Of a DNA stretch of 64,000 nucleotides, positions 1-64,000 are shown one piece after another (the stretch's first letter is position 1; each line of letters starts with the position of its first letter). The translations under genes and the position numbers were made by a program. The notes below the pieces were generated by a model, which made no database searches, was not told the DNA's origin, and was given only the letters and a program-made list of their open reading frames with translations. The DNA comes from Leisingera aquimarina DSM 24565. GTDB lineage: Bacteria; Pseudomonadota; Alphaproteobacteria; Rhodobacterales; Rhodobacteraceae. The stretch covers positions 3,556 through 67,555 of the forward strand of contig NZ_KI421506.1 in assembly GCF_000473165.1 (NCBI RefSeq), in the 5' to 3' direction.

Positions 1-70
1 CGGGCGTCTTTGCGTTCAGCATATCCTCAATTGCGCGCCGTTCACGCAAATCCAGCTCTATGTGGGCCAT
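1..70 (-). mobile_element. IS30-like transposase, N-terminus only (cut by window edge)
   Basis: Reading leftwards from an ATG at 70, the frame stays open to the window edge and gives a peptide beginning MAHIELDLRERRAIEDMLNA. This resembles the start of IS30-family transposases, where a short basic stretch precedes a helix-turn-helix. A ribosome binding site (AAGGAG) lies just upstream. Only about 23 residues are visible, so neither the catalytic DDE domain nor the terminal inverted repeats can be seen. The assignment rests on recalled resemblance to N-termini in related genomes and is moderate. Confidence 0.5.
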
Positions 71-178
71 CTTCCATTCTCCTTGCTTGCCAGCAAGATA
101 GGGGAACTGTCGCAACCCAATCTAGAATGTGCCCCGGTTATATAGATCCGGTGCGTAATGCGGATTATGTTGAATATA

Positions 179-211
179 GTCAGTAAGCAGACCCGCAGCC
201 TGCTTATTGAC
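179..211 (-). terminator. Hairpin downstream of the LysR gene
   Basis: Two 12-base arms (179-190 and 200-211) pair with a single G-T wobble around a 9-base loop. The hairpin sits about 35 bases beyond the stop codon of the leftward LysR gene. It is followed by an AT-rich but not pure T stretch, so termination is plausible but not certain. Nothing else was recognised between 71 and 244. Confidence 0.35.
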
Positions 212-244
212 TGGCTGTTGAGGCCGCAGCAAAGACCGTGAAGC

Positions 245-1177
245 TCAGTCTGAGCGGCAGTGTTTCTGGCGGCATCCTCCAGCTGGCGGGCTGGCTTCGG
301 GCATTTCCTGCCGTGCCAATGTGGTTGCGGCAAACTCCATGAAGGCGCGGATCACCCGCACATCCTGGCGCTGAGAGAGCGAGACAATGCTCTCGCTCAT
401 CGTTAGGCCGGCATCCTCCAGCCTGATCTTCACCAGCCGGCTGTCATGTCCGAACTCCGCCTCGGAGACAAACCCGATGCCGGCGCCCGAGGCAACCAGT
501 TCCCGTACCGCTTCGCGGCCTTCGGCAATAATCGCGGGTTTCAGAGTAACGCCCCTGCCTCGCGCCTCAGATTCAATCTTTTGGCGGGTTTTTGAGCCCG
601 CTTCGCGAAACACCAGCGGCAGGCCCTGCAGGTCTGCAAGGCTCAGGCTCGGCCGGCCTGAAGGTAAAAACCCGCGGGCGGCAAAAGCGGTGATGCCGGT
701 GGCGCCCAGGTCCAGCCCGGTCATGTCCCGGCCCGGGGGCAAGCTGCCGATGACACCTATCTCGGCATTGTAACTGCGCAGCTCTTCCAGAACGTCTTCG
801 GTGTTCCCTGCCCTTAGAAGAATGGTGATATTCGGGTGTTTCTTGCGGAACGGCCCGAGGAGAGCGGTGATATGCAGGGCCGAGTCGGCAATGATCCGCA
901 GCTCACCCTCCACCGCTGCACCGGAATCGGAAAGGTACTCGCCGATCTGCGCTTCAGTCTCGAAATAGCCTTTGGTCAGCCGCAGCAGCTCTTCCCCTTC
1001 AGGGGTCAGTGCGATCTGCTTCCCCTCCCTGCGAAACAGCAAAATGTCATGATCCTGCTCCAGCTTTCGGACCTGTTCGGAGACCGCCGGCTGGGTCAGA
1101 TGCAGCGCCCTGGCGGCGCGGGAAAAGCCGCCCAGAAGCGCGACATGGTGAAAGGCGCGAAGCTGGCTGTGGCGCAT
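245..1177 (-). CDS. LysR-family regulator, probably of the phosphonate genes
   Basis: This 310-residue protein has an N-terminal winged helix-turn-helix (about residues 1-60, with the typical AARALHLTQPAVSEQVRKLE motif) followed by a LysR substrate-binding domain. The start at 1177 has GAGGGA about five bases upstream. The gene is divergent from phnW with about 115 bases between them, the usual layout for a LysR activator and its target operon. Its role in sensing 2-aminoethylphosphonate or a breakdown product is inferred from position only. The C-terminus is slightly long and rich in Pro, Gly and Cys. Confidence 0.85.
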   Translation of the reverse strand: MRHSQLRAFHHVALLGGFSRAARALHLTQPAVSEQVRKLEQDHDILLFRREGKQIALTPEGEELLRLTKGYFETEAQIGEYLSDSGAAVEGELRIIADSALHITALLGPFRKKHPNITILLRAGNTEDVLEELRSYNAEIGVIGSLPPGRDMTGLDLGATGITAFAARGFLPSGRPSLSLADLQGLPLVFREAGSKTRQKIESEARGRGVTLKPAIIAEGREAVRELVASGAGIGFVSEAEFGHDSRLVKIRLEDAGLTMSESIVSLSQRQDVRVIRAFMEFAATTLARQEMPEASPPAGGCRQKHCRSD

Positions 1178-1195
1178 CTGTTCCCTCTCGCTGCC

Positions 1196-1215
1196 ACCTA
1201 TAGGAGCAACCTATA
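1196..1215. promoter_or_regulatory. Candidate LysR binding repeats in the phn promoter
   Basis: The heptamer ACCTATA occurs twice, at 1196-1202 and 1209-1215, 13 bases apart, in the divergent region between the LysR gene and phnW. Placement fits a regulator site, but no binding evidence is available and LysR sites are degenerate. Confidence 0.35.
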
Positions 1216-1294
1216 AGAAGATTGTTTTTTGCAATTTTACATATGGATTGGCGGACGGCAATGATGTGTTCAAATTCCTCTTGGGAGAGTGCGG

Positions 1295-2482
1295 ATGAGT
1301 GCTTCCACGGATCCGATTGAACCGCCCAGGCTGGGCGAACCCTACTTGCTGACGCCGGGGCCATTGACCACCTCTTACGCAGTGAAACAGGCGATGCTGC
1401 GGGATTGGGGCAGCTGGGACGATGATTTCCGCGGAATGACCCGCGATATCCGCAGCCGGTTGCTGGCGTTGCTCGGCGAAGGTGCGGAGGATTTCGACTG
1501 TGTGCCGATGCAGGGTTCCGGCAGCTTTGCGGTGGAGGCGATGCTGGGGTCCTTCATTCCCCGTGATGGCAAGGCGCTGGTGCTGGCCAATGGCGCCTAT
1601 GGGCAGCGATCGGCGCAAACGCTGACATACCTGGACCGCGATCACGTGGTGCTGGACAAGGGCGACTACCTGCCGCCGCGCGGGGACGAGGTGGCGCAGA
1701 TTTTGGCAGATGACCCTGCGATTACCCATGTGGTGGCAATCCATTGCGAGACGTCCTCGGGCATCCTCAACCCAATCGCCGAGATATCCAAGGCGGTGTA
1801 TGCCGCGGGCCGTAAGCTTCTGATTGATTCCATGTCGGCCTTTGGTGCGATTGATCTGCAGCCCTCGGACATTCGTTATGAGGCAATGGTGTCGTCGGCC
1901 AACAAGTGCATTGAGGGCGTGCCGGGCTTCGGCTTTGTCATCACCCGCACGTCTGAGATTGAAGCCGCCAAGGGCAACTGCCATTCGCTGTCGTTGGACA
2001 TCCACGCGCAATGGGCCAATATGGAAAAGACCGGCCAGTGGCGCTTTACCCCGCCGACCCATGCGGTTGCCTCCTTTCTGGAAGCGCTTAAGGCGCATGA
2101 AGCTGAAGGCGGTGTTGCTGGCCGCGGCGCCCGATATGCGCGCAACCGCGATGTACTGGTTGCGGGGATGCGGGAATTGGGCTTTGAGACGCTGCTGGCT
2201 AGCCGCTGGCTGTCGCCCATCATCGTCACATTCTTTTGCCCTGCGGATGAGAATTTCGTGTTCAGCCGCTTTTACGAGCTGATGAAGGCGAAGGGTTTTA
2301 TCATCTACCCTGGCAAGCTGACCGCTGTGGACAGTTTCCGCATCGGCTGCATCGGACAGATGGATGAACATGTGATGCGGCGGGTTGTGACCGCCTCCAA
2401 GGAAACTCTTGCCGAAATGGGCGTCGTCAGCGCGGCCCCGCCCGCCGCGGCGCTGGAAGAACGCGCCAAACTGGCTGCTTGA
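1295..2482 (+). CDS. phnW: 2-aminoethylphosphonate--pyruvate transaminase
   Basis: PhnW moves the amino group of 2-aminoethylphosphonate to pyruvate, giving phosphonoacetaldehyde and alanine. The protein has 395 residues, as expected for this class V aminotransferase. The pyridoxal phosphate lysine is Lys204 in SSANKCIEG, and the N-terminal LLTPGPLTTS motif is typical. The ATG at 1295 is preferred over an in-frame GTG at 1289 because GGGAGA lies six bases upstream. It is first in an operon with phnA and phnY, which matches the phnWAY arrangement described in Sinorhizobium meliloti. Confidence 0.95.
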   Translation: MSASTDPIEPPRLGEPYLLTPGPLTTSYAVKQAMLRDWGSWDDDFRGMTRDIRSRLLALLGEGAEDFDCVPMQGSGSFAVEAMLGSFIPRDGKALVLANGAYGQRSAQTLTYLDRDHVVLDKGDYLPPRGDEVAQILADDPAITHVVAIHCETSSGILNPIAEISKAVYAAGRKLLIDSMSAFGAIDLQPSDIRYEAMVSSANKCIEGVPGFGFVITRTSEIEAAKGNCHSLSLDIHAQWANMEKTGQWRFTPPTHAVASFLEALKAHEAEGGVAGRGARYARNRDVLVAGMRELGFETLLASRWLSPIIVTFFCPADENFVFSRFYELMKAKGFIIYPGKLTAVDSFRIGCIGQMDEHVMRRVVTASKETLAEMGVVSAAPPAAALEERAKLAA

Positions 2483-2501
2483 AGACAAAGGACCCCAAAA
2501 T

Positions 2502-3749
2502 ATGACCATTGGAACCCCCGTCATCGCGAACGAGCGCAGCTACCCTGCGCCGAAGACCTGCGCGATTGCCATCTGCCTCGATGGCTGCGAGCCTGAATAC
2601 TTGGAAGTTGCCATCGCCAAGGGTCTGATGCCAACGCTGAAGCGGATCCGCGAGATCGGCACCGACCGGCTGGCGCATTCGGTGATCCCCTCTTTCACCA
2701 ACCCCAACAACCTGTCGATCGCCACCGGCCGCCCACCCAGCGTGCACGGTATCTGCGGCAACTACCTGATCGACCCGGACAGCGGCGAAGAGGTGATGAT
2801 GAACGACGTGCGTTTCCTGCGCGCGCCGACCATCTTTTCGCAGTTCTACGAGGCCGGCTATCGCGTTGCCATGGTCACTGCCAAGGACAAGCTGCGCGCG
2901 CTGTTGGGGGCCGGCTTGAAGTTCGATGAGGACCGCGCGGTCGCCTTCTCCTCCGAAAGGTCGGGTGGGACGACCAAGGCAGAGCACGGTATCGACAACG
3001 CCAGCCAGTGGCTGGGCATGGAAGTGCCAGAGATTTATTCGGCAGAACTGTCCGAATTTGTGTTTGCCGCCGGTGTGAAGCTGCTGCAGGAGTTCAGGCC
3101 GGACGTGATGTATCTTTCGACGACCGATTACATCCAGCACAAGTTCGCACCGGAACAGCAGGGCGCGCTGGATTTCTATGCGATGTTCGACAAATACCTG
3201 GCGCAGCTCGATGAAATGGGTGCGGCAATTGTTGTGACCGCCGACCATGGCATGAAACCCAAGCACCACGCTGACGGCTCCCCCAATGTGATCTACGCGC
3301 AGGACCTGCTGGACGACTGGATGGGCAAAGACGCCGCGCGGGTGATCCTGCCGATCACCGACCCCTATGTGGTGCACCACGGTGCGCTTGGCGCCTTTGC
3401 CACCGCTTACCTGCCCGAGGACGCCGACAAGGCAGGCATCATGGCCAGACTGGACGCCCGCGAGGAACTGATCCTAGTGGTGGACAAGGAAGAGGCTATT
3501 AAGCGGTTTGAACTGCCCGGCGACCGTATCGGCGACATTGTTATGATCTCGGGTGAGAACGTCACTATCGGCACCTCTGCCCACCGCCACGACCTGGCAG
3601 CGCTGAAAGAACCGCTGCGCAGCCACGGCGGGCTGACTGAACAGGAAGTTCCGTTTATCGTCAACCGTGTCATCGACCTGCCGGATCAGCCCGAAGACCT
3701 GCGCAACTTTGACGCTTTCTTTTACGCCACCACCGCAGCGGCGCTGTGA
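2502..3749 (+). CDS. phnA: Phosphonoacetate hydrolase
   Basis: PhnA cleaves the C-P bond of phosphonoacetate to acetate and phosphate. This 415-residue member of the alkaline phosphatase superfamily shows the expected metal-site pieces: LDGCEPEYLE near the N-terminus, the threonine nucleophile region SFTNPNNLSIATG, STTDYIQHKF, and TADHGMKPKHH. The ATG at 2502 follows AAAGGA and lies 19 bases after the phnW stop; an upstream extension of the frame overlaps phnW and is not needed. Neighbours on both sides support the assignment. Confidence 0.95.
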   Translation: MTIGTPVIANERSYPAPKTCAIAICLDGCEPEYLEVAIAKGLMPTLKRIREIGTDRLAHSVIPSFTNPNNLSIATGRPPSVHGICGNYLIDPDSGEEVMMNDVRFLRAPTIFSQFYEAGYRVAMVTAKDKLRALLGAGLKFDEDRAVAFSSERSGGTTKAEHGIDNASQWLGMEVPEIYSAELSEFVFAAGVKLLQEFRPDVMYLSTTDYIQHKFAPEQQGALDFYAMFDKYLAQLDEMGAAIVVTADHGMKPKHHADGSPNVIYAQDLLDDWMGKDAARVILPITDPYVVHHGALGAFATAYLPEDADKAGIMARLDAREELILVVDKEEAIKRFELPGDRIGDIVMISGENVTIGTSAHRHDLAALKEPLRSHGGLTEQEVPFIVNRVIDLPDQPEDLRNFDAFFYATTAAAL

Positions 3750-3752
3750 GCC

Positions 3753-5216
3753 ATGAAAGACCAGACCATGACTAACATCGACATCCGCAACGAAGGCATG
3801 CGCATCGGCGGCGAGATCGTGTTTACCGACGAAACCGTCCCGGTGCATTACCCCTACACCAACGAAGTGGTGGGATATGTTCCTGCTGGCAAAGCCGAAC
3901 ATGCCCGTATGGCATTTGAAATCGCGGCGAACTACACGCCCAAGCTGACCCGCTACGAGCGCAGCCGGATCCTGCAGCGCGCTGGTGAGCTGATCGGCGA
4001 GCGCCGGGAAGATCTGGCCAAATGGCTGACGCTGGAACTGGGCATCTGCCACCAGCACGCCATCTATGAAACCAAGCGCGCCCAGGATGTTTACCAGTTC
4101 GCCGAGGCTGAGGCGCTGAAGGATGATGGCGAGATCTTTTCCTGCGACCTCACCCATAACGGCAAGGCGCGCAAGATCTTCACCAAACGCGAGCCGGTCA
4201 AGGCGATTTCGGCGATCACCCCGTTCAACCACCCCCTGAACATGGTGAGCCACAAGATCGCACCGTCGATTGCCACCAACAACTGCATGGTCTGCAAACC
4301 GACCGAGCTGACACCGCTGACCTGCCTTGCGCTGGCTGACATCCTGTACGACGCGGGCTTGCCGCCGGAGATGTTCCAGGTGGTCACCGGCTGGCCGCAG
4401 GACATCGGCGACGAGATGATCACCAATGAAAACATCGACATCATCACCTTCACCGGCGGCGTGCCAGTGGGCAAGATGATCGCCGAAAAAGGCGTCTACA
4501 AGCGCCAGGCGCTGGAGCTGGGCGGTAACGATCCGCTGATCGTTTGCAATGACCTGTCCGATACCGATCTGGAAAAGGCCGCCACCATCGCGGTGGCCGG
4601 CGCCACCGGCAACTCCGGCCAGCGCTGCACCGCGATCAAACGTATCCTGGTGCAGGAAAGCGTCGCCGACAGATTTGTGCCGCTGGTGCTGGAGAAAGCT
4701 CGAGCGATCAAATTCGGCGACCCGCAGGATCCGGAGACCGAACTGGGCTGCGTCATCCACGATAAGGCGGCAGAACTGTTCGAAAACCGTGTGCTACAGG
4801 CCGAAAAGGACGGCGCCGAGATCCTGTATAATCCGGGCCGCCAGGGCGCGCTGCTGCCGCCGATCGTGATGGACAAGGTTCCGCATGGCAGCGAACTGGT
4901 GATGGAGGAGACCTTTGGCCCCATCGTGCCGATTGTGCGGGTGCCGGACAATGACGCCGAGGTGATAAAGATTTCCAATACCACCGATTTCGGCCTCTCA
5001 TCGGGTGTCTGCACCAATGATCTGAACCGGGCAATCGCCTATATCAACGGTCTGGACGTCGGCACCTGCAACATCTGGGAACAGCCCGGCTTTCGCATCG
5101 AAATGTCCCCCTTCGGCGGCATCAAGGACTCTGGCAACGGCGTCAAAGAAGGCGTCATAGAAGCCATGAAGTTTTTCACAAACGTTAAGACCTACTCCCT
5201 GCCCTGGCCGGAATAG
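3753..5216 (+). CDS. phnY: Phosphonoacetaldehyde dehydrogenase
   Basis: PhnY oxidises phosphonoacetaldehyde to phosphonoacetate with NAD, linking PhnW to PhnA. It is a 487-residue aldehyde dehydrogenase. The catalytic cysteine is Cys292 in NSGQRCTAI, and the glutamate motif LELGGNDP and the cofactor segment FTGGVPVG are present. It starts three bases after phnA, so it is translationally coupled; a second in-frame ATG at 3768 is an alternative start. No phosphonate transporter is present in the window. Confidence 0.94.
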
Positions 5217-5302
5217 CAACCCCTGAGTGATAGAGGTCCGGCCAAGGCCCGGCAGAGACACTCCCTGCCTGCCGGAGGGGAAACAGCCTTGGCCGTCCCA
5301 TC

Positions 5303-5324
5303 CCCTGCCCGTCACCGGGCAGGG
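5303..5324. terminator. GC hairpin between convergent phnY and the Deg protease gene
   Basis: CCCTGCCCG and CGGGCAGGG form a perfect 9-base-pair stem with a TCAC loop between two convergent genes. No T tract follows on either strand, so this may be a weak bidirectional terminator or an RNA end protector. Confidence 0.4.
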
Positions 5325-5343
5325 AGTGGTGGTTAAAAGGTAA

Positions 5344-6462
5344 TCAGGCGTCCTGGCTGGCGCGGTCGCCCAAGGTGACATCCAGGGTGACTTCCTCGCC
5401 TCTGCGCAGCACTTCGATCTGTGCTGCGACACCCGGTGCATTCGCCGCCACCGCAGCTGTCAGGTCGCGCAATTCGGTGATGTCGCTATCGCCAAACCGC
5501 AGCACCACGTCGCCAGGTTTGAGGCCGGCCTCGGCCGCAGGGCTGTCAGCCGCCACGCTTTCGATCACCACGCCCTTGCCTGCTTCGCGGCCCAGGACAT
5601 TGGCGGCGTCCTCGGACAGGGGTTTGATCTGCACGCCCAGCCAGCCGCGGGTGATCTCGCCGTCATCCTCCAGATCGGCGACAATCTTCTGCACCATATC
5701 CGAAGGCACGGCAAAGCCGATCCCGACCGAACCGCCGCCGGGCGAATAGATCATGGTGTTGACGCCGACGACCTCACCTTCGGCGTTGAACAGCGGGCCG
5801 CCGGAATTGCCCCGGTTGATCGCCGCATCCGTCTGGATGAAGTCATCAAACGGCCCGGCGTTGATATTGCGGGAGGTGGCCGAGACGATGCCCGAAGTCA
5901 CCGTGCCCGCCAGGCCAAAGGGGCTTCCCATCGCAAGCACCTCATCCCCCACACGCAGCTCATCCGAAGAGCCGAATTCGACCGCAGTGAGCGGCGTGGC
6001 GGCCTCAACCTTCAAAAGCGCAATATCAGTCAGCGGGTCGGCACCGATCACTGTGGCCTCATGCACGCTGCCGTCGGCCAGGGTAACGGATACGGTCTGT
6101 GCATTGTCGATCACGTGGTGGTTGGTGACAATCAGTCCGTCCTCCGAAATCACAAAGCCGGAGCCCGCGCCCCTTACCGGGCGGTCGTCGTTCATCCGGG
6201 GCATCCTGCCGCCGAACCGGCGCAGGAATTCTTCCATGAACTTGTCATGCGGCATCCCCTGGCGGTCGGCAGCGGGCCGCGCTTTGCCAGTGACCTCGAC
6301 AAACACAACCGCAGGCGAGATGGTTTCGACAAGATCCGCATAGCCGCCGACAGGCACCGCCAGTGCGGGGGCGGGGGCCAGGGCAAACATCGCAGCGGCC
6401 GAGGCCGCAGCGGTCAGGGCAAAGACAGACCGTTTGGGAGCGTTGGTTCTGAGCATTTTCAT
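5344..6462 (-). CDS. Periplasmic HtrA/Deg-type serine protease
   Basis: A 372-residue trypsin-like protease with one PDZ domain. An Ala-rich signal peptide (about residues 1-35) implies export. Catalytic residues appear as His116 in TNHHVID, an Asp in LTDIALLKVE, and the Ser of NRGNSGGPLF; the PDZ domain (GWLGVQIKPL onwards) fills the last 100 residues. A single PDZ is as in DegS, but the cleavable-looking leader suggests a soluble periplasmic enzyme for misfolded proteins. ATGs at 6462 and 6456 are both possible; AAGGA spacing favours 6456. The frame stays open far upstream but that extension lacks protein-like character. It is divergent from a two-component system that probably controls it. 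Confidence 0.9.
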   Translation of the reverse strand: MKMLRTNAPKRSVFALTAAASAAAMFALAPAPALAVPVGGYADLVETISPAVVFVEVTGKARPAADRQGMPHDKFMEEFLRRFGGRMPRMNDDRPVRGAGSGFVISEDGLIVTNHHVIDNAQTVSVTLADGSVHEATVIGADPLTDIALLKVEAATPLTAVEFGSSDELRVGDEVLAMGSPFGLAGTVTSGIVSATSRNINAGPFDDFIQTDAAINRGNSGGPLFNAEGEVVGVNTMIYSPGGGSVGIGFAVPSDMVQKIVADLEDDGEITRGWLGVQIKPLSEDAANVLGREAGKGVVIESVAADSPAAEAGLKPGDVVLRFGDSDITELRDLTAAVAANAPGVAAQIEVLRRGEEVTLDVTLGDRASQDA

Positions 6463-6527
6463 TTCCTTGCGTTGAAGTGGTGCAAGGCAGATGGCAGTGC
6501 CGGATTTCAATGTCCTGACGCATTCTA

Positions 6528-6539
6528 TACAGATCTGTA
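6528..6539. promoter_or_regulatory. Perfect palindrome in the protease/response-regulator promoter
   Basis: TACAGATCTGTA is a perfect 12-base palindrome in the 135-base gap between the Deg protease and the response regulator. It is a good candidate operator for the adjacent OmpR-type regulator, controlling both the protease and itself. This is inference from position and symmetry. Confidence 0.45.
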
Positions 6540-6597
6540 ATGTGCGCTGAGGTGCCATCCGGTGTACGACCCGGCGGGCAGCAGAACGGGGGATGCG

Positions 6598-7269
6598 GTG
6601 AAGATCCTGGTGATGGAAGACGACACGACCACGGGGCCTTATGTGGCCACAGGATTGCGCGAGGAGGGGCATAGCGTTGATCTTGTCACTGATGGCCGCG
6701 AGGGGCTGCTGCAGGCCAACGCGGCTGACTATGACGTGCTGATCATCGACCGGATGCTGCCCAGCCTCGACGGGCTGAGCCTGATCAAGACCCTGCGCGG
6801 CGCGGGCGTGCGCACACCTGCCATCATGCTGACGGCGCTCAGCGGTGTAAACGACCGGATCGACGGGCTGGAGGCCGGGGCGGATGATTACCTGGTGAAG
6901 CCCTTTGCCTTTGGCGAACTGGCCGCCCGCGTGGCTGCGCTGGCCCGCCGTCCGGGACTGCAGGCACAGGAGACGGTGCTGCGGGCAGGTGATCTGGAGA
7001 TGGATCTGGTCCGCCGCAAGGTGACCCGCGAAGGGCAGGAGATCGACCTGCTGCCGCGCGAATTCCGCCTGTTGGAGCATCTGTTGCGCCGCAAGGGCCG
7101 CGTGCAAACCCGCACTATGCTGCTGGAGGCGGTCTGGGACATCAGTTTCGACCCGCAGACCAATGTAGTGGAGACCCATATCTCACGCCTGCGCGCCAAG
7201 GTCGACAGGCCCTTTGAGACTGAGCTGATCGAAACCGTGCGCGGCGCGGGGTACCGGATTGCCGAATAA
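6598..7269 (+). CDS. OmpR-family response regulator
   Basis: A 223-residue two-domain regulator. The receiver domain carries the acidic pocket (EDD at residues 7-9), the phosphoacceptor Asp51 in LIIDRMLP, the switch Thr in MLTALSG and Lys in LVKPF. The C-terminal winged helix contains LLPREFRLLEHLL and VVETHISRLRAK. The GTG at 6598 is preferred because a run of G residues lies five to ten bases upstream. It overlaps the start of the histidine kinase gene, so the two are co-translated. Divergence from a Deg protease suggests an envelope-stress role. Confidence 0.92.
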   Translation: MKILVMEDDTTTGPYVATGLREEGHSVDLVTDGREGLLQANAADYDVLIIDRMLPSLDGLSLIKTLRGAGVRTPAIMLTALSGVNDRIDGLEAGADDYLVKPFAFGELAARVAALARRPGLQAQETVLRAGDLEMDLVRRKVTREGQEIDLLPREFRLLEHLLRRKGRVQTRTMLLEAVWDISFDPQTNVVETHISRLRAKVDRPFETELIETVRGAGYRIAE

Positions 7270-8617
7270 CCTGAGCACCCGCGCGCGGGCCCTGCTGCGC
7301 TCCTCGCCGATGCGGCAGTCGCTGTGGCTGTCGCTGCTGTTCGTGGCGGCCAGCTCGCTCAGCCTTGGCATTACCTATTATGTTGCCCATGGCGCCCAGC
7401 GGCAGGCGATCGAGGAAAGCCTGACCCAGGACATGGCGGGGTTCCGGGCTACGCCTTCCGCGGCGGCGCTGGCCGCTTTGGTCAATGCTGAAACCGCCGA
7501 GACCGATCCGCAACGGCGTCTGCTCAGCTACCGCCGCCCGGGCGGGCGGGTGGTGGCGGGCAATGCGGCGATCATGCAGCAACAGGAAGGGTTCAGGGTG
7601 GTGGCGCTGGGTCCAGACCCGGTAGAGATCACCGGCCACTTCATTTCGCTTAGCGAATACATCCACGGCGGGCTGCTGACCGTCGCGCAAACTGCCAAGC
7701 CCCTGGACGACTTGCGGCAGACCTATCTGCGGGTGCTTCTGTTCAGCTTGCTGCCGGCCATTGCGATTGCGGTCCTGGGGGGCGTGCTGCTGGCGCGGCG
7801 CTCGGCCCGGTCGCTGGCAGGGATTGAGCGCACCCTGTCTGCGCTGACCTCCGGCGAACTTGCTGCGCGGGTGCCGGAGACAGCGCGGCCCCGCGACATC
7901 ACCCGCATCGGCCAAAGCGTGAATCGCATGGCCCAGGCACAGCAGCAATCGACCGAGGCGCTGCGGCAGGTCTCGGCAGATATTGCCCATGACCTGAAAA
8001 CGCCGATCCAGCGGGTGGCGGTGCAGCTTGCCCGCTTGCAGGAAATGCCGGACCTGCCGCCAGAAGCGCAAACGCTGGCAGATCAGGCGCTGGCGGAAAC
8101 CCGCGGCATCACCAGCATCTTCCAGGCGTTGCTGCAGATCGCCCAGCTGGAGGGCGGCACGCCGAAATCGCGGTTCAAACCGGTGGACCTCTGCGAAATC
8201 GCAGCCACCTTTGCCGAGATCTATGAGCCGGCCGCCGAAGAGCAGAACCGCACGTTCACGCTCAGCCTGCCGCAGGCGCCGGTCCTGGTCAGCGGCGACC
8301 GGGCGCTGATCGGCCAGATGCTGGCCAATCTGATCGAAAACGCCCTGCGTCACACGCCGGAGGGCACCGGCATCAGTTTGTCGCTGCAGCACAACAGGGA
8401 GACAATCCTGTCTCTGCGCGACCACGGCCCCGGCATCGCCGAGGCTGAACATCATAACGTGCTGCGCCGCCTCTACCGGCTGGAGCAAAGTCGCACCACT
8501 CCGGGCAGCGGCCTCGGCCTTAGTCTGGTGGCGGCAATTGCCGAGCTGCATGGCGCCAGGCTGACCCTGTCCGATGCAAATCCCGGCTTGCAAGTTGAGG
8601 TGGCCTTCAGCGGCTAG
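7259..8617 (+). CDS. Membrane sensor histidine kinase
   Basis: A 452-residue kinase with a transmembrane segment at about 22-42, a short periplasmic loop, a second membrane segment at about 160-180, HAMP, and the phosphorylated His244 in IAHDLKTP. The ATP-binding domain shows NLIENALRHT, DHGPGI and GSGLGLSLV. The frame opens with a TTG at 7259 overlapping the regulator gene; the first ATG is at 7310 and lacks a ribosome site, so the start is uncertain. It should phosphorylate the adjacent regulator. Its stop codon shares the bases CTAG with the stop of the convergent MocR gene. Confidence 0.9.
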   Translation: MPNNLSTRARALLRSSPMRQSLWLSLLFVAASSLSLGITYYVAHGAQRQAIEESLTQDMAGFRATPSAAALAALVNAETAETDPQRRLLSYRRPGGRVVAGNAAIMQQQEGFRVVALGPDPVEITGHFISLSEYIHGGLLTVAQTAKPLDDLRQTYLRVLLFSLLPAIAIAVLGGVLLARRSARSLAGIERTLSALTSGELAARVPETARPRDITRIGQSVNRMAQAQQQSTEALRQVSADIAHDLKTPIQRVAVQLARLQEMPDLPPEAQTLADQALAETRGITSIFQALLQIAQLEGGTPKSRFKPVDLCEIAATFAEIYEPAAEEQNRTFTLSLPQAPVLVSGDRALIGQMLANLIENALRHTPEGTGISLSLQHNRETILSLRDHGPGIAEAEHHNVLRRLYRLEQSRTTPGSGLGLSLVAAIAELHGARLTLSDANPGLQVEVAFSG

Positions 8618-10104
8618 CGCGCTGACCTGAGTCCCTTCAGCGCCTCCGCCAGCCGCTTGACCAGCCGCGGAATGATCCGTTCATCCACGCCGGAAAAGCC
8701 AAGCACAAGCGCTGTGCGGCCAATCGGCTCGATGCAGTAAACCGAGATCGGCAGCGAGTCGATGCCCGCCTCCAGCAGTGCCTCATGCGCGGTCTGGTCA
8801 TCCATGCCGCCCTTCAGCCAAGCCACCATATGCATCCCGGCATCTGTGCGCTGCAGTTCCAGGAATTCGCTGCACTCGCGTGCCAAGCTCTCAAACAGCA
8901 CATCCCGCCGGGTCCGGTACAACCGTCGCATCTTGCGGATATGTTCGGTAAAGCGCCCGTCCTCCATGAACCGCGCCATCGCCTCCTCCGCAACGGCGGA
9001 GGAGTTCTGTCCCAGGAGATTGCGCGCGGTGGCAAAGGTTCCAGCGAACTCCGGCGGCACCACCACATAGCCCAGCCGCATCGCCGCAAACATCGACTTG
9101 GAGAACGTGCCCACATAGAACACCCGTTGCGCGCTGTCCAAGGCGCTGAGCGCGGGCAGCGGCCGCCCGCGGTAGCGGAACTCGCTGTCGTAATCATCCT
9201 CGATGATCCAGGTGTTGTTTTCCTGCGCGTAACTCAGCAGCGCCAGCCGCCGCCCCAGGCTCATAGTGGTGCCCAGGGGCTGCTGGTGCGAGGGTGTGGT
9301 AAAGATCAGTGCAGCCCTTTGGTGGCGGCGGATCGCATGATCCAGGTCCAGCCCCTCGCCATCCACCGGCACCGCGGCCACATTGGCGCCCATGATCTGC
9401 ATCACGTCGCGCCCGGCGATATGGCCGGGGTTCTCGTACCAGACCGTATCCCCCTGATTCAGAAGCACAAAGGCAATCAGAACAAAAGCCTGCTGGGCGC
9501 CCGACGTGATGATCACCCGCTCCGAATCCACCTTCATGCCGCGGGCATCGGCCAGATGCCGGGCAATCGCTTTGCGCAGGGCCGCATTGCCGTTCACCTG
9601 CCCGTAGCTCAGACTGCGGCGTGCATCCCGCGCCATCGCCTCGGCCATGTATTTGTTCCACAGCTTGACCGGAAACTGATCCAGCGCCGGCACGCCGGGC
9701 CGGAATGGCGCTGTCTCACCATAACGCGCCACCGATTTGGACGCCGCAATGGTCCGCGCCCGCCCGGAAATTTCGATCACCGACGGTTTGTCCTTGCGCC
9801 GCGGCGTGTGGATCTGCGGAAACGCTTCGGTGTCCAGCCCGTCGGCCACAAAGGTGCCGGCCCCGGTCTGGGCCTGGGCATAGCCCTCGGCGATGATCTG
9901 TTCATAGACGTTCTTCACCGTGATCCGCGAAATCCCCAGCTCCTGCGCCAGCTCGCGGGTCGAGGGCAGCTTTTGCCCCGGCGCCAGCGAGCCGTCCAGG
10001 ATCAGCCGCCGCAAGGAAGCATCCAGCTGCCGGTAGATCGGCACCGAGGAGTCGCGTTCGATTGTGAAACCTTGCAGCAAGGCGCCGCCCGGGGATTTTG
10101 GCAT
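8614..10104 (-). CDS. MocR/PdxR-type regulator (GntR domain fused to aminotransferase fold)
   Basis: A 496-residue protein with an N-terminal GntR winged helix (about 15-90, KLPSTRELAQELGISRITVK) joined to a class I aminotransferase-like domain. The pyridoxal phosphate lysine is kept as Lys336 in GTFSKSMF, and IIEDDYDSEFRY is typical of the family. Such proteins are transcription factors sensing pyridoxal phosphate or amino compounds. It is divergent from the UroD-like gene at 10228, its likely target; the effector is unknown. Confidence 0.9.
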   Translation of the reverse strand: MPKSPGGALLQGFTIERDSSVPIYRQLDASLRRLILDGSLAPGQKLPSTRELAQELGISRITVKNVYEQIIAEGYAQAQTGAGTFVADGLDTEAFPQIHTPRRKDKPSVIEISGRARTIAASKSVARYGETAPFRPGVPALDQFPVKLWNKYMAEAMARDARRSLSYGQVNGNAALRKAIARHLADARGMKVDSERVIITSGAQQAFVLIAFVLLNQGDTVWYENPGHIAGRDVMQIMGANVAAVPVDGEGLDLDHAIRRHQRAALIFTTPSHQQPLGTTMSLGRRLALLSYAQENNTWIIEDDYDSEFRYRGRPLPALSALDSAQRVFYVGTFSKSMFAAMRLGYVVVPPEFAGTFATARNLLGQNSSAVAEEAMARFMEDGRFTEHIRKMRRLYRTRRDVLFESLARECSEFLELQRTDAGMHMVAWLKGGMDDQTAHEALLEAGIDSLPISVYCIEPIGRTALVLGFSGVDERIIPRLVKRLAEALKGLRSAR

Positions 10105-10119
10105 TGGTCAAAATGGGCC

Positions 10120-10148
10120 TATAGTTGGATCTATAACGGGTATAGTTG
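10120..10148. promoter_or_regulatory. Candidate MocR operator: repeated TATAGTTG with an inverted copy
   Basis: TATAGTTG occurs at 10120-10127 and again at 10141-10148, 21 bases (two helical turns) apart. An inverted version (CTATAAC, 10131-10137) sits between them. Direct repeats plus an inverted copy match the operator style reported for MocR/GabR-type regulators. The block lies in the divergent gap between the MocR gene and the UroD-like gene. Confidence 0.5.
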
Positions 10149-10227
10149 ATGTGCCCAATTCTGGATAGCCTCCTTCCCGGCAGGTACGGTCTGCGCGCCC
10201 CGGGTTCACAAGGTTTGAGGCCGATCC

Positions 10228-11562
10228 ATGACCAGAATCGAAGATTACGCATTCCCCAAGGGACTGGACCTGCTGCGGGCCTGGCAGGCAGGCGGCGCGG
10301 AGGCCAAGGCGGAAATGAAACGGGTTTTTGACACCGCCATCGCCGGCGGTTTCGATGCCAACTTCGGGCAGAAAGCCGACCCCAACCGCGTCAACAGCGT
10401 GGCCTCGGTCCATATGCTGGCGCTGGCGGTGCTGAACGACCTCTACGGCATCGAAACCCGCGAATATTACCACGAAGACCCCTACCGTTATGTCCGCGCC
10501 AACCTTGCGGTCAGCCGCCTGCTGGGGGTGAACAAATTCTATATCACCTGGGCGCTTTATGCCTGGTCCTGCGAGCCGCTGGGCCAGACCATGATGTACC
10601 CGGACAAATACCCGCCGGGCGCCGATCCCGATAACATCCTGATCAACAAGGAAAACTGGCGCGGCCTCCAGACCCCGGACTTTACCACCGGCGTGCCGTT
10701 GACAATCACCAATATCCTGCGGGTGCATGAAGAGCTGACCGGCCTGCCGCCGCTGCTGCAGATCACTGCGCCTTACAGTCTGGCTGCCGACATCTATGGG
10801 CAGGAACCGCTGCTGGGCGACGTGGTGAATGATCCGGATGAGGTGAATGCGCTGCTGGATCACCTGGGCGACACGGTTTTGGGTCCCTGGATGGACCACC
10901 ATATCGCCACTTTCCCGAACGGCTGGGTCGAGCTGTCAGACGCCTCCGGCTCGCCCTTCTTCATCGGGCCGGAAAACTGCAAGAACATGTCGATCCGTTC
11001 GATCCGCCACATGCTGCGCGACAAGCCTTATGCGAACCGGGTGTTTGACAACAACTATCGCGGCGACCACGTGACCCTGGCCAAGAAGAAAGACCGCAGA
11101 TCGCGCCGCCGCGGCGGCACATCAGCCGACGCCGCAGCAGCCCCCGAACTGGCGCCGTCGGAAAACCCGGCGCTGCTGGCACTGACCGACGCCAAGGTCA
11201 GCGCGAACCCTGTCTTCATCATGCGGCTGGCCGCGGATCTGGTGGATATCTCGTTCTACGAACAGCAGGCGATCGAGCGCAACATGCCGCTGACCTCGGG
11301 CATCGGTTCTCCCGAGATCGACCGCAACAGCATCGAGGATCTGGACGCCACCAAGGCCGAAACCCGCGAGATGGCGCGCTCGCACGTGGCGGCAATCCGC
11401 AATGTCTGCGCCCATGTGGACCTGCCCGAGGACAACCACGTCAGCCAGGCCTGGCCAAGCCACATCTATTTCGAGGACGTCAACCTGCACACGCAGTTCG
11501 ACCTGGTCGAGATCATCCTGGAAGAGGTTTATTGCGTCGGCCCGATTCAGCGCAAGGTTTGA
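10228..11562 (+). CDS. Uroporphyrinogen-decarboxylase-like protein of unknown substrate
   Basis: A 444-residue protein that I place in the UroD/MtaA-like superfamily on the PPLLQITAPYSLAADI and WVELSDASGSPFFIGPENC segments and overall length; this fold is used by heme-synthesis decarboxylases and by methyltransferases. It is probably not the housekeeping HemE, which is shorter and lacks the insertion seen here: a very basic then Ala/Pro-rich stretch at about residues 289-320 (KKKDRRSRRRGG then SADAAAAPELAPS). The zinc-binding His-x-Cys pattern of methylcobamide transferases is not evident. It stands alone under a divergent MocR regulator. Substrate and reaction are unknown. Confidence 0.6.
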   Translation: MTRIEDYAFPKGLDLLRAWQAGGAEAKAEMKRVFDTAIAGGFDANFGQKADPNRVNSVASVHMLALAVLNDLYGIETREYYHEDPYRYVRANLAVSRLLGVNKFYITWALYAWSCEPLGQTMMYPDKYPPGADPDNILINKENWRGLQTPDFTTGVPLTITNILRVHEELTGLPPLLQITAPYSLAADIYGQEPLLGDVVNDPDEVNALLDHLGDTVLGPWMDHHIATFPNGWVELSDASGSPFFIGPENCKNMSIRSIRHMLRDKPYANRVFDNNYRGDHVTLAKKKDRRSRRRGGTSADAAAAPELAPSENPALLALTDAKVSANPVFIMRLAADLVDISFYEQQAIERNMPLTSGIGSPEIDRNSIEDLDATKAETREMARSHVAAIRNVCAHVDLPEDNHVSQAWPSHIYFEDVNLHTQFDLVEIILEEVYCVGPIQRKV

Positions 11563-11591
11563 GAGGATCACGCCCTGCCGGGGCTCCTCAG

Positions 11592-11662
11592 CCGGAGTTC
11601 TGCGAGAATTCCGGCCAGGAAAAATCGATTTTTCCTGGCCGTTTTCCGCCGCCGGAGAACGG
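11592..11662. repeat. Triple-hairpin intergenic element, copy A
   Basis: Three consecutive hairpins lie between the convergent UroD-like and guaD genes. Hairpin 1 (11592-11614) has 10-base arms around GCG with one G-T pair. Hairpin 2 (11613-11640) is a perfect 28-base palindrome centred on ATCGAT. Hairpin 3 (11639-11662) has 9-base arms with one wobble. The same three-part layout occurs at 51576-51645. It may act as a bidirectional terminator or a mobile/REP-like repeat. Confidence 0.75.
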
Positions 11663-11723
11663 CAACGGCCTCCATCGGAGCTCAGAGGCGCCAGCGTTGC
11701 GGCGGATCTTTTCCGTTGCGTTT

Positions 11724-13028
11724 TTATGCCGCCGGTTTCATCGGCTGGCCGGCCGCATAGGTCTGGGCGATGGAGCGGTCATCCCCCAAAGTCTGCAGGA
11801 TGAACAATTCCTCCGACAGGGTCTCGGCCCGCTGCATCCGCAGATCCATCGCCGGAGTGGCGCGGGAGTCCAGCACCACGATATCGGCTTCGGTCCCGGC
11901 CTCCAACGTGCCGATCTTGTCCTCCAGCCCTAGCGCCACGGCGTTGCCGCGGGTGATCCAGTGGAAGGCGCGCAACGGGTGCAGCTTTTGGTTCTGCAAT
12001 TGCAGGACCTTGTAGCCCTCGTTCAGGGTCTGCAGCATCGAATAGCTGGTGCCGGCGCCGATGTCGGTGGCAATGGCATTGGTGATGCCGCGGCCGCGCA
12101 GGCCAGCGTCGTCAAACAGCCCGCTGCCCAGGAACAGGTTGGAGGTCGGGCAGAACACCGGCTTGGCCTGGGTCTCTGCCAGCGCATCAATCTCGCGCGG
12201 CTTCAGGTGGATCGAATGGCCGAGCAGCATTTTTTCGGTCAGCAGCCCGTAGGACTGATAGACATCCAGATAGTCGCGCGCCTGCGGATAGAGCTCGGCG
12301 GTAAAGGCGATTTCGTCGTGGTTTTCAGACAGGTGGGTTTGGACGTAGCAGTCCGGATGCTCCAGCACCAGTGCACCGGCCATTTCCATCTGTTCCGGGG
12401 TCGAGGTGATGGCAAAGCGCGGGGTGACCGCATACATGCCGCGGCCCTTGCCGTGGTATTTTTCGATCAGCGCCTTGGTATCGTCATAGCCGCTGACAGG
12501 CGTGTCCAACAGGCCCGCCGGCGCGTTGCGGTCCATCAGGACCTTACCGCCGATCATCCGCATGTTGCGGCGCGCAGCCTCGTCGAAATAGGCCTCGGCC
12601 GAGGTTTTGTGGACCGAGCAATAGGCCACCGCGGTGGTGGTGCCATGCGAAGTCAGCAGGTCGAAGAAGTGGCCCGCCATCTTAGTGCTGTGGCCAGCAT
12701 CGGCAAAACGGGTTTCCTCGGGGAAAGTGTAGTTGTTCAGCCACTCCAAGAGCTGCGAACCCCAGGAGGCGATCACCTGCACCTGCGGGAAATGCAGATG
12801 GGTGTCGATGAAGCCGGCCATCAGGATGTTCGGACGGTGGTCGATCACCTCGGCCCCGGCGGCCAGCTCGGCGAGACCGCCATAGCTGCCCTTGGCCAGG
12901 ATCTTGCCGTCCGCCACCAGCAGCGCACCGTCCTCGATGAACTCATAGGCGCTGGTGTCCTCGGGGCCTTGCGGCTCGGCGGTGAAGGAAAGCACCCGTC
13001 CGCGCAGCAGCGTCTGTTTCGATGTCAT
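11724..13028 (-). CDS. guaD: Guanine deaminase
   Basis: GuaD hydrolyses guanine to xanthine and ammonia, feeding the xanthine dehydrogenase encoded upstream. The 434-residue amidohydrolase shows the zinc ligands of GFIDTHLHFPQ, the HLSENHDEI motif, LLGHSIHL and the late aspartate in ATDIGAGTS. The ATG at 13028 (protein MTSKQTLLRG) is chosen because family length fits and AAGGA lies upstream; the longer frame start is unsupported. It is the last gene of the leftward operon xdhA-xdhB-xdhC-permease-guaD. Confidence 0.93.
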   Translation of the reverse strand: MTSKQTLLRGRVLSFTAEPQGPEDTSAYEFIEDGALLVADGKILAKGSYGGLAELAAGAEVIDHRPNILMAGFIDTHLHFPQVQVIASWGSQLLEWLNNYTFPEETRFADAGHSTKMAGHFFDLLTSHGTTTAVAYCSVHKTSAEAYFDEAARRNMRMIGGKVLMDRNAPAGLLDTPVSGYDDTKALIEKYHGKGRGMYAVTPRFAITSTPEQMEMAGALVLEHPDCYVQTHLSENHDEIAFTAELYPQARDYLDVYQSYGLLTEKMLLGHSIHLKPREIDALAETQAKPVFCPTSNLFLGSGLFDDAGLRGRGITNAIATDIGAGTSYSMLQTLNEGYKVLQLQNQKLHPLRAFHWITRGNAVALGLEDKIGTLEAGTEADIVVLDSRATPAMDLRMQRAETLSEELFILQTLGDDRSIAQTYAAGQPMKPAA

Positions 13029-13091
13029 GTCTTTGATGTCCTTGGTTCGCAGGCAGGGCGCGCGAGGCCCCCTGCCTCTTGTCATTTGGGA

Positions 13092-14687
13092 TTATTCGCC
13101 TGCCGGCAGATGCGGCACATGGGGCTTGGCAGGATCGTCTTCGGTTTCCTCATGCTCATCCGCCTTGTGGAAGATCGGGTAGATGAACAGGAAACCGGCC
13201 GCGATCAGGTAACCCATTGCGACACCGGTGAACTCCGGCCAATGCAGGCTGGCAGAATGGATCACGCCGACCAGCGACATTGCCGCCGCCGCCAGGGCAA
13301 AACCGCCCGCGTTGCGGAAGTCGCCGTCGATCACGCTGGCCACGATGGCGCCCCAGATCAGGCCGGTCAGGATCGCACCCTGGCTGAGGGCCAGATGACC
13401 TTCGTAATGCGCGCCCTGCTGCAGCAGCGCTGCGGTCAGCTCCGCATCGCCCAGCTGCGCCATGCCGGTCGCACCCAATGCGCCCAAAGCTCCGGCCAAT
13501 GCGCCCCATTTCACCACCAGGAAGGCAGAGACATGCGGCATCATCGCGATGGTGACAGCGGCGATATGGTCGGTCTTCACCGAATGCGCAGTGTTGGTCA
13601 CCAGGCTGAGCGCCACAAACACCAGAACCGGCGCGGCAGCCGCCACGGGGATCAGGTTGTTGAGGAACGCGAGAAGGCCAAAGAAGGCGGCAAAGGGGAT
13701 CACCAGGCCAACGCCGATGATATAGCCCGAGCGCGCGCCCATGCGTTTATAGGCCGGATGGCCGATATAGGCGGTGGTCGGGAACGGCGAGCCGAACACG
13801 GCGCCGATCATGGTGCCGACGCCGTCGGTCACCTGGCACAGGCCGACCGGGTAATGGTCACCCGCGGCTTCGGCGCTTTCGACGTTGTTCATGGTCTCGA
13901 TGAAGTTGTAGATCTGCACCGGCACCAGCACCAGGAACAGCTCCGGGTTGGCAAACAGATGCTGGATACCGGCAATCAGGTCACCGAAATAGGGGACCGG
14001 CAGGTAAACGCCCACACCCTCGAACGAGACCGAAGCCTTGCCCATGCCAAGCGCCACAACGGTGCCCACAATCAGCGCCAGCAGACCGGCGGGGATGTTG
14101 AACGGCAACCGGTGACGGCCCACCAGGCCCCACAGGATGATGATCATCGAGGCAAAACCGATGAACGGATCCTCGAATATCGTCGCCAGCGGCACGGTGC
14201 CGATGAACACCAGCGCAATGCCGCACAGCGTGCCCAGCATACCGGCACGCGGTGTCACCCGCTTCAGCCAGGGGCCGACGATGGCACCAAGGCCAGCGAC
14301 GATACCGCCCATGAAGCCCGCGCCAATGCCCACCTGCCAGGCCAGCATCGCGTCATTGGTCGACCAGTAGATCGGCCCGATCACCCCGAACAGGTAAACA
14401 AACATCACCGGGGTCGAGATGCCATAAGGCAGCGCGGTCACGTCGCGCCCTTCTTTCTCGGCGGTATGTTTGGCCAGCCAGGTGTAAACCGCGACACCTG
14501 CCAGGATCGCCACTGCGGCGCCGGGCACGATGCGGCCGAACACGATGTCCGCCGGCATGTTGAAGACAAACTGACAGATGCCGGATAGCACGATCAGGTT
14601 GATCAGGTTGTCCGTGAATAGCGCCCAGAATGCACTGAAGTCATTCCGCGCGAACAGTTTGTACGTATAGCTCCGCCCTGTGGTCAT
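13092..14687 (-). CDS. NCS2/AzgA-like purine permease
   Basis: A 531-residue, strongly hydrophobic protein with about 12 to 14 membrane segments. It has NCS2/AzgA-like sequence such as LPYGISTPVMFVYLFG and GSPFPTTAYIGHPAYKRMG, placing it among xanthine/uracil/purine permeases. It lies between xdhC and guaD in the same operon, so guanine, hypoxanthine or xanthine are likely substrates. It belongs to a different subgroup from the second NCS2 permease at 25506. The charged C-terminal tail is cytoplasmic. Substrate specificity is inferred. Confidence 0.88.
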   Translation of the reverse strand: MTTGRSYTYKLFARNDFSAFWALFTDNLINLIVLSGICQFVFNMPADIVFGRIVPGAAVAILAGVAVYTWLAKHTAEKEGRDVTALPYGISTPVMFVYLFGVIGPIYWSTNDAMLAWQVGIGAGFMGGIVAGLGAIVGPWLKRVTPRAGMLGTLCGIALVFIGTVPLATIFEDPFIGFASMIIILWGLVGRHRLPFNIPAGLLALIVGTVVALGMGKASVSFEGVGVYLPVPYFGDLIAGIQHLFANPELFLVLVPVQIYNFIETMNNVESAEAAGDHYPVGLCQVTDGVGTMIGAVFGSPFPTTAYIGHPAYKRMGARSGYIIGVGLVIPFAAFFGLLAFLNNLIPVAAAAPVLVFVALSLVTNTAHSVKTDHIAAVTIAMMPHVSAFLVVKWGALAGALGALGATGMAQLGDAELTAALLQQGAHYEGHLALSQGAILTGLIWGAIVASVIDGDFRNAGGFALAAAAMSLVGVIHSASLHWPEFTGVAMGYLIAAGFLFIYPIFHKADEHEETEDDPAKPHVPHLPAGE

Positions 14688-14718
14688 GGCGGCCTCCTCC
14701 TATCAGAGGACGCAGTCC

Positions 14719-15612
14719 TTAACGGCTGAATACCCCAGCCGTTTCTCCCTCTGCGTCCGGTTGCTTGCCCGTATCAGGCAGGTCAATGCTCCGTGCTGGA
14801 GCGGACGCGGCAGTTTCAGAGGTCAAATCAGCGATCACTTCCGCAGCCACGAAGGCCGCGATGACACTGGGCCGCTTGTCGCGGCTGCCGCCTGCCCCGA
14901 TGGGGCAGATGAGACGGTCGGTTCGCTGACCGTCGCAATGGTCCCGGCACCAGCGGCGGAATTTCTCCCGCTTGGTGGCCGATCCGATCAGGCCCACGTA
15001 TCCTGCATCGCCGCGCTGCAGGGCAGCGGAGGCAAGCAGGAAGTCGAGCGCATGATCATGGGTGAGAACGATAAACGCGCTGCCCGCCGGGGCGATGGCA
15101 ATGTCGATCTCGGGAATGGCACTTTGGCGGATTTCCACATCCGCATGGCATAAGGCTAATTCTTCGGCGCGCTGGTCAATCAGGATGCAGCGCACCGGCA
15201 GGTGCTGGAACAGATCCGCCAGAGCCCGGCCGACATGGCCTGCACCCAGGACATAGATATGCGGCAGCGCCTGTTCCTCCGTCTGTTCTTTGGCAATCGC
15301 ATCCTCACGGTCGGCCTGACGCATCTGCGCCAGCGACATCTCCACCCGTCCGCCGCAGCACTGGCCGATCTCTGGCCCCAGCGGCACGTCCAGCGTGTCG
15401 CTGATGACATGGCTCTTCAGCATCCGCCGGGCGTGGTCGATGGCAATGTATTCCAGCTGGCCGCCGCCAATGGTTCCCCATGAGGATTCCGTCGCCACAA
15501 ACATGCAGGCGCCGGCCTCGCGCGGCGAGGATCCCCGCACGCGGGTCAGCGCGACCTGCACCACATGTTTGTGGCTGGCCAGAAAGGTCTGGAGAGAGGG
15601 GCGGCGGGCCAT
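14719..15612 (-). CDS. xdhC: Xanthine dehydrogenase accessory protein (molybdenum cofactor insertion)
   Basis: XdhC binds molybdenum cofactor, promotes its sulfuration and passes it to the XdhB subunit. The 297-residue protein has the N-terminal XdhC domain (about 1-100, with RGSSPREAGACMFV and GTIGGGQLE) and a C-terminal Rossmann region (YVLGAGHVGRALADLF). It follows xdhB by three bases, so it is coupled. The C-terminus ends in a low-complexity tail with no recognisable function. Confidence 0.93.
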   Translation of the reverse strand: MARRPSLQTFLASHKHVVQVALTRVRGSSPREAGACMFVATESSWGTIGGGQLEYIAIDHARRMLKSHVISDTLDVPLGPEIGQCCGGRVEMSLAQMRQADREDAIAKEQTEEQALPHIYVLGAGHVGRALADLFQHLPVRCILIDQRAEELALCHADVEIRQSAIPEIDIAIAPAGSAFIVLTHDHALDFLLASAALQRGDAGYVGLIGSATKREKFRRWCRDHCDGQRTDRLICPIGAGGSRDKRPSVIAAFVAAEVIADLTSETAASAPARSIDLPDTGKQPDAEGETAGVFSR

Positions 15613-15615
15613 GGT

Positions 15616-17934
15616 TCAGCCCTGCCCTTTGAGGGTTTCGATGGACATCAGCACGCGCTCCGGCGTGGCCGGGGCATCCAGGCGCGGGCAGACCTTGTAG
15701 TCCGCGGTGCTGGCAACGGCCATCGACAGCGCCTCGAACACCGAGATGCCCAGCATGAAGGGCGGCTCGCCCACGGCCTTGGACCGTTTGATGGTGCGTT
15801 TCTTGTTCACCGACCATTGGGCCAGCTGGGTGTTGAAGATGCGCGGCCGGTCAGAGGCAAGCGGGATCTTGTAGGTCGAGGGCGCATGGGTGCGCAACCG
15901 GCCCTCGCCGTCCCACCACAGTTCCTCGGTGGTCAGCCAGCCCATGCCTTGAATGAACGCGCCCTCCACCTGGCCCTTGTCCAGGACCGGGTTCAGCGAG
16001 CGGCCCACGTCGTGCAGGATATCGGTGCGCTCCACCCGGTATTCGCCGGTCAGCGTGTCGACGGACACTTCCGAGCAGGACGCGCCATAGGCGTAGTAGA
16101 AGAACGGTTGCCCCTTGCCCGCCGCGCGGTCCCAGTGGATTTCCGGGGTTTTGTAGAAACCCGCCGCCGACAGGTGAACCCGGGCCATATAGGCCGCTTT
16201 CACCAGCGCGTCGAAGGGGATCTCTTCGCTGCCAACTCGCACGCGGTTGGGCAGGAATTCGACTTCCGCTTCGGACACTTCATACTTCTCCGCCGCAAAC
16301 TTGGTCAGCCGGGCAATGATCTGCTCCGCCGCATCAAGTGCTGCCATACCGTTGAGGTCCGAGCCCGAAGAGGCCGCGGTGGCGGAGGTGTTCGGCACCT
16401 TCTCGGTGGTGGTCTTGGTGATCTTGATGCGCTCAAAATCCACCTGGAAGGCATCGGCCACAACCTGCGCCACTTTGGTGTTCAGGCCCTGCCCCATCTC
16501 GGTACCGCCGTGGTTCAGGTGGATCGAGCCGTCGTTGTAGACATGGATCAGCGAGCCCGCCTGATTGTACCAGGTTGCGGTGAAGGAGATACCGAATTTC
16601 ACAGGGGTCAGGGCAATGCCCTTTTTGATGATCTTCGACTCATTGTTGAAGGCGATGATCTCTTTCCGGCGCTTGCGGTACTCGGCGTTTTCTTCCAGCT
16701 CCCCGATCAGCCGGTCGAGGATATTGTCCTCCACCTTCTGATGGTAAGGCGTCAGGTCGCGGCCTTCCTCGCCATAGAAGTTGACCTTACGGACATCCAG
16801 CGGGTCCTTGCCCAGGGCATAGGCGATCTCTTCGATCATCCGCTCTGCGGCAATCACACCCTGCGGGCCGCCAAAGCCGCGGAACGCGGTGTTAGACACG
16901 GTGTTGGTCTTCATGGGCCGGCTTTTCAGCAGCACGTTCGGGTAGAAATAGGCGTTATCTGCATGGAACAGCGCCCGGTCGGTGACTGGCCCGGACAGGT
17001 CCGAGGAATAGCCGCAGCGCGCGGCAAAGCCGCCCTCAACCGCCTGAATACGGCCCGTATCGTCAAAGGCTACGTCATAGTCGATCACGAAATCATGGCG
17101 CTTGCCGGTGGCGGTCATGTCCTGATCGCGGTCGGGGCGGATCTTGACGGCGCGGTTGTGTTTCTTGGCGGCAATCGCAGCCACCGCGCAGAACAGGTTC
17201 ATCTGGCTTTCCTTGCCGCCGAACCCGCCGCCCATCCGGCGCACGTTGACGGTCACCGCGTTGTTCGCCACGCCCAGAACATGCGCCACCATATGCTGCG
17301 CTTCGCTGGGGTGCTGGGTGGAGCAATGCACGGTCACATCTTCATCTTCGCCGGGGACGGCAAAGGCGATGTGGCCTTCCAGATACATGTGATCCTGACC
17401 GCCAACCGTCATCTGCGCCTGAATGCGGTGCGCCGCGCCCTTGCGGCCTACCTCCACATCGCCGCGCTCCAGCTTCAGCGGGTCGGTGATCATCGGATAG
17501 CCCGCTTCTTGCGCCTGGACCGGGTCCAGCGCATGCGGCAGCACCTCGTAATCCACCTGCGCCAGCTCCGCGGCCCGGCGGGCGGCGTCGCGGGTCTCGG
17601 CGATTACCGCAAACATCGGCTGGCCGTGGAATTCGACTTTCTCGGTCGGGAACACCGGCTCATCATGCTTGCCGGTGGGGCTGATGTCGTTGACGCCGGG
17701 CACGTCCTCGGCGGTCAGCACATCCACCACGCCGGGGGCGTTGCGGACGGCCGACAGGTCGATGCCCTTGATATTGGCATGCGCTACGGTGGACACACCC
17801 AGATAGGCGTGCAGCGTGCCATAGGGTTCGGCGATATCGTCGGTGTATTCGGCGCGGCCGGTGACATGCTTGACGGCACTGTCGTGCTGGCGGTCATGAT
17901 GCACGGCGCCGCTGATGGTCTGATGGTCTTTCAT
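15616..17934 (-). CDS. xdhB: Xanthine dehydrogenase, molybdopterin-binding subunit
   Basis: XdhB carries the molybdenum active site that hydroxylates hypoxanthine and xanthine to urate. The 772 residues match the large subunit of the two-subunit Rhodobacter capsulatus type enzyme. Moco-binding motifs GGGFGGKESQ, FRGFGGPQGV and GTEMGQGLNTK are intact, and KAVGEPPFMLG contains the catalytic glutamate. It starts 12 bases after xdhA and is followed directly by xdhC. Confidence 0.95.
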   Translation of the reverse strand: MKDHQTISGAVHHDRQHDSAVKHVTGRAEYTDDIAEPYGTLHAYLGVSTVAHANIKGIDLSAVRNAPGVVDVLTAEDVPGVNDISPTGKHDEPVFPTEKVEFHGQPMFAVIAETRDAARRAAELAQVDYEVLPHALDPVQAQEAGYPMITDPLKLERGDVEVGRKGAAHRIQAQMTVGGQDHMYLEGHIAFAVPGEDEDVTVHCSTQHPSEAQHMVAHVLGVANNAVTVNVRRMGGGFGGKESQMNLFCAVAAIAAKKHNRAVKIRPDRDQDMTATGKRHDFVIDYDVAFDDTGRIQAVEGGFAARCGYSSDLSGPVTDRALFHADNAYFYPNVLLKSRPMKTNTVSNTAFRGFGGPQGVIAAERMIEEIAYALGKDPLDVRKVNFYGEEGRDLTPYHQKVEDNILDRLIGELEENAEYRKRRKEIIAFNNESKIIKKGIALTPVKFGISFTATWYNQAGSLIHVYNDGSIHLNHGGTEMGQGLNTKVAQVVADAFQVDFERIKITKTTTEKVPNTSATAASSGSDLNGMAALDAAEQIIARLTKFAAEKYEVSEAEVEFLPNRVRVGSEEIPFDALVKAAYMARVHLSAAGFYKTPEIHWDRAAGKGQPFFYYAYGASCSEVSVDTLTGEYRVERTDILHDVGRSLNPVLDKGQVEGAFIQGMGWLTTEELWWDGEGRLRTHAPSTYKIPLASDRPRIFNTQLAQWSVNKKRTIKRSKAVGEPPFMLGISVFEALSMAVASTADYKVCPRLDAPATPERVLMSIETLKGQG

Positions 17935-17946
17935 CTCAAATCCTCC

Positions 17947-19410
17947 TCAGGCGACGGCCAGCCGGACAGCCCCGGCGGTGGCAGCATCATGTTCCAGATA
18001 GAAGCGGCGCAGCAGGTTGCTGGCCGAGAGCGACCGGTACTCCGCCGACGCCCGCCAGTCGCTGAGCGGGGTGAAGTCCTGCCTCACCGCTTCCGCCGCC
18101 GCGTCAAACGCGGCCTCGCCCCAGGGCTGGCCCACCAGCGCGGCCTCGGCACTTGCAGCGCGCTTGGGTGTGGCCGCCATGCCGCCGAATGCGATGCGCG
18201 CAGCGGCGATCACGCCATCTTTCACAGTGACACTGACCCCTGCCGCAACCGACGAGATATCCTCGTCCCGGCGCTTGGAAATCTTGTATGCGGCGTCGAT
18301 CTGCCCGGCCATGGGCCTTGGGATGCGGATCGAGGCGACGAAATCGCCCGGCTCGCGGTCCTGCTTGCCATAGTCGATAAAGAACTCCTCCAGCGGCAGG
18401 GTGCGGCTGCCGCCCTGTTTTTGCAGCGTCACTTCGGCGCCTAGCGAGATCAGCACCGGAGGGGTGTCCCCGATGGGCGAGCCATTGGCGATGTTGCCGC
18501 CGATGGTGCCCATGTTGCGCACCTGCCAGCCGGCAATGCGGTCCCAGTATGCACCCAGATGCGGGAAGGCTTGGCGGATCGCCGCCTCGCTCTCGGTATA
18601 GGTCACACTGGCGCCGATGGTCAGCTCGTCGCCGGTCAGCTCGATCGCCTTCAGCTCCTCAAGGTGGGACACAAACACCACCGGTGAGATCGGCTTCATG
18701 AATTTGGTGACCCACAGGCCCACATCGGTCGAACCCGCCACAATGGTCGCTTTGGGGTTCCCAGCCAGCACCTCAGCCAGGTCCGCCGCATCCAGCGGCA
18801 GGATGGCGCGGTCGTCCTCCGGGCCGGTCACCACGCGGGCGTTGGGCTGGATTGCCTTCAGCTTGCCGGTCAGTGCCTCGCGCTCGGTGTTCAGGTAATC
18901 ATTCGCCGGGGTGCCGTACTGGTTCACTGCCCTGGCGGCGCGGACAATCGGCTCATAACCGGTGCAGCGGCAAAGGTTGCCCTGCACGGCGGTTTCCACT
19001 TCCGCCTCACTCGGCTGCGGGTTCTCCATCCACAGCGCATACAGCGACATCACAAAGCCGGGTGTGCAGAAGCCGCACTGGCTGCCGTGGTATTCGACCA
19101 TCGCCTGCTGCACCGGATGCAGCCGCCCGCCTGGACCGGACAGATGCTCAACCGTCACCACATGGCAGCCGTTCAGCGAGGCCAGGAAACGGATGCAGGC
19201 ATTCACAGCCTCATAGCGCAGGGCGCCATTCTGCAGCCGGCCCACCAGCACGGTGCAGGCGCCGCAATCGCCCTCGGCGCAGCCCTCCTTGGTACCGGTC
19301 AGACGCTGTTCCAGGCGCAAGAAATCCAGCAGGGTCGTGGTGGCCTTTACCTCCTCCAGCACAATGTTCTTGCCGTTCAGCAGAAAGCGGATGTCGGTTT
19401 GATGTGTCAT
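17947..19410 (-). CDS. xdhA: Xanthine dehydrogenase, iron-sulfur/FAD subunit
   Basis: XdhA relays electrons from the molybdenum site to NAD. The 487-residue chain holds two [2Fe-2S] clusters (GCAEGDCGACTVL; CGFCTPGF with CRCTGYEP) followed by the FAD domain (VAGSTDVGLWV and TIGGNIANGSPIGD). It is first in the leftward operon xdhABC-permease-guaD and is divergent from a LysR gene at 19616, probably its regulator. Confidence 0.95.
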   Translation of the reverse strand: MTHQTDIRFLLNGKNIVLEEVKATTTLLDFLRLEQRLTGTKEGCAEGDCGACTVLVGRLQNGALRYEAVNACIRFLASLNGCHVVTVEHLSGPGGRLHPVQQAMVEYHGSQCGFCTPGFVMSLYALWMENPQPSEAEVETAVQGNLCRCTGYEPIVRAARAVNQYGTPANDYLNTEREALTGKLKAIQPNARVVTGPEDDRAILPLDAADLAEVLAGNPKATIVAGSTDVGLWVTKFMKPISPVVFVSHLEELKAIELTGDELTIGASVTYTESEAAIRQAFPHLGAYWDRIAGWQVRNMGTIGGNIANGSPIGDTPPVLISLGAEVTLQKQGGSRTLPLEEFFIDYGKQDREPGDFVASIRIPRPMAGQIDAAYKISKRRDEDISSVAAGVSVTVKDGVIAAARIAFGGMAATPKRAASAEAALVGQPWGEAAFDAAAEAVRQDFTPLSDWRASAEYRSLSASNLLRRFYLEHDAATAGAVRLAVA

Positions 19411-19504
19411 CTGGCCTCCGGAATGTGGTTGGGCCGTGCTGGCCCGCTTATGTCAGTTTTACACTGTCTGACTGCCGCCATGAACGGGTGCAATCGCGAA
19501 AGGC

Positions 19505-19523
19505 TTTCAACACCCTGTTGAAA
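19505..19523. promoter_or_regulatory. TTTCAA-N7-TTGAAA inverted repeat in the xdh/LysR gap
   Basis: TTTCAA (19505-19510) and TTGAAA (19518-19523) form an inverted repeat with 7 bases between them, 113 bases upstream of xdhA and 93 bases upstream of the LysR gene. Related half-sites occur in other promoters of the purine block (23456, 32051). Candidate regulator site; no binding data. Confidence 0.35.
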
Positions 19524-19615
19524 ATGGTTAGGCTAATAGATGCCGGAACCGGTGTGTTTTCTGCCTGGCCGCATGAATGGCAAGCGGTAATCACGCCCCT
19601 AAAGGTCTGTGAACC

Positions 19616-20533
19616 ATGTCTTATCTGGAATCCCTGCGGGTCTTTACCCGAGTCGTCGAACTGGGCAGCATCACCTCCGGCGGGCGTGACCTGCGGTTGA
19701 CTCCGGCGGTTGCCAGCAAACGGATCAAGGAGCTTGAAAAGCACCTTGGCGTGCGGCTGTTCAACCGTACCACGAGATCGCTGACCCCGACCGAGGTCGG
19801 ACAGCTATTTTATGCCGAGGCCAGGAAAGTTCTCGAATCGATTGAGGACGCCGAGGCGGTGGTGGCGCAATTCTCCGAGGCGCCGCGCGGAGTGATCCGG
19901 GTAACCGCGCCGCTGGGTGTGGGCCGCCGTATCGTCGCGCCGCTCGTTCCTGGTTTTGTCGAGGATTACCCGGCCACCGAAATCCGCATGCGGATGTCGG
20001 ACCGCAAAGTCGACATTCTGGCCGACGGGTTGGATGTGGCGTTCTTCATCGGCACCCCGCATGACTCGACCCTGAAAATGCGCAAGATCGCCGATTGCGC
20101 CCGTGTGCTGTGTGCTGCGCCCGCCTATCTGGAGCGTCACGGCACCCCGCAGCTGCCGGAGGACCTTTTGACCGGCCACAATTGCCTGCTGCTGCGCTAC
20201 CCGCGCTCGCCGGAATATTACTGGACGCTGGAAACCCCCGAGGGTCCGCGCAAGCTGGAGGTTTCGGGCAAATACGACGCCGATGACAGCGATGTGCTGA
20301 CCAATTGGGCGTTGGACGGGCGTGGCATCGTCAACAAACCGCGGTTTGACGTGGCTGCGCAGATGCGCAGCGGCGCGCTGGTGGAGGTGCTGCCCGACAC
20401 GCCGCCGGAGCCGACCATTTTCGGCTGCCTCTACCCGCACCGGAAACTGCAGGATCCCAAAATCCGGCTGTTCGTCGATTACGCGGTCAAACACGGTCTG
20501 GCGGCCTTCCGGCGAAGTGACGCCGGGAAATAG
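19616..20533 (+). CDS. LysR-family regulator beside xdhA
   Basis: A 305-residue LysR protein: helix-turn-helix in residues 1-60 (GGRDLRLTPAVASKRIKELE) and a substrate-binding domain. It diverges from xdhA, so it probably controls the xdhABC operon. It is clearly related to the LysR protein at 22032: both share KIADCARVLCA and the same domain layout. The effector is unknown; urate or another purine is an inference. It converges on puuD with a strong terminator in between. Confidence 0.9.
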   Translation: MSYLESLRVFTRVVELGSITSGGRDLRLTPAVASKRIKELEKHLGVRLFNRTTRSLTPTEVGQLFYAEARKVLESIEDAEAVVAQFSEAPRGVIRVTAPLGVGRRIVAPLVPGFVEDYPATEIRMRMSDRKVDILADGLDVAFFIGTPHDSTLKMRKIADCARVLCAAPAYLERHGTPQLPEDLLTGHNCLLLRYPRSPEYYWTLETPEGPRKLEVSGKYDADDSDVLTNWALDGRGIVNKPRFDVAAQMRSGALVEVLPDTPPEPTIFGCLYPHRKLQDPKIRLFVDYAVKHGLAAFRRSDAGK

Positions 20534-20611
20534 CTCTGCCAGCCGGGCTCAGCGCGTTTTGGCAGCGGGCCGGTTTACAGGGGTGCACAGGGGGTGCACG
20601 CCCAGTGCCGG

Positions 20612-20646
20612 ACGAAAAATGGCCCCGCCGGGGTGGCGGGGCCATT
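20612..20646 (-). terminator. Intrinsic terminator of puuD
   Basis: A 12-base stem (20618-20629 with 20635-20646, GGCCCCGCC core) with a 5-base loop is followed on the minus strand by TTTTT. It lies just past the puuD stop, between convergent genes. Confidence 0.85.
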
Positions 20647-20667
20647 CGAATTGAACATGGGTCTAGC

Positions 20668-21927
20668 TCAGTTCGCGGCCAGTGCGAAGGGCTGCTCCTT
20701 GGAGGCGCTGCCGTACCAGCGGCGGATCAGGGCGCGCTCCTCGTCCTCCATGTAGGTCACGTTGGCGGGCGGCATCGCGTGGGTGGCACCAGCCTGGAGA
20801 TAGATCTCCTTGGCGTATTTCGCCACATCGGCCGGGGTCTCCAGCAGCACGTTCTTGGGCGCGCGGCGGATGCCGTCATAGTAGGGCTCCCGCGCGTGGC
20901 ACATGGCGCAGCGGCCCGGCACCACATTCATCACGTCCTCGAAATGCTGGTTGCTGGCAAACACTTGCTCGGATTTGGTCAGCTCCCGTGCCTCGGATTC
21001 TTCATAGGTGTCCTGCTGCAGCGGCGCCTGGCTCAGGATCATGATGCCGATGAACAGGATGGCGGTCACAGGCCAGGTCCAGGTCGGGTTGCTGGTGCCC
21101 GCGTGGTTGCTGTTGAAGTAGTGGCGGATGGTCACGCCCATCAGGAACACCAGCGCCGCGATCAGCCAGTTGTACTCAGTGGCAAAGGCCAGCGGGTAGT
21201 GGTTGGACAGCATCAGGAACACAACCGGCAGCGTCAGGTAGTTATTGTGGGTCGAGCGCAGCTTGGCGATCTTGCCGTATTTGGCATCCGGCGTCCGGCC
21301 TTCCTGCAGGTCCTTCACCACGATGCGCTGGTTCGGCATGATGATGAAAAAAACGTTTGCAGTCATGATGGTAGCCGTGAAGGCGCCCAGGTGCAGCATC
21401 ACCGCGCGGCCGGTGAAGATCTGGTTGTAACCCCAGCCCATGGCGACCAGCAGCACAAACAGCAGCACCATCAGGAAGGTCGGCTTCTCCCCCAGCGGCG
21501 ATTTGCACAGGAAGTCATAGATGATCCATCCGATGGTCAGCGACGCGCCGGAAATCAGGATGCCTTGCCACAGGGCCAGGTCGGCCTTGCTGGAATCGAT
21601 CAGGTATAGCTCCCCGCCCGCCCAGTAGACGATCATCAACAGGCCCGCGCCTGACAGCCAGGTCGCGTAGCTTTCCCATTTGAACCAGATCAGATGCTCA
21701 GGCATATTTTCCGGCGCCACCAGATATTTCTGGATGTGGTAAAAACCGCCGCCATGGACCTGCCATTCCTCGCCATGCGCGCCGACCGGCAGATGCGGAA
21801 CCTTCCGCAAGCCAAGGTCGAGCGCGACGAAGTAGAAGGACGATCCGATCCAGGCAATGGCGGTGATGACGTGAAGCCAGCGGACCGCAAAGCCCAGCCA
21901 GTCCCACATGATCACAAGCTCTTCCAT
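20668..21927 (-). CDS. puuD: Urate hydroxylase with C-terminal cytochrome c domain
   Basis: PuuD is the membrane urate oxidase that converts urate to 5-hydroxyisourate, passing electrons to the respiratory chain instead of making peroxide. The 419-residue protein starts with about eight membrane segments (for example FAVRWLHVITAIAWIGSSFY) and ends in a periplasmic cytochrome c domain with the haem motif CAMCH and the downstream MPP region. It lies between two related LysR genes and near uraH and puuE-uraD, which carry out the next steps. Confidence 0.93.
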   Translation of the reverse strand: MEELVIMWDWLGFAVRWLHVITAIAWIGSSFYFVALDLGLRKVPHLPVGAHGEEWQVHGGGFYHIQKYLVAPENMPEHLIWFKWESYATWLSGAGLLMIVYWAGGELYLIDSSKADLALWQGILISGASLTIGWIIYDFLCKSPLGEKPTFLMVLLFVLLVAMGWGYNQIFTGRAVMLHLGAFTATIMTANVFFIIMPNQRIVVKDLQEGRTPDAKYGKIAKLRSTHNNYLTLPVVFLMLSNHYPLAFATEYNWLIAALVFLMGVTIRHYFNSNHAGTSNPTWTWPVTAILFIGIMILSQAPLQQDTYEESEARELTKSEQVFASNQHFEDVMNVVPGRCAMCHAREPYYDGIRRAPKNVLLETPADVAKYAKEIYLQAGATHAMPPANVTYMEDEERALIRRWYGSASKEQPFALAAN

Positions 21928-22031
21928 TGTTCTCTCCTCATAAGCTTTGACCCGAGACTAGAGCATGCCGCTATTTTCATGTATTAGGTAAAAAACCCAA
22001 GCTGTTTCAAAATAACACAAAGAATACTTGA

Positions 22032-22940
22032 ATGGCCTATCTCGACAACATCCGTACCTTCGTCCGTGTCTACGAACTTGGCAACATGTCCGCCGCGGCC
22101 CGGGATATGCGGATTTCGGCAGCCGTGGCGTCCTCGCGGATTTCGCAGCTGGAGGATCATCTGAACGTGCGGCTGTTCCAGCGCACCACGCGGCTGCTCA
22201 ATCCGACTGAGCAGGGCAACCTGTTTTATCACGGCGCGGTCAAGATCCTGGAGGCCGTGGATGAGGCCGAGGCTGACATCAGCAGCGTCACCCAAACTCC
22301 GCGCGGCACCCTGTATGTGGCGGCTCCATTAGGGTTGGGGCAGCGGTTGATTGCGCCGGCAGTGCCGAAGTTCAACGAGGCCTATCCGCTGATCTCGATC
22401 CGCCTGCGGCTGTCGGACCGAAAGCTGGATCTGGCGGCCGAGGGGCTGGATGCAGCGTTTTTCCTCGGAGTGCCGGAGGATTCGAACCTGCGGATCCGCA
22501 AGATTGCCGATTGTGCGCGGGTGCTGTGTGCCTCACCGGATTATATCAGACGCCGCGGCCAGCCTGCCAGCAGCGACGAGTTGAAGACAGAGGCGCACGA
22601 CTGCCTGAACCTGCGCTACCCCGGCGCGCCGGAGTTCCAATGGCCGCTGCGCAGCCAGGACGGGGTTAAGCGGGTGACTGTCACCGGGCCGTTTGAATCC
22701 GATCACGGCGACGTGCTGACCAACTGGGCGCTGGAGGGGCATGGGATCATCCTGAAACCGGTTTTCGAGATTTCAGAACACCTTGCCTCGGGCCGGCTGG
22801 TGCCAGTGCTGGCAGAGGAGCCGCCGATCCCGATTCAGATGGCCTGTCTCTATGTCCACCGCCGCCACCAGGACCCCAAGGTGCGGCTGTTCATGGATTT
22901 CATAGTAGACCACATCCAGGCATCCCTCCCCTCAGAATGA
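22032..22940 (+). CDS. LysR-family regulator beside puuD
   Basis: A 302-residue LysR protein with an N-terminal helix-turn-helix (AARDMRISAAVASSRISQLE) and substrate-binding domain. It is divergent from puuD with about 100 bases between starts and converges on uraH, so control of urate oxidation is the likely role. It is a diverged relative of the LysR protein at 19616. Effector unknown. Confidence 0.9.
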   Translation: MAYLDNIRTFVRVYELGNMSAAARDMRISAAVASSRISQLEDHLNVRLFQRTTRLLNPTEQGNLFYHGAVKILEAVDEAEADISSVTQTPRGTLYVAAPLGLGQRLIAPAVPKFNEAYPLISIRLRLSDRKLDLAAEGLDAAFFLGVPEDSNLRIRKIADCARVLCASPDYIRRRGQPASSDELKTEAHDCLNLRYPGAPEFQWPLRSQDGVKRVTVTGPFESDHGDVLTNWALEGHGIILKPVFEISEHLASGRLVPVLAEEPPIPIQMACLYVHRRHQDPKVRLFMDFIVDHIQASLPSE

Positions 22941-22969
22941 AAAAGCCCGCCCCAGTTTCCTGGGACGGG
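22940..22969 (-). terminator. Terminator of uraH
   Basis: Arms 22946-22954 and 22961-22969 pair with one mismatch; on the minus strand the stem is followed by a run of five T (22940-22944). It serves the leftward uraH transcript. Confidence 0.7.
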
Positions 22970-23019
22970 AACCGCCGGCAGGTGCCAAGCGGGAGGAGAG
23001 GTATCTTGGGAAGTGCGGC

Positions 23020-23376
23020 TCAGCTGCCGCGGTAGGTGGAATAGCCGTAGGGCGACAGCAGCAGCGGCACGTGATAGTGGCTGTCAGCCTCGCTTATGCC
23101 AAAACGCAGCGGCACTTCGTCCAGAAACAGCGGGTCCGCGCCCGCCTGGCCAGTGTTGTGCAGATAGCCGCCGGCGTGGAACACCAGCTCATAGGTGCCG
23201 GTTGCGAATTCACCTGCAGGCAGGATCTGCTCATCGGTGCGCCCGTCGTCATTGGTGGTCAGGCTGCGCAGGTGGATGCGTTCGTTGCCTTCGATCCGGT
23301 AAAGGTCGATCTTCAGCCCTTCCGCCGGGCAGCCGCGGGCAGTGTCCAGCACATGGGTGGTCAGAAATCCGGTCAT
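23020..23376 (-). CDS. uraH: 5-hydroxyisourate hydrolase (transthyretin-like)
   Basis: UraH hydrolyses 5-hydroxyisourate from PuuD to OHCU. The 118-residue protein has the N-terminal [11 protein letters not shown] signature and ends in the YRGS tetrapeptide diagnostic of this family. The ATG at 23376 is chosen over one 12 bases upstream because GGAGG lies five bases before it. It is divergent from the puuE-uraD fusion gene. Confidence 0.95.
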
Positions 23377-23455
23377 GCCAGCCTCCATTCAATTCTGTTG
23401 ACTTAAAGTATGCGCTGTTCAGCCCAGTGCATACAGAAGGAAGAGTCAAAAAGTT

Positions 23456-23476
23456 CTTTCAAAAATATACTGAAAG
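23456..23476. promoter_or_regulatory. CTTTCA-N9-TGAAAG inverted repeat in the uraH/puuE gap
   Basis: CTTTCA (23456-23461) and TGAAAG (23471-23476) are an inverted repeat in the divergent promoter of uraH and puuE-uraD. It resembles the half-sites at 19505 and 32051. Candidate operator only. Confidence 0.35.
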
Positions 23477-23526
23477 CTGAACGGGATTGTCTGTTCTATA
23501 CATAATAAAAAGACAGGAGACCTGAC

Positions 23527-24942
23527 GTGACGCGCTATCCCCGTGACTTGCGCGGATACGGTGCTGCCGCACCCGACCCGCAGTGGCCCAATGGGGCCAA
23601 AGCCGCCGTGCAATTCGTGCTCAACTATGAAGAAGGCGGCGAGAACTGCATCCTGCATGGGGATGCGGCCTCCGAGGCCTTTCTGTCCGACATTCCCGGC
23701 GCCGTGCAATGGCCCGGCCAGCGCCATTGGAACATGGAGTCGGTCTATGAATACGGGTCGCGGGCCGGCTTCTGGCGGCTGCACCGGCTGTTCACCGGCG
23801 CCGGCATTCCGCTGACCATCTACGGCGTCGCCACCGCGCTGGCCCGCTCGCCCGAGCAGGTGCAGGCGATGAAGGACGCGGACTGGGAAATCGCCAGCCA
23901 CGGGTTGAAGTGGGTCGAGCACAAGGACATGACAGAGGAGGAGGAGCGCGCCGCCATTGCCGAAGCTGTGCGTCTTCATACCGAAGTTACCGGCGACCGC
24001 CCGCGCGGCTGGTACACGGGGCGCTGCAGCGCCAACACCGTACGGCTGGTGGCTGAGGAAGGCGGATTTAATTATATCTCAGACACTTACGACGACGACC
24101 TGCCCTATTGGCTGGAAACCGGCGGGCGTGATCAGTTGATCATTCCCTACACGCTGGAAGCCAACGACATGCGCTTCGCCAATTCGCCGGGCTGGATCAC
24201 GGGTGAGCATTTCTTTCAGTACTTGAAGGATGCTTTTGACGTGATCTACGCCGAAGGCGAAGCCGGTGCTGCGAAGATGATAACCATCGGGCTGCACTGC
24301 CGTCTGGTGGGCCGTCCGGGCAAGATCGCGGGCCTGAAGCGCTTTATTGAGTATATCCAGGGTTTCGAGGATGTCTGGTGCCCGCGCCGCATCGACATTG
24401 CCGAACATTGGGCCGCAACCCATGCGCCCGAAAAGCACCTGCGCCTCAGCCGGATGGACCGCGCGGCCTTTGTGTCCAGCTATGGCTCGATCTTCGAGCA
24501 CTCGCCTTGGATCGCCGACCGCGCCTTTGATCTGGAGCTGGGTCCGGCGCATGACTGTGCCGCCGGTGTTCACAACGCGCTGTGCCGTATCTTCCGCTCC
24601 GCCAGTGAAGAAGAGCGCCTGGGCGTGCTGACCGCGCACCCTGATCTGGCAGGCAAGCTGGCCGCCGCCGGGCGCCTGACCGCTGAGAGCACCTCGGAAC
24701 AGTCCAGTGCCGGGCTGGACATGCTGACCGACGAGGAGCGCGAGACCTTCACCCGGCTCAACACCGAGTATGTGGAGAAGCACGGGTTCCCCTTCATCAT
24801 CGCAGTGCGCGACCACAACAAGGCGTCGATCATGGAGGCCTTCAACCGCCGGATCACCAACGACCGGGCGACTGAGTTCGACGAGGCCTGCCGCCAGGTC
24901 GAGCGCATTGCCCAGTTCCGGCTGCAGGATCTGCTGCCATGA
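23527..24942 (+). CDS. puuE: Fused allantoinase (PuuE) and OHCU decarboxylase (UraD)
   Basis: One 471-residue chain carries two enzymes. Residues 1 to about 305 are a metal-independent allantoinase of the polysaccharide deacetylase fold (SHGLKWVEHKDM, GWYTGRCSANTVRL, SDTYDDDLPYW). Residues from about 310 are OHCU decarboxylase, with the catalytic His of TAHPDLAGK, the STSEQ motif and FPFIIAV. The two steps are consecutive but in reverse order along the chain: UraD makes allantoin, then PuuE opens it to allantoate. The start is a GTG with AGGAG upstream. It overlaps allA by four bases. Confidence 0.94.
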   Translation: MTRYPRDLRGYGAAAPDPQWPNGAKAAVQFVLNYEEGGENCILHGDAASEAFLSDIPGAVQWPGQRHWNMESVYEYGSRAGFWRLHRLFTGAGIPLTIYGVATALARSPEQVQAMKDADWEIASHGLKWVEHKDMTEEEERAAIAEAVRLHTEVTGDRPRGWYTGRCSANTVRLVAEEGGFNYISDTYDDDLPYWLETGGRDQLIIPYTLEANDMRFANSPGWITGEHFFQYLKDAFDVIYAEGEAGAAKMITIGLHCRLVGRPGKIAGLKRFIEYIQGFEDVWCPRRIDIAEHWAATHAPEKHLRLSRMDRAAFVSSYGSIFEHSPWIADRAFDLELGPAHDCAAGVHNALCRIFRSASEEERLGVLTAHPDLAGKLAAAGRLTAESTSEQSSAGLDMLTDEERETFTRLNTEYVEKHGFPFIIAVRDHNKASIMEAFNRRITNDRATEFDEACRQVERIAQFRLQDLLP

Positions 24943-25430
24943 GCCGGCTGCTGACCGCCGTGCCGCTGACCGCCGAAGCCTTTGCGCCCTATGGCGATGT
25001 GATCGAGGTCGCAGGTGCGCCGGACAAGCTGATCAATCAGGGCATGTGCGGCCGTCACCACGACCGCGCCCGCCTCGATTTCGGCGAGGACGGGGGGGCG
25101 GGCATCAGCCTGTTCGACGCCCGGGCCCGCCACCTGCCGCACAAGGTGGACATGGTGGAACGCCATCCTGACGGCAGCCAGGCCTTTGTGCCGGTCAGCG
25201 GCGTGCCGATGCTGGTTGTTGTCGCAGAAGACGCAGGCGGTGTCCCGGTTGAGTTGAAAGCCTTCATCAGCCAGCCCGGCCAGTCCATCAACCTGCACCG
25301 CGGCACCTGGCACGGGGTACTCGCCCCGCTGGGCGCGCCCGGGCAATACATCGTGGTTGACCGTATCGGCACCACGCCGAACCTTGAAGAACATTGGTTC
25401 AAGGAGCCTTTCACAGTGGTCTCAGACTGA
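24939..25430 (+). CDS. allA: Ureidoglycolate lyase
   Basis: AllA splits ureidoglycolate into glyoxylate and urea, the last ureide step. The 163-residue cupin-like protein has the family pattern VIEVAGAPDKLINQGMC near the start and INLHRGTWHGVLAPL in the core. It is coupled to puuE-uraD by an ATGA overlap and followed by a permease gene. Its product glyoxylate is the substrate of the nearby beta-hydroxyaspartate cycle. Confidence 0.93.
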   Translation: MSRLLTAVPLTAEAFAPYGDVIEVAGAPDKLINQGMCGRHHDRARLDFGEDGGAGISLFDARARHLPHKVDMVERHPDGSQAFVPVSGVPMLVVVAEDAGGVPVELKAFISQPGQSINLHRGTWHGVLAPLGAPGQYIVVDRIGTTPNLEEHWFKEPFTVVSD

Positions 25431-25505
25431 CCGCAACACTCTGAAGCCGCTCGAAAAATAGCAAGAAGCGGCGAGATCCCCATGACCGACAGGAGAAACG
25501 ACCTC

Positions 25506-26942
25506 ATGGCTGACACTTCCATTGGGTCGCCGGCACAGCTGCGCGATCCCAACTACACCCCGCCCTTGCACAAGGCGATCCCGCTGGGCATCCAGCATGT
25601 GCTGGCGATGTTCGTCTCGAACGTGACACCCGCGATCATTGTTGCCGGCGCCGCCGGGTTCGGCTTCGGCTCCAACTCGCCGGATTTCCCGGAGCTGCTG
25701 TATCTGATCCAGATGTCGATGCTGTTTGCCGGTATTGCGACGCTGCTGCAGACCATCACCCTGGGGCCGGTCGGCTCTGCCTTGCCGATCGTGCAGGGCA
25801 CCTCCTTTGCCTTCCTGCCGATCATGATCCCGCTGGTTGCGGGCAAGGGAGTGGACGGGCTGGCCGCGCTGTTCACCGGCGTCATCGTGGGCGGCATCTT
25901 CCACGGTCTGCTCGGCACGGTGATCGGCCGGATCCGCTTTGCCCTGCCGCCGCTGGTCACCGGTCTGGTGGTGACGATGATCGGCCTGGCGCTGGTCAAG
26001 GTCGGCATCCAATATGCCGCGGGCGGTGTTCCAGCCATCGGCACGCCGGAATACGGCTCGCTGCTGAACTGGTCGGCGGCGCTGGTGGTAATCCTGGTGA
26101 CCCTGGGCCTCAAGTTCTTCACCAAGGGGATGCTCTCGGTCTCTGCCGTGCTGCTGGGTCTGATCGTGGGTTATGTCTATGCGCTGATGACCGGCATGCT
26201 GACCTTCGAGGCGATTTCCGGCTCCTGGTCCGGGGCCTCCGCCTTTGCTCTGCCGCAGCCGTTCAAATACGGCTTCGAGTTCTCCGCCGCCGCCATCATC
26301 GGCTTCTGCCTGATGAGCTTTGTCTCTGCGGTTGAAACCGTCGGTGACGTTTCCGGTGTGACCAAGGGCGGCGCAGGCCGCGAGGCGACCGAGGAGGAAA
26401 TTGCAGGCGCGACCTACGCCGATGGTATGGGCACCGCTTTTGCCGGCTTCTTTGGCGCCTTCCCCAACACCTCCTTCAGCCAGAACGTCGGCTTGATCGC
26501 GATGACCGGGGTGATGAGCCGCCATGTTGTGACCTGCGGTGCCATCTTCCTGATCGTCTGCGGCCTGGTGCCCAAAGTGGGCGCGGTGATCCGCACCGTG
26601 CCGATCGAGGTGCTGGGCGGCGGTGTGATCGTGATGTTCGGCATGGTGGTTGCGGCTGGTGTGTCGATGCTGTCGGACGTGGACTGGAACCGCCGCAACA
26701 TGGTGATCTTTGCGATCTCCCTGTCCATCGGCCTTGGCTTGCAGCTGGAACCCGGCGCACTGCAGCACATGCCGGACACCGCGCGCATCCTGCTGACCAG
26801 CGGCCTGCTGCCGGCGGCGCTGATTGCCATCGTTCTGAACCTGCTGCTGCCGCAGGAACTGACGGGTGAGGCGACTGAGGAAGTCTCCGGCGGGCTAAGC
26901 GGCCACGGCCGCGGGTCGTTGCCGCATGAGGACCGCGCCTGA
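25506..26942 (+). CDS. NCS2-family uracil/xanthine/urate permease
   Basis: A 478-residue membrane protein with the NCS2 hallmarks: LGIQHVLAMFVSNVTPAIIV near the N-terminus, the QGTSFAFLP segment and the NTSFSQNVG motif, with about 14 membrane segments. It ends the rightward operon puuE-uraD, allA, permease, so xanthine or urate uptake is likely. The ATG at 25506 has AGGAG about ten bases upstream; an ATG at 25482 has none. A strong terminator follows. Confidence 0.92.
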   Translation: MADTSIGSPAQLRDPNYTPPLHKAIPLGIQHVLAMFVSNVTPAIIVAGAAGFGFGSNSPDFPELLYLIQMSMLFAGIATLLQTITLGPVGSALPIVQGTSFAFLPIMIPLVAGKGVDGLAALFTGVIVGGIFHGLLGTVIGRIRFALPPLVTGLVVTMIGLALVKVGIQYAAGGVPAIGTPEYGSLLNWSAALVVILVTLGLKFFTKGMLSVSAVLLGLIVGYVYALMTGMLTFEAISGSWSGASAFALPQPFKYGFEFSAAAIIGFCLMSFVSAVETVGDVSGVTKGGAGREATEEEIAGATYADGMGTAFAGFFGAFPNTSFSQNVGLIAMTGVMSRHVVTCGAIFLIVCGLVPKVGAVIRTVPIEVLGGGVIVMFGMVVAAGVSMLSDVDWNRRNMVIFAISLSIGLGLQLEPGALQHMPDTARILLTSGLLPAALIAIVLNLLLPQELTGEATEEVSGGLSGHGRGSLPHEDRA

Positions 26943-26969
26943 CGCAAGCTGCATGAATTGAAAGCAAGA

Positions 26970-26995
26970 GCCGGCCCTTGATGGGCCGGCTTTTT
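26970..26995 (+). terminator. Intrinsic terminator after the permease gene
   Basis: A perfect 8-base stem (GCCGGCCC with GGGCCGGC, loop TTGAT) followed by five T ends the puuE-allA-permease operon. Confidence 0.9.
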
Positions 26996-27005
26996 CGTTG
27001 CGGCC

Positions 27006-27518
27006 TCAGCCAGTCAGCCCGTGTAAAACCACCAGACCGGGCAGCCAGCCGGTGAAGATCCCGCACAACAGAGTTGCCATGGCGGTCAGCCGGGGGTTTC
27101 CGCGCCTGAGCGCGAGGTTCAGAAAATACAGGAACCAGAGCCCGGACCAGGCGGCCCAGCAGGCGGCCAGCCAGACATCGAATAACCCCTCCGCCTGCGC
27201 CAGCACCCGCAACGCCATGGGCGCCGCGGTCAGCGCCACAAACCCGTTGAACCAGCCCAGACCCTCGCCGCTGGAGGAAACCGCGCGGTTGTAGGCAACC
27301 CACAGATAGGTGGTACCGAACAGCAGGGTCATGCCCGCATCCAACAGGTCTGCCGGCTGCCGGGCATCAAGGGCAATCAGCAGAATGATGGCAAAGAACA
27401 CCAGAGCCGCGACCGCATTGATCAGAATGATTTCCCGGTCCTGGATCCGGCCGGCTTGCCAGACGCCGTTCAGGCACAGCACCACGCCGACCACCAGCAG
27501 GCTCAATCCCAGAAACAT
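27006..27518 (-). CDS. AmiS/UreI-family urea or short-amide channel
   Basis: A 170-residue protein with six predicted membrane segments. Its sequence follows the Helicobacter UreI pattern: LFGTTYLWVAYNR, WFNGFVALTAAPMAL, WAAWSGLWFLYFLN and IFTGWLPGLVVL line up in order with UreI segments. UreI/AmiS proteins let urea or short amides cross the inner membrane. Here urea would come from AllA and the allantoate step, so export or uptake of urea is inferred. It lies downstream of bhcD beyond a terminator and probably has its own promoter. Confidence 0.8.
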   Translation of the reverse strand: MFLGLSLLVVGVVLCLNGVWQAGRIQDREIILINAVAALVFFAIILLIALDARQPADLLDAGMTLLFGTTYLWVAYNRAVSSSGEGLGWFNGFVALTAAPMALRVLAQAEGLFDVWLAACWAAWSGLWFLYFLNLALRRGNPRLTAMATLLCGIFTGWLPGLVVLHGLTG

Positions 27519-27536
27519 GTTTGGAGTCCCTCAAAG

Positions 27537-27568
27537 AAAAAACAGGAGAGAGGTACACCTCTCTCCTG
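27537..27568 (-). terminator. Terminator of the bhc operon
   Basis: A perfect 12-base stem (27543-27554 with 27557-27568, AGGAGAGAGG core) with a 2-base loop is followed on the minus strand by six T. It ends the bhcABCD transcript before the UreI-like gene. Confidence 0.88.
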
Positions 27569-27614
27569 CCATTCCGCTATGCGGATATTTGCAGAATGTG
27601 TTTCTGGCTGGGAC

Positions 27615-28580
27615 TTAGAAATCGACCTCGATAGCGATGCCTTTTTCAACCGCCACATCAACTACGGAGGCCGCGACGGCCAGATCCTGCAGGCCGACGC
27701 CGGTGCCGTCGAACAAGGTGATCTGGTCGTCCGAGGTGCGGCCCGGGTTGATGCCGTTGATGACCGCGCCAATTTGGGCCACGTCGCCCTTCTGGATCAG
27801 GCCCTGCGCAATTGCATGCTGCGCCTCGCCGATGGAGACCGACTGGGCGACCTCATCAGTGAACACGTCTGCTGCGACCAGCAACTGCGGATCGACTTCC
27901 TGCTTGCCTTTGGTATCGGTACCCATGCAGGCGACGTGCGTGCCGGGGCTGACCTGATCCGCCTTCAGGATCGCATCAAAGGACGAGGTAATCGAGATGA
28001 TCACATCCGCTTCGCGCATACCGTCCAGTTCAACCGCTTCAAAGGGCAGCCCAGCTTCATCTGCCACCTCCTGCAGGTTCGGCAGCATCTCGGGGTGCAG
28101 GTTCCAGCCGATCACTTTTTCGAAGCTGCGTTGCTCCAAGGCGGCCCGCAGCTGGAACTTGGCCTGATGGCCGGCGCCGATCATGCCGATCACCTTGGCG
28201 TCCTGGCGGGCCAGGTGCTTGATCGACACCGAGGACGCCGCTGCCGTGCGCAGCGCGGTCAGCAGGTTGCCGCCAACCATTGCCTTCACCTTGCCGGTGT
28301 CGGGGTCGAACAGGAAGACGGTGGACTGGTGATTGATCAGCCCGCGCTTTTCCAGGTTGTTCGGCCAGTAGCCGCCGGCCTTCAGCCCAAGGGTCAGGCC
28401 TGCGCGGTCAAAGCCGCCCTTGAAGCCGTAAAGCGCATCTTCATGGCCGATCGCCTCGCGCACGACGGGGAAGTTGTAAGCATCGCCTGCGGCCATCGCG
28501 GCAAAGACCTTCTCGACCGCGTCGAACGAGGCTTCGCGGGTCACCAGGTCCGCAATCGCCTTTTCCGGAACGATATACAT
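27615..28580 (-). CDS. bhcD: Iminosuccinate reductase of the beta-hydroxyaspartate cycle
   Basis: BhcD reduces iminosuccinate to aspartate, closing the cycle that turns two glyoxylate into oxaloacetate. The 321-residue protein is in the ornithine cyclodeaminase/mu-crystallin family, with a Rossmann motif MIGAGHQAKFQL and the substrate region GGNLLTALRTAAASS. The assignment relies on the exact bhcA-bhcB-bhcC-bhcD order known from Paracoccus denitrificans. A terminator-like hairpin lies between bhcC and this gene. Confidence 0.92.
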   Translation of the reverse strand: MYIVPEKAIADLVTREASFDAVEKVFAAMAAGDAYNFPVVREAIGHEDALYGFKGGFDRAGLTLGLKAGGYWPNNLEKRGLINHQSTVFLFDPDTGKVKAMVGGNLLTALRTAAASSVSIKHLARQDAKVIGMIGAGHQAKFQLRAALEQRSFEKVIGWNLHPEMLPNLQEVADEAGLPFEAVELDGMREADVIISITSSFDAILKADQVSPGTHVACMGTDTKGKQEVDPQLLVAADVFTDEVAQSVSIGEAQHAIAQGLIQKGDVAQIGAVINGINPGRTSDDQITLFDGTGVGLQDLAVAASVVDVAVEKGIAIEVDF

Positions 28581-28597
28581 GTCTGTTTCTCCTCAAC

Positions 28598-28634
28598 AAA
28601 AAAGCCGGCGGAGGGCGGCATGCGCACCTCCGCC
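28598..28634 (-). terminator. Terminator-like hairpin between bhcC and bhcD
   Basis: GGCGGAGG (28607-28614) and CCTCCGCC (28627-28634) pair, and on the minus strand the stem is followed by GGC and six T. It lies inside an operon, so it may act as a partial terminator that lowers bhcD expression, or as a 3' end protecting the bhcABC message. Confidence 0.65.
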
Positions 28635-28650
28635 AGTTCGGGGATCGTTC

Positions 28651-29814
28651 TTAGTAGGCTTTGCCGCGGGCAGAGACCGGCCAGACGGTTTCAACCTTGC
28701 CGTTCCGCACGCCGACGTACCAGTCATGCACGTTGGCGGTCGGGTCGCAGTGACCGGGCACCAGCTTCAGCTTTTCGCCGACTTTCAGCACACCGTTCGG
28801 GTCGGCAACGACACCGTGCTCATCCGAGCATTTGATGTATTCCACGTCTTCCCGGCCGAAGATGAAGGGCAGGCCGCTGTCGACCGACTGCGCCTTGAGG
28901 CCCGCGTCCACGATGGCCTTGTCGGCCTTGGCGTGGCTCATCACCTGGGTCAGCAGGAAGAAGGCGTTTTCCCATTCGCCCTGGTCGATCCGGTTGCCGT
29001 CCTTGTCCAGGATGCGGCCGTAATCCGCGTCCATGAAGGCGTAGGAGCCGCACTGCAGCTCGTTGTAAACACCCGAGTTCGACTCGAAGTAGTAGGAGCC
29101 TGTGCCGCCGCCGGAAACCAGATCGCACTCGATGCCTTCGGCCTTCAGGCCCTCAACTGCATCGGCGACCTGGGCAATGGCGATGTCCAGCTTGGCCTTG
29201 CGGTCCTCATAGCTGTCCATGTGCTGCATCGCGCCCTGATAGGCCTGGATGCCGGAGAATTTGAGGTTCTCGGCCGCGTTCACCGCCTTGGCGATCTCAA
29301 CCACTGCTTCGGTGGTGGTCACGCCGCAGCGGCCCGCGCCGCAGTCGATCTCGACAAAGACTTCCAGCTCGGTGCCGTGCTTTTGCGCCGCCGCCGACAG
29401 GTCGGCCACGTTGTCGATGTCATCGACACAGACAATGGTGCGGGCGCCCAGCTTGGGCAGGCGGGCCAGACGGTCGATTTTTTGCGGGTCGCGGACCTGG
29501 TTCGAGACCAGCACATCCTTGATGCCGCCGCGGGCAAAGACTTCCGCCTCGGAGACCTTCTGGCAGCAGACGCCAACCGCGCCGCCCAGTTCTTCCTGCA
29601 GCTTGGCCACATTCACCGACTTGTGCATCTTGCCGTGCACCCGGTGGCGCATGCCGTGCGCCTTGGCATAGTCGCCCATCTTTTTGATATTGCGCTCCAG
29701 CGCGTCCAGATCGAGGACCAGCGCAGGGGTCTGGATGTCGGCTTCGTCCATGCCCGGGATCGCCGGGACGTCATAGCCGACTTCAAGCTCTTCGAATTTG
29801 GTCTGTGCGTTCAT
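28651..29814 (-). CDS. bhcC: Beta-hydroxyaspartate aldolase
   Basis: BhcC condenses glycine and glyoxylate to beta-hydroxyaspartate. The 387-residue protein belongs to the D-threonine aldolase/DSD1 family. The pyridoxal phosphate lysine is Lys62 in RVHGKMHKS, and the metal-binding GHCDPTANVHDW motif lies near the C-terminus. It sits between bhcB (17 bases upstream stop to start) and bhcD. Product and stereochemistry follow from the characterised cycle and are not visible in the sequence itself. Confidence 0.93.
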   Translation of the reverse strand: MNAQTKFEELEVGYDVPAIPGMDEADIQTPALVLDLDALERNIKKMGDYAKAHGMRHRVHGKMHKSVNVAKLQEELGGAVGVCCQKVSEAEVFARGGIKDVLVSNQVRDPQKIDRLARLPKLGARTIVCVDDIDNVADLSAAAQKHGTELEVFVEIDCGAGRCGVTTTEAVVEIAKAVNAAENLKFSGIQAYQGAMQHMDSYEDRKAKLDIAIAQVADAVEGLKAEGIECDLVSGGGTGSYYFESNSGVYNELQCGSYAFMDADYGRILDKDGNRIDQGEWENAFFLLTQVMSHAKADKAIVDAGLKAQSVDSGLPFIFGREDVEYIKCSDEHGVVADPNGVLKVGEKLKLVPGHCDPTANVHDWYVGVRNGKVETVWPVSARGKAY

Positions 29815-29830
29815 GGTTTTATTCCCCAGT

Positions 29831-30784
29831 TTAGCTGTTCATCCAGGGCAGCTTGTCGAGGTCGACATTGCCGCCGGTGACGATCAAGCCCACGCGTTTG
29901 CCCGCGAAGGCGTCCTTGTTTTTCAGAATGGCGGCGAGCGGCACCGCGCTGGACGGCTCCATCACGATGCGCAGGTGCTTCCAGATCAGTTTCATCGCGT
30001 CGATGATCTCGGCATCGGACGCGGTGTAGATCTCGCTCACGTGGCCCGAGACGAAATGCCAGGTCAGGTCTTTCAGCGGCACCAGCAGCCCGTCAGCGAT
30101 TGTCTTGGGCGCATCATCGGCGATGATGTAGCCCGCCTTGAAACTGCGGTAGGCGTCGTCGGCCTGCTCCGGCTCTGCCGCGATCACCTGGGTTTCCGGC
30201 GCCAGATTGGACAGCGTCAGGCAGGTGCCCGAGATCATGCCGCCGCCGCCGATCGGGGCCACAACCATGTCGAGCCCATCGGTCTGTTCGACGAACTCCT
30301 TGGCGCAGGTGCCCTGCCCCGCAATGACGCGGTGGTCATTGTAGGGATGCACGAAATCGCCGCCGGTCTCGGCCTGCACCTTGGCAAATGTCTCCTCGCG
30401 CGAGGTGGTGGAGGGCTCGCATTCGGTGATCTTGCCGCCATAGCGGCGCACGGTGTCCTTCTTGGCCTGCGGCGCGGTGCGCGGCATCACCACGTTGCAG
30501 GGAATGCCGCGCAGCATCGCCGCGTATGACAGGCAGGAGGCATGGTTGCCCGAGGAATGCGTCGCCACGCCCTTGGCGGCCTGCGCCTCATCCAGTCCGA
30601 AAACCGCGTTGCTGGCGCCGCGCACCTTAAAGGCGCCCGGCTCCTGGAAGTTCTCGCACTTGAAGAACAGCTCGGCTCCGGTCAGCTCATTCAGGTAAGC
30701 TGAGGTGCGCACCGGCGTGCGGCGGATATGCGGCTGGATTCGCTCATGCGCGGCCAGCATGTCCTCGTAAGTGGGGATATACAT
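29831..30784 (-). CDS. bhcB: Beta-hydroxyaspartate dehydratase
   Basis: BhcB dehydrates beta-hydroxyaspartate to iminosuccinate. The 317-residue enzyme is of the serine/threonine dehydratase fold. The pyridoxal phosphate lysine is Lys53 in EPGAFKVRGAS, and the cofactor phosphate loop SGNHASCLSYAA and GGGGMISG are present. The ATG at 30784 is preferred because AAGGA lies seven bases upstream; a second ATG at 30799 overlaps the bhcA stop. It could be mistaken for a threonine dehydratase, but the operon decides. Confidence 0.92.
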   Translation of the reverse strand: MYIPTYEDMLAAHERIQPHIRRTPVRTSAYLNELTGAELFFKCENFQEPGAFKVRGASNAVFGLDEAQAAKGVATHSSGNHASCLSYAAMLRGIPCNVVMPRTAPQAKKDTVRRYGGKITECEPSTTSREETFAKVQAETGGDFVHPYNDHRVIAGQGTCAKEFVEQTDGLDMVVAPIGGGGMISGTCLTLSNLAPETQVIAAEPEQADDAYRSFKAGYIIADDAPKTIADGLLVPLKDLTWHFVSGHVSEIYTASDAEIIDAMKLIWKHLRIVMEPSSAVPLAAILKNKDAFAGKRVGLIVTGGNVDLDKLPWMNS

Positions 30785-30798
30785 AACGGTATCCTTCA

Positions 30799-31989
30799 TT
30801 ACGCGGCGGCCTTGGCGCTGGCGCCGGTATTACCGCGGTAGTAATCCTGTGCAGCTGCCACGCCGGAGCCCAGCTGGATGTTCAGCCCCAGGTCGGCCAT
30901 GACCATTTCGGCGGTCGCAATGCCCGACAACGCCATCACGTCGGTCAGGCTGCCCAGGTGGCCGATGCGGAACACTTTGCCCGCGACCTCGCCCAGGCCG
31001 GTGCCAAAGGCGACGCCGTATTTCTCGGCCGCCAGGCTCACGAATTTGTTGGCGTCGAACCCTTCCGGCGTGCGGATGGCGCTGACGCTGTCGGAATAGA
31101 CGTCCGGCGACACGGCGCACAGCTCCAGCCCCCAGGCCCGGACCGCAGCGCGGACGCCCTCGGCAATCCGGTGGTGGCGGGCAAAGACATTCTCCAGCCC
31201 TTCGTCCAGCAGCATACCACAGGCCATGTTCAACCCGTTCAGCAGACCGACAGAGGGCGTGTAGGGATAGGCGCTGTTGGCGTAACCCGCGGCCATATCC
31301 TTGATATCAAAGAAGGTACGAGGCAGGGTCGCGGTCTCCGCCGCCTTCATCGCCTTGGGCGAGAAGCCAACGATGGCCAGGCCCGGCGGCAGCATGAAGC
31401 CCTTCTGCGAACCAGTGACGGCAATATCGACGCCCCATTCATCCATCCGGAAATCCATCGAGGCGATCGAGCTGACGCCATCGACAAACAGCAATGCCGG
31501 GTGGCCGGCCGCATCCAGCGCGCGGCGGACGGCGGCGATGTCGGATTTCACGCCGGTTGCGGTCTCGTTGTGGGTCGCCAGAACCGCCTTGATCTCGTGG
31601 GATGTGTCGGCGGTCAGGATTTCCTCGTAACGGTCTGCAGGCAGGCCTTCGCCCCAGGGGGTTTCGACAACCTGCACATTCAGCCCGTGGCGCTGGCACA
31701 TGTCGATCCAGCGGTGGCTGAACATGCCGTTACGCGCGGCCAGAATCTTGTCGCCTGCGCTCAGCGTGTTGGTGAGCGCGGTTTCCCAACCGCCGGTTCC
31801 GGTCGACGGAAACACAAAGATCTCAGCGGTTTCGCTTTTCAGAACTTTTTTCACACCGGCAAGCGCCGGGTGCAGGATCTGGCCGAACAGCGGCGAGCGG
31901 TGGTCCAGCGTCGGCATGTCCACTGCCTTGCGCAGTACTTCGGGCATATTGGTCGGACCGGGGATGAAAACCGGATTTTGAAAGCTCAT
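30799..31989 (-). CDS. bhcA: Aspartate--glyoxylate aminotransferase
   Basis: BhcA transfers the amino group of aspartate to glyoxylate, giving glycine and oxaloacetate, the entry step of the beta-hydroxyaspartate cycle. The 396-residue class V aminotransferase has its cofactor lysine at Lys196 in GSQKGFMLPPG. The ATG at 31989 is chosen since AGGAGGG lies six bases upstream; a longer frame opening at 32019 has no such site. It is first in bhcABCD and divergent from the IclR gene. Confidence 0.94.
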   Translation of the reverse strand: MSFQNPVFIPGPTNMPEVLRKAVDMPTLDHRSPLFGQILHPALAGVKKVLKSETAEIFVFPSTGTGGWETALTNTLSAGDKILAARNGMFSHRWIDMCQRHGLNVQVVETPWGEGLPADRYEEILTADTSHEIKAVLATHNETATGVKSDIAAVRRALDAAGHPALLFVDGVSSIASMDFRMDEWGVDIAVTGSQKGFMLPPGLAIVGFSPKAMKAAETATLPRTFFDIKDMAAGYANSAYPYTPSVGLLNGLNMACGMLLDEGLENVFARHHRIAEGVRAAVRAWGLELCAVSPDVYSDSVSAIRTPEGFDANKFVSLAAEKYGVAFGTGLGEVAGKVFRIGHLGSLTDVMALSGIATAEMVMADLGLNIQLGSGVAAAQDYYRGNTGASAKAAA

Positions 31990-32050
31990 GTCGTGCCCTC
32001 CTGTGGCGATTTCCGTCACTGTAAAGGGCCGTGCTGCGCAGGGGAATTTT

Positions 32051-32069
32051 TTTGAAAAAAGCTTTCAAA
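32051..32069. promoter_or_regulatory. TTTGAAA-N5-TTTCAAA inverted repeat in the bhc promoter
   Basis: TTTGAAA (32051-32057) and TTTCAAA (32063-32069) form an inverted repeat about 60 bases upstream of bhcA, in the divergent gap with the IclR gene. It is a candidate BhcR operator; BhcR is known in Paracoccus to bind this intergenic region, but the exact site here is inferred. Confidence 0.45.
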
Positions 32070-32187
32070 AATCCAAACAGAACGGTTAATTACTTTAAAA
32101 ATAATGGTTTGTGTTTTTTCACTGTACAGAAGTGATTTTCAGTTTTATTCATAAGCTGCTGCTTGAATTGCCTTGGAAGACCTAAAA

Positions 32188-33021
32188 ATGCCCCAACCAC
32201 CACGCCGGAAAGGCCGCCCCAAGAGCTTTGATTCCGCCAGCCAGCCAGCCACGATCCAATCGCTGGACCGGGCGCTGGATGTATTGGACGCGCTGGCCGC
32301 TGCCAACGGCATGACGCTGACGGAATTGTCCTCTGCATTGGGTCAGTCGGCCGCCACCATGTACCGGGTGCTATCGACACTGGAGGTTCGCCAGATCGTC
32401 GAAGTGGAGCCGCAAAGCCAGACTTGGCACATCGGCGCGATGGCGTTCCGTCTCGGCTCTGCCTTCCTGCGCCGCTCCAGCGTGATCGAAAGGGCGCGGC
32501 CGGTGATGCGGGAGCTGATGGAGGCCACTGGCGAGACCTCCAACCTCGGCATCGAACGCGGCGGCGACGTGATGTTCGTAAGCCAGGTGGAAACCCATGA
32601 ATCGATCCGCGCCTTTTTCCCGCCCGGCACCACTTCACCGATGCACGCTTCGGGCATCGGCAAGGCGCTGCTCAGCTGTTTCGGAGAGGATCAGTTGACC
32701 CGTTTCCTGCGGGGGCAGGCACTGGAACGGTTCACGGAAAAAACCCTGACCTCCGCGGAAGCCCTGCGCGCTGATTTGGCGCAGATCCGAAGCCGCGGCT
32801 GGTCGTTCGACGATGAAGAAAAAGCACCGGGGATGCGCTGTGTTGCCGCCCCAGTTTTTGGCATGCAGGGTGAGGTGCTGGCAGGGATTTCCATCTCCGG
32901 CCCCACCGCCCGGATGCCGGACGGCGGCATCAACGGCATCGGCGCCCTGGTGAAGGACGCCGCAGAAAAACTTTCGTATGGATTGGGCGCGCCCGCAGCT
33001 GTGGAAACTCCGCCCGGCTGA
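32188..33021 (+). CDS. bhcR: IclR-family regulator of the beta-hydroxyaspartate cycle
   Basis: BhcR controls bhcABCD in response to glyoxylate in Paracoccus. This 277-residue protein has the IclR winged helix (about 22-80, SLDRALDVLDALAAANGMTL then SAATMYRVLSTLEV) and a C-terminal effector domain with HASGIGKALLS and the GMRCVAAPVF motif. The ATG at 32188 follows GGAAG; a TTG at 32173 is in frame but less likely. It is divergent from bhcA. Confidence 0.92.
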   Translation: MPQPPRRKGRPKSFDSASQPATIQSLDRALDVLDALAAANGMTLTELSSALGQSAATMYRVLSTLEVRQIVEVEPQSQTWHIGAMAFRLGSAFLRRSSVIERARPVMRELMEATGETSNLGIERGGDVMFVSQVETHESIRAFFPPGTTSPMHASGIGKALLSCFGEDQLTRFLRGQALERFTEKTLTSAEALRADLAQIRSRGWSFDDEEKAPGMRCVAAPVFGMQGEVLAGISISGPTARMPDGGINGIGALVKDAAEKLSYGLGAPAAVETPPG

Positions 33022-33072
33022 ACAGTCGGGAAGCGTCCGGGCACATATTCGGGCCGGGCGCTCCCCCGCCGC

Positions 33073-33903
33073 TCAACGCAGCGGCGCCAGCGGCATGTGC
33101 CGGTTGACGTCTTTATACAGCAGATAGCGGAATTTGCCCGGTCCGCCCGCATAGCAGGCCTGCGGGCAGAAGGCGCGCAGCCACATGTAATCTCCGGCTT
33201 CCACCTCGACCCAGTCCTGATTCAGCCGGTAAACCGCCTTGCCTTCCAGCACATACAGCCCGTGTTCCATCACATGGGTTTCGGCAAATGGGATCACTGC
33301 GCCGGGTTCAAAGGTGACAATGGTCACATGCATGTCGTGGCGCAGATCGTTCGGGTCCACAAAGCGGGTCGTCGCCCATTTCCCCTCGGTCTCCGGCATC
33401 GGGGTCGGATCGACGTGTTTGTCGCTGGTGACAAATGCTTCCGGCGCGTCCAGACCTGCAACCGGCTGATAAGCCTTGCGGATCCAGTGGAACCGGACCG
33501 GCGCATCGCCATTGTTGCGCAAGCTCCAATTGGCATGCGGCGGCAGGAAGGCATAGCCGCCTTCCTCCATTTCATGCATAGCGCCATCAACGGCCAGGGT
33601 CATCGCACCTTGCACCACAAACAGCACCGCCTCGGTGCCTGCTTCGGTTTCGGGACGATCACTGCCACCGCCAGGCTGCACCTCTGCGATGTACTGCGAA
33701 AACGTCTCGGCAAATCCGGACAGCGGGCGCGACAGCACCCAGAACCGCGCCTTGTCCCAGAACGGCAGCAGACTTGTCACGATGTCACTCATCGTGCCTT
33801 TGGGGATCACCGCATAGGCTTCGGTGAACATCGCGCGGTCGGTCAGCAGCTGGGTCTGCGGCGGCAGCCCGCCTTCCGGTGCGTAATAGGATCGTTTAGT
33901 CAT
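33073..33903 (-). CDS. allE: (S)-ureidoglycine aminohydrolase
   Basis: AllE (UGHY, YlbA) releases ammonia from (S)-ureidoglycine to give (S)-ureidoglycolate for AllA. The 276-residue bicupin starts MTKRSYYAPEGGLPPQ, which is characteristic, and carries the metal-binding cupin motif FAETHVMEHGLYVLEGK in its second half. The ATG at 33903 follows AAAGG and gives the family length; an upstream extension of 17 residues is unsupported. Its presence implies an allantoate amidohydrolase elsewhere, which is not in the window. Confidence 0.92.
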   Translation of the reverse strand: MTKRSYYAPEGGLPPQTQLLTDRAMFTEAYAVIPKGTMSDIVTSLLPFWDKARFWVLSRPLSGFAETFSQYIAEVQPGGGSDRPETEAGTEAVLFVVQGAMTLAVDGAMHEMEEGGYAFLPPHANWSLRNNGDAPVRFHWIRKAYQPVAGLDAPEAFVTSDKHVDPTPMPETEGKWATTRFVDPNDLRHDMHVTIVTFEPGAVIPFAETHVMEHGLYVLEGKAVYRLNQDWVEVEAGDYMWLRAFCPQACYAGGPGKFRYLLYKDVNRHMPLAPLR

Positions 33904-33975
33904 GGGCTGCCTTTCCTGCTGAACTGCTGCCACTTTGATAACTGCCTGGGCCACGCAACCGAACTTAATTCCGTA

Positions 33976-33989
33976 TCAAGAATGCTTGA
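33976..33989. promoter_or_regulatory. TCAAG-N4-CTTGA inverted repeat upstream of allE
   Basis: TCAAG and CTTGA flank AATG about 73 bases upstream of the allE start. It is a small symmetric site in the gap between modC and allE and a candidate operator. Confidence 0.3.
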
Positions 33990-34025
33990 AGGATTGTTTT
34001 GGTATTTTTGAAGACGCGGGCTGCC

Positions 34026-35111
34026 CTATCCGCCCCCGCCGATATCCTCTGGCGCGATGGACACGGTCTTGACCACAGCAAAGCACTCCACTCCCGCCTC
34101 CAGCCCCAAGGCCTGGGCAGAACGCCGGGTGACCCGGGCCAGCACCCGCCCGGCGGGCGTTTGCAGCGAGACCATGGCCCCCGGACCGCCGCCAGTGCGG
34201 ACATGCTCAATCGTGCCGGGCAGAATGTTGAGCGCCGAGAGACCTTCGGGAGGCTGGCGTGACAGGATCACCTCATGCGCCGAGATCCTGACCCGCACCA
34301 CACTGCCCACAGCTTTTGCGATCTGCGGCAGGAACAGCAGTACACCGCCCGCGTCGAGTTCTGTCAGCCCGTCGTTGTGATGACTGGCAACACGTGCCTC
34401 CAGCAGCGCCCCGGCGGCCCGAACCCCTGCGGGCATGACGGCAGTGTCGCCCAGCACCTCCGCCGCGGTTCCTTGCCGCTGCACCTTGCCGTCCTGCAGC
34501 ACCACAACCGTGGTGGCCAGCCGTGCCACCTCCGCTGCAGAGTGGCTGACATAAAGCATCGGAATGCCGATCTCGTCGCGCAACCGCTCAAAATAGGGCA
34601 GGATTTCCGCCTTGCGCGCCTCATCCAAAGCTGACAGCGGCTCATCCGCCAGGATCATCCGCGGCGCCGACAGCAGCGCCCGGCCAAGTGCCACCCGCTG
34701 CTTCTCGCCGCCTGACAGCAGACCCGGCCGCCGTTGCAGCAGAGGGCCAATGCCCAGCAGCTCCACAACCCGGTCCAGGCTCTCTCGCTTGGCATCCCTC
34801 GGCGCGAACCATTGCCCGAACGCCAAGTTCTGCCGCACCGTCAGATGCGGGAACAGCCGGCCCTCCTGAAACACATAGCCCATGCGGCGCTTGTGCGGCG
34901 GCAGCCAGTGCCGCTGGGTGGTGTCAAACAGCAACTCACTGTCCAGTGCCACCCGCCCCTGATCCGGGCGCAACAGGCCGGCCACCGCCTGTATCACTGT
35001 TGTCTTGCCGGTTCCGGAACGGCCAAACAGCACGGTGACGCCTGGTGGCGCCTCGAATTGCACATCCAGCCCGAACCCCGGCAGCGCATGCCGCAGCGAG
35101 ACAGTCAGCAT
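34026..35111 (-). CDS. modC: Molybdate ABC transporter, ATP-binding protein
   Basis: ModC powers molybdate import. The 361-residue protein has Walker A GRSGTGKTT, signature LSGGEKQRVALGRAL, Walker B MILADEPLSALDEA and a C-terminal TOBE/Mop molybdate-binding region (from about 285). Its start overlaps the modB stop. Molybdate is needed for xanthine dehydrogenase encoded about 15 kb away, which makes the location sensible. Confidence 0.93.
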   Translation of the reverse strand: MLTVSLRHALPGFGLDVQFEAPPGVTVLFGRSGTGKTTVIQAVAGLLRPDQGRVALDSELLFDTTQRHWLPPHKRRMGYVFQEGRLFPHLTVRQNLAFGQWFAPRDAKRESLDRVVELLGIGPLLQRRPGLLSGGEKQRVALGRALLSAPRMILADEPLSALDEARKAEILPYFERLRDEIGIPMLYVSHSAAEVARLATTVVVLQDGKVQRQGTAAEVLGDTAVMPAGVRAAGALLEARVASHHNDGLTELDAGGVLLFLPQIAKAVGSVVRVRISAHEVILSRQPPEGLSALNILPGTIEHVRTGGGPGAMVSLQTPAGRVLARVTRRSAQALGLEAGVECFAVVKTVSIAPEDIGGGG

Positions 35112-35815
35112 CAGCGCCCCCCAGCCCGGTCAGCAACCCTGCGCGCCAGCAGTTCTGACAGCAGCAGCGCAATCAATGCGATGGCAATCGACACCAGCGT
35201 CAGCCGCAGCGCAGCGCTTTCACCGCCCGGCACCTGCAGGAAAGTGTAAATCGCCGACGGCAGGGTCTGCGTCTGTCCCGGAATGCTTGAAACAAAGGTG
35301 ATTGTGGCCCCGAATTCCCCCATCGCCTTGGCAAACCCCAGTACTGTGCCGGCAATCAGGCCAGGCAGGATCATCGGCAAGGTAACGGTGGCAAAACATA
35401 ACGCCCGAGATGCACCCAGCGTCGCGGCAGCTTGTTCCAGCTTGGGGTCCACCGCCTCAACCGACAAGCGGATCGCCCGCACCATCAGCGGAAAGGCCAT
35501 GATACCCGCGGCCAGCGCTGCCCCGGTCCAGCGGAAGGCAAAAACAATACCGATCTGCTGCAGCGCACCTCCGACCGGTCCCTTGGTGCCGAATACCATC
35601 AAAAGCAGATAGCCGGTCACGACCGGCGGCAGGATCAGCGGCAGATGCACCAGGCTGTTCAGGAGCTGCTTGCCGGGAAACTGCCAGCGCGCCAGCGCAT
35701 AGGCGACAAACACCGCCAGTGGCAGCGCGGCCAGTGTTGCCCACAACGAGACCCGCAGTGACAGCATCACTGCCTGCCACTCCTCGGGACCCAGCCATGC
35801 AGCCTCAGCGTTCAC
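35111..35815 (-). CDS. modB: Molybdate ABC transporter, permease
   Basis: A 234-residue permease with five to six membrane segments. PLILPPVVTGYLLL and the EAA-loop region EQAAATLGASRALCFATVTLP are typical of ModB. It overlaps modA at its start and modC at its stop by a few bases, so the three genes are tightly coupled. Confidence 0.93.
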   Translation of the reverse strand: MNAEAAWLGPEEWQAVMLSLRVSLWATLAALPLAVFVAYALARWQFPGKQLLNSLVHLPLILPPVVTGYLLLMVFGTKGPVGGALQQIGIVFAFRWTGAALAAGIMAFPLMVRAIRLSVEAVDPKLEQAAATLGASRALCFATVTLPMILPGLIAGTVLGFAKAMGEFGATITFVSSIPGQTQTLPSAIYTFLQVPGGESAALRLTLVSIAIALIALLLSELLARRVADRAGGR

Positions 35816-36618
35816 GGGTCAGACACTCCGAACCCGTGGCGCAGAAAAATGCCGCGGGCCACCGGGCTGCGTAAGTAGTTTAAGAAGGTCTGGGCCTCAG
35901 CCGCATTGCCGCTTGAGATTGCCGCGGCGGGGTAGATGACCGGAGGATGGCTGTCCTGCGGAAACACCGCAACCACTGTGACATTGCTGCCTGCGGCTGC
36001 GTCCGTGGCATAGACCACGCCCATTGGCGCTTCGCCCGATGCGACCAGCACCAGGGCGGCGCGCACATTGGCGGCCTGGGCGGTTTTGGACGCAACGGAG
36101 GGCCATTGCCCCAACGCGGCCAGCGCGGCTTTGCCATAGATCCCGGCCGGCACCGCATCGACCAGCGCCATGGCAAGCCGACTTTCCCCCAGCAGCGCGC
36201 CCAGGTCGGCGGTCTCCAGATCCAGCGGCGCGGCACCTGCTCCATGTGCGATGAGAACCAGCCGGTTTGTCAGAAGATCCAACCGTGAGGCAGGAACAAT
36301 CAGCCTGTCTTGCTGCAAAACATCCATCCAGCCGGGATTGGCTGAAATGAAAACATCCGCCGGGGCGCCAAGCTGAATCTGCCGTGCCAAAGCCGGTGAA
36401 CCCGCGTAGGACAACACGGCGGCCCGGCCGGTTTCAGCCATGTAGGCAGCAGCGGCCTCATCCAGTGCCGTTTTGGTGCTGGCAGCCGCGAAGACGGTGA
36501 TCTGCGCCTGCACCATGGATGCCAAGCCCAAAAGCAAGGCAACAGGCATCAAAAGGCCCCGCCAGGCTCCAAGCGGAACCAGGAATGTCAAAACTGCAGC
36601 CTGGATTGTCGTCATCAC
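35812..36618 (-). CDS. modA: Molybdate ABC transporter, periplasmic binding protein
   Basis: ModA captures molybdate in the periplasm. The mature part starts ITVFAAASTKTALDEAAAAY, the usual ModA beginning, and contains SYAGSPALARQIQLGAPADVFISA. The start is uncertain: 36618 gives 268 residues with a long leader, while an ATG at 36549 gives a standard 16-residue signal peptide ending in VQA. No Mo-responsive operator was recognised upstream. Confidence 0.92.
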   Translation of the reverse strand: MMTTIQAAVLTFLVPLGAWRGLLMPVALLLGLASMVQAQITVFAAASTKTALDEAAAAYMAETGRAAVLSYAGSPALARQIQLGAPADVFISANPGWMDVLQQDRLIVPASRLDLLTNRLVLIAHGAGAAPLDLETADLGALLGESRLAMALVDAVPAGIYGKAALAALGQWPSVASKTAQAANVRAALVLVASGEAPMGVVYATDAAAGSNVTVVAVFPQDSHPPVIYPAAAISSGNAAEAQTFLNYLRSPVARGIFLRHGFGVSDP

Positions 36619-36697
36619 TGTTAGGACCTACCTCTGCAGGCAGGCACGGGCAAACAAAATTTCGGATGCCCAAGCTGTTCCTTGCCGGCAGCCTAAG

Positions 36698-37261
36698 TCA
36701 GAAAAGGTCGACCGCACCTGCACTTCCGCCTGCCGGAGCCGGGGCCGGAACAGGCCGGGCGGCTGCGCGCTGTTCCAGTTCGCCGAGCTTGCGGTCGTCC
36801 TTAACATGGGTCTGCTGGGCTGCGCCGGAGCACGCATGGAACCGCACCCGGCGGGCCGAGGTGCCGCCAACGCTGGAAGAGATGCAGGGGATGCCTTCAT
36901 CCCGCAGGAACCGCTGCACAAAATCGGCATTGGCTGCGCCGATGTCCGACAGGTTTGCGGACATCTTGGCGCCGCCGAACACTTTGACTTTCAGATTGGA
37001 GCGGATCGCCCCCTTCTTCAGGACGCCGTTGATCAGAAGTTCCATCGCATGGATGCCGTAACGGGCATTGGCTGCGCCGCCCTGGCGGGCATTGGCCAGC
37101 AGAAAATGATTCATTCCGCCCACACCATTTTCCGGATCGTAAATGCAGGCTGCGATACATGAGCCGAGCACCGTTGAAAACACGATCTTCGGATCTGTGG
37201 CCACCCGGTATTCCCCCTGCAGAACCGTTACAGACTTCGAGTTGGCGAAAACAGTGGTCAA
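36698..37261 (-). CDS. cheD: Chemoreceptor glutamine deamidase
   Basis: CheD deamidates glutamines on chemoreceptors, tuning adaptation. The 187-residue protein keeps the catalytic cysteine in TVLGSCIAACIYD, the histidine in GGMNHFLLA and the threonine in SVGGTSARR. An Ala/Pro-rich tail of about 25 residues follows the domain. AGGAAGGA lies seven bases before the start. It is the last gene of the leftward run receptor-cheB-cheD. Confidence 0.93.
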   Translation of the reverse strand: MTTVFANSKSVTVLQGEYRVATDPKIVFSTVLGSCIAACIYDPENGVGGMNHFLLANARQGGAANARYGIHAMELLINGVLKKGAIRSNLKVKVFGGAKMSANLSDIGAANADFVQRFLRDEGIPCISSSVGGTSARRVRFHACSGAAQQTHVKDDRKLGELEQRAAARPVPAPAPAGGSAGAVDLF

Positions 37262-37287
37262 TGTTTTGGTTCCTTCCTGTAGTGTGT

Positions 37288-38298
37288 TCAGGCCTTGCTT
37301 GCCTGTAGCAGAGTGCTGGCCATCCGCGGCAGCGGCACCTGCTGCTGTGCGGCGCCGATATCCCAGGCAACCCTGGGCATCCCGTATACAACCGAAGACT
37401 TTTCGTCCTGGGCAAATGTTTTCGCGCCGGCCTTGCGCAACTCCAGAAGCCCCCTGGCGCCATCCTGGCCCATGCCGGTCAGGATGGTGGCCACAACCTC
37501 CTTTCCATATGGCACGGCAGAGGTGAACAGAGCGTCAACAGACGGAGTATGACCGGAAATATCAGGCCCTTCCTTCATCCGCAGGCGCAGCGGCTTACGG
37601 CTGCTTAAACCCATATGACGGCGCTGGCCTGCAGCAATATAGACATGGCCCGGCTCCAGCGCGGTCCCATCTTCAGCAGCACGCACCCGCGCCGGGCACA
37701 GCCGGTCCAGAAGCGATACCAGGCCGGATCCGAAATTCTTGCCGGTATGCTGCACGATCAGCGTCGGCGGGCAGTCAAAGGGAAATCCGACCAGAATGCT
37801 GCGCAAGGCTTCGACGCCGCCGGTAGAAGACCCGATCAGGATCAGCTTCTTACTGGCAGCTGTTGCGGCAGAGGGCCGGGCAGCGGATGCACCCGGGGCC
37901 GCACGGGCGCTGCGCCGCGGCGCATTGATCATCATGTCAAAATACTGGGCAAACTGGCTGGGATGATCCGCTTTCGTCAGTTCGAAGATGCCCGCCCCGA
38001 CATCCAGCAGCGGCGAGGATTTTCTGGCCGGCGTCGCGCCTTGAGTGTCCATAACAGCCACCCATCGGGTATCCATGGCGGAAAACAGCGCCATCATCAT
38101 TTCGAACTCAGGCAGTTTGGAAAAACCATCTTCCACAAAAGCAAAAACCGGCTGTGCGGCCTCTGCTTGATTGTAGGCCATCATCAGATTGTTGGCCAAA
38201 AGAACCTTCATGCCGGGATAGGCAGATTCCATGTAGCTTTGCAAATTCCTGGCAAAGCTGCGGTCAGTGGTAATGATCAATAAGTTTCGCGAAGACAA
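37288..38298 (-). CDS. cheB: CheB-type receptor methylesterase with degenerate receiver domain
   Basis: The C-terminal half is an intact CheB methylesterase: Ser158 in GSSTGGVEAL, the histidine in QHTGKNF and the aspartate in LTGMGQDGA. The N-terminal domain of about 125 residues has the length of a receiver but lacks the paired acidic residues (ITTDRS in their place) and has no recognisable phosphoacceptor (FAFVEDGFSKLPEF). Activity is therefore unlikely to be switched by CheA in the usual way. The start appears to be a TTG at 38298. It lies between the receptor gene and cheD. Confidence 0.88.
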   Translation of the reverse strand: MSSRNLLIITTDRSFARNLQSYMESAYPGMKVLLANNLMMAYNQAEAAQPVFAFVEDGFSKLPEFEMMMALFSAMDTRWVAVMDTQGATPARKSSPLLDVGAGIFELTKADHPSQFAQYFDMMINAPRRSARAAPGASAARPSAATAASKKLILIGSSTGGVEALRSILVGFPFDCPPTLIVQHTGKNFGSGLVSLLDRLCPARVRAAEDGTALEPGHVYIAAGQRRHMGLSSRKPLRLRMKEGPDISGHTPSVDALFTSAVPYGKEVVATILTGMGQDGARGLLELRKAGAKTFAQDEKSSVVYGMPRVAWDIGAAQQQVPLPRMASTLLQASKA

Positions 38299-38397
38299 TG
38301 GGATCCCCAGTCAATTTGCAATGCCCTCAGAATTGCAGGCATAGGTTGACATATATAAATGCGCCGCAGCCTGGGCCGCGGCGCATTCGGTGTGTGT

Positions 38398-40770
38398 TTA
38401 AAAGTCCTGCCAGAGATCGCGCGCGGCGTTGCCGCTGGCAGCCGCGGCGGCTGGCACCGGACTGGCCTCGATCTCGCAGTCTGCCTCGCCATGTGCCGAG
38501 AGCGCAGGTTTGGCCGCGGGAGCGGGTGCCGCTGAAGCGGCAGCACGGGCCGGAGCGGGTGCTGCGCTGCCGCCGGCCACCCGGAAATGGGCGACCAGTT
38601 CGGACAGCTTGCCGGCATCCGTATTCAGCATGTGCCCGGCGGCTGTGGCTTCTTCCACCATCGCCGCATTCTGCTGTGTCACCTGATCCAGCTGGGTGAC
38701 ACCGGTGTTAATCTCGTGCAAGCCGGTTGACTGTTCGGCCGCGCCTTCGGCAATGCCGGAAACCAGCTGCGAGATATGGGTGACCTGCTCGACGATGCTT
38801 TGCAGCGCCTCGCCGGCCTTGCCGACCAGATCGACGCCACGCTCTACCTGTTTGGAACTGTCACCGATCAGCGTCTTGATCTCCATCGCTGCATCCGAGG
38901 ACCGCTGCGCCAAGGCGCGCACCTCAGAGGCAACCACAGCAAATCCCTTGCCCGCCTCGCCGGCCCGCGCCGCCTCAACGCCGGCGTTCAGCGCCAGGAG
39001 GTTGGTTTGGAAGGCGATGTCGTCAATCACCGAGATGATTTGCGAGATGTGGTTTGAGGACTGCTCGATCTCGGTCATCGCGGACACGGCGCTTTGCACA
39101 ACTTCCCGGTTGTTTTCCGCTTCGGTCCGGGCCTCGGCCATGGTGCTTTCAACGCTGCGGGCGCCTTCGGCGGCGGATTTCACCGACGCAGTCAGCTCAT
39201 CCAAAGCCGCAGCTGTCTGTTCCAGCGTGGCGGCCTGGCTTTCGGTGCGGTGCGACAGGTCGTCCGACGCCTGGCTGATCTCAGCGGCGCCATTGCGGAT
39301 GCTCCCCGAAGCTTCAACCACCTGCCGGACCGTGGAGCTGAGGTTGCTGACCGTGCTGTTGTAGTTCTCCCGCAGCTGTTCGTATTCCTGTGGGAACGCG
39401 TTTTTGATCGGCTGGGAAAAGTCGCCTTCGGCCAATTGCATAAGCCCGGCGCTCAGGCTTTCGACAACATCTTGCTGCTGCCGCTGCATTTCTGCGCGTT
39501 CCTCTTCTGCGGCACGGGCCAGTTTCAGGTCGTCCTGCATCGAAACAAGGGTTTTGCCGATCTTGCCGATTTCATCGCTGCGGTTTGCGGCTTCGATATC
39601 GGTGTCGAGATTACCGGACGACACGGCTTCCATATTGTTGCAGATCCGGTCGATCGGCCGCGTGATGGAGCGGGCGAACAGCCAGCCGAAGAAGGACATG
39701 CCGGCCGCGCAGATCACTGAGGCAAGAAGCAGCATGTTGCGTTTCTTGACTGCCGGAGCCATCAATTCGGCCCAGTCCTGTTCGGCAATGATGGCCCAGT
39801 TTGCGAATTCCAGCGGCAGCGGCTCGGAATAGGCGAGCACTGGATGCCCGTTCAGGCCCGGAACGCCTTTCTGCACATGGGATTCACCATCAAAGGCTGT
39901 TGTCACCTGCTCCGTCGAAGGCAATTGAGAAAGTACTTCAAACCCGTCTTCAAACCGTGAACTGGTCCGCGCTTTCATGTCAGAACCTGCCAGGTAGATC
40001 TGGGTAGTCTGCCCCAAGCCTTGTTCATTGTTGACAATGGCTCCCAGCAAATCCACCGGAATCTGAACCGCCAGCACGCCGACCGTCAAATTGGCGTCGT
40101 TTACAACCGGCACCGCAGCAAAGGCCGCGGCTGCGCCGGCAGAAGGCGCATAGGGCTCCAAGTCGGCAAAAAACACCTCGCCGCGGCTGCCTTCCAAGGC
40201 AGAGCGGTACACTATTGCCAGGCCGGAGTCTTTATACTGACCGGTCATCATGTTGGTTCCGAAATCACTTTCCTTGAACACCGAATAAACGATGTCCCCG
40301 GCCAGATTGATCAGGAAAGCATCATAGTAACCCTTGCTTTCGATCAGAGTCTTATACGCCGGGTGAAAGCTTTCGTGATGCATGTGGTAAGGCGAGTCAC
40401 CCTTTGCACGCGCTAGCAGATGTTTCTGTCCGAGCGGATTCGGGTTATCGTCAATATAGGCCTGACGCAGAACCTGCCCCGGATTTCCGTCCAGATCGTT
40501 CCAAGTCATCGTCAGCCATTCGATCGCGGTAGCAGTCGACGGCACGGCCGCCAGTGTCTGCACATCCGCATGAATTCCATCCAACAGCGTCTGTACCGAA
40601 TACTTCCGGTCAGCCACCATGGAGCGGAACTGGTCTTCGGCATTTTTTTCTGCACTGTTCTGGAAGCTGATCGTGCTGATCGTGACGAGAATCGCCGTCA
40701 CCAGAACACCGAACCCAACAATAAACAGCGGCAATTTGTGTGCCAGCTTGAGCGATTTTAGCGCTTTCAT
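38398..40770 (-). CDS. Methyl-accepting chemotaxis protein with large periplasmic sensor
   Basis: A 790-residue receptor. Membrane segments lie at about 13-35 and about 345-367, with a Cache-like sensor between them ([20 protein letters not shown] and [16 protein letters not shown]). HAMP and a long signalling coil follow, with the conserved tip region [20 protein letters not shown]. The extreme C-terminus ends in WQDF after a flexible Ala/Pro linker, resembling the NWETF tether that recruits CheR and CheB. Ligand unknown. It leads the receptor-cheB-cheD run. Confidence 0.92.
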
Positions 40771-41182
40771 TCCGTCCTCCTAAGAGCATTGCGGTCTAGG
40801 CTCCCGCAAAAGATGATGTCTCTCAGGATGTGCCGCATATGTTAATTTGCGGCTTACGGAGGCGCGGATCCTCCTTGTGACAACGCAAAAAGGTGCTGAA
40901 TTCTGCTGCGCAAAAGCGTCACTCTGTAAAGGCTGGGTAAAGATACACGCGCAGGCTGCACGCAGATTGCACCCCTCAATGATTGCGGCCCGCAGGTGAT
41001 TCCCCATCTCCGGCAGCACGAATAAAAATTGAGGGGATTTCCACGGCAAAATTGCACCCGAGCTCCTTATGAATCCCCCTCCACACGGGTGAACCGGCAA
41101 TCAAATGTTAAGGCCCGCCGCATATCAATTGCATCATCAAACTCGAACTGATCGCCGACAACGGGGGTGCGAATCGCCGACA
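40771..41182. promoter_or_regulatory. 412-base divergent promoter region between the receptor and the che operon
   Basis: No convincing gene is present. CCCCTCAAT (40972-40980) is mirrored by ATTGAGGGG (41028-41036), a perfect 9-base inverted repeat 47 bases apart, and ATTGCACCC occurs twice (40966-40974 and 41051-41059). Such spaced repeats could be operator pairs or the foot of a large RNA stem. No clear promoter boxes were identified. Confidence 0.45.
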
Positions 41183-41470
41183 ATGACTACGGAAACGCAA
41201 AAGCACATTTTGGATCTGCCCAACGCCTTCGCGGAGCTGGATCCGCTGATCGCCTTTCTTCAAGGGGCACGCTCCAAAGCAGTCGAAGTCGACTGCCGCG
41301 GTGTTGCCTTGATGCCTTCGCGCTGTCTGCAGCTCCTGCTCGGTGCAGAGCAGCAGTGGCGGTCCGAGGGGGTGGGCTTCTCAGTCACCAACATCACCGA
41401 ACCCTGCCGCAAGTCCCTGACCCTTCTGGGGCTGGAGCCCAACCGTTTTGAAGACGAGGAAACAGCATGA
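41183..41470 (+). CDS. STAS-domain protein of the chemotaxis operon
   Basis: A 95-residue protein with the STAS layout: VEVDCRGVALMPSRCLQLLL corresponds to the strand and loop that in anti-sigma antagonists carry the phosphorylated serine, followed by a helix. The ATG at 41183 gives the domain length; a longer frame from 41105 adds an implausible basic leader. It overlaps cheY by four bases. STAS genes are found in some alphaproteobacterial and vibrio-type che operons; the partner is unknown. Confidence 0.8.
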   Translation: MTTETQKHILDLPNAFAELDPLIAFLQGARSKAVEVDCRGVALMPSRCLQLLLGAEQQWRSEGVGFSVTNITEPCRKSLTLLGLEPNRFEDEETA

Positions 41471-41841
41471 AAACCAAAGTTCTGGCAATCGACGATTCCC
41501 GCACCATCCGGAATCTTCTGGCCGCGACCCTGGAAGAGGCCGGATTTGAATACCACTGCGCGGTCGATGGCCGTGAAGGTGTGGACATGTACCCGGATGT
41601 GGATCCGGACGTTGTGATCACCGACATCAACATGCCCAACCTTGACGGTTTCGGCGTGATCGAGGAGCTGCGCGGCACCGGAATAAATTCCAAGGTGCCG
41701 ATCCTGGTGCTGACCACTGAAAGCGCGCCTGAGCTGAAATCCCGCGCCCGCGGCGCCGGCGCCACCGGCTGGATCACCAAGCCGTTTGACGATGCCTCTC
41801 TGATCTTCGCTCTCAAGCGCGTGACAGGAGCTGCGGCCTAA
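41467..41841 (+). CDS. cheY: CheY-type response regulator
   Basis: A 124-residue single-domain receiver with all canonical residues: paired acids in AIDDSRTIR, phosphoacceptor in VITDINMPNLDG, the switch Thr in LTTESA and Lys in ITKPFD. It lies directly before cheA and after the STAS gene, overlapping the latter. It is one of two CheY proteins in this operon; which one acts on the motor and which acts as a phosphate sink is not evident. Confidence 0.93.
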   Translation: MKTKVLAIDDSRTIRNLLAATLEEAGFEYHCAVDGREGVDMYPDVDPDVVITDINMPNLDGFGVIEELRGTGINSKVPILVLTTESAPELKSRARGAGATGWITKPFDDASLIFALKRVTGAAA

Positions 41842-41842
41842 G

Positions 41843-44020
41843 ATGTCGGGTTCGATTCAGGATACCTTCTTTGAGGAGTGCGAAGAGCTCCTTGAAGCAA
41901 CGGATGAGGGGCTGACCGCCATCGAAGGAGGCGATCACGACCCTGAGACAGTCAATGCAATCTTCCGCGCCGTGCACTCGATCAAAGGCGGAGCCGGGGC
42001 CTTTGGCTTGGACGACCTGGTGGCCTTTGCCCATCGGTTTGAAACCGTGTTTGACGAGGTGCGCGCCGGCCGGATGGAGCTGGACGGAAAGCTGATCCAG
42101 CTGCTGCTGCGCTCCAGCGATCAACTGTCGGCGCTGGTCGAAGTCGCCCGGGACGGTGGCGAGATTGACGAAGCGCACAATGATACGCTGTTGGCAGCGT
42201 TGGATGAATACATACCCGAAGAAGAGGAAGACCTCACTTTCGAGCCGATGGGACTTGGCGCTCCGGCGCCGGTGGCCGATCTTGGCATTGTGCCGGAAGC
42301 ACCGGCAGAGCCGCAGGAGGAAACCTACCGGATCCGGTTCCAGCCGCTGAAGGAAATGTACGGTACCGGCAATGAGCCGTTCTTCCTGTTCCAGGCGCTT
42401 AAGGACATGGGCGATCTGACCGTGAAGCTTGACGAAAACGAGCTGCCCGGCTTTGACGCCATGGACATGAGCGAAAGCTACCTGGCCTGGGACATCACCT
42501 TGGTGACCAAGGACTCCCGGTCGATGGTCGAGGCTGTCTTCGAGTTTGTCGAAGGTCTTTGCGAACTGTCGATCGACGGCGAAGGCGACGCTGAAGCGGA
42601 AGCCAATGCGCTGGCCGCTTTGGACGCTATGTTCAGCACACCGGATGCGCCTCCCGCGCCGCCGGCAGCGGACGCAGCAGAGGGAGAGGCACCCGCAGTC
42701 CCTTTTGAGCCGCCGGTCCCCGCACCAGAACCCGAAGCCAAGCCGGCACCTGCCGAAGAAAAGGCATCGGCCCCGAAAGCCGAGAGCGGCAAGCAGGAGC
42801 AGCGTGGCGGTCCCAAGCCCACGCTCCGTGTCGAACTCGAGCGGGTGGACCGGCTGATCAACGCTGTCGGGGAGCTAATCATCAACCATTCGATGCTGGC
42901 GCAGCAAATCGCCAACCTCGACGTCTCTGACACGCGGGACGTTGAAACGGAGCTGGAAGGCTTCAAAAACCTCGCACGCGACATCCAGGAAGGTGTCATG
43001 GCCATCCGTGCACAGCCGGTGAAACCGCTGTTCCAGCGTATGGCGCGGATCGTGCGTGAAGCTTCGGCTGCGACAGGAAAAACCTGTAAGCTGGTGAATG
43101 TGGGTGAAAACACCGAGGTGGACAAGACCGTAATCGAGCGGCTGTCCGACCCGCTGACGCATATTCTGCGCAATGCGGTCGACCATGGCGTTGAAAAACC
43201 TGAGGACCGGGAAGCCGCCGGGAAATCCAAGGTTGGGGAAATCCAGCTTTCGGCCTCCCACCGGTCCGGCAGCGTTTGCATAGAAATCAAGGATGACGGC
43301 GCCGGTGTGAACCGCCCGCGGGTCAAGCAGATCGCCATTGAGAAGGGCCTGATCCCGGAAAATGCCGAGCTGACTGACGGCGAGATCGACAATCTACTGT
43401 TCGCGCCTGGTTTCTCCACCGCCAAGGAGGTGTCGAACCTCTCCGGCCGCGGTGTGGGCATGGATGTGGTGAAAAATGCGGTGACCGGCCTAGGCGGCCG
43501 CATCAATATTTCCTCCACACCCGGCAAGGGGTCGACGTTCACCATCATTCTGCCGCTGACCTTGGCGGTGATGGACGGCATGGTAGTGTCGGTTGCCGAC
43601 CAGACCATGGTGGTGCCGATTACCTCGATCGTCGAAACCATGCGCGGCAGCGATGACATGATCAACAGCCTCGGCGCCGACGGCACCTTGCTGTCGATCC
43701 GCGGCAACTTCGTGCCCATCTGCGACGTTGCCGGCAGCCTTGGATTGTACCGCGAAAGCGACCAGCAGGCCGGCGTCTACCTGCTGGTGGAAACCGAAAC
43801 CGGCCAGCGCTGCGCCTTGGCAGTGGATGACATCCACGACCAGCGCCAGGTGGTGATCAAAAGCTTGGACGGCGTCTGCGGGGAAATCGCCGGCGTTGCC
43901 GCAGCAACCATCCTTGGCGACGGCAAGATCGCCATGATCCTGGACCCTGAAAGCATCATTGCGGCCTCGCCCACAGCGGCCGCCTTTGACACCGAGCGGA
44001 GAATGAGCAATGCAAGCTGA
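41843..44020 (+). CDS. cheA: Chemotaxis histidine kinase
   Basis: A 725-residue CheA with the full five-domain order. P1 carries the phosphorylated His45 in FRAVHSIKGGAGAFG; a P2-like module follows at about 155-255; an Ala/Pro/Glu-rich linker leads to the P3 dimer region (ELERVDRLINAVGELII). P4 shows ILRNAVDHGVE, DDGAGVNRPRV and LSGRGVGMDVVK, and P5 is the CheW-like regulatory domain. It starts two bases after cheY and overlaps cheW by 11 bases. Confidence 0.95.
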   Translation: MSGSIQDTFFEECEELLEATDEGLTAIEGGDHDPETVNAIFRAVHSIKGGAGAFGLDDLVAFAHRFETVFDEVRAGRMELDGKLIQLLLRSSDQLSALVEVARDGGEIDEAHNDTLLAALDEYIPEEEEDLTFEPMGLGAPAPVADLGIVPEAPAEPQEETYRIRFQPLKEMYGTGNEPFFLFQALKDMGDLTVKLDENELPGFDAMDMSESYLAWDITLVTKDSRSMVEAVFEFVEGLCELSIDGEGDAEAEANALAALDAMFSTPDAPPAPPAADAAEGEAPAVPFEPPVPAPEPEAKPAPAEEKASAPKAESGKQEQRGGPKPTLRVELERVDRLINAVGELIINHSMLAQQIANLDVSDTRDVETELEGFKNLARDIQEGVMAIRAQPVKPLFQRMARIVREASAATGKTCKLVNVGENTEVDKTVIERLSDPLTHILRNAVDHGVEKPEDREAAGKSKVGEIQLSASHRSGSVCIEIKDDGAGVNRPRVKQIAIEKGLIPENAELTDGEIDNLLFAPGFSTAKEVSNLSGRGVGMDVVKNAVTGLGGRINISSTPGKGSTFTIILPLTLAVMDGMVVSVADQTMVVPITSIVETMRGSDDMINSLGADGTLLSIRGNFVPICDVAGSLGLYRESDQQAGVYLLVETETGQRCALAVDDIHDQRQVVIKSLDGVCGEIAGVAAATILGDGKIAMILDPESIIAASPTAAAFDTERRMSNAS

Positions 44021-44492
44021 AGCGAAGCAAACCGATCAGGAAGTGAAACACGCTGAACACAGCGAGTTTGTCAGCTTCACCGTGGCCGGGCAGGCCTTCT
44101 GCCTGAAGATCACCCAAATTCGCGAGATCAGGCGCTGGTCGCCGGTGACGATCCTGCCGCATGCTCCGGCCGACGTGCTGGGGGTGATGAACCTGCGCGG
44201 TGCGGTGATCCCGATCTACGATCTGTCCGCCCGTTTCGGCCTGCAGCAAACCGAAGCCAGCGAGCGCAACGTCGTCATCGTCGTTTCAGTGCATGGCAAG
44301 CCGGTTGGCTTGCTGGCCGAGTCGGTCTCCGAGATCATCTCGATCAATCCGGACGACATCCAGGATACCCCGCCAGTCGATAGCCGCAACACGATGGAGT
44401 ACATCCAGGGCATCATCTCGCATGATGACACCATGGTGCGCATCATCAATCTCGATGCGGTGATCTCAGCTCCGGAGCAGGTGATGCCGTGA
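44010..44492 (+). CDS. cheW: Chemotaxis coupling protein
   Basis: CheW links receptors to CheA. The 160-residue protein has the FVSFTVAGQAFCLKITQIRE opening and the LPHAPADVLGVMNLRGAVIP core motif, with standard length. It overlaps cheA and cheR by 11 and 4 bases, so translation is coupled. Confidence 0.94.
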   Translation: MQAEAKQTDQEVKHAEHSEFVSFTVAGQAFCLKITQIREIRRWSPVTILPHAPADVLGVMNLRGAVIPIYDLSARFGLQQTEASERNVVIVVSVHGKPVGLLAESVSEIISINPDDIQDTPPVDSRNTMEYIQGIISHDDTMVRIINLDAVISAPEQVMP

Positions 44493-45352
44493 GCGCAGAA
44501 GGTTCCATCTCCCCCAACACAGAGAGCTTTTCGCTGTCGGATCAGGAATTCGAAGCCATTGCGCAGTTCGCGCATAAACACTTCGGCCTGGCCATGGCGG
44601 CCAGCAAAAAGCCCCTGGTGTCTTCGCGCCTGGCCCGCAAACTGCGCCAGCGCAACATCACCAAGTTCAAGGATTACCTTGCCAGCCTGGACGGCCCGAA
44701 TGCCGACCAGGAACGCAGCGGGCTGCTGTCGCTGCTGACCACCAATGTGACCCATTTCTTCCGGGAGCCGCACCATTTCGAGACGCTGCGCAACGACGTG
44801 CTGCCGCCGCTGATCGAACAGGCGCGCCGCGGCGGCCGGGTGCGGCTGTGGTCGGCGGGCTGCTCGAACGGGCAAGAGCCCTATTCGATTGCCATGACGG
44901 TGCTGGACATCTGTCCCGAAGCGGCACAGCTGGATTTCAAGATCCTGGGCACGGATATCGACCCGGTTGTGGTGCAGCATGCCCAGACGGCGAAATACCC
45001 CGAAGACGAGCTGGCCCAGATCGATGCAAAATACAGCAAACTGGTGCCCAAACGCGATCCCGACGGGCGCTTTCCCGAAAGTCTGCGCAAGCTGATCACT
45101 TTCGGGGTGCTGAACCTGATCGAACCTTTCCCGTTCCGCGGCAGGTTCGATGCGATTTTCTGCCGGAACGTTGCGATCTATTTCGACAACCCGACCCAGC
45201 AGAAGGTCTGGAGCGCCTTCCAAAATGCCCTGAACCCGGGCGGTTATCTCTTCATCGGTCATTCCGAGCGCATGTCAGGCCCGGCGGCGCAGCAGCTGAA
45301 GACGGCCGGGATCACCACTTATGTCAACTCACCCGCAGGCAGGAACACCTGA
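44489..45352 (+). CDS. cheR: Receptor methyltransferase
   Basis: CheR methylates receptor glutamates using S-adenosylmethionine. The 287-residue protein has the N-terminal helical domain (QFAHKHFGLAMAASKKPLVS), LLTTNVTHFFREPHHF, the cofactor loop LWSAGCSNGQEPYS, and FDAIFCRNVAIYFD. It overlaps cheW by four bases. Confidence 0.94.
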   Translation: MSAEGSISPNTESFSLSDQEFEAIAQFAHKHFGLAMAASKKPLVSSRLARKLRQRNITKFKDYLASLDGPNADQERSGLLSLLTTNVTHFFREPHHFETLRNDVLPPLIEQARRGGRVRLWSAGCSNGQEPYSIAMTVLDICPEAAQLDFKILGTDIDPVVVQHAQTAKYPEDELAQIDAKYSKLVPKRDPDGRFPESLRKLITFGVLNLIEPFPFRGRFDAIFCRNVAIYFDNPTQQKVWSAFQNALNPGGYLFIGHSERMSGPAAQQLKTAGITTYVNSPAGRNT

Positions 45353-45386
45353 CCGCGGCTGCAAGCAGAGCAGAAGGAAAGAAAAA

Positions 45387-45773
45387 ATGAGCTTGAAAGA
45401 CTCTCTCCGCGTTATGGTCGTTGACGACATGTCGACAAGCCGGGGGATCATCACACAAAGCCTGGATGAGATCGGCATCAAGAACTACATGGTCGAGAAT
45501 GCCGGCCAATCCGCCTTTCAGAAGCTGACCCAGACACCTGTGCATCTGGTGCTGTCGGACTACAACATGCCGGGCATGGACGGGCTGGGGCTGCTGCAGG
45601 CAGTGCGCGGCCATCAAGTGACCCAGCGGGTTGGTTTCATTCTGGTAACCGGCAAACCGACTCCGGAAATGATCCAGATGGGCAAACAGCTGGGTCTGAA
45701 CAATATTGTCCGAAAGCCGTTCACGGTGGCCACGATGAAACAGGCCATCGAGCAGGTTGTCGGGCGGCTATAA
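45387..45773 (+). CDS. cheY: Second CheY-type response regulator
   Basis: A 128-residue receiver with MVVDDMSTSR, the phosphoacceptor in VLSDYNMPGMDG, the switch Thr in LVTGKPTPE and Lys in VRKPFT. The ATG at 45387 follows AAGGAAA. It is 34 bases after cheR and two bases before a small unknown gene. Its sequence is well separated from the other CheY of the operon, so the two are not a recent duplication. Confidence 0.92.
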   Translation: MSLKDSLRVMVVDDMSTSRGIITQSLDEIGIKNYMVENAGQSAFQKLTQTPVHLVLSDYNMPGMDGLGLLQAVRGHQVTQRVGFILVTGKPTPEMIQMGKQLGLNNIVRKPFTVATMKQAIEQVVGRL

Positions 45774-45775
45774 CC

Positions 45776-46102
45776 ATGGAACGCCCCGACAAAGCCCTAG
45801 GCGAATTATGCGCCGCTTCGGCCTGGGAGATGGAGCAGTTGCGCAGCCAGATGCAAGCGTTGGAAGACGTTGTCCTGGACGTGCTGGAACGCGGCACCGC
45901 CCCAACCAGCCAGGAGCTGCGCTCGTTGCAGGACTTTGATTTGGTGATCCAGACTCTGTCCGGGCTCTCCGGTTTCTACAAGCGCGTGCAGGCGCAGGTT
46001 GATGAATCCGGGCCTGCCGATCTGCCGGCCGCTGCGGCCGGGGTCACCCTTGAAAAGCTGCGCGAGCGGCTGCGCGCCGCAGGCAGCCTGGCAAGCACCT
46101 GA
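45776..46102 (+). CDS. Small helical protein of unknown function closing the che operon
   Basis: A 108-residue, largely helical protein starting two bases after the second cheY and ending just before the operon terminator. The segment LRSLQDFDLVIQTLSGLSGF distantly recalls the amphipathic helix of CheZ-type phosphatases, where a glutamine acts on CheY phosphate, but the match is too weak to assign. It has no signal peptide or membrane segment. A role in handling the adjacent CheY is inferred from tight coupling alone. Confidence 0.7.
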   Translation: MERPDKALGELCAASAWEMEQLRSQMQALEDVVLDVLERGTAPTSQELRSLQDFDLVIQTLSGLSGFYKRVQAQVDESGPADLPAAAAGVTLEKLRERLRAAGSLAST

Positions 46103-46109
46103 AATCAAG

Positions 46110-46136
46110 CGGCCCCGCCCGACCCGGGCGGGGCCG
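46110..46136 (+). terminator. GC-rich terminator of the che operon
   Basis: A perfect 12-base stem (46110-46121 with 46125-46136) with an ACC loop follows the last che gene. The T stretch afterwards is weak (TGTTATC), but the stem is very stable. Confidence 0.65.
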
Positions 46137-46231
46137 TGTTATCACCATCAGCAGCGGCGAATTTCCTTTTTCTTTGCTGCTGCAGCGGACTACATTGGGC
46201 CATAGCTGAAACTGCCAGCCCGGGTATCCGC

Positions 46232-47731
46232 ATGTCTTGCCTCATCAAACCTTTGATTTTCACAGCCTGCCTGCTTGTTGCAGCGGGTGCACAGGCTGCA
46301 AGCGACCGCCTTGCGCTGGTTATCGGCGTGGCGGATTACCAGTACCTGCCGCCGCTGGAGAACACCCGCAACGATGCCGTGGCAATGGCGGACACGCTGG
46401 AAGGGATCGGCTTTGACGTCAGCCTCGCCTTGGATCCCGGCATGTCCGATATGGTGCAATTGCTGGAGGATTTCACCTTCCGTTCCGAAGTGGCCGATCT
46501 GGCGCTGGTCTATTTCGCCGGCCACGGGATTGAAGTGCAGGGCGAGAATTTTCTGATCCCGGCAGATGCCCAGGTGGCCAGCAACCGCGATGTGCAGCGC
46601 CAGTCCTTGTCGCTGAAGCAACTGCTAGCGGCAGTGGACCGGGCCCGCAAGATGCGGATTGTGATCCTCGACAGCTGCCGCAACAACCCGCTGCGCGATT
46701 CCATTGCGCTGGGACAAAGCAGCAATGAAGCCGCCGAGACAACTGCCGCAACCCGCGGCGGCGGCGGCATGGCAGCAGCCGATCCGGACCGCGGCACCCT
46801 GGTGGCCTTTGCTGCCAAGGACGGCCAGGTGGCATTGGACGGCTCCGGCAGCAATTCGCCCTATGCCACTGCGCTGATAGAAAAAATGGTGCAGCCAGGG
46901 CTGGAGATCAGCCTGATGTTCCGTCAGGTGCGCGACCGGGTGATGGAAAACACTGCCAATCTGCAGGAACCGCATACCTATGGCTCACTGACAGGCGTGC
47001 CTTTCTATCTGGCCGGCCCGGGCAAAAATGATGCGCCGCTCACGGTCGCAGATGCCTCCGAGGCCTGGGCGGCGCTGAAACCAGACCAGGAAGAGCAGCT
47101 GCTGGCGCTGGCGGATCTTGGCGATACCCGCTCGATGCTGGGCCTGGCCTATATCCGGCTGAACCCCAATGAGGGCCGGTTTGATCCAGCCGCGGCGGTC
47201 GGCTTTCTGCAGCGCGCTTCGGATGCAGGCTCCCCAGAGGCGCAGTTCGAACTGGCCAAGCTTTATGAACGCGGCACAGGTGTCTCAACGGACCCGGCCA
47301 AGGCGTTGGAATTGTACCAGGCTGCTGCGGCTCAGGATTTTGCGGATGCGATCAATGACCTTGGCTTCTTGCACTACCAGGGCGGGCTGGGATTGCCTGC
47401 CAATCCGAAAAAAGCCCTGACCTTCTTTGAACGCGCTGCGGATCTGCGCCACCCGCAGGCCCAGTTTAACTTCGCTGCCTTGATAGATGACGGTCTGATC
47501 CCGTCGAAAGGTCCGGAAGATTCAGCGCATTATCTTTATGCGGCTCTGCGCAGCGGCAGTTCAGATGTGCTCAACCTGCTAAGCGAGCGGCCCAATATGT
47601 TCACTCAGCAGACACGGCGTTCCCTTCAGCAGAAACTGAAGGAGAACAATTTCTACGCCGGCGCCATAGACGGGGACTTCGGGCCTGGAACCCAACGGGG
47701 AATCCGGCAGGCTTACGGGCTGGAAGGCTGA
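46232..47731 (+). CDS. Secreted caspase-like (C14) protein with Sel1 repeats and peptidoglycan-binding end
   Basis: The 499-residue protein starts with a signal peptide (about 1-23), then a caspase-fold domain with the catalytic pair His98 in VYFAGHGIEV and Cys149 in VILDSCRNNPL. Sel1/TPR-like helical repeats follow (about 290-440, for example AQFELAKLYERGTGVSTDPA). The C-terminal 40 residues (NFYAGAIDGDFGPGTQRGI) form a PG_binding_1-like domain. The whole suggests a periplasmic, wall-associated protease or scaffold of unknown target. It is convergent with the M15 peptidase gene. Confidence 0.85.
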   Translation: MSCLIKPLIFTACLLVAAGAQAASDRLALVIGVADYQYLPPLENTRNDAVAMADTLEGIGFDVSLALDPGMSDMVQLLEDFTFRSEVADLALVYFAGHGIEVQGENFLIPADAQVASNRDVQRQSLSLKQLLAAVDRARKMRIVILDSCRNNPLRDSIALGQSSNEAAETTAATRGGGGMAAADPDRGTLVAFAAKDGQVALDGSGSNSPYATALIEKMVQPGLEISLMFRQVRDRVMENTANLQEPHTYGSLTGVPFYLAGPGKNDAPLTVADASEAWAALKPDQEEQLLALADLGDTRSMLGLAYIRLNPNEGRFDPAAAVGFLQRASDAGSPEAQFELAKLYERGTGVSTDPAKALELYQAAAAQDFADAINDLGFLHYQGGLGLPANPKKALTFFERAADLRHPQAQFNFAALIDDGLIPSKGPEDSAHYLYAALRSGSSDVLNLLSERPNMFTQQTRRSLQQKLKENNFYAGAIDGDFGPGTQRGIRQAYGLEG

Positions 47732-47753
47732 CAGTCAGAACTGTGGAACGCCG

Positions 47754-48623
47754 TCACAGCTGACCGTCCGCGATCCACGCATCCAGCTGGCGGCGGCTGA
47801 TCTCAAAGTGCATGCTGTCTTCGCGCCGGAACCCGGCGCCCCAGACCCAGCCCTGATCATAAAAGAAATCCGCCATGATGGTCAGGCCCAGCTGGGTCTT
47901 GCCATCAGTGAAATTATCCAGCTTGCCGTCAATGTTCAAATCGACGGCAAGACCATAGCTGTGGGTGGACAATGAATTTGCGGTGCCGCGGATCCGGCGC
48001 ACGCACAGCGCGCCGGCGGTGTTGATGCGGGCATAAAGGTCCGGGTCCGCCTGGCGGATGTTTTCAAACACCACCTTCAGGCTTTCGATCGCCGGGCGCA
48101 GCATGCTGACCCGGATCGGCCCGACCTGTTCGGTCACCAGTTTTTCCTTGAGGTTCGCATTGGTCATCGGCTGGCAGGTATCGTTCAATTCCTCCCGCGG
48201 GCGGCCCAGTTTCTCTGTCAGATACTTGCCGCCTGTTACCCGCAGGCCCCGGTTCACATTCAAACGGTCGGCAATCAGCACCACCTGGGCGTAATCCAGA
48301 TCGGCGCCGCCGGTCTGGTTCCAGATTGCGGCCTCGCCTGCCGCGTCATCGGTAAAAGGGGTTCCGCCGCCTGCCCCTCCAGCGGGCAGGCTGGCAACCT
48401 CGCTCTGCAGATCCGTCATCCGGGATTGCAGATCCTCGACCTGCTGGCGCAGCATCTCGATCTCGATCCGCGCGGTCGAATCAACACCGCCCGACCCTTG
48501 GAAGTCTTCTTCGCTCAGCAGCCAGCTGAGCCCGAACCAAACCGCCGGAGCCAGCACAAGGCCAATGGCGATTATCACTGCTGGCAGAACCCGCATTTTC
48601 CCTCCCGGATCATTTGCGCCCAT
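47754..48623 (-). CDS. Membrane-anchored M15-family D,D-carboxypeptidase-like protein
   Basis: A 289-residue protein with an N-terminal signal anchor (RVLPAVIIAIGLVLAPAVWF), a coiled coil (EIEMLRQQVEDLQSRMTDLQ) and a C-terminal M15/VanY-type domain. The zinc ligands are the His and Asp of SLSTHSYGLAVDLN and the His of SMHFEIS. Such enzymes trim peptidoglycan peptides. The ATG at 48623 has GAGGG six bases upstream; another at 48596 also has a good site. It is divergent from the OmpA gene. Confidence 0.82.
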   Translation of the reverse strand: MGANDPGGKMRVLPAVIIAIGLVLAPAVWFGLSWLLSEEDFQGSGGVDSTARIEIEMLRQQVEDLQSRMTDLQSEVASLPAGGAGGGTPFTDDAAGEAAIWNQTGGADLDYAQVVLIADRLNVNRGLRVTGGKYLTEKLGRPREELNDTCQPMTNANLKEKLVTEQVGPIRVSMLRPAIESLKVVFENIRQADPDLYARINTAGALCVRRIRGTANSLSTHSYGLAVDLNIDGKLDNFTDGKTQLGLTIMADFFYDQGWVWGAGFRREDSMHFEISRRQLDAWIADGQL

Positions 48624-48778
48624 TTCAATCCCTCGCCACGCGGCAGTAAACCCCCTGATTGCAACTTGCCGGAAACACCGTGTTTTTTTCCCGCGCTTCA
48701 CTCTGCCTGCCATTGGCAGGCCGCAGGTGCTGGTATAGACTGCCAGCCATGTTGAAATGGCAGGGGAGGGCGCCGGGC

Positions 48779-49354
48779 ATGATCCGCCTTAAGGGAATTT
48801 TTGCAAGTGTTCTGGGTGCGGGCCTGATTTTCGCCCCGCTGGCTCAGGCGCAGTCGAATGGCGGCGAATTGTCGGTCGAGGAAATCACCGAAGCCTTCAA
48901 GAAACAGAAGACGCGCGGCCTGGTGATCGTGCCAAGCAGCACAGCTGCGGCCGAGGATCCTGCAGAGGAAACCGCAACCGTGGCCGCCGCAGCCGAGGAA
49001 TACAATCCGGTCGACCGGCAAACCCAGATCAATGTCCAGATCTCCTTTGACTTCGACAGCGCCGCGCTGCGCGCCGATCAGGCGCCGAAACTGGCCAATA
49101 TGTGCGCCTCGATGAAGGCGCTCGACGGCACCGTGTTCCAGATCATCGGCCATACCGACAGTTCTGGGTCCGCCGCCTATAATGAACGGCTGTCGCTGCT
49201 GCGGGCGGAGGAAGTCCGCCGTCACCTGATAAGCTCCTGCGGTGTGGGCGAGGAAATGCTCAAAGCCATCGGCATGGGTGAAACCGCGCCCTACAACGAA
49301 AACAACACACGCGCTGACGAAAACCGCCGTGTTGAATTCCAGGCTCTGGGCTGA
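48779..49354 (+). CDS. Exported OmpA-family peptidoglycan-binding protein
   Basis: A 191-residue protein with a signal peptide (about 1-24, ending LAQAQS) and a C-terminal OmpA-like domain: VQISFDFDSAALRADQAPKL, IIGHTDSSGSAAYNERLS and DENRRVEF are the standard motifs. GGGGAGGG precedes the ATG at 48779. It has no lipobox. It lies 44 bases upstream of ppkA and may be co-transcribed with it. Confidence 0.87.
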   Translation: MIRLKGIFASVLGAGLIFAPLAQAQSNGGELSVEEITEAFKKQKTRGLVIVPSSTAAAEDPAEETATVAAAAEEYNPVDRQTQINVQISFDFDSAALRADQAPKLANMCASMKALDGTVFQIIGHTDSSGSAAYNERLSLLRAEEVRRHLISSCGVGEEMLKAIGMGETAPYNENNTRADENRRVEFQALG

Positions 49355-49398
49355 CCACAGCCCCGACCCGCGCCGGATGAGAGGCCAGGGAGACTTCC

Positions 49399-51567
49399 AT
49401 GCTTGAATCGCGCCCTGGCGACTTGTTCCAGCCGGGTGACCTGCTGAACAATACCTACAGGATCGAATGCCTGCTGGGCCGCGGCGGCACGTCTCATGTC
49501 TATAAGGCACGCTCGGAAATTTCCGGCAACCTGGTGGCCCTTAAGGTGCTGAAACAGGAACTTGCCGCCAATGAGGACTTCACCGTCCTGATGGCGCGCG
49601 AGGAGAATATCCGCGAAATCCGCCATGCCGCGGTGGTGCGCTATTCGGAAAATCACCGCACGCCAGACGGGCATATCTATCTTCTGATGGACTATGTCGA
49701 AGGCCCCGGTCTCGACAAGCGCCTGAAACAGGGGCCGATGGCGGCTGACGACCTGCTGGTGATTTGCCGCCGCGTGGCCCAGGGTCTGCAGGCAGCGCAT
49801 ATCCGGAATATCGTCCACCGCGATCTTAGCCCGGACAACATCATCCTGCGCGGCGGGGATCCCGCCGAAGCCGTCATCATCGATTTCGGCATCGCCAAGG
49901 ACACCAATCCGGGCGCCCAGACCATTGTTGGAAATGAGTTTGCCGGCAAATACTCCTATGCCGCACCGGAACAGATGAGCGGTGACACCGACGCCCGCTC
50001 GGATATCTATTCGCTGGGGGCGCTGCTATTGGCCAACTTCCGCGGCGCGGCGCCGAAACTCGGCGCCAATCCGATGGAAGTGGTTGAAAACAAGCAGAAA
50101 CCACTCGATACGGATGGCTTGCCCGAACCCTTCAAAGCCCTGATCGAGCGGATGTGCGCCCCGGATCCGAACGCGCGGTTCCAGAATGCAGGGGAAGTTC
50201 TGGCCTTTTTGGACAATCCCGATGGTGGCAGCCTGGGGGATGTGCTGGATGGCCCGGCTGAGGACGCCACTATTATCGTCCCGCAGACCAGCAAACCCGC
50301 ACCGCCGCCGCAACCCTCCGCCAAGCCGGTTCGGGGCAAGGCAGAGGAAAAGAAAGGCAGCCGCGGCGGTCTTTGGACGGCCTTGGCGGTTTTGCTTCTG
50401 CTCGGCGGCGGCGGGGCCGGCGCCTACTTCAGCGGTATGCTCGACAGTGTTCTCCAGCCCTCCTACCCTGTGGCCCGCCCTTATTCCTTCATCGCCGAAA
50501 AACCCGTCGATGGCCCGGTCCAGATCGTTGGCAATGTGCCGTCCGAAGCGGCACGCGATGCCCTTCTGGCGCTGTCTCAGGATGCCGATCTGACGCTGGC
50601 CTCCGGCGCGATATCCGACACTTGGGGCGCAGATGTGCTCGACACGGTTAAACCGCTTGAGGGTTTGCGAGAATGGCGCCTGGTCGTCAGCAACAACAAG
50701 GCCCGGCTCACCGGCACCACCGACGACACCAACGTGGCCGAAAGGCTGAACGAGCTGTTCCGCAACGGCCTGCCCGGCGCCCTGGAAGGCAAGGCCGAGA
50801 TCCGGTTTGAGCTGCCGATGCTGCCGGTGGCCGAGGTCAAGGCGGTGATGGAGACTTTTGCCGATTGCGGCCCGCTGCTGCGTGACGGCAATGGCCATTA
50901 CGACGGTTACGCGCCCAGCGACCCGGTGCTGATCAGCGGCCGCGTCGCCAGCACCGCCACCCGGCTGGAACTGTTTGATGCGCTGCGCGCGCTGGCCCAT
51001 GAACGCCAGGTGGTACTGGATGTGGAGGTGCTGAACGACGCGCTTTGTGTTGTCGAACAGCATCTGCCCAAAGCCCCTTCCGGCGGCGCCGAAGTGGCAT
51101 TTGCTGTTGGCGGGACAACGGTGGAACCCAACCCATCAGGCCGTTTCTTTGTCGGCGAAAACCCGGTCATCGATATCGTGCTGCCGGATGATGTGACCGA
51201 GGGTTACCTGACCGTGTCGATACTGGATGTTTCCGGCAATGTGTTCCACCTGCTGCCCAACATCTCGCGCGAAGACAATGCCGTCGCCAGTCTGCGGGAT
51301 GGTACCGCCGGTGCGGTTCCCGTGCGAGTCGCCTATAGTCTGGAAGAATCCGCCACCGGCGGCGGCATTGCTTTCAAGGTTGATGACAGCACCCTTGGCA
51401 AAAGCAAGGTGGTGGTCCTGCATTCCTCAGAACCGCTGTTTGACGGCATGCGCCCGACCTCCGAAAGCGCGGTGGGTTTTGCCGAAGCGCTGCAGGCCAG
51501 CTACGAGGCCGATTCCAGCCGCATCCGGTCATTGGACAGCCGGATCCTGGTCACTGCCAAACCCTGA
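49399..51567 (+). CDS. ppkA: T6SS-associated serine/threonine protein kinase
   Basis: PpkA starts the threonine-phosphorylation signal that activates type VI secretion by phosphorylating the FHA protein. The 722-residue protein has a cytoplasmic Hanks kinase domain (about 20-275) with the ATP lysine Lys49, HRD at 140-142 and DFG at 162-164. A Pro-rich linker, one membrane segment (about 326-348) and a periplasmic domain of about 370 residues follow. The periplasmic part is a possible sensor with no recognised fold. It converges on pppA with a triple hairpin in between. Confidence 0.9.
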   Translation: MLESRPGDLFQPGDLLNNTYRIECLLGRGGTSHVYKARSEISGNLVALKVLKQELAANEDFTVLMAREENIREIRHAAVVRYSENHRTPDGHIYLLMDYVEGPGLDKRLKQGPMAADDLLVICRRVAQGLQAAHIRNIVHRDLSPDNIILRGGDPAEAVIIDFGIAKDTNPGAQTIVGNEFAGKYSYAAPEQMSGDTDARSDIYSLGALLLANFRGAAPKLGANPMEVVENKQKPLDTDGLPEPFKALIERMCAPDPNARFQNAGEVLAFLDNPDGGSLGDVLDGPAEDATIIVPQTSKPAPPPQPSAKPVRGKAEEKKGSRGGLWTALAVLLLLGGGGAGAYFSGMLDSVLQPSYPVARPYSFIAEKPVDGPVQIVGNVPSEAARDALLALSQDADLTLASGAISDTWGADVLDTVKPLEGLREWRLVVSNNKARLTGTTDDTNVAERLNELFRNGLPGALEGKAEIRFELPMLPVAEVKAVMETFADCGPLLRDGNGHYDGYAPSDPVLISGRVASTATRLELFDALRALAHERQVVLDVEVLNDALCVVEQHLPKAPSGGAEVAFAVGGTTVEPNPSGRFFVGENPVIDIVLPDDVTEGYLTVSILDVSGNVFHLLPNISREDNAVASLRDGTAGAVPVRVAYSLEESATGGGIAFKVDDSTLGKSKVVVLHSSEPLFDGMRPTSESAVGFAEALQASYEADSSRIRSLDSRILVTAKP

Positions 51568-51575
51568 TCAGGAAA

Positions 51576-51645
51576 CCGGAATTTTGCGAAAATTCCGGCT
51601 CGGAAAACACGTGTTTTCCGGACCGTTTCCCTCGCAGGGAAACGG
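51576..51645. repeat. Triple-hairpin intergenic element, copy B
   Basis: Three perfect hairpins lie between convergent ppkA and pppA: 51576-51598 (10-base arms, GCG loop), 51601-51620 (20-base palindrome centred on CACGTG) and 51623-51645 (9-base arms, 5-base loop). Order, sizes and the GCG loop match copy A at 11592-11662, while arm sequences differ in a pairing-preserving way. Confidence 0.75.
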
Positions 51646-51650
51646 TTGCG

Positions 51651-52373
51651 CTACATCACGTCAATCACCACAGCAGTGATATTGTCCGCGCCGCCCCCGT
51701 TCAGCGCGATCTGGATCAGCTGATCACCAACGGTCTCCAGCGGTGTGCCGGTCAGCGCGTCCTGCAGGATCTGGAACGTGGCATATTTTGTCAGCCCGTC
51801 CGAGCAGATCAGGAAGCGGTCTCCAGGTTCCGTGTCACCGCGGATCTTGTCGATTTCCAGCTCTTCCCCAACACCCACAGCTCGGGTGATCGCGTTGGAT
51901 TGCGGATGCTGTTCCGCCTCGTCCCATGTCATTTTTCCAGCCAGCACAAATTCTGCCACAGCCGAGTGATCCTCGGTCAGCATTTCGATATGCCCGTCCC
52001 GCAGCCGGTAGATCCGGCTGTCGCCGGCCCATAGCCCGGCAAAATGCTGATTGGCCATCACCAGTGCAGCAACCGTCGATCCGATTGTGCCGCCGCCGCG
52101 GGCATCGGCCTCAGCCCGGATTGCCGTATGGGCGTTCTGGATCGCCTCCCGCAGCGCTTGCATCCGCGCCGCCGGATCAAGCCCCAGCGGGATCATGGCC
52201 GCCGCATCGGCGATCAGCCGGCTGGCATAATCCCCGGCGTCATGGCCGCCCATTCCGTCTGCCACCAGCCAGATGTCATGTTCCGGCAACGCCAGAACTG
52301 CGTCTTCGTTAACCTTGCGCTTCAGCCCGACATGGGTCTGCGCGGTGTAGCGGTATTTGCGCAGCTGGTTCAT
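51651..52373 (-). CDS. pppA: PP2C-type phosphatase of the T6SS threonine-phosphorylation module
   Basis: PppA removes the phosphate added by PpkA and turns secretion down. The 240-residue PP2C protein has the metal-binding NEDAVLAL, VADGMGGHDAGDYAS, ICSDGLTKYA and GGADNITAVV motifs. The ATG at 52373 follows GGAGGGG and overlaps the tagF stop; a longer frame from 52397 is less likely. It is the last gene of the leftward T6SS operon. Confidence 0.93.
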   Translation of the reverse strand: MNQLRKYRYTAQTHVGLKRKVNEDAVLALPEHDIWLVADGMGGHDAGDYASRLIADAAAMIPLGLDPAARMQALREAIQNAHTAIRAEADARGGGTIGSTVAALVMANQHFAGLWAGDSRIYRLRDGHIEMLTEDHSAVAEFVLAGKMTWDEAEQHPQSNAITRAVGVGEELEIDKIRGDTEPGDRFLICSDGLTKYATFQILQDALTGTPLETVGDQLIQIALNGGGADNITAVVIDVM

Positions 52374-53053
52374 CACAGCCCCTCCGCAACCGTCCAAAGC
52401 GGCGCCCCAAGGTCAAACATTCCCAATGCAGTACCGCCTTGCGGAAGACCCGGACAGGCCAGCCTCCGCGGCGCACCATCCAGCATCGCCGTCCACAGGC
52501 TGCAGCCGGTCAGCCTCCCTTCCAGCGCGGCACCCGCCAGGGCGCCAGGCAGCACTTCCGGCCCCTGGGCACCAGCCAAAACAAAGCCAGGGCCTGCAGC
52601 CGGCAGCGGACCCGCCGACCGTATGTCCGGCGCTGGAATGCTTGCAAGCTCTTCTGCCAGATCGTCCTTGGTCATCGTGTCCTCCAATGCATCCAGCGCA
52701 ACATTCTCCAGCCGCTCGAACAGCCCCCCCTCGCAAAAGCGGGGCAAGGCCGCATCGCCCGGCCCGGGAAGCGCCGCCATCAGCGTCAGCGGGAACCGCC
52801 GGCCCACCCGGTCGACCGAGGGCATCAGCACCCCGATCACCCTTTGCGCACCAGCCAGCCCGGCAGGCAAGCAGAACCGCCAGATCGGCGCGGTCATGTA
52901 GTGGGCATCAAAACCGGACCCATAAGCCTCCCGCCCGTCCAGCATAACCTGCTGCAGCCAGGCATCCCAAACCCGCACAAATCCGCCCGGCGTATTCAGC
53001 CGGAAAAAATCCCCGGCTGAAGGCATCTTACCGAATGCACCGAAGCCTGCCAT
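52373..53053 (-). CDS. tagF: T6SS-associated protein TagF
   Basis: TagF is a post-translational modulator of type VI secretion, acting with or against the FHA protein. The 226-residue protein begins FGAFGKMPSAGDFFRLNTPG, the characteristic opening of the family, and has the conserved WDAWLQQ region. It overlaps the tssM stop by one base (TAATG) and pppA by four bases. Confidence 0.92.
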   Translation of the reverse strand: MAGFGAFGKMPSAGDFFRLNTPGGFVRVWDAWLQQVMLDGREAYGSGFDAHYMTAPIWRFCLPAGLAGAQRVIGVLMPSVDRVGRRFPLTLMAALPGPGDAALPRFCEGGLFERLENVALDALEDTMTKDDLAEELASIPAPDIRSAGPLPAAGPGFVLAGAQGPEVLPGALAGAALEGRLTGCSLWTAMLDGAPRRLACPGLPQGGTALGMFDLGAPLWTVAEGL

Positions 53054-56000
53054 TACATCGACTTCGGGCAGCTGAATTTTGCCATTGCCGGCAGGGCAAA
53101 GGGATTGATGACTGAACCCGATTGCAGTTCGAACAGCGCCAGACGTCCGCCGACGCGGAAATTCACCCGCCGCCGGTCAGAGACATTGGTGCGCCGCACC
53201 TCGGCCGCATCCAGCAGCCGGAACCAGGCCCAAGGCCCGTCCCGCGACATCACATTCTCGGCGTCGCGCTTCTTGGGCAAAAGGGTGATCCGCGCCAGCC
53301 CGACCGACCCCGGCCAGGTCACCGCCACAGGCGTCGGCGCACCGGACCGGTGATTATAGGCCACTTTGGAGCCATCGATCTCCAGCACCACTTCTTTGGC
53401 CTTGGGGTCCAGCGCGTTGACAGTAATCTGGAACTGCACTGCAGGCTGCGCACCGCCGGCAAAAAATGCCTCCTTGATCTCGGCGGCATATTGCATCTGC
53501 TGCAGAACCGCCGGACTGATGCCCAGATCCACGTCGTTCACCCGCTTCCAGATCCAGGGACGGCTGCGGGTATCGACGTATTTCAACAGCTGATCATTGA
53601 AGAACCCGTCGATCAGCCCGCCGGGCGCAAACAGCTTGGCAAAATCGGCCATCGCCACATCGGCCCGGGCCGAGCGGTTGAACGGATAGCGGTTCCCCAA
53701 CGCCTGTTGGCAGAACGGCAGCACCGCCGATTGCCAGCGCGCATTGATCGAAGCACGCGTGCCTTCCGAAGTAATCCCCGAGGACCCCGCGGAAATCTGC
53801 GTCGCCCAGCGGGGCAGCGGCCCGCCCATCCGGCTGGCGGTTTGCTGGAACTGCAGCAGCGCCTGGCCGCTTTGCCCGCCCGTGGCCACGCCCGAGAAGG
53901 ACATCTTGTTCAGTTCCTGATAAACCTGCTGCAGCTGGCCCATCAGATCATCCAGCTGCGAGGGCTGGCCGTCGGGCCGGTTCACCAGATTGTACAGCCA
54001 TTCAAACCGCTCCTGCACATAGGCGCCCGGCGGCTTGGCGGCCTGTCCGGGTGCGTTTTCGGCAGAGCCGACCAGCGCCTCCAGCAGGATCTGGCCCTGG
54101 ATCGACAGGTTGGATCGCGCCTCAATCGCGGCCACATTCTGAGCACCCGCGGCAAGAGTGCCGGCATCCAGCACAGATTTGTCCTCGTTCAACCGGGTTT
54201 CCGCACTGATGTCGTTCAGGATGTTGACGATGGGCGAGGTTGGCCCCGACAGCACATTCGTGACTTCAACGGCGTGGGACAGTGACTCCAGCGGGATAAT
54301 GTCAATATCCCCCAGGATCTGGTCATAGCGGCTGATGTAGTCGTTGTAATAAAGGTCCAGAACATCGCGGCTGAGTTTCAGCAGCACCGCTTCGTTCTGG
54401 GCGGCTTCGTTCTGCTCACCCAGCACCCAGGCCTCGCGGTGAACACGCTCGGCGACACTGACAGCCTCCGGCAGGAACACGTTATGGAAGCCATCATAGG
54501 TGAAGATCCCCTCGATCCCCTCGTTCAGCGGCTTGCCGGAGCTGCGTACCAGCACCCGCTTGACCGACGGGCCGCCAACGTCCGTGATCCGCCATTTCGC
54601 CAGTGCAGTGGCCTTCTTGGAGTTCAAGATGCCGTTATAGACCCGCTGTGCCAGCGGCATTTCCGACAGAATGTTTTGCGCCTGGGCAATCAGCGGTCCG
54701 TTGAGAGCAATCTCCTCCATTGGCTGCGATAGCAGGGCGGTCAGGTGATCCATCAGATCGGCGCGCAGCTGGTTTCGGGCGATGCCGGGATAGGCGATCC
54801 GCTCCCAATCCAGCCGCATCCACTCCTTGACCAGATCCTGGTTCATCGGCCCCTGCAGGCCCAGCATCAGATAGATCTTCAGCGCTTCATACAGCGTGTC
54901 TGGGTTGTTGATGTTGCCTTCGATCTGTTGCTCCAGCCGCACCAGAAGCCGCGGCAGCAGCCGCTGGTTCAGCGCCGTGCGGTAGGTCTGCGCCGCCTGG
55001 GTGCCGATCACTTCTCCCTGATACAGGCCATAGGTCATCGCCCCGTCAGGCTCCGGATCCGACAGCACCGGGTTGCCCGGCATGTCGCGCAGGTTGTTCA
55101 GCGCTGCTGCCACCGGCACCAGATCTGTATCGCCGACCGGGCTGGGCGGCAGTTGCGCCGAAGCGGCCTGATAAGCAGAAACCTGGCCTTCGGCCTGAGT
55201 AATCAAATCGGTGTTCTTAAGGTAGGAACGCACCCAAAGCGCACCCATTCCAATCGCCACCAGAACGGTGGCAGTGATCGCAATCCGGCGGGTCCAGCGG
55301 TAGCGGCGTTCCACCTTGTCGTCAGCCGACACCAGCCCCGCCTCGGGGAACATCACACTTTCAAACAGCCGGGTCAGGAAGAAGGACCGCCCGGTGCCCT
55401 GCCCGGTGCCAATCGCCTGCCGCCCGATGCCAAAAGTTTGCGCCATGCCCAGCATCAGCCGGTCGATCGGCGTGCCTTCCTGGGTGCCGGAGGTGAAGTA
55501 AATCCCCCGCAGCATCTGGCGCTGCTCATAACGGTTGTCCTGAAACACCTCGGTCAGAAACTCCCGGGCCACCCCGCGCATCGAGGCGACCTGCGCCGGA
55601 AATCCGGCAATCAGTGCGCGGCGCTGATGATCGGTCTCGGTCTGCATCTTCTCCAAAAGCTGCGCATTGACCTGCCCCAGCAACAGCCCGAATTCCTCGT
55701 CAAACCCGGCAATCGGCGCCTGTTCCTTCTTGCCCTTGGGCACTGGCAGGGTGAATCCCCAGACCTGTTCGCGGTCCTCCTTGCCCAAGGCGTCATGGAA
55801 CTCCTGAAAGCCGGCAATCAGGTCTGCCTTGGTGAACAGCACATAGACCGGGAAACGCACGCCCAGTTTCTCGCGCAGCTCGGCCAAGCGGCGGCGCACC
55901 GCAGCGGCGTGGCTTTTCTGTGTGATCTCATCCTGCAACGACAGATCCGACAGCGAGATTGCAATAATCGCACCATTGATCGGCTGCCGCTTGCGGTATT

Positions 56001-56625
56001 TCTTCATCAGCCCCAGGAAGCCCAGCCAAGCGGCGTTATCAGCCTCGGCATCGCTTTCCTGGGTTGTATAGCGCCCGGCAGTGTCGATCAGCACCGCGTC
56101 ATTGGTGAACCACCAGTCGCAGTTGCGGGTGCCGCCGACGCCGCCAATCGCAGCCTTGCCCAGTTTCTCGGCCAGCGGGAACTGCAGGCCGGAATTCACA
56201 ATCGCCGTGGTTTTGCCCGCGCCGGGCGGGCCGATCATGATGTACCACGGCAGATCGTTCAGATGACGGCGGCCGCCCTTGGACTTGCGCAGCTCTTTCA
56301 TCGCGTCCTTGAACTTGCCGCGCAGTTCGCCGATTTCCTCGGACAAAACATCATCTTCCGAGGTATCCACCGCCTCGGCGATCTCCTCGGTCATCTCCTT
56401 GTCCTTGCGGCGGCGCCGCCAGAAGATGATGCCGATGATGATGAAATACAGAAGGAAGATTATCCCGATGGTGATCAGCCGCGACATCACGCTGTCAAAC
56501 GGACGCCACTCATCGCCGCCAATAAACGGCGCGAAATACCACACGCAGGCCGACAGCACCGCTGCCAGGATCAGCAGAACGGTGTAGATCGACCGGAACA
56601 GCGGAAAGATATAACGGCGGATCAT
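53053..56625 (-). CDS. tssM: T6SS membrane-complex protein TssM (IcmF)
   Basis: TssM spans the inner membrane and forms the envelope channel with TssL. The 1190 residues match the family. Two membrane segments lie in the first 70 residues, a third at about 440-460, and the Walker A motif GPPGAGKTT occupies residues 132-140, so the NTPase site is intact. A long periplasmic part follows. It overlaps tssL by four bases and tagF by one. No tssJ partner is seen in the window. Confidence 0.95.
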   Translation of the reverse strand: MIRRYIFPLFRSIYTVLLILAAVLSACVWYFAPFIGGDEWRPFDSVMSRLITIGIIFLLYFIIIGIIFWRRRRKDKEMTEEIAEAVDTSEDDVLSEEIGELRGKFKDAMKELRKSKGGRRHLNDLPWYIMIGPPGAGKTTAIVNSGLQFPLAEKLGKAAIGGVGGTRNCDWWFTNDAVLIDTAGRYTTQESDAEADNAAWLGFLGLMKKYRKRQPINGAIIAISLSDLSLQDEITQKSHAAAVRRRLAELREKLGVRFPVYVLFTKADLIAGFQEFHDALGKEDREQVWGFTLPVPKGKKEQAPIAGFDEEFGLLLGQVNAQLLEKMQTETDHQRRALIAGFPAQVASMRGVAREFLTEVFQDNRYEQRQMLRGIYFTSGTQEGTPIDRLMLGMAQTFGIGRQAIGTGQGTGRSFFLTRLFESVMFPEAGLVSADDKVERRYRWTRRIAITATVLVAIGMGALWVRSYLKNTDLITQAEGQVSAYQAASAQLPPSPVGDTDLVPVAAALNNLRDMPGNPVLSDPEPDGAMTYGLYQGEVIGTQAAQTYRTALNQRLLPRLLVRLEQQIEGNINNPDTLYEALKIYLMLGLQGPMNQDLVKEWMRLDWERIAYPGIARNQLRADLMDHLTALLSQPMEEIALNGPLIAQAQNILSEMPLAQRVYNGILNSKKATALAKWRITDVGGPSVKRVLVRSSGKPLNEGIEGIFTYDGFHNVFLPEAVSVAERVHREAWVLGEQNEAAQNEAVLLKLSRDVLDLYYNDYISRYDQILGDIDIIPLESLSHAVEVTNVLSGPTSPIVNILNDISAETRLNEDKSVLDAGTLAAGAQNVAAIEARSNLSIQGQILLEALVGSAENAPGQAAKPPGAYVQERFEWLYNLVNRPDGQPSQLDDLMGQLQQVYQELNKMSFSGVATGGQSGQALLQFQQTASRMGGPLPRWATQISAGSSGITSEGTRASINARWQSAVLPFCQQALGNRYPFNRSARADVAMADFAKLFAPGGLIDGFFNDQLLKYVDTRSRPWIWKRVNDVDLGISPAVLQQMQYAAEIKEAFFAGGAQPAVQFQITVNALDPKAKEVVLEIDGSKVAYNHRSGAPTPVAVTWPGSVGLARITLLPKKRDAENVMSRDGPWAWFRLLDAAEVRRTNVSDRRRVNFRVGGRLALFELQSGSVINPFALPAMAKFSCPKSM

Positions 56626-58055
56626 CCTTCAACCTCCTGAACCAGCAGGATTTCGATCCTGCGGTTCTTGGCCCGCCCTGCGCGGGTGCTGTTATCTGCA
56701 ATCGGTTCTTTGTCGGCGCGGCCCTCGGCCGACAGCCGGTCCGGGTCTGTCATCATCTTGGCCATGCCTGCCATCACCGATTTCGCCCGTGCCAACGAAA
56801 GCGCCATGTTGGACGGGAAACGGGAGGAGCGGATTGGAATATTGTCGGAATGGCCCGCCACGATAATTTTGCCCTTTTCGTCATTCAGCGACTCAGCCAC
56901 ACGGTTCACCGAGGACCGGAATTTCTTGCTGAGCTGGTCCGACCCCGAGCCGAACATGCCCGAACCGGCCAGCCGGATAATCAGTGTGTTGCCCTTCTGA
57001 AAGACTTGCACGATGCCTTCCTTGATCTCCGGTTCCAGGAAGCCCGTGACCTTGGCGATCTGTTCTTCGGCCGTCGGCGCCGGCGGAGGCGGAGGCGGCG
57101 GAGGCGCACGCCGTTCCAGCTCCGCCTTGGGGCCGGAATCGACAATCGTCAGCTGCCCGACCACATTCTCGGTCTGGTTCGACAGCATCCAGCTCAGGCT
57201 CAGAAACTGCAGTGCCAGCACTGCGCAGGCGGCCGCCAGGGTGATCCAGACCAGCCGCCAGACCGACAACGCCTTGAACGGTTTGACCAGGCCTTCCCAA
57301 TGCGGCGACAGATCGCGCTCCACCGGGCCGCGCTGATTTCGGATGATCCGGGCCAGCGCGCCGCGGATTTGCAGATGTTTCTCGGAACCGCCCTGCTCCA
57401 CCCGCAGACGGCCCTCGAACCCCAGCGATAGGCACATGTACAGGAACTCGAGCATGTCGATATTGCCGCCCGGCTCTTTCTCCAGCCGCGCCAGCAAGTC
57501 ATAGAAACGGTCGCCGCCGACCACCTCACGGTGGAAGGTCGCCACCATCGACTGCAACCCCCAGGCAGACTGTCCGCCCCAGGGCGTGTTCAGCACCACG
57601 TCATCCAGCGTCGCGCACAGCGCATAGCGCGCAATCTTCACCGTCTGAGCGGCAATGCCCGCCTGCAGCGCGCGGTTTTCAAACGCACGTACCTCAGCCA
57701 CAACATTCTTGCGCAGCCCATCCGGGTCCATGTGCTGGGCCCGGTTGCGGATCCGGCTGATCAGCGCAAACAGGGTGGAGGCACAGGCCGTCAGCTGGTT
57801 CATCCCCGTCAGCGCCATTTTCGGCGCCTTCGCCCCGCCCGCCGCAGCCTGCGGTTTCGGTGCTGCTGCCTGCGGCACGCCATAGGCATCCAATCCGGGT
57901 TCTGCCGGGGCCGCAGGCTGTTCCGCTCCAGGCTGGATCTGCGGTGTTTCCGGCTGCTGCACCGGCGTGGCCGTCCGCCGCCCGCCCGGGTTCGGCTTGA
58001 TCACCGTCTTGTCGGTATCCCCCGGTTCGGCAAAGGGATCGTCATAATCAGCCAT
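56622..58055 (-). CDS. tssL: T6SS protein TssL with C-terminal OmpA peptidoglycan-binding domain
   Basis: TssL (DotU/IcmH) docks the baseplate to TssM. The 477 residues contain a Pro/Ala-rich cytoplasmic N-terminus, the DotU domain (about 85-270), a membrane segment (about 270-292), a Pro-rich linker with eight consecutive prolines, and an OmpA-like domain (IIVAGHSDNIPIRSSRFPSN) that anchors to peptidoglycan. This is the extended form of TssL, which can replace a separate wall-anchoring protein. It lies between tssK and tssM. Confidence 0.94.
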   Translation of the reverse strand: MADYDDPFAEPGDTDKTVIKPNPGGRRTATPVQQPETPQIQPGAEQPAAPAEPGLDAYGVPQAAAPKPQAAAGGAKAPKMALTGMNQLTACASTLFALISRIRNRAQHMDPDGLRKNVVAEVRAFENRALQAGIAAQTVKIARYALCATLDDVVLNTPWGGQSAWGLQSMVATFHREVVGGDRFYDLLARLEKEPGGNIDMLEFLYMCLSLGFEGRLRVEQGGSEKHLQIRGALARIIRNQRGPVERDLSPHWEGLVKPFKALSVWRLVWITLAAACAVLALQFLSLSWMLSNQTENVVGQLTIVDSGPKAELERRAPPPPPPPPAPTAEEQIAKVTGFLEPEIKEGIVQVFQKGNTLIIRLAGSGMFGSGSDQLSKKFRSSVNRVAESLNDEKGKIIVAGHSDNIPIRSSRFPSNMALSLARAKSVMAGMAKMMTDPDRLSAEGRADKEPIADNSTRAGRAKNRRIEILLVQEVEG

Positions 58056-58069
58056 CTCAGCATCTTCCC

Positions 58070-59410
58070 TTACGCATTACGGATCGCCCAAAGCTCCATC
58101 TTGAGCCCCGGATACTGCCCAGACACATGCACCGCGATGCCGCCCGAAGTGGTCATCTTGCGCCAATAGGGGCTGTCCGCATCCATCTCGAAATAGACCA
58201 CGCCGGAGTGATAGGGGATCTGCCGCGGTGCCACTGGCAAAGGCCGCAGGGTGATCCCCGGCAGCGCCGAGTTCACCAGTTGGCGGATCTCCTCGACGGG
58301 GCCGATCTTGGCCTGGCCCGAGAAATGCTTGCGCACATCCTCGGCCGGAATATCCGCGCTGACCGCCAGCACAAAACCAGCATTACCCAGCAGTTTCCGG
58401 TCGGCAATGACCCCCACCGAGATACCGTATTTGCGCGCCTCCAGCTTGATCGGGATCGCGGTCTGCTCCAGAACCGAGCTCAGGTATTGGCGCAGCACCC
58501 GGATCACCGGCGCAAAGCATTCGACCAGATTGTCATGGGTATAGGGCGGAAACTCCGGCGCCTGTTTTTCGGTCGACATGAACACCGACAGCTCCCCGGC
58601 CAGCCCCGCACAGGCGGTGAACAGCCGTTCGGGATGGAGGTTCTCGATATTGCGCAGATGGCGTACTTGCGGCAGCATCCGGTTGACCACTGCCAGCAGC
58701 ATGAAATCCGACACATCCGCCACCCCGCGGGCGCCGCCGGCCTCTGACAAGCGGCCCGCCAGCGCCTCCATCCGGTGCGCCAGCAACCCCTCCAGCTCAC
58801 GCAGGAAACCGCTAAGCGCAGGCGCCGCCCGCACGTCCAAGCAAGCCGGGACAAAGGCCTGATCAAGCACGATCTCCTTGTCCGGGCGCACCTCGATGAT
58901 GCGCGCCACGGGGATCGCCAGCAGATCGGCCAGATCGTCCACCTCCAGCGCAAACTGCAGCCGCATCTTGCCCACATCCAGCTCCACCGGCTTACGCTCG
59001 GTCGAGGTCACATCGGTCACTTCCTGCTTGTCCGGGCGCAACCGGCTGGCCGAACGTTCGGCGCCGCTCAGATCTACCTCGGTGGCGCCCTGGCGGCGCT
59101 GCGGCACAGTCATGTAGACGATGCAATCCTTGACCGTCGAGGGCACTTCCATCGCCGGCGGGTGCGGGTCCGCCATCGGCACCCGGAACACGGTGCCGTC
59201 ATGGGTCAGCCCCTCGCAGGACTTCACTGCGAACTGGCCGATCTTCAGCGCCTCATGGTCGATCTCCAGCCCGTTCACGCCCCAGGCATAGGGGCTGAGC
59301 CGCCGCGCCAGCCCGGCAACCAGCGCCTCGTTATACCGGTCGGACTGCTGGAAGTGATGCGGCTGCAGAAACAGCCCCTCCGTCCAAAGTACTTTACTGT
59401 CCCAGGACAC
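58070..59410 (-). CDS. tssK: T6SS baseplate protein TssK
   Basis: TssK joins the baseplate to the membrane complex. The 446-residue protein begins WDSKVLWTEGLFLQPHHFQQ, the family's signature. It lies 14 bases upstream of tssL and 47 bases downstream of the FHA gene. The genes for its partners TssE, TssF and TssG are not in the window. Confidence 0.95.
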   Translation of the reverse strand: MSWDSKVLWTEGLFLQPHHFQQSDRYNEALVAGLARRLSPYAWGVNGLEIDHEALKIGQFAVKSCEGLTHDGTVFRVPMADPHPPAMEVPSTVKDCIVYMTVPQRRQGATEVDLSGAERSASRLRPDKQEVTDVTSTERKPVELDVGKMRLQFALEVDDLADLLAIPVARIIEVRPDKEIVLDQAFVPACLDVRAAPALSGFLRELEGLLAHRMEALAGRLSEAGGARGVADVSDFMLLAVVNRMLPQVRHLRNIENLHPERLFTACAGLAGELSVFMSTEKQAPEFPPYTHDNLVECFAPVIRVLRQYLSSVLEQTAIPIKLEARKYGISVGVIADRKLLGNAGFVLAVSADIPAEDVRKHFSGQAKIGPVEEIRQLVNSALPGITLRPLPVAPRQIPYHSGVVYFEMDADSPYWRKMTTSGGIAVHVSGQYPGLKMELWAIRNA

Positions 59411-59457
59411 CGGGATCTCCTCTCAGTTGCGGGCACGCGCCAGCGGCGCGGTGCGCA

Positions 59458-60933
59458 TCAGTCCTTCAGCCTGTCCAGCTGATCCTTGTAGGCACGCGCA
59501 AACTCGCGGCTGAACAAGTCGTGAAAATCATTCTCAGCCTGATCGGAAATCTCCGCATACAGCTGTTCGTAGACGTCCCAGTACTGCGCCTTCTTGCCGC
59601 GCAGGAGGTCCTTGAGGCCGCCCTTGGTTTCGATCTGGCTCTCCAATGCTTTGGGATCAAGCCGTTTCAAGACACCTTTCAGCGCCGCCTCCATGCCGGT
59701 GACCATCGCCACCTCATGTGCCTTGATATCGCGCAACGCCTCTTCGGCAGCCGTCTCTGGCGACAAGTAGCCCTTGGTCGCCGGACGCACCATCGCTTCA
59801 ACCGCCTGCTCCGGCGTAATCGAGAATTTCAGCGGGTTGTTTCCACCCGCCGAGATCATCGTCTGTTCAATCCGGAATTCGGATTTGATCGAGGTCCGCG
59901 TCATCAGGATTTCGCGCAGGCCGATGACCAGCGTCCGCATCACCCGGCCCATGCGCGCCATGGTGCTGGCGTGTTCCGCCGGATCAAGGCTGACTTCGGC
60001 GCCCGCACCCTTCAGGAACGCGGCCACCGCGTCTTGCGACTCTGCTGACGGAGGCGCCGCGGATGCAATGGTTTTTAGCTCCCCGGCAGCCCTATCCTGC
60101 ACCGGCGGTATCTCGGTCGGCGGTGCGGGCGGCACTTCCGGCGGCGGCGCTGCGGGCGGGGTTTCCGGCACCGGGGCCGGAACCTCACGCGGCGGTGGCG
60201 CGGGTTGCGGATCGGGGGCAGGCACCGGAGTTTCCGGCTCGCCTATTCCCGTCAGGAAATCATCGTCCCAATCGTCCGGGATCATGTTCGACTGCGCCGC
60301 AGGCACGGCAAACCCGTCCGAAGCGGTCGGGTTGTGGTTGGCCAGACTGGCCCCCTCCCCTTCACGCCCGTCGCTGGCTTTCTGAAAAAACGGATCTTCT
60401 TCCTCGCCCAGGGGCGGCAGCAGTTCATCAATCGGATCCATCGGATTCAGCTGCGCCGGTCCCTTAAGGCCCTCACCCAGCAAATCATCCAGGAAATCAC
60501 CGCCCGGCCCTGCATCTTCCAGCAGCTGCAGCGGATCCGGCGCATTGGCGGCATTGCCGTGCGAGGCCGGCCCCTGCGCGGCGGGGGCAGCAATCATGCC
60601 GCCGACATCCGCCAGATCATCGCGGATTTCCACCACCAGCTCATAGTTGCCGACGCAAAGCACATCCCCGTTGTTAAGCGGCGTCGGTGTGCGGCCCAGC
60701 GGAATTTTGGAATAGTTCAGAAACGTGCCGTTAGAACTGAGGTCAACCACCACCACATTGCCATTGTGATCCTCGATCACGCAGTGATTGCGCGACAGCA
60801 GCTGGTCCGGGTCCGGCAATACCAGGTCGCAGCTGGCGCCCCGCCCCACAGTCAGGCTCGGCCCCCGCATCGGAACAGGGGCCGCATCGCCGGGCATTGC
60901 GCCCGAGCTTTGGAATTTCAACGTCACTCCCAT
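59458..60933 (-). CDS. tagH: T6SS FHA-domain protein TagH
   Basis: TagH (Fha) is the usual target of PpkA phosphorylation. The 491-residue protein has an N-terminal FHA domain (about 22-105) with the phosphopeptide-binding VGRGASCDLVLP, LSRNHC and LSSNGTFLN motifs. A long acidic and proline-rich linker (about 110-300) leads to the T6SS-specific C-terminal domain (TLVIGLREILMTRTSIKSEF onwards). It lies between PAAR and tssK. Confidence 0.92.
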   Translation of the reverse strand: MGVTLKFQSSGAMPGDAAPVPMRGPSLTVGRGASCDLVLPDPDQLLSRNHCVIEDHNGNVVVVDLSSNGTFLNYSKIPLGRTPTPLNNGDVLCVGNYELVVEIRDDLADVGGMIAAPAAQGPASHGNAANAPDPLQLLEDAGPGGDFLDDLLGEGLKGPAQLNPMDPIDELLPPLGEEEDPFFQKASDGREGEGASLANHNPTASDGFAVPAAQSNMIPDDWDDDFLTGIGEPETPVPAPDPQPAPPPREVPAPVPETPPAAPPPEVPPAPPTEIPPVQDRAAGELKTIASAAPPSAESQDAVAAFLKGAGAEVSLDPAEHASTMARMGRVMRTLVIGLREILMTRTSIKSEFRIEQTMISAGGNNPLKFSITPEQAVEAMVRPATKGYLSPETAAEEALRDIKAHEVAMVTGMEAALKGVLKRLDPKALESQIETKGGLKDLLRGKKAQYWDVYEQLYAEISDQAENDFHDLFSREFARAYKDQLDRLKD

Positions 60934-60941
60934 GTTTGGGC

Positions 60942-61244
60942 TTAACCTCCCACCAGCACGGTGACTTCACCCTTGGCGACCATGCCGCCGCAGGCCGTGT
61001 TGTCCAGAATCCGCGCAGCCGGCATGTTGTTGATCAGCACCGTGGCCGAACCTTTGATGATCGGGTGCGGCGAAGGCGCCGCGGTGCACATATCACCTAG
61101 GCGGGCAGCCGGCAGATTGGCCACCAGCACGGTCACCGCGCAGGGCGGCAGGATCGGCGTCGGCACCGGCAGCACCGGCGGCGGCGGGGTTGAGGGCAGC
61201 ATGCAGGCATGCAGATCCGTCATCCGGGCCTGTGGCATTCCCAT
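60942..61244 (-). CDS. PAAR-domain spike tip protein
   Basis: A 100-residue protein of PAAR repeats (TVLVANLPAARLGDMC and TVLINNMPAARILDNT), the cone that caps the VgrG trimer. An N-terminal proline-rich stretch (PSTPPPPVLPVPTPILPP) is inserted in the first repeat. There is no N- or C-terminal extension, so no effector domain is attached. It is two genes downstream of vgrG, with an unassigned gene in between. Confidence 0.88.
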   Translation of the reverse strand: MGMPQARMTDLHACMLPSTPPPPVLPVPTPILPPCAVTVLVANLPAARLGDMCTAAPSPHPIIKGSATVLINNMPAARILDNTACGGMVAKGEVTVLVGG

Positions 61245-61259
61245 TACTTACATCCTCTC

Positions 61260-61868
61260 TCAGCTTTGCGTTGCCGCTTCCGGCACCTGGACCACCTGCC
61301 CCTTGCCGCCACGCGCAATATCCAGCGCGCGCTCAATCAGAACGCCGCCGTGTTCTTCAAACTTATCAGACAATTGACCCAAGGCCACCATATTCATGGC
61401 AAAGGCCGCCGCCTCGGACGCCCCCGCCGGGGCGGGATATTGATTCAATTCTCCCGGTCCAAGCGTTCCGGCCGCATAAAGCACCGCCAGCGCGCAATTC
61501 ACCGTATCATCATCCACATAGGCATGATCCAGAGTGATGCGCGCCTTGTCGCGGTTTTCCTCGGATGGCTCAAACACCCAAGTCTCCGACGCGGTCAGCG
61601 AGGCCGGATCCTGGTCCGAACGCGGCCCGATGTAATCGCGCGCCGCGAGGCAGGCCCACCACACCCGCTCGCGCGGGGGCAGCAGCACCGCCAGCGTGCG
61701 CAGCAGATCGACCAGCGCGCCCTTGCGGTCCAGCTCCTCCAGCACGGTTCCTGCCAGCGCCGTTGGCGGTGCCTCCAGCGGTGTTTTCAGGATGACATTT
61801 GCCCGTGACAGCAGCTTGGCCACCGGGTCAGCGGGCATTTTCACCAGCTTTTCAAATCTTGCCGACAT
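61260..61868 (-). CDS. T6SS-linked protein of unknown function between vgrG and PAAR
   Basis: A 202-residue soluble protein with no signal peptide or membrane segment. It resembles the DUF6931-type proteins I associate with type VI loci in Rhodobacteraceae, but this is from memory and untested. The start at 61868 has AGGTGG five bases upstream, overlapping the vgrG stop; an in-frame start at 61877 is also possible. Between vgrG and PAAR is where effector adaptors or chaperones are commonly encoded, so a spike-loading role is a reasonable guess. Confidence 0.75.
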   Translation of the reverse strand: MSARFEKLVKMPADPVAKLLSRANVILKTPLEAPPTALAGTVLEELDRKGALVDLLRTLAVLLPPRERVWWACLAARDYIGPRSDQDPASLTASETWVFEPSEENRDKARITLDHAYVDDDTVNCALAVLYAAGTLGPGELNQYPAPAGASEAAAFAMNMVALGQLSDKFEEHGGVLIERALDIARGGKGQVVQVPEAATQS

Positions 61869-61877
61869 CTGCACCAC

Positions 61878-63989
61878 CTAGTTGATCATCGTGAGGCCGC
61901 CCTTCAGGGTCAGCATGGCCTCGCCTTTCACGGTGGTCATCGGCGCCTTGGCCTCAACCATTCCAGAGCCTTCGATCTTGATCATCGGCCCCTTGATCGT
62001 AACACCGGAATTGTCGATCTTGACCTCGGATGCCCCCACAGTCAGCTTGATCTCCTGCCCCGCCGACATGGCGATCTTGCCCGCGGTCACATCCACCGTC
62101 AGATTGCCCATCGACACGGTCTCTGTATGGTTCCCCGTTGAAATGGTTTCGGTCAGGTCGCCGGTGTCCACGTCCAGGGTCATGTTGCCGGTCTGGATGG
62201 TCTCGGACTTGTCGCCGGTTTCCACCACCTCGGTCCGGTCGCCCTCATGCACGGTTTCCGTCATGTGCTGCTGGACCGTGAAAACATAGCTCTTCTCGTC
62301 CGCCTCAGTGACTTCCGGGTCGGGAGCATCCATGCCAACAGTCACCGTTGAGCGGTCCTTGACCAGCATCTGATGATCCTTCTCGGCCTGCACCCGCATC
62401 AGCTCGCTGTCTTTCTTGTCATCGAACATCAGCTCGTTGTAACCGCCGCCGCCCTTGGAGGAATTGGTCTTGATCCCCAGCTGTGTCTGATCGTCGGGGT
62501 AGGTATAGGGCGGCATCGTTTCAGCATTGTAAAGCATGCCGGTGCAGATCGGCCGGTCGGGGTTGCCGTCCTCGAACTGGATCACAACCTCCTGGCCCAT
62601 GCGCGGGATCGCCACCATGCCCCAGTTCTTACCGGACCAGGGCGTCACTACCCGCACAAAACAAGACGAAGTCTCGTTCTTCTTGCCTTCCCGGTCCCAA
62701 TGAAACTGGATCTTGATCCGGCCATGCTTGTCGGTCCAGATCTCTTCGCCGCTCTGGCCGACCACGGTTGCGGTCTGCAGCCCCTGCACTTCCGGCCAGG
62801 GGGTCACCAGCGGCGCCCGGAACTGATCGGATTTCAGAATGGCACTGAACGTCGAGGCATAGACGTCGTGCTCCATCTCCTCGGGCACATCCATGTTGCG
62901 CGCCTTTAGGTCGCGCCGCATCGCCCCTTTGGTGGCAACCTCTTTCTTCTGCTGACTCTCCCGCTCACCGTAGTCCCAAGCCACCTTGACATGATGCTCT
63001 GTCTCAATGACGAGATATTCCTTGTTGTTCTCCTTCACCGGATGTTTTTCCATCGTGAAGGTGCTGCCGGTGCCCAGGGTCGCCACACTGGACGCGCCGC
63101 GCCAGCGGATGTGCCTGATCGCCTCCGCTTCCATCCGCACCCTGGAACGCTTGTCTCCCAATGGGGTCTTGGACGGATAACGGCCCTGGTAGTCATAAAC
63201 TTCATAATCATCGTAGGAATGGCTGCCCTTGGCGATTTCAGTGGCAGCCTTCAGATCCGCCGAGGGCGTTTCAAAGTTGAAATCATTCAGCGTGACCTTG
63301 CCGCGTGTCAGGATCTCATCCTTGGTCCATTCCGAGATATGCTCCTCGCGCCGACGGTCGCTGTCATCACGGGCGTGGAACTCAATCCCTGCGCCGCCCT
63401 TGATCGGCGCGTGCCCGCTGACCCCGTCGCACAGCACCAGCTTTTCAATCGCGGTATCGCCAATGGGACTGTCGAAGTAGAAATATATCCCCTCTTCCTC
63501 CATCAGCCGGCACAGGAAGGCATAGTCGCTTTCACGGTATTGCAGGCAGTATTCGCGCGCCTCATAGGAATCGCTCAGCTTGTCGGTGAAATCGCTGAAA
63601 CCGTACTCGCTGAACAGCTGTTTGATGATATCGACCGAGGTCTTTTCCTGAAACACCCGCAGATCGCTGGTCCGCGTCAGCAGCCAGAACCAGGGGCGCA
63701 CCTCCGCCACATACATCTCGTACCCGTTGCGAAAGCCCAGATACTCGACCGAAATGCACAGCCCGTTGAACTGATGCTCTGTCTGCTGGCGCATCACATG
63801 CACATTCATCTGCTTGCCGACCAGATCCTGCAGCTTGGGCTGGCTCTTGGTCGCGGCAAATTCGATTGTGGTCTCGGTCAGCTTGCTCAGCCCCTCGCGC
63901 ACAATCGCACGGCTCATCATCAGGCCGTCGGTGGAATATGTCCCCGACATCCAGGCGAGGTCGTTTTCATGGCCCTTACTTACAACCAT
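61878..63989 (-). CDS. vgrG: T6SS spike protein VgrG (TssI)
   Basis: VgrG forms the trimeric spike of the secretion needle. The 703-residue protein has the gp27-like N-terminal part (YCLQYRESDYAFLCRLMEEE), the gp5-like OB fold (GEEIWTDKHGRIKIQFHWDR and WGMVAIPRMGQEVVIQFEDG) and a repetitive beta-helix end. No extra C-terminal enzyme domain follows, so it is a structural spike. AAGGAGG precedes the start. It is the first T6SS gene visible from the right; the operon may continue past the edge. Confidence 0.94.
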   Translation of the reverse strand: MVVSKGHENDLAWMSGTYSTDGLMMSRAIVREGLSKLTETTIEFAATKSQPKLQDLVGKQMNVHVMRQQTEHQFNGLCISVEYLGFRNGYEMYVAEVRPWFWLLTRTSDLRVFQEKTSVDIIKQLFSEYGFSDFTDKLSDSYEAREYCLQYRESDYAFLCRLMEEEGIYFYFDSPIGDTAIEKLVLCDGVSGHAPIKGGAGIEFHARDDSDRRREEHISEWTKDEILTRGKVTLNDFNFETPSADLKAATEIAKGSHSYDDYEVYDYQGRYPSKTPLGDKRSRVRMEAEAIRHIRWRGASSVATLGTGSTFTMEKHPVKENNKEYLVIETEHHVKVAWDYGERESQQKKEVATKGAMRRDLKARNMDVPEEMEHDVYASTFSAILKSDQFRAPLVTPWPEVQGLQTATVVGQSGEEIWTDKHGRIKIQFHWDREGKKNETSSCFVRVVTPWSGKNWGMVAIPRMGQEVVIQFEDGNPDRPICTGMLYNAETMPPYTYPDDQTQLGIKTNSSKGGGGYNELMFDDKKDSELMRVQAEKDHQMLVKDRSTVTVGMDAPDPEVTEADEKSYVFTVQQHMTETVHEGDRTEVVETGDKSETIQTGNMTLDVDTGDLTETISTGNHTETVSMGNLTVDVTAGKIAMSAGQEIKLTVGASEVKIDNSGVTIKGPMIKIEGSGMVEAKAPMTTVKGEAMLTLKGGLTMIN

Positions 63990-64000
63990 GGGTCCTCCTT

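What the first reader, a model, noticed from the sequence alone, without database searches (positions are those of the whole stretch)
11724..36618. One locus from guanine to glyoxylate to central metabolism
Guanine deaminase, xanthine dehydrogenase, urate hydroxylase, UraH, UraD-PuuE, AllE and AllA lie together with the complete bhcRABCD cycle. AllA makes glyoxylate and BhcA uses glyoxylate, and the cycle needs aspartate and glycine as amino carriers. Molybdate uptake for xanthine dehydrogenase and a urea channel are in the same stretch. The beta-hydroxyaspartate cycle is best known for glycolate use; here its position implies that purines could feed it as carbon and nitrogen sources.
Basis: partly seen in the sequence, partly recalled or inferred. 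Interest (0 to 1): 0.8.

Follow-up and report, generated by a model that had tools for sequence, protein, structure and literature searches.

The report
Purine breakdown joined to glyoxylate use
In many marine and soil Alphaproteobacteria the genes that break purines down to glyoxylate sit in or beside the genes that turn glyoxylate into a building block for growth, which suggests that these bacteria can eat the carbon of purines and not only their nitrogen.

Summary
guaD, xdhABC, puuD, uraH, puuE-uraD, allA, allE, bhcRABCD, ureI and modABC are all there. The genus is very probably Leisingera and the contig probably a plasmid.

In 100 bhcC loci, one per genus, allA lies within about 10 kb in 33; about 0.6 is expected by chance. 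One of five core purine genes is there in 42. The genome's own glcD/glcE-like proteins found nothing in 120 loci. Linkage also shows in 5 of 6 Hyphomicrobiales loci. On the BhcC tree the label needs 31 changes.

Two architectures recur: bhc set between allA/pbuX and allE, and purine genes following bhcD on the same strand. A Paracoccus denitrificans replicon carries bhcABCD-pbuX-8-oxoguanine deaminase-uraH-puuD in a row.

Limits: modABC linkage was seen only in Leisingera, ureI lies behind a terminator, BhcR control of purine genes is not shown, and growth on purine carbon is inferred. Ten searches showed no earlier description, but the 2019 founding paper was not held.

The parts
11724..13085 (-). 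guaD, guanine deaminase (guanine to xanthine)
   Evidence: TIGR02967 548 bits, cut-off 375
13092..14687 (-). 531-aa multi-helix permease between guaD and xdhC; probable nucleobase transporter
   Evidence: No Pfam, NCBIfam or PDB-sequence match; RefSeq calls the L. methylohalidivorans copy xanthine/uracil/vitamin C permease
14719..15612 (-). xdhC, xanthine dehydrogenase maturation
   Evidence: TIGR02964 277 bits
15616..17934 (-). xdhB, molybdopterin subunit
   Evidence: TIGR02965 1324 bits
17947..19410 (-). xdhA, FeS/FAD subunit
   Evidence: TIGR02963 665 bits
19616..20533 (+). LysR regulator 1, divergent from xdhA
   Evidence: LysR matches below equivalog cut-offs
20668..21927 (-). puuD, membrane urate hydroxylase with cytochrome c motif
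   Evidence: PF06181 443 bits; CAMCH near the C-terminus
22032..22940 (+). LysR regulator 2, divergent from puuD
   Evidence: LysR matches below equivalog cut-offs
23020..23388 (-). uraH, hydroxyisourate hydrolase
   Evidence: TIGR02962 128 bits
23527..24942 (+). puuE-uraD fusion: allantoinase plus OHCU decarboxylase
   Evidence: TIGR03212 521 and TIGR03164 215 bits in one ORF
24939..25430 (+). allA, ureidoglycolate lyase (makes glyoxylate and urea)
   Evidence: NF002952 279 bits, cut-off 260
25482..26942 (+). pbuX-type NCS2 xanthine permease
   Evidence: TIGR03173 425 bits, cut-off 414
27006..27518 (-). AmiS/UreI-type urea/amide channel
   Evidence: PF02293 153 bits
27541..27570 (-). intrinsic terminator between bhcD and ureI
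   Evidence: 13-pair stem then T run; 76-nt stretch around it folds with z-score -5.06
27615..28580 (-). bhcD, iminosuccinate reductase
   Evidence: NF045643 592 bits
28651..29814 (-). bhcC, 3-hydroxyaspartate aldolase
   Evidence: NF045642 769 bits
29831..30799 (-). bhcB, beta-hydroxyaspartate dehydratase
   Evidence: NF045641 584 bits
30799..32019 (-). bhcA, aspartate-glyoxylate aminotransferase
   Evidence: NF045640 761 bits
32051..32069 (.). TTTGAAA-N5-TTTCAAA palindrome between bhcA and bhcR, candidate BhcR operator
   Evidence: 75 of 92 bhcA-bhcR gaps carry it with 3 or fewer mismatches, about 8% of shuffles do; the motif was read off these same gaps, so part of the excess is by construction
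32173..33021 (+). bhcR, IclR-family regulator of bhc
   Evidence: NF045644 418 bits
33073..33954 (-). allE, (S)-ureidoglycine aminohydrolase; model name adds allantoicase
   Evidence: TIGR03214 308, NF040771 508 bits; closest solved structure 1sq4, 473 bits
34026..35111 (-). modC
   Evidence: TIGR02142 403 bits
35111..35815 (-). modB
   Evidence: TIGR02141 218 bits
35812..36618 (-). modA
   Evidence: TIGR01256 171 bits

Best explanation
This is a probably plasmid-borne supercluster that takes purines from uptake to oxaloacetate. Guanine and xanthine are imported and oxidised to urate (GuaD, XdhABC), then to allantoate (PuuD, UraH, PuuE-UraD). Allantoate becomes ureidoglycolate through AllE, together with an allantoate-cleaving activity whose gene is not settled. 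AllA releases glyoxylate and urea. BhcA turns one glyoxylate into glycine at the expense of aspartate. BhcC joins glycine to a second glyoxylate. BhcB and BhcD regenerate aspartate, so two glyoxylates give one oxaloacetate without loss of CO2. BhcR, which responds to glyoxylate in Paracoccus denitrificans, switches bhc on when purine-derived glyoxylate builds up. Gene identities and recurring linkage are shown here. Flux, growth on purine carbon and regulation in this organism are inferred.
For: Enzymes of every step except a certain allantoate-cleaving one. Linkage in 33 of 100 genera for AllA, 34 of 100 for AllE, 42 of 100 for any of five core genes, against about 0.57 expected for AllA. The label linked/unlinked needs 31 changes on the BhcC tree, at least 10 forced by starred branches, and is no more clustered than shuffled labels (103 of 500 as low): not one frozen ancestral arrangement. 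Several architectures: the full bhc set between allA(+) and allE(-) in 18 of the 41 loci that hold AllA, AllE or PuuE; that junction lies closed in 6 of 20 AllA loci from genera without the cycle (L175-L177, L187, L190, L191). A purine gene starts within 1.2 kb after bhcD on the same strand in 15 of 182 loci, two of which were picked for it. In P. denitrificans HAMBI_2443 bhcA-B-C-D-pbuX-8-oxoguanine deaminase-uraH-puuD are on one strand, from a 1-bp overlap to about 45 bp apart up to uraH and about 200 bp before puuD (by tblastn). Linkage in 5 of 6 Hyphomicrobiales loci of at least 18 kb. No glyoxylate carboligase over cut-off in the genome, so of the two net assimilation routes named in PMC11323563 (passage) only this cycle was found. 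No glcD/glcE homologue in 120 bhc loci.
Against: 58 of 100 genera have bhc without any of the five core purine genes nearby, and so does Ruegeria pomeroyi DSS-3 by its annotation. In the window bhcDCBA is parted from the purine genes by opposite-strand genes or a terminator, and a BhcR-like site before puuE is weak: 4 of 30 family gaps with 3 or fewer mismatches where about 1 is expected. Two genera have only a bhcC-like gene in the slot and no BhcA over cut-off. A GlcD-like and GlcE-like pair exists on another contig of the same genome, so glycolate may also feed the cycle. The allantoate-cleaving step is not pinned down. Malate synthase, another glyoxylate user, was not searched for.
Confidence: 0.75

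Rival explanations
1. Purines serve as nitrogen sources only; the cycle beside them is a glyoxylate sink that prevents toxicity and recovers a little carbon, without supporting growth on purine carbon.
For: Purines carry more nitrogen than carbon relative to biomass (inference). The AllA family is common with or without the cycle: PF04115 in 272 of 295 genomes, BhcC over cut-off in 126 of 295.
Against: The cycle ends in oxaloacetate, an assimilatory product. The window genome has no urease and no urea carboxylase over cut-off, so nitrogen bound as urea would be lost, which fits carbon use better (inference; allophanate hydrolase was not searched).
Confidence: 0.3
2. Glycolate is the real substrate; bhc sits near purine genes because both are carried on plasmids and have stayed together by descent or hitch-hiking.
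For: Plasmid location in Leisingera; GlcD/GlcE-like genes elsewhere in the genome; the cycle is experimentally tied to glycolate (PMC11323563, passages).
Against: Hitch-hiking does not explain several architectures in different genera, the 31 label changes or same-strand runs with purine genes; no glcD/glcE homologue beside bhc in 120 loci.
Confidence: 0.15
3. Shared need for glyoxylate regulation: BhcR, a relative of AllR, also controls the purine genes, and linkage is a by-product of one regulon.
For: PMC11323563 places BhcR as sister to IclR and AllR (passage). One candidate site before puuE in 19 of 20 loci of the genus with 3 mismatches. In the window 8 matches with up to 3 mismatches against 0.77 expected, of which two (23445, 32051) lie in these two gaps.
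Against: The site is weak outside the genus, and loci of the genus share ancestry. The stricter 15-base core has no match before puuE with up to 1 mismatch.
Confidence: 0.2

Closest known systems
Beta-hydroxyaspartate cycle (bhcABCD with BhcR) of Paracoccus denitrificans
   Same: All four enzymes and the regulator over equivalog cut-offs, divergent bhcR.
   Different: In the passages read, the cycle is described with glycolate oxidase as the glyoxylate source and purines are mentioned only in general. Here it is embedded in a purine locus.
Escherichia coli allantoin regulon (allA, gcl, AllR)
   Same: AllA-derived glyoxylate is fed to an assimilation route under an IclR-family regulator (AllR at the gcl and allS-allA promoters: PMC11323563 passage; the rest recalled).
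   Different: The glycerate route through glyoxylate carboligase releases CO2 (same passage). Here it is replaced by the beta-hydroxyaspartate cycle, and no Gcl is over cut-off in the genome.
Ureide pathway of purine catabolism (xdh, puuD, uraH, uraD, puuE, allE, allA)
   Same: Same kind of gene set as in 20 AllA loci from genera without the cycle, where PuuE-UraD is found in 20, the AllA cluster in 18, AllE in 16, UraH in 15, PuuD in 11, PbuX in 9.
   Different: bhc is set into the allA/pbuX-allE junction.

Membership tests
Beta-hydroxyaspartate cycle | BhcA, BhcB, BhcC, BhcD each over equivalog cut-off, in one cluster | tested here: met
   761/650, 584/550, 769/690, 592/500 bits
Beta-hydroxyaspartate cycle | Divergent BhcR gene | tested here: met
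   NF045644 418 over 350 bits, divergent from bhcA
Beta-hydroxyaspartate cycle | BhcR operator in the bhcA-bhcR gap | tested here: inconclusive
   Palindrome in 75 of 92 gaps with 3 or fewer mismatches, read off the same gaps; binding not tested
Beta-hydroxyaspartate cycle | Needed for growth on glyoxylate | not testable with these tools
   Bench test
Ureide purine pathway, glyoxylate-releasing branch | Urate to allantoin: PuuD, UraH, UraD | tested here: met
Ureide purine pathway, glyoxylate-releasing branch | Allantoate-cleaving enzyme | tested here: inconclusive
   No PF03561 allantoicase but the control was silent; two NF006769 allantoate-amidohydrolase-subfamily proteins on contig C1, 539 and 692 bits over 452; AllE model name includes allantoicase
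Ureide purine pathway, glyoxylate-releasing branch | AllA ureidoglycolate lyase | tested here: met
   NF002952 279 over 260 bits
Single purine-BHAC operon | Same strand, short gaps | tested here: not met
   Not met in the window (opposed strands, terminator after bhcD). Met by position in P. denitrificans and P. ferrooxidans

The most novel reading that the evidence does not exclude
In much of Rhodobacterales and some Hyphomicrobiales the beta-hydroxyaspartate cycle has been selected as the carbon-recovering end of purine catabolism at least as much as for glycolate. Even in P. denitrificans the bhc transcript runs on into purine uptake, 8-oxoguanine deamination and urate breakdown, so that the glyoxylate sensor BhcR controls purine use.
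Probability: 0.35. Interest if true: 0.8.

Novelty: new variant of a known kind. Interest (0 to 1): 0.6.

Why it matters
In the papers read here the cycle is presented as a route for algal glycolate and for ethylene glycol (PMC11323563, PMC11166783, passages). If its genes are recurrently built into purine clusters and not beside glycolate oxidase, then nucleic-acid debris is a second carbon source for it, possibly an older one. Purine nitrogen and carbon budgets in the sea would have to be coupled. The idea is testable at once, because bhcABCD and bhcR deletion strains of P. denitrificans exist (PMC11323563, passages).

Tried and rejected
Slot hypothesis: that genera without the cycle carry another glyoxylate module between allA/pbuX and allE. 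Among the ORF clusters present in 3 or more of 20 such loci, those not purine genes or LysR were an ABC ATPase, a GAPDH and an acyl-CoA ligase. Rarer clusters were not classified and ORF choice was heuristic, so the idea has no support rather than being excluded.

ureI as last gene of the bhc operon: rejected as stated, because a strong terminator separates them and 5 of 20 loci of the genus lack ureI. ureI presence does not track urease absence: urease is over cut-off in G006, G011 and G016; ureI is missing in G003, G006, G012, G013 and G017.

BhcR operator before the purine genes: inconclusive.

Structure of the unassigned permease: AlphaFold2 mean pLDDT 45 from 8 sequences, too poor to use; no fold search was run.

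Allantoicase search gave nothing, but no control rang.
Full report
What is there. The stretch 11724-36618 holds an uptake-to-oxaloacetate gene set. On the minus strand lie guaD, a permease, xdhC, xdhB and xdhA; then a LysR gene (+), puuD (-), a second LysR gene (+), uraH (-), puuE-uraD, allA and pbuX (+), ureI and bhcDCBA (-), bhcR (+), allE and modCBA (-). Assignments rest on NCBIfam models above curated cut-offs and on Pfam for PuuD and UreI. The two LysR genes match only the general family.

Where it is. The window lies on contig C3 (125,793 bases) of an 8-contig, 5.34-Mb genome. In the plasmid collection 17 records hold at least 80% of window 20600-36700 in one place; all are Leisingera, 86-90% identical, on plasmids of 108-285 kb. 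Contigs of same-genus genomes equal named Leisingera records in length (G020:C4 and L. thetidis, 137,680; G001:C7 and L. aquaemixtae, 127,294). L. methylohalidivorans DSM 14336 has the same order on a 285-kb plasmid without ureI; Leisingera sp. M527 has puuD to modA with ureI. That the window itself is Leisingera and its contig a plasmid is inferred.

Is the linkage general? BhcC is over cut-off in 21 of 21 genus genomes and in 126 of 295 family genomes, about one per genus. I fetched about 20 kb around bhcC for 20 genus loci and for 100 of the 124 other family genomes; 13 of the 100 stretches are under 18 kb. In the 100: AllA 33, AllE 34, PuuE-UraD 31, UraH 31, PuuD 26, PbuX 24, GuaD 5, XdhB 3, XdhA 0, ModABC 0, UreI 0. 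Any of the five core genes AllA, AllE, PuuE-UraD, UraH, PuuD: 42; three or more: 31. AllA lies at a median of 4.1 kb. With the summed region length and a 3.9-Mb genome, 0.57 are expected; with a harsh 2.4 Mb and two copies, 1.6 (genome sizes and copy numbers are my settings). PF04115 (AllA family) is in 272 of 295 genomes, so presence alone does not explain nearness.

Is it one old event? On a quick BhcC tree of 103 rows the label linked/unlinked needs 31 changes (28 if AllA alone is the label). Starred branches force at least 10, and 103 of 500 shuffles are as low. The tree cannot tell gain from loss, and stretches cut by contig ends may be scored as unlinked. Of the 41 family loci with AllA, AllE or PuuE, 18 have the full bhc set between allA(+) and allE(-). 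Eight have allE alone on the bhcR side, six allA alone on the bhcD side, four allA and allE in tandem on the bhcD side, two have both on the bhcR side, two have a lone bhcC in the slot, and one is cut by a contig end. In 20 AllA loci from genera without the cycle, the purine genes are clustered, and in six allA or pbuX directly faces allE (L175, L176, L177, L187, L190, L191). So bhc looks inserted at that junction in one type of locus and joined otherwise elsewhere.

Second collection. A scan of named genomes gave 80 loci (the best 80 of a capped list, overlapping in part with the first set): AllA 26, AllE 27, GlcD 1, ModABC 1 (L. aquaemixtae), UreI 8 of 80. Six of the eight UreI hits are 50-53% identical and lie on the bhcD side in Litoreibacter, Aliiroseovarius, Puniceibacterium, Loktanella and Marivita, although the 100-genus set gave none. 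Of 64 loci of at least 18 kb, 35 hold a core purine gene; AllA, AllE or PuuE is in 25 of 56 Rhodobacterales, 5 of 6 Hyphomicrobiales and 0 of 2 Oceanospirillales.

Same-strand runs. In 15 of 182 loci a purine gene starts within 1.2 kb after bhcD on the same strand, among them Shimia, Litoreibacter, Aliiroseovarius and Paracoccus. The 182 are the 100 and 80 above plus two Paracoccus records taken because of the linkage. In P. ferrooxidans CP038202 and P. denitrificans HAMBI_2443 the run is bhcA-bhcB-bhcC-bhcD-pbuX-8-oxoguanine deaminase-uraH-puuD. About 45 bp separate bhcD and pbuX, pbuX and the deaminase overlap, and about 20 bp separate the deaminase and uraH. NCBIfam confirms BhcA-D, PbuX, 8-oxoguanine deaminase and UraH in P. 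ferrooxidans. The P. denitrificans record carries no annotation there, and its genes are read by tblastn only. The gene annotated cysteine desulfurase in P. ferrooxidans is 71% identical to the window's PuuD.

Contrast with glycolate. The window genome has a GlcD-like and GlcE-like pair on contig C1, both below cut-off (439 of 568 bits; 264 of 284). These two proteins find nothing at E up to 1e-3 in 120 bhc loci, while AllA finds 53 in the same run.

Pathway gaps and surplus. Glyoxylate carboligase: no match over cut-off in the genome; the best is acetolactate synthase. Malate synthase was not searched. Urease: none over cut-off in the window genome and 3 of 21 in the genus. Urea carboxylase: 0 of 21 over cut-off. 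Urea would then be excreted, perhaps through UreI (inference). The allantoate-cleaving enzyme is open: two NF006769 proteins on contig C1 or AllE itself. AllE's nearest solved relative is 1sq4, named Glyoxylate-induced Protein.

Regulation. The bhcA-bhcR gap holds TTTGAAA-N5-TTTCAAA, within 3 mismatches in 75 of 92 gaps against about 8% of shuffles. The motif came from these gaps, so the excess is partly by construction. The uraH-puuE gap gives 4 of 30 family loci where about 1 is expected. In P. denitrificans BhcR activates bhc in response to glyoxylate (PMC11323563, passages). Co-regulation in Leisingera is not shown.

Literature. Ten searches showed no paper on bhc-purine linkage in their listings. 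I opened five papers and saw passages only, with the abstract and outline of one. PMC11323563 mentions purines only as a possible glyoxylate source, and its main text has no hit for permease, uraH, guanine, uric or xanthine. PMC11166783 and PMC7574528 treat the cycle with ethylene glycol or glycolate. PMC10499878 has the term once, in a legend. PMC4016543 (abstract and passages) concerns another purine route. Other listed papers, such as PMC12599240 and PMC9947464, were not opened. The founding 2019 paper was not held, so priority is unsettled.

Noticed in passing
13092-14687 (-): 531-aa many-helix permease with no Pfam, NCBIfam or PDB-sequence match; ten of 80 named bhc loci hold a relative, 70-85% identical, in most of them with guaD.
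   Followed up: partly
L145 (G231), L150 (G045): A lone bhcC-like gene sits between pbuX and allE without BhcA over cut-off in the genome: a decayed cycle or a separate use of the aldolase.
   Followed up: partly
L273:7641-8888, L275:10645-11889: Protein annotated as cysteine desulfurase in P. ferrooxidans CP038202 is 71% identical to PuuD urate hydroxylase; the name is probably wrong.
   Followed up: yes
L055:7316-8308 and 28 of 100 family bhc loci: A glyceraldehyde-3-phosphate dehydrogenase relative (331 bits, below the type I cut-off of 367) recurs near bhc, perhaps for gluconeogenesis from oxaloacetate.
   Followed up: no
L067, L084, L093, L106, L116: Adenine deaminase lies near bhc in 5 of 100 family loci, none of them with AllA, AllE or PuuE in reach.
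   Followed up: no
L031 and L045 (G001:C7): Two bhc copies 108.7 kb apart on a 127-kb contig; this equals the length of L. aquaemixtae plasmids, so probably one circular plasmid assembled with overlapping ends.
   Followed up: partly
L266: BhcC 85% identical to the window's in a contig filed under the cyanobacterium Spirulina subsalsa; probably a contaminant.
   Followed up: no
37288-44020: Chemotaxis genes with a receptor bearing a weak dCache_1 match (38 bits, cut-off 45) directly beside the purine locus; a like cluster stands there in L. methylohalidivorans. It could sense purines.
   Followed up: no
46136-63989: Caspase-domain protein, Ser/Thr kinase and type VI secretion genes (IcmF/TssM, DotU/TssL, VasE/TssK, FHA, VgrG-like).
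   Followed up: no
19616-20533 and 22032-22940: Two LysR genes diverge from xdhA and puuD, a likely local purine control separate from BhcR.
   Followed up: no
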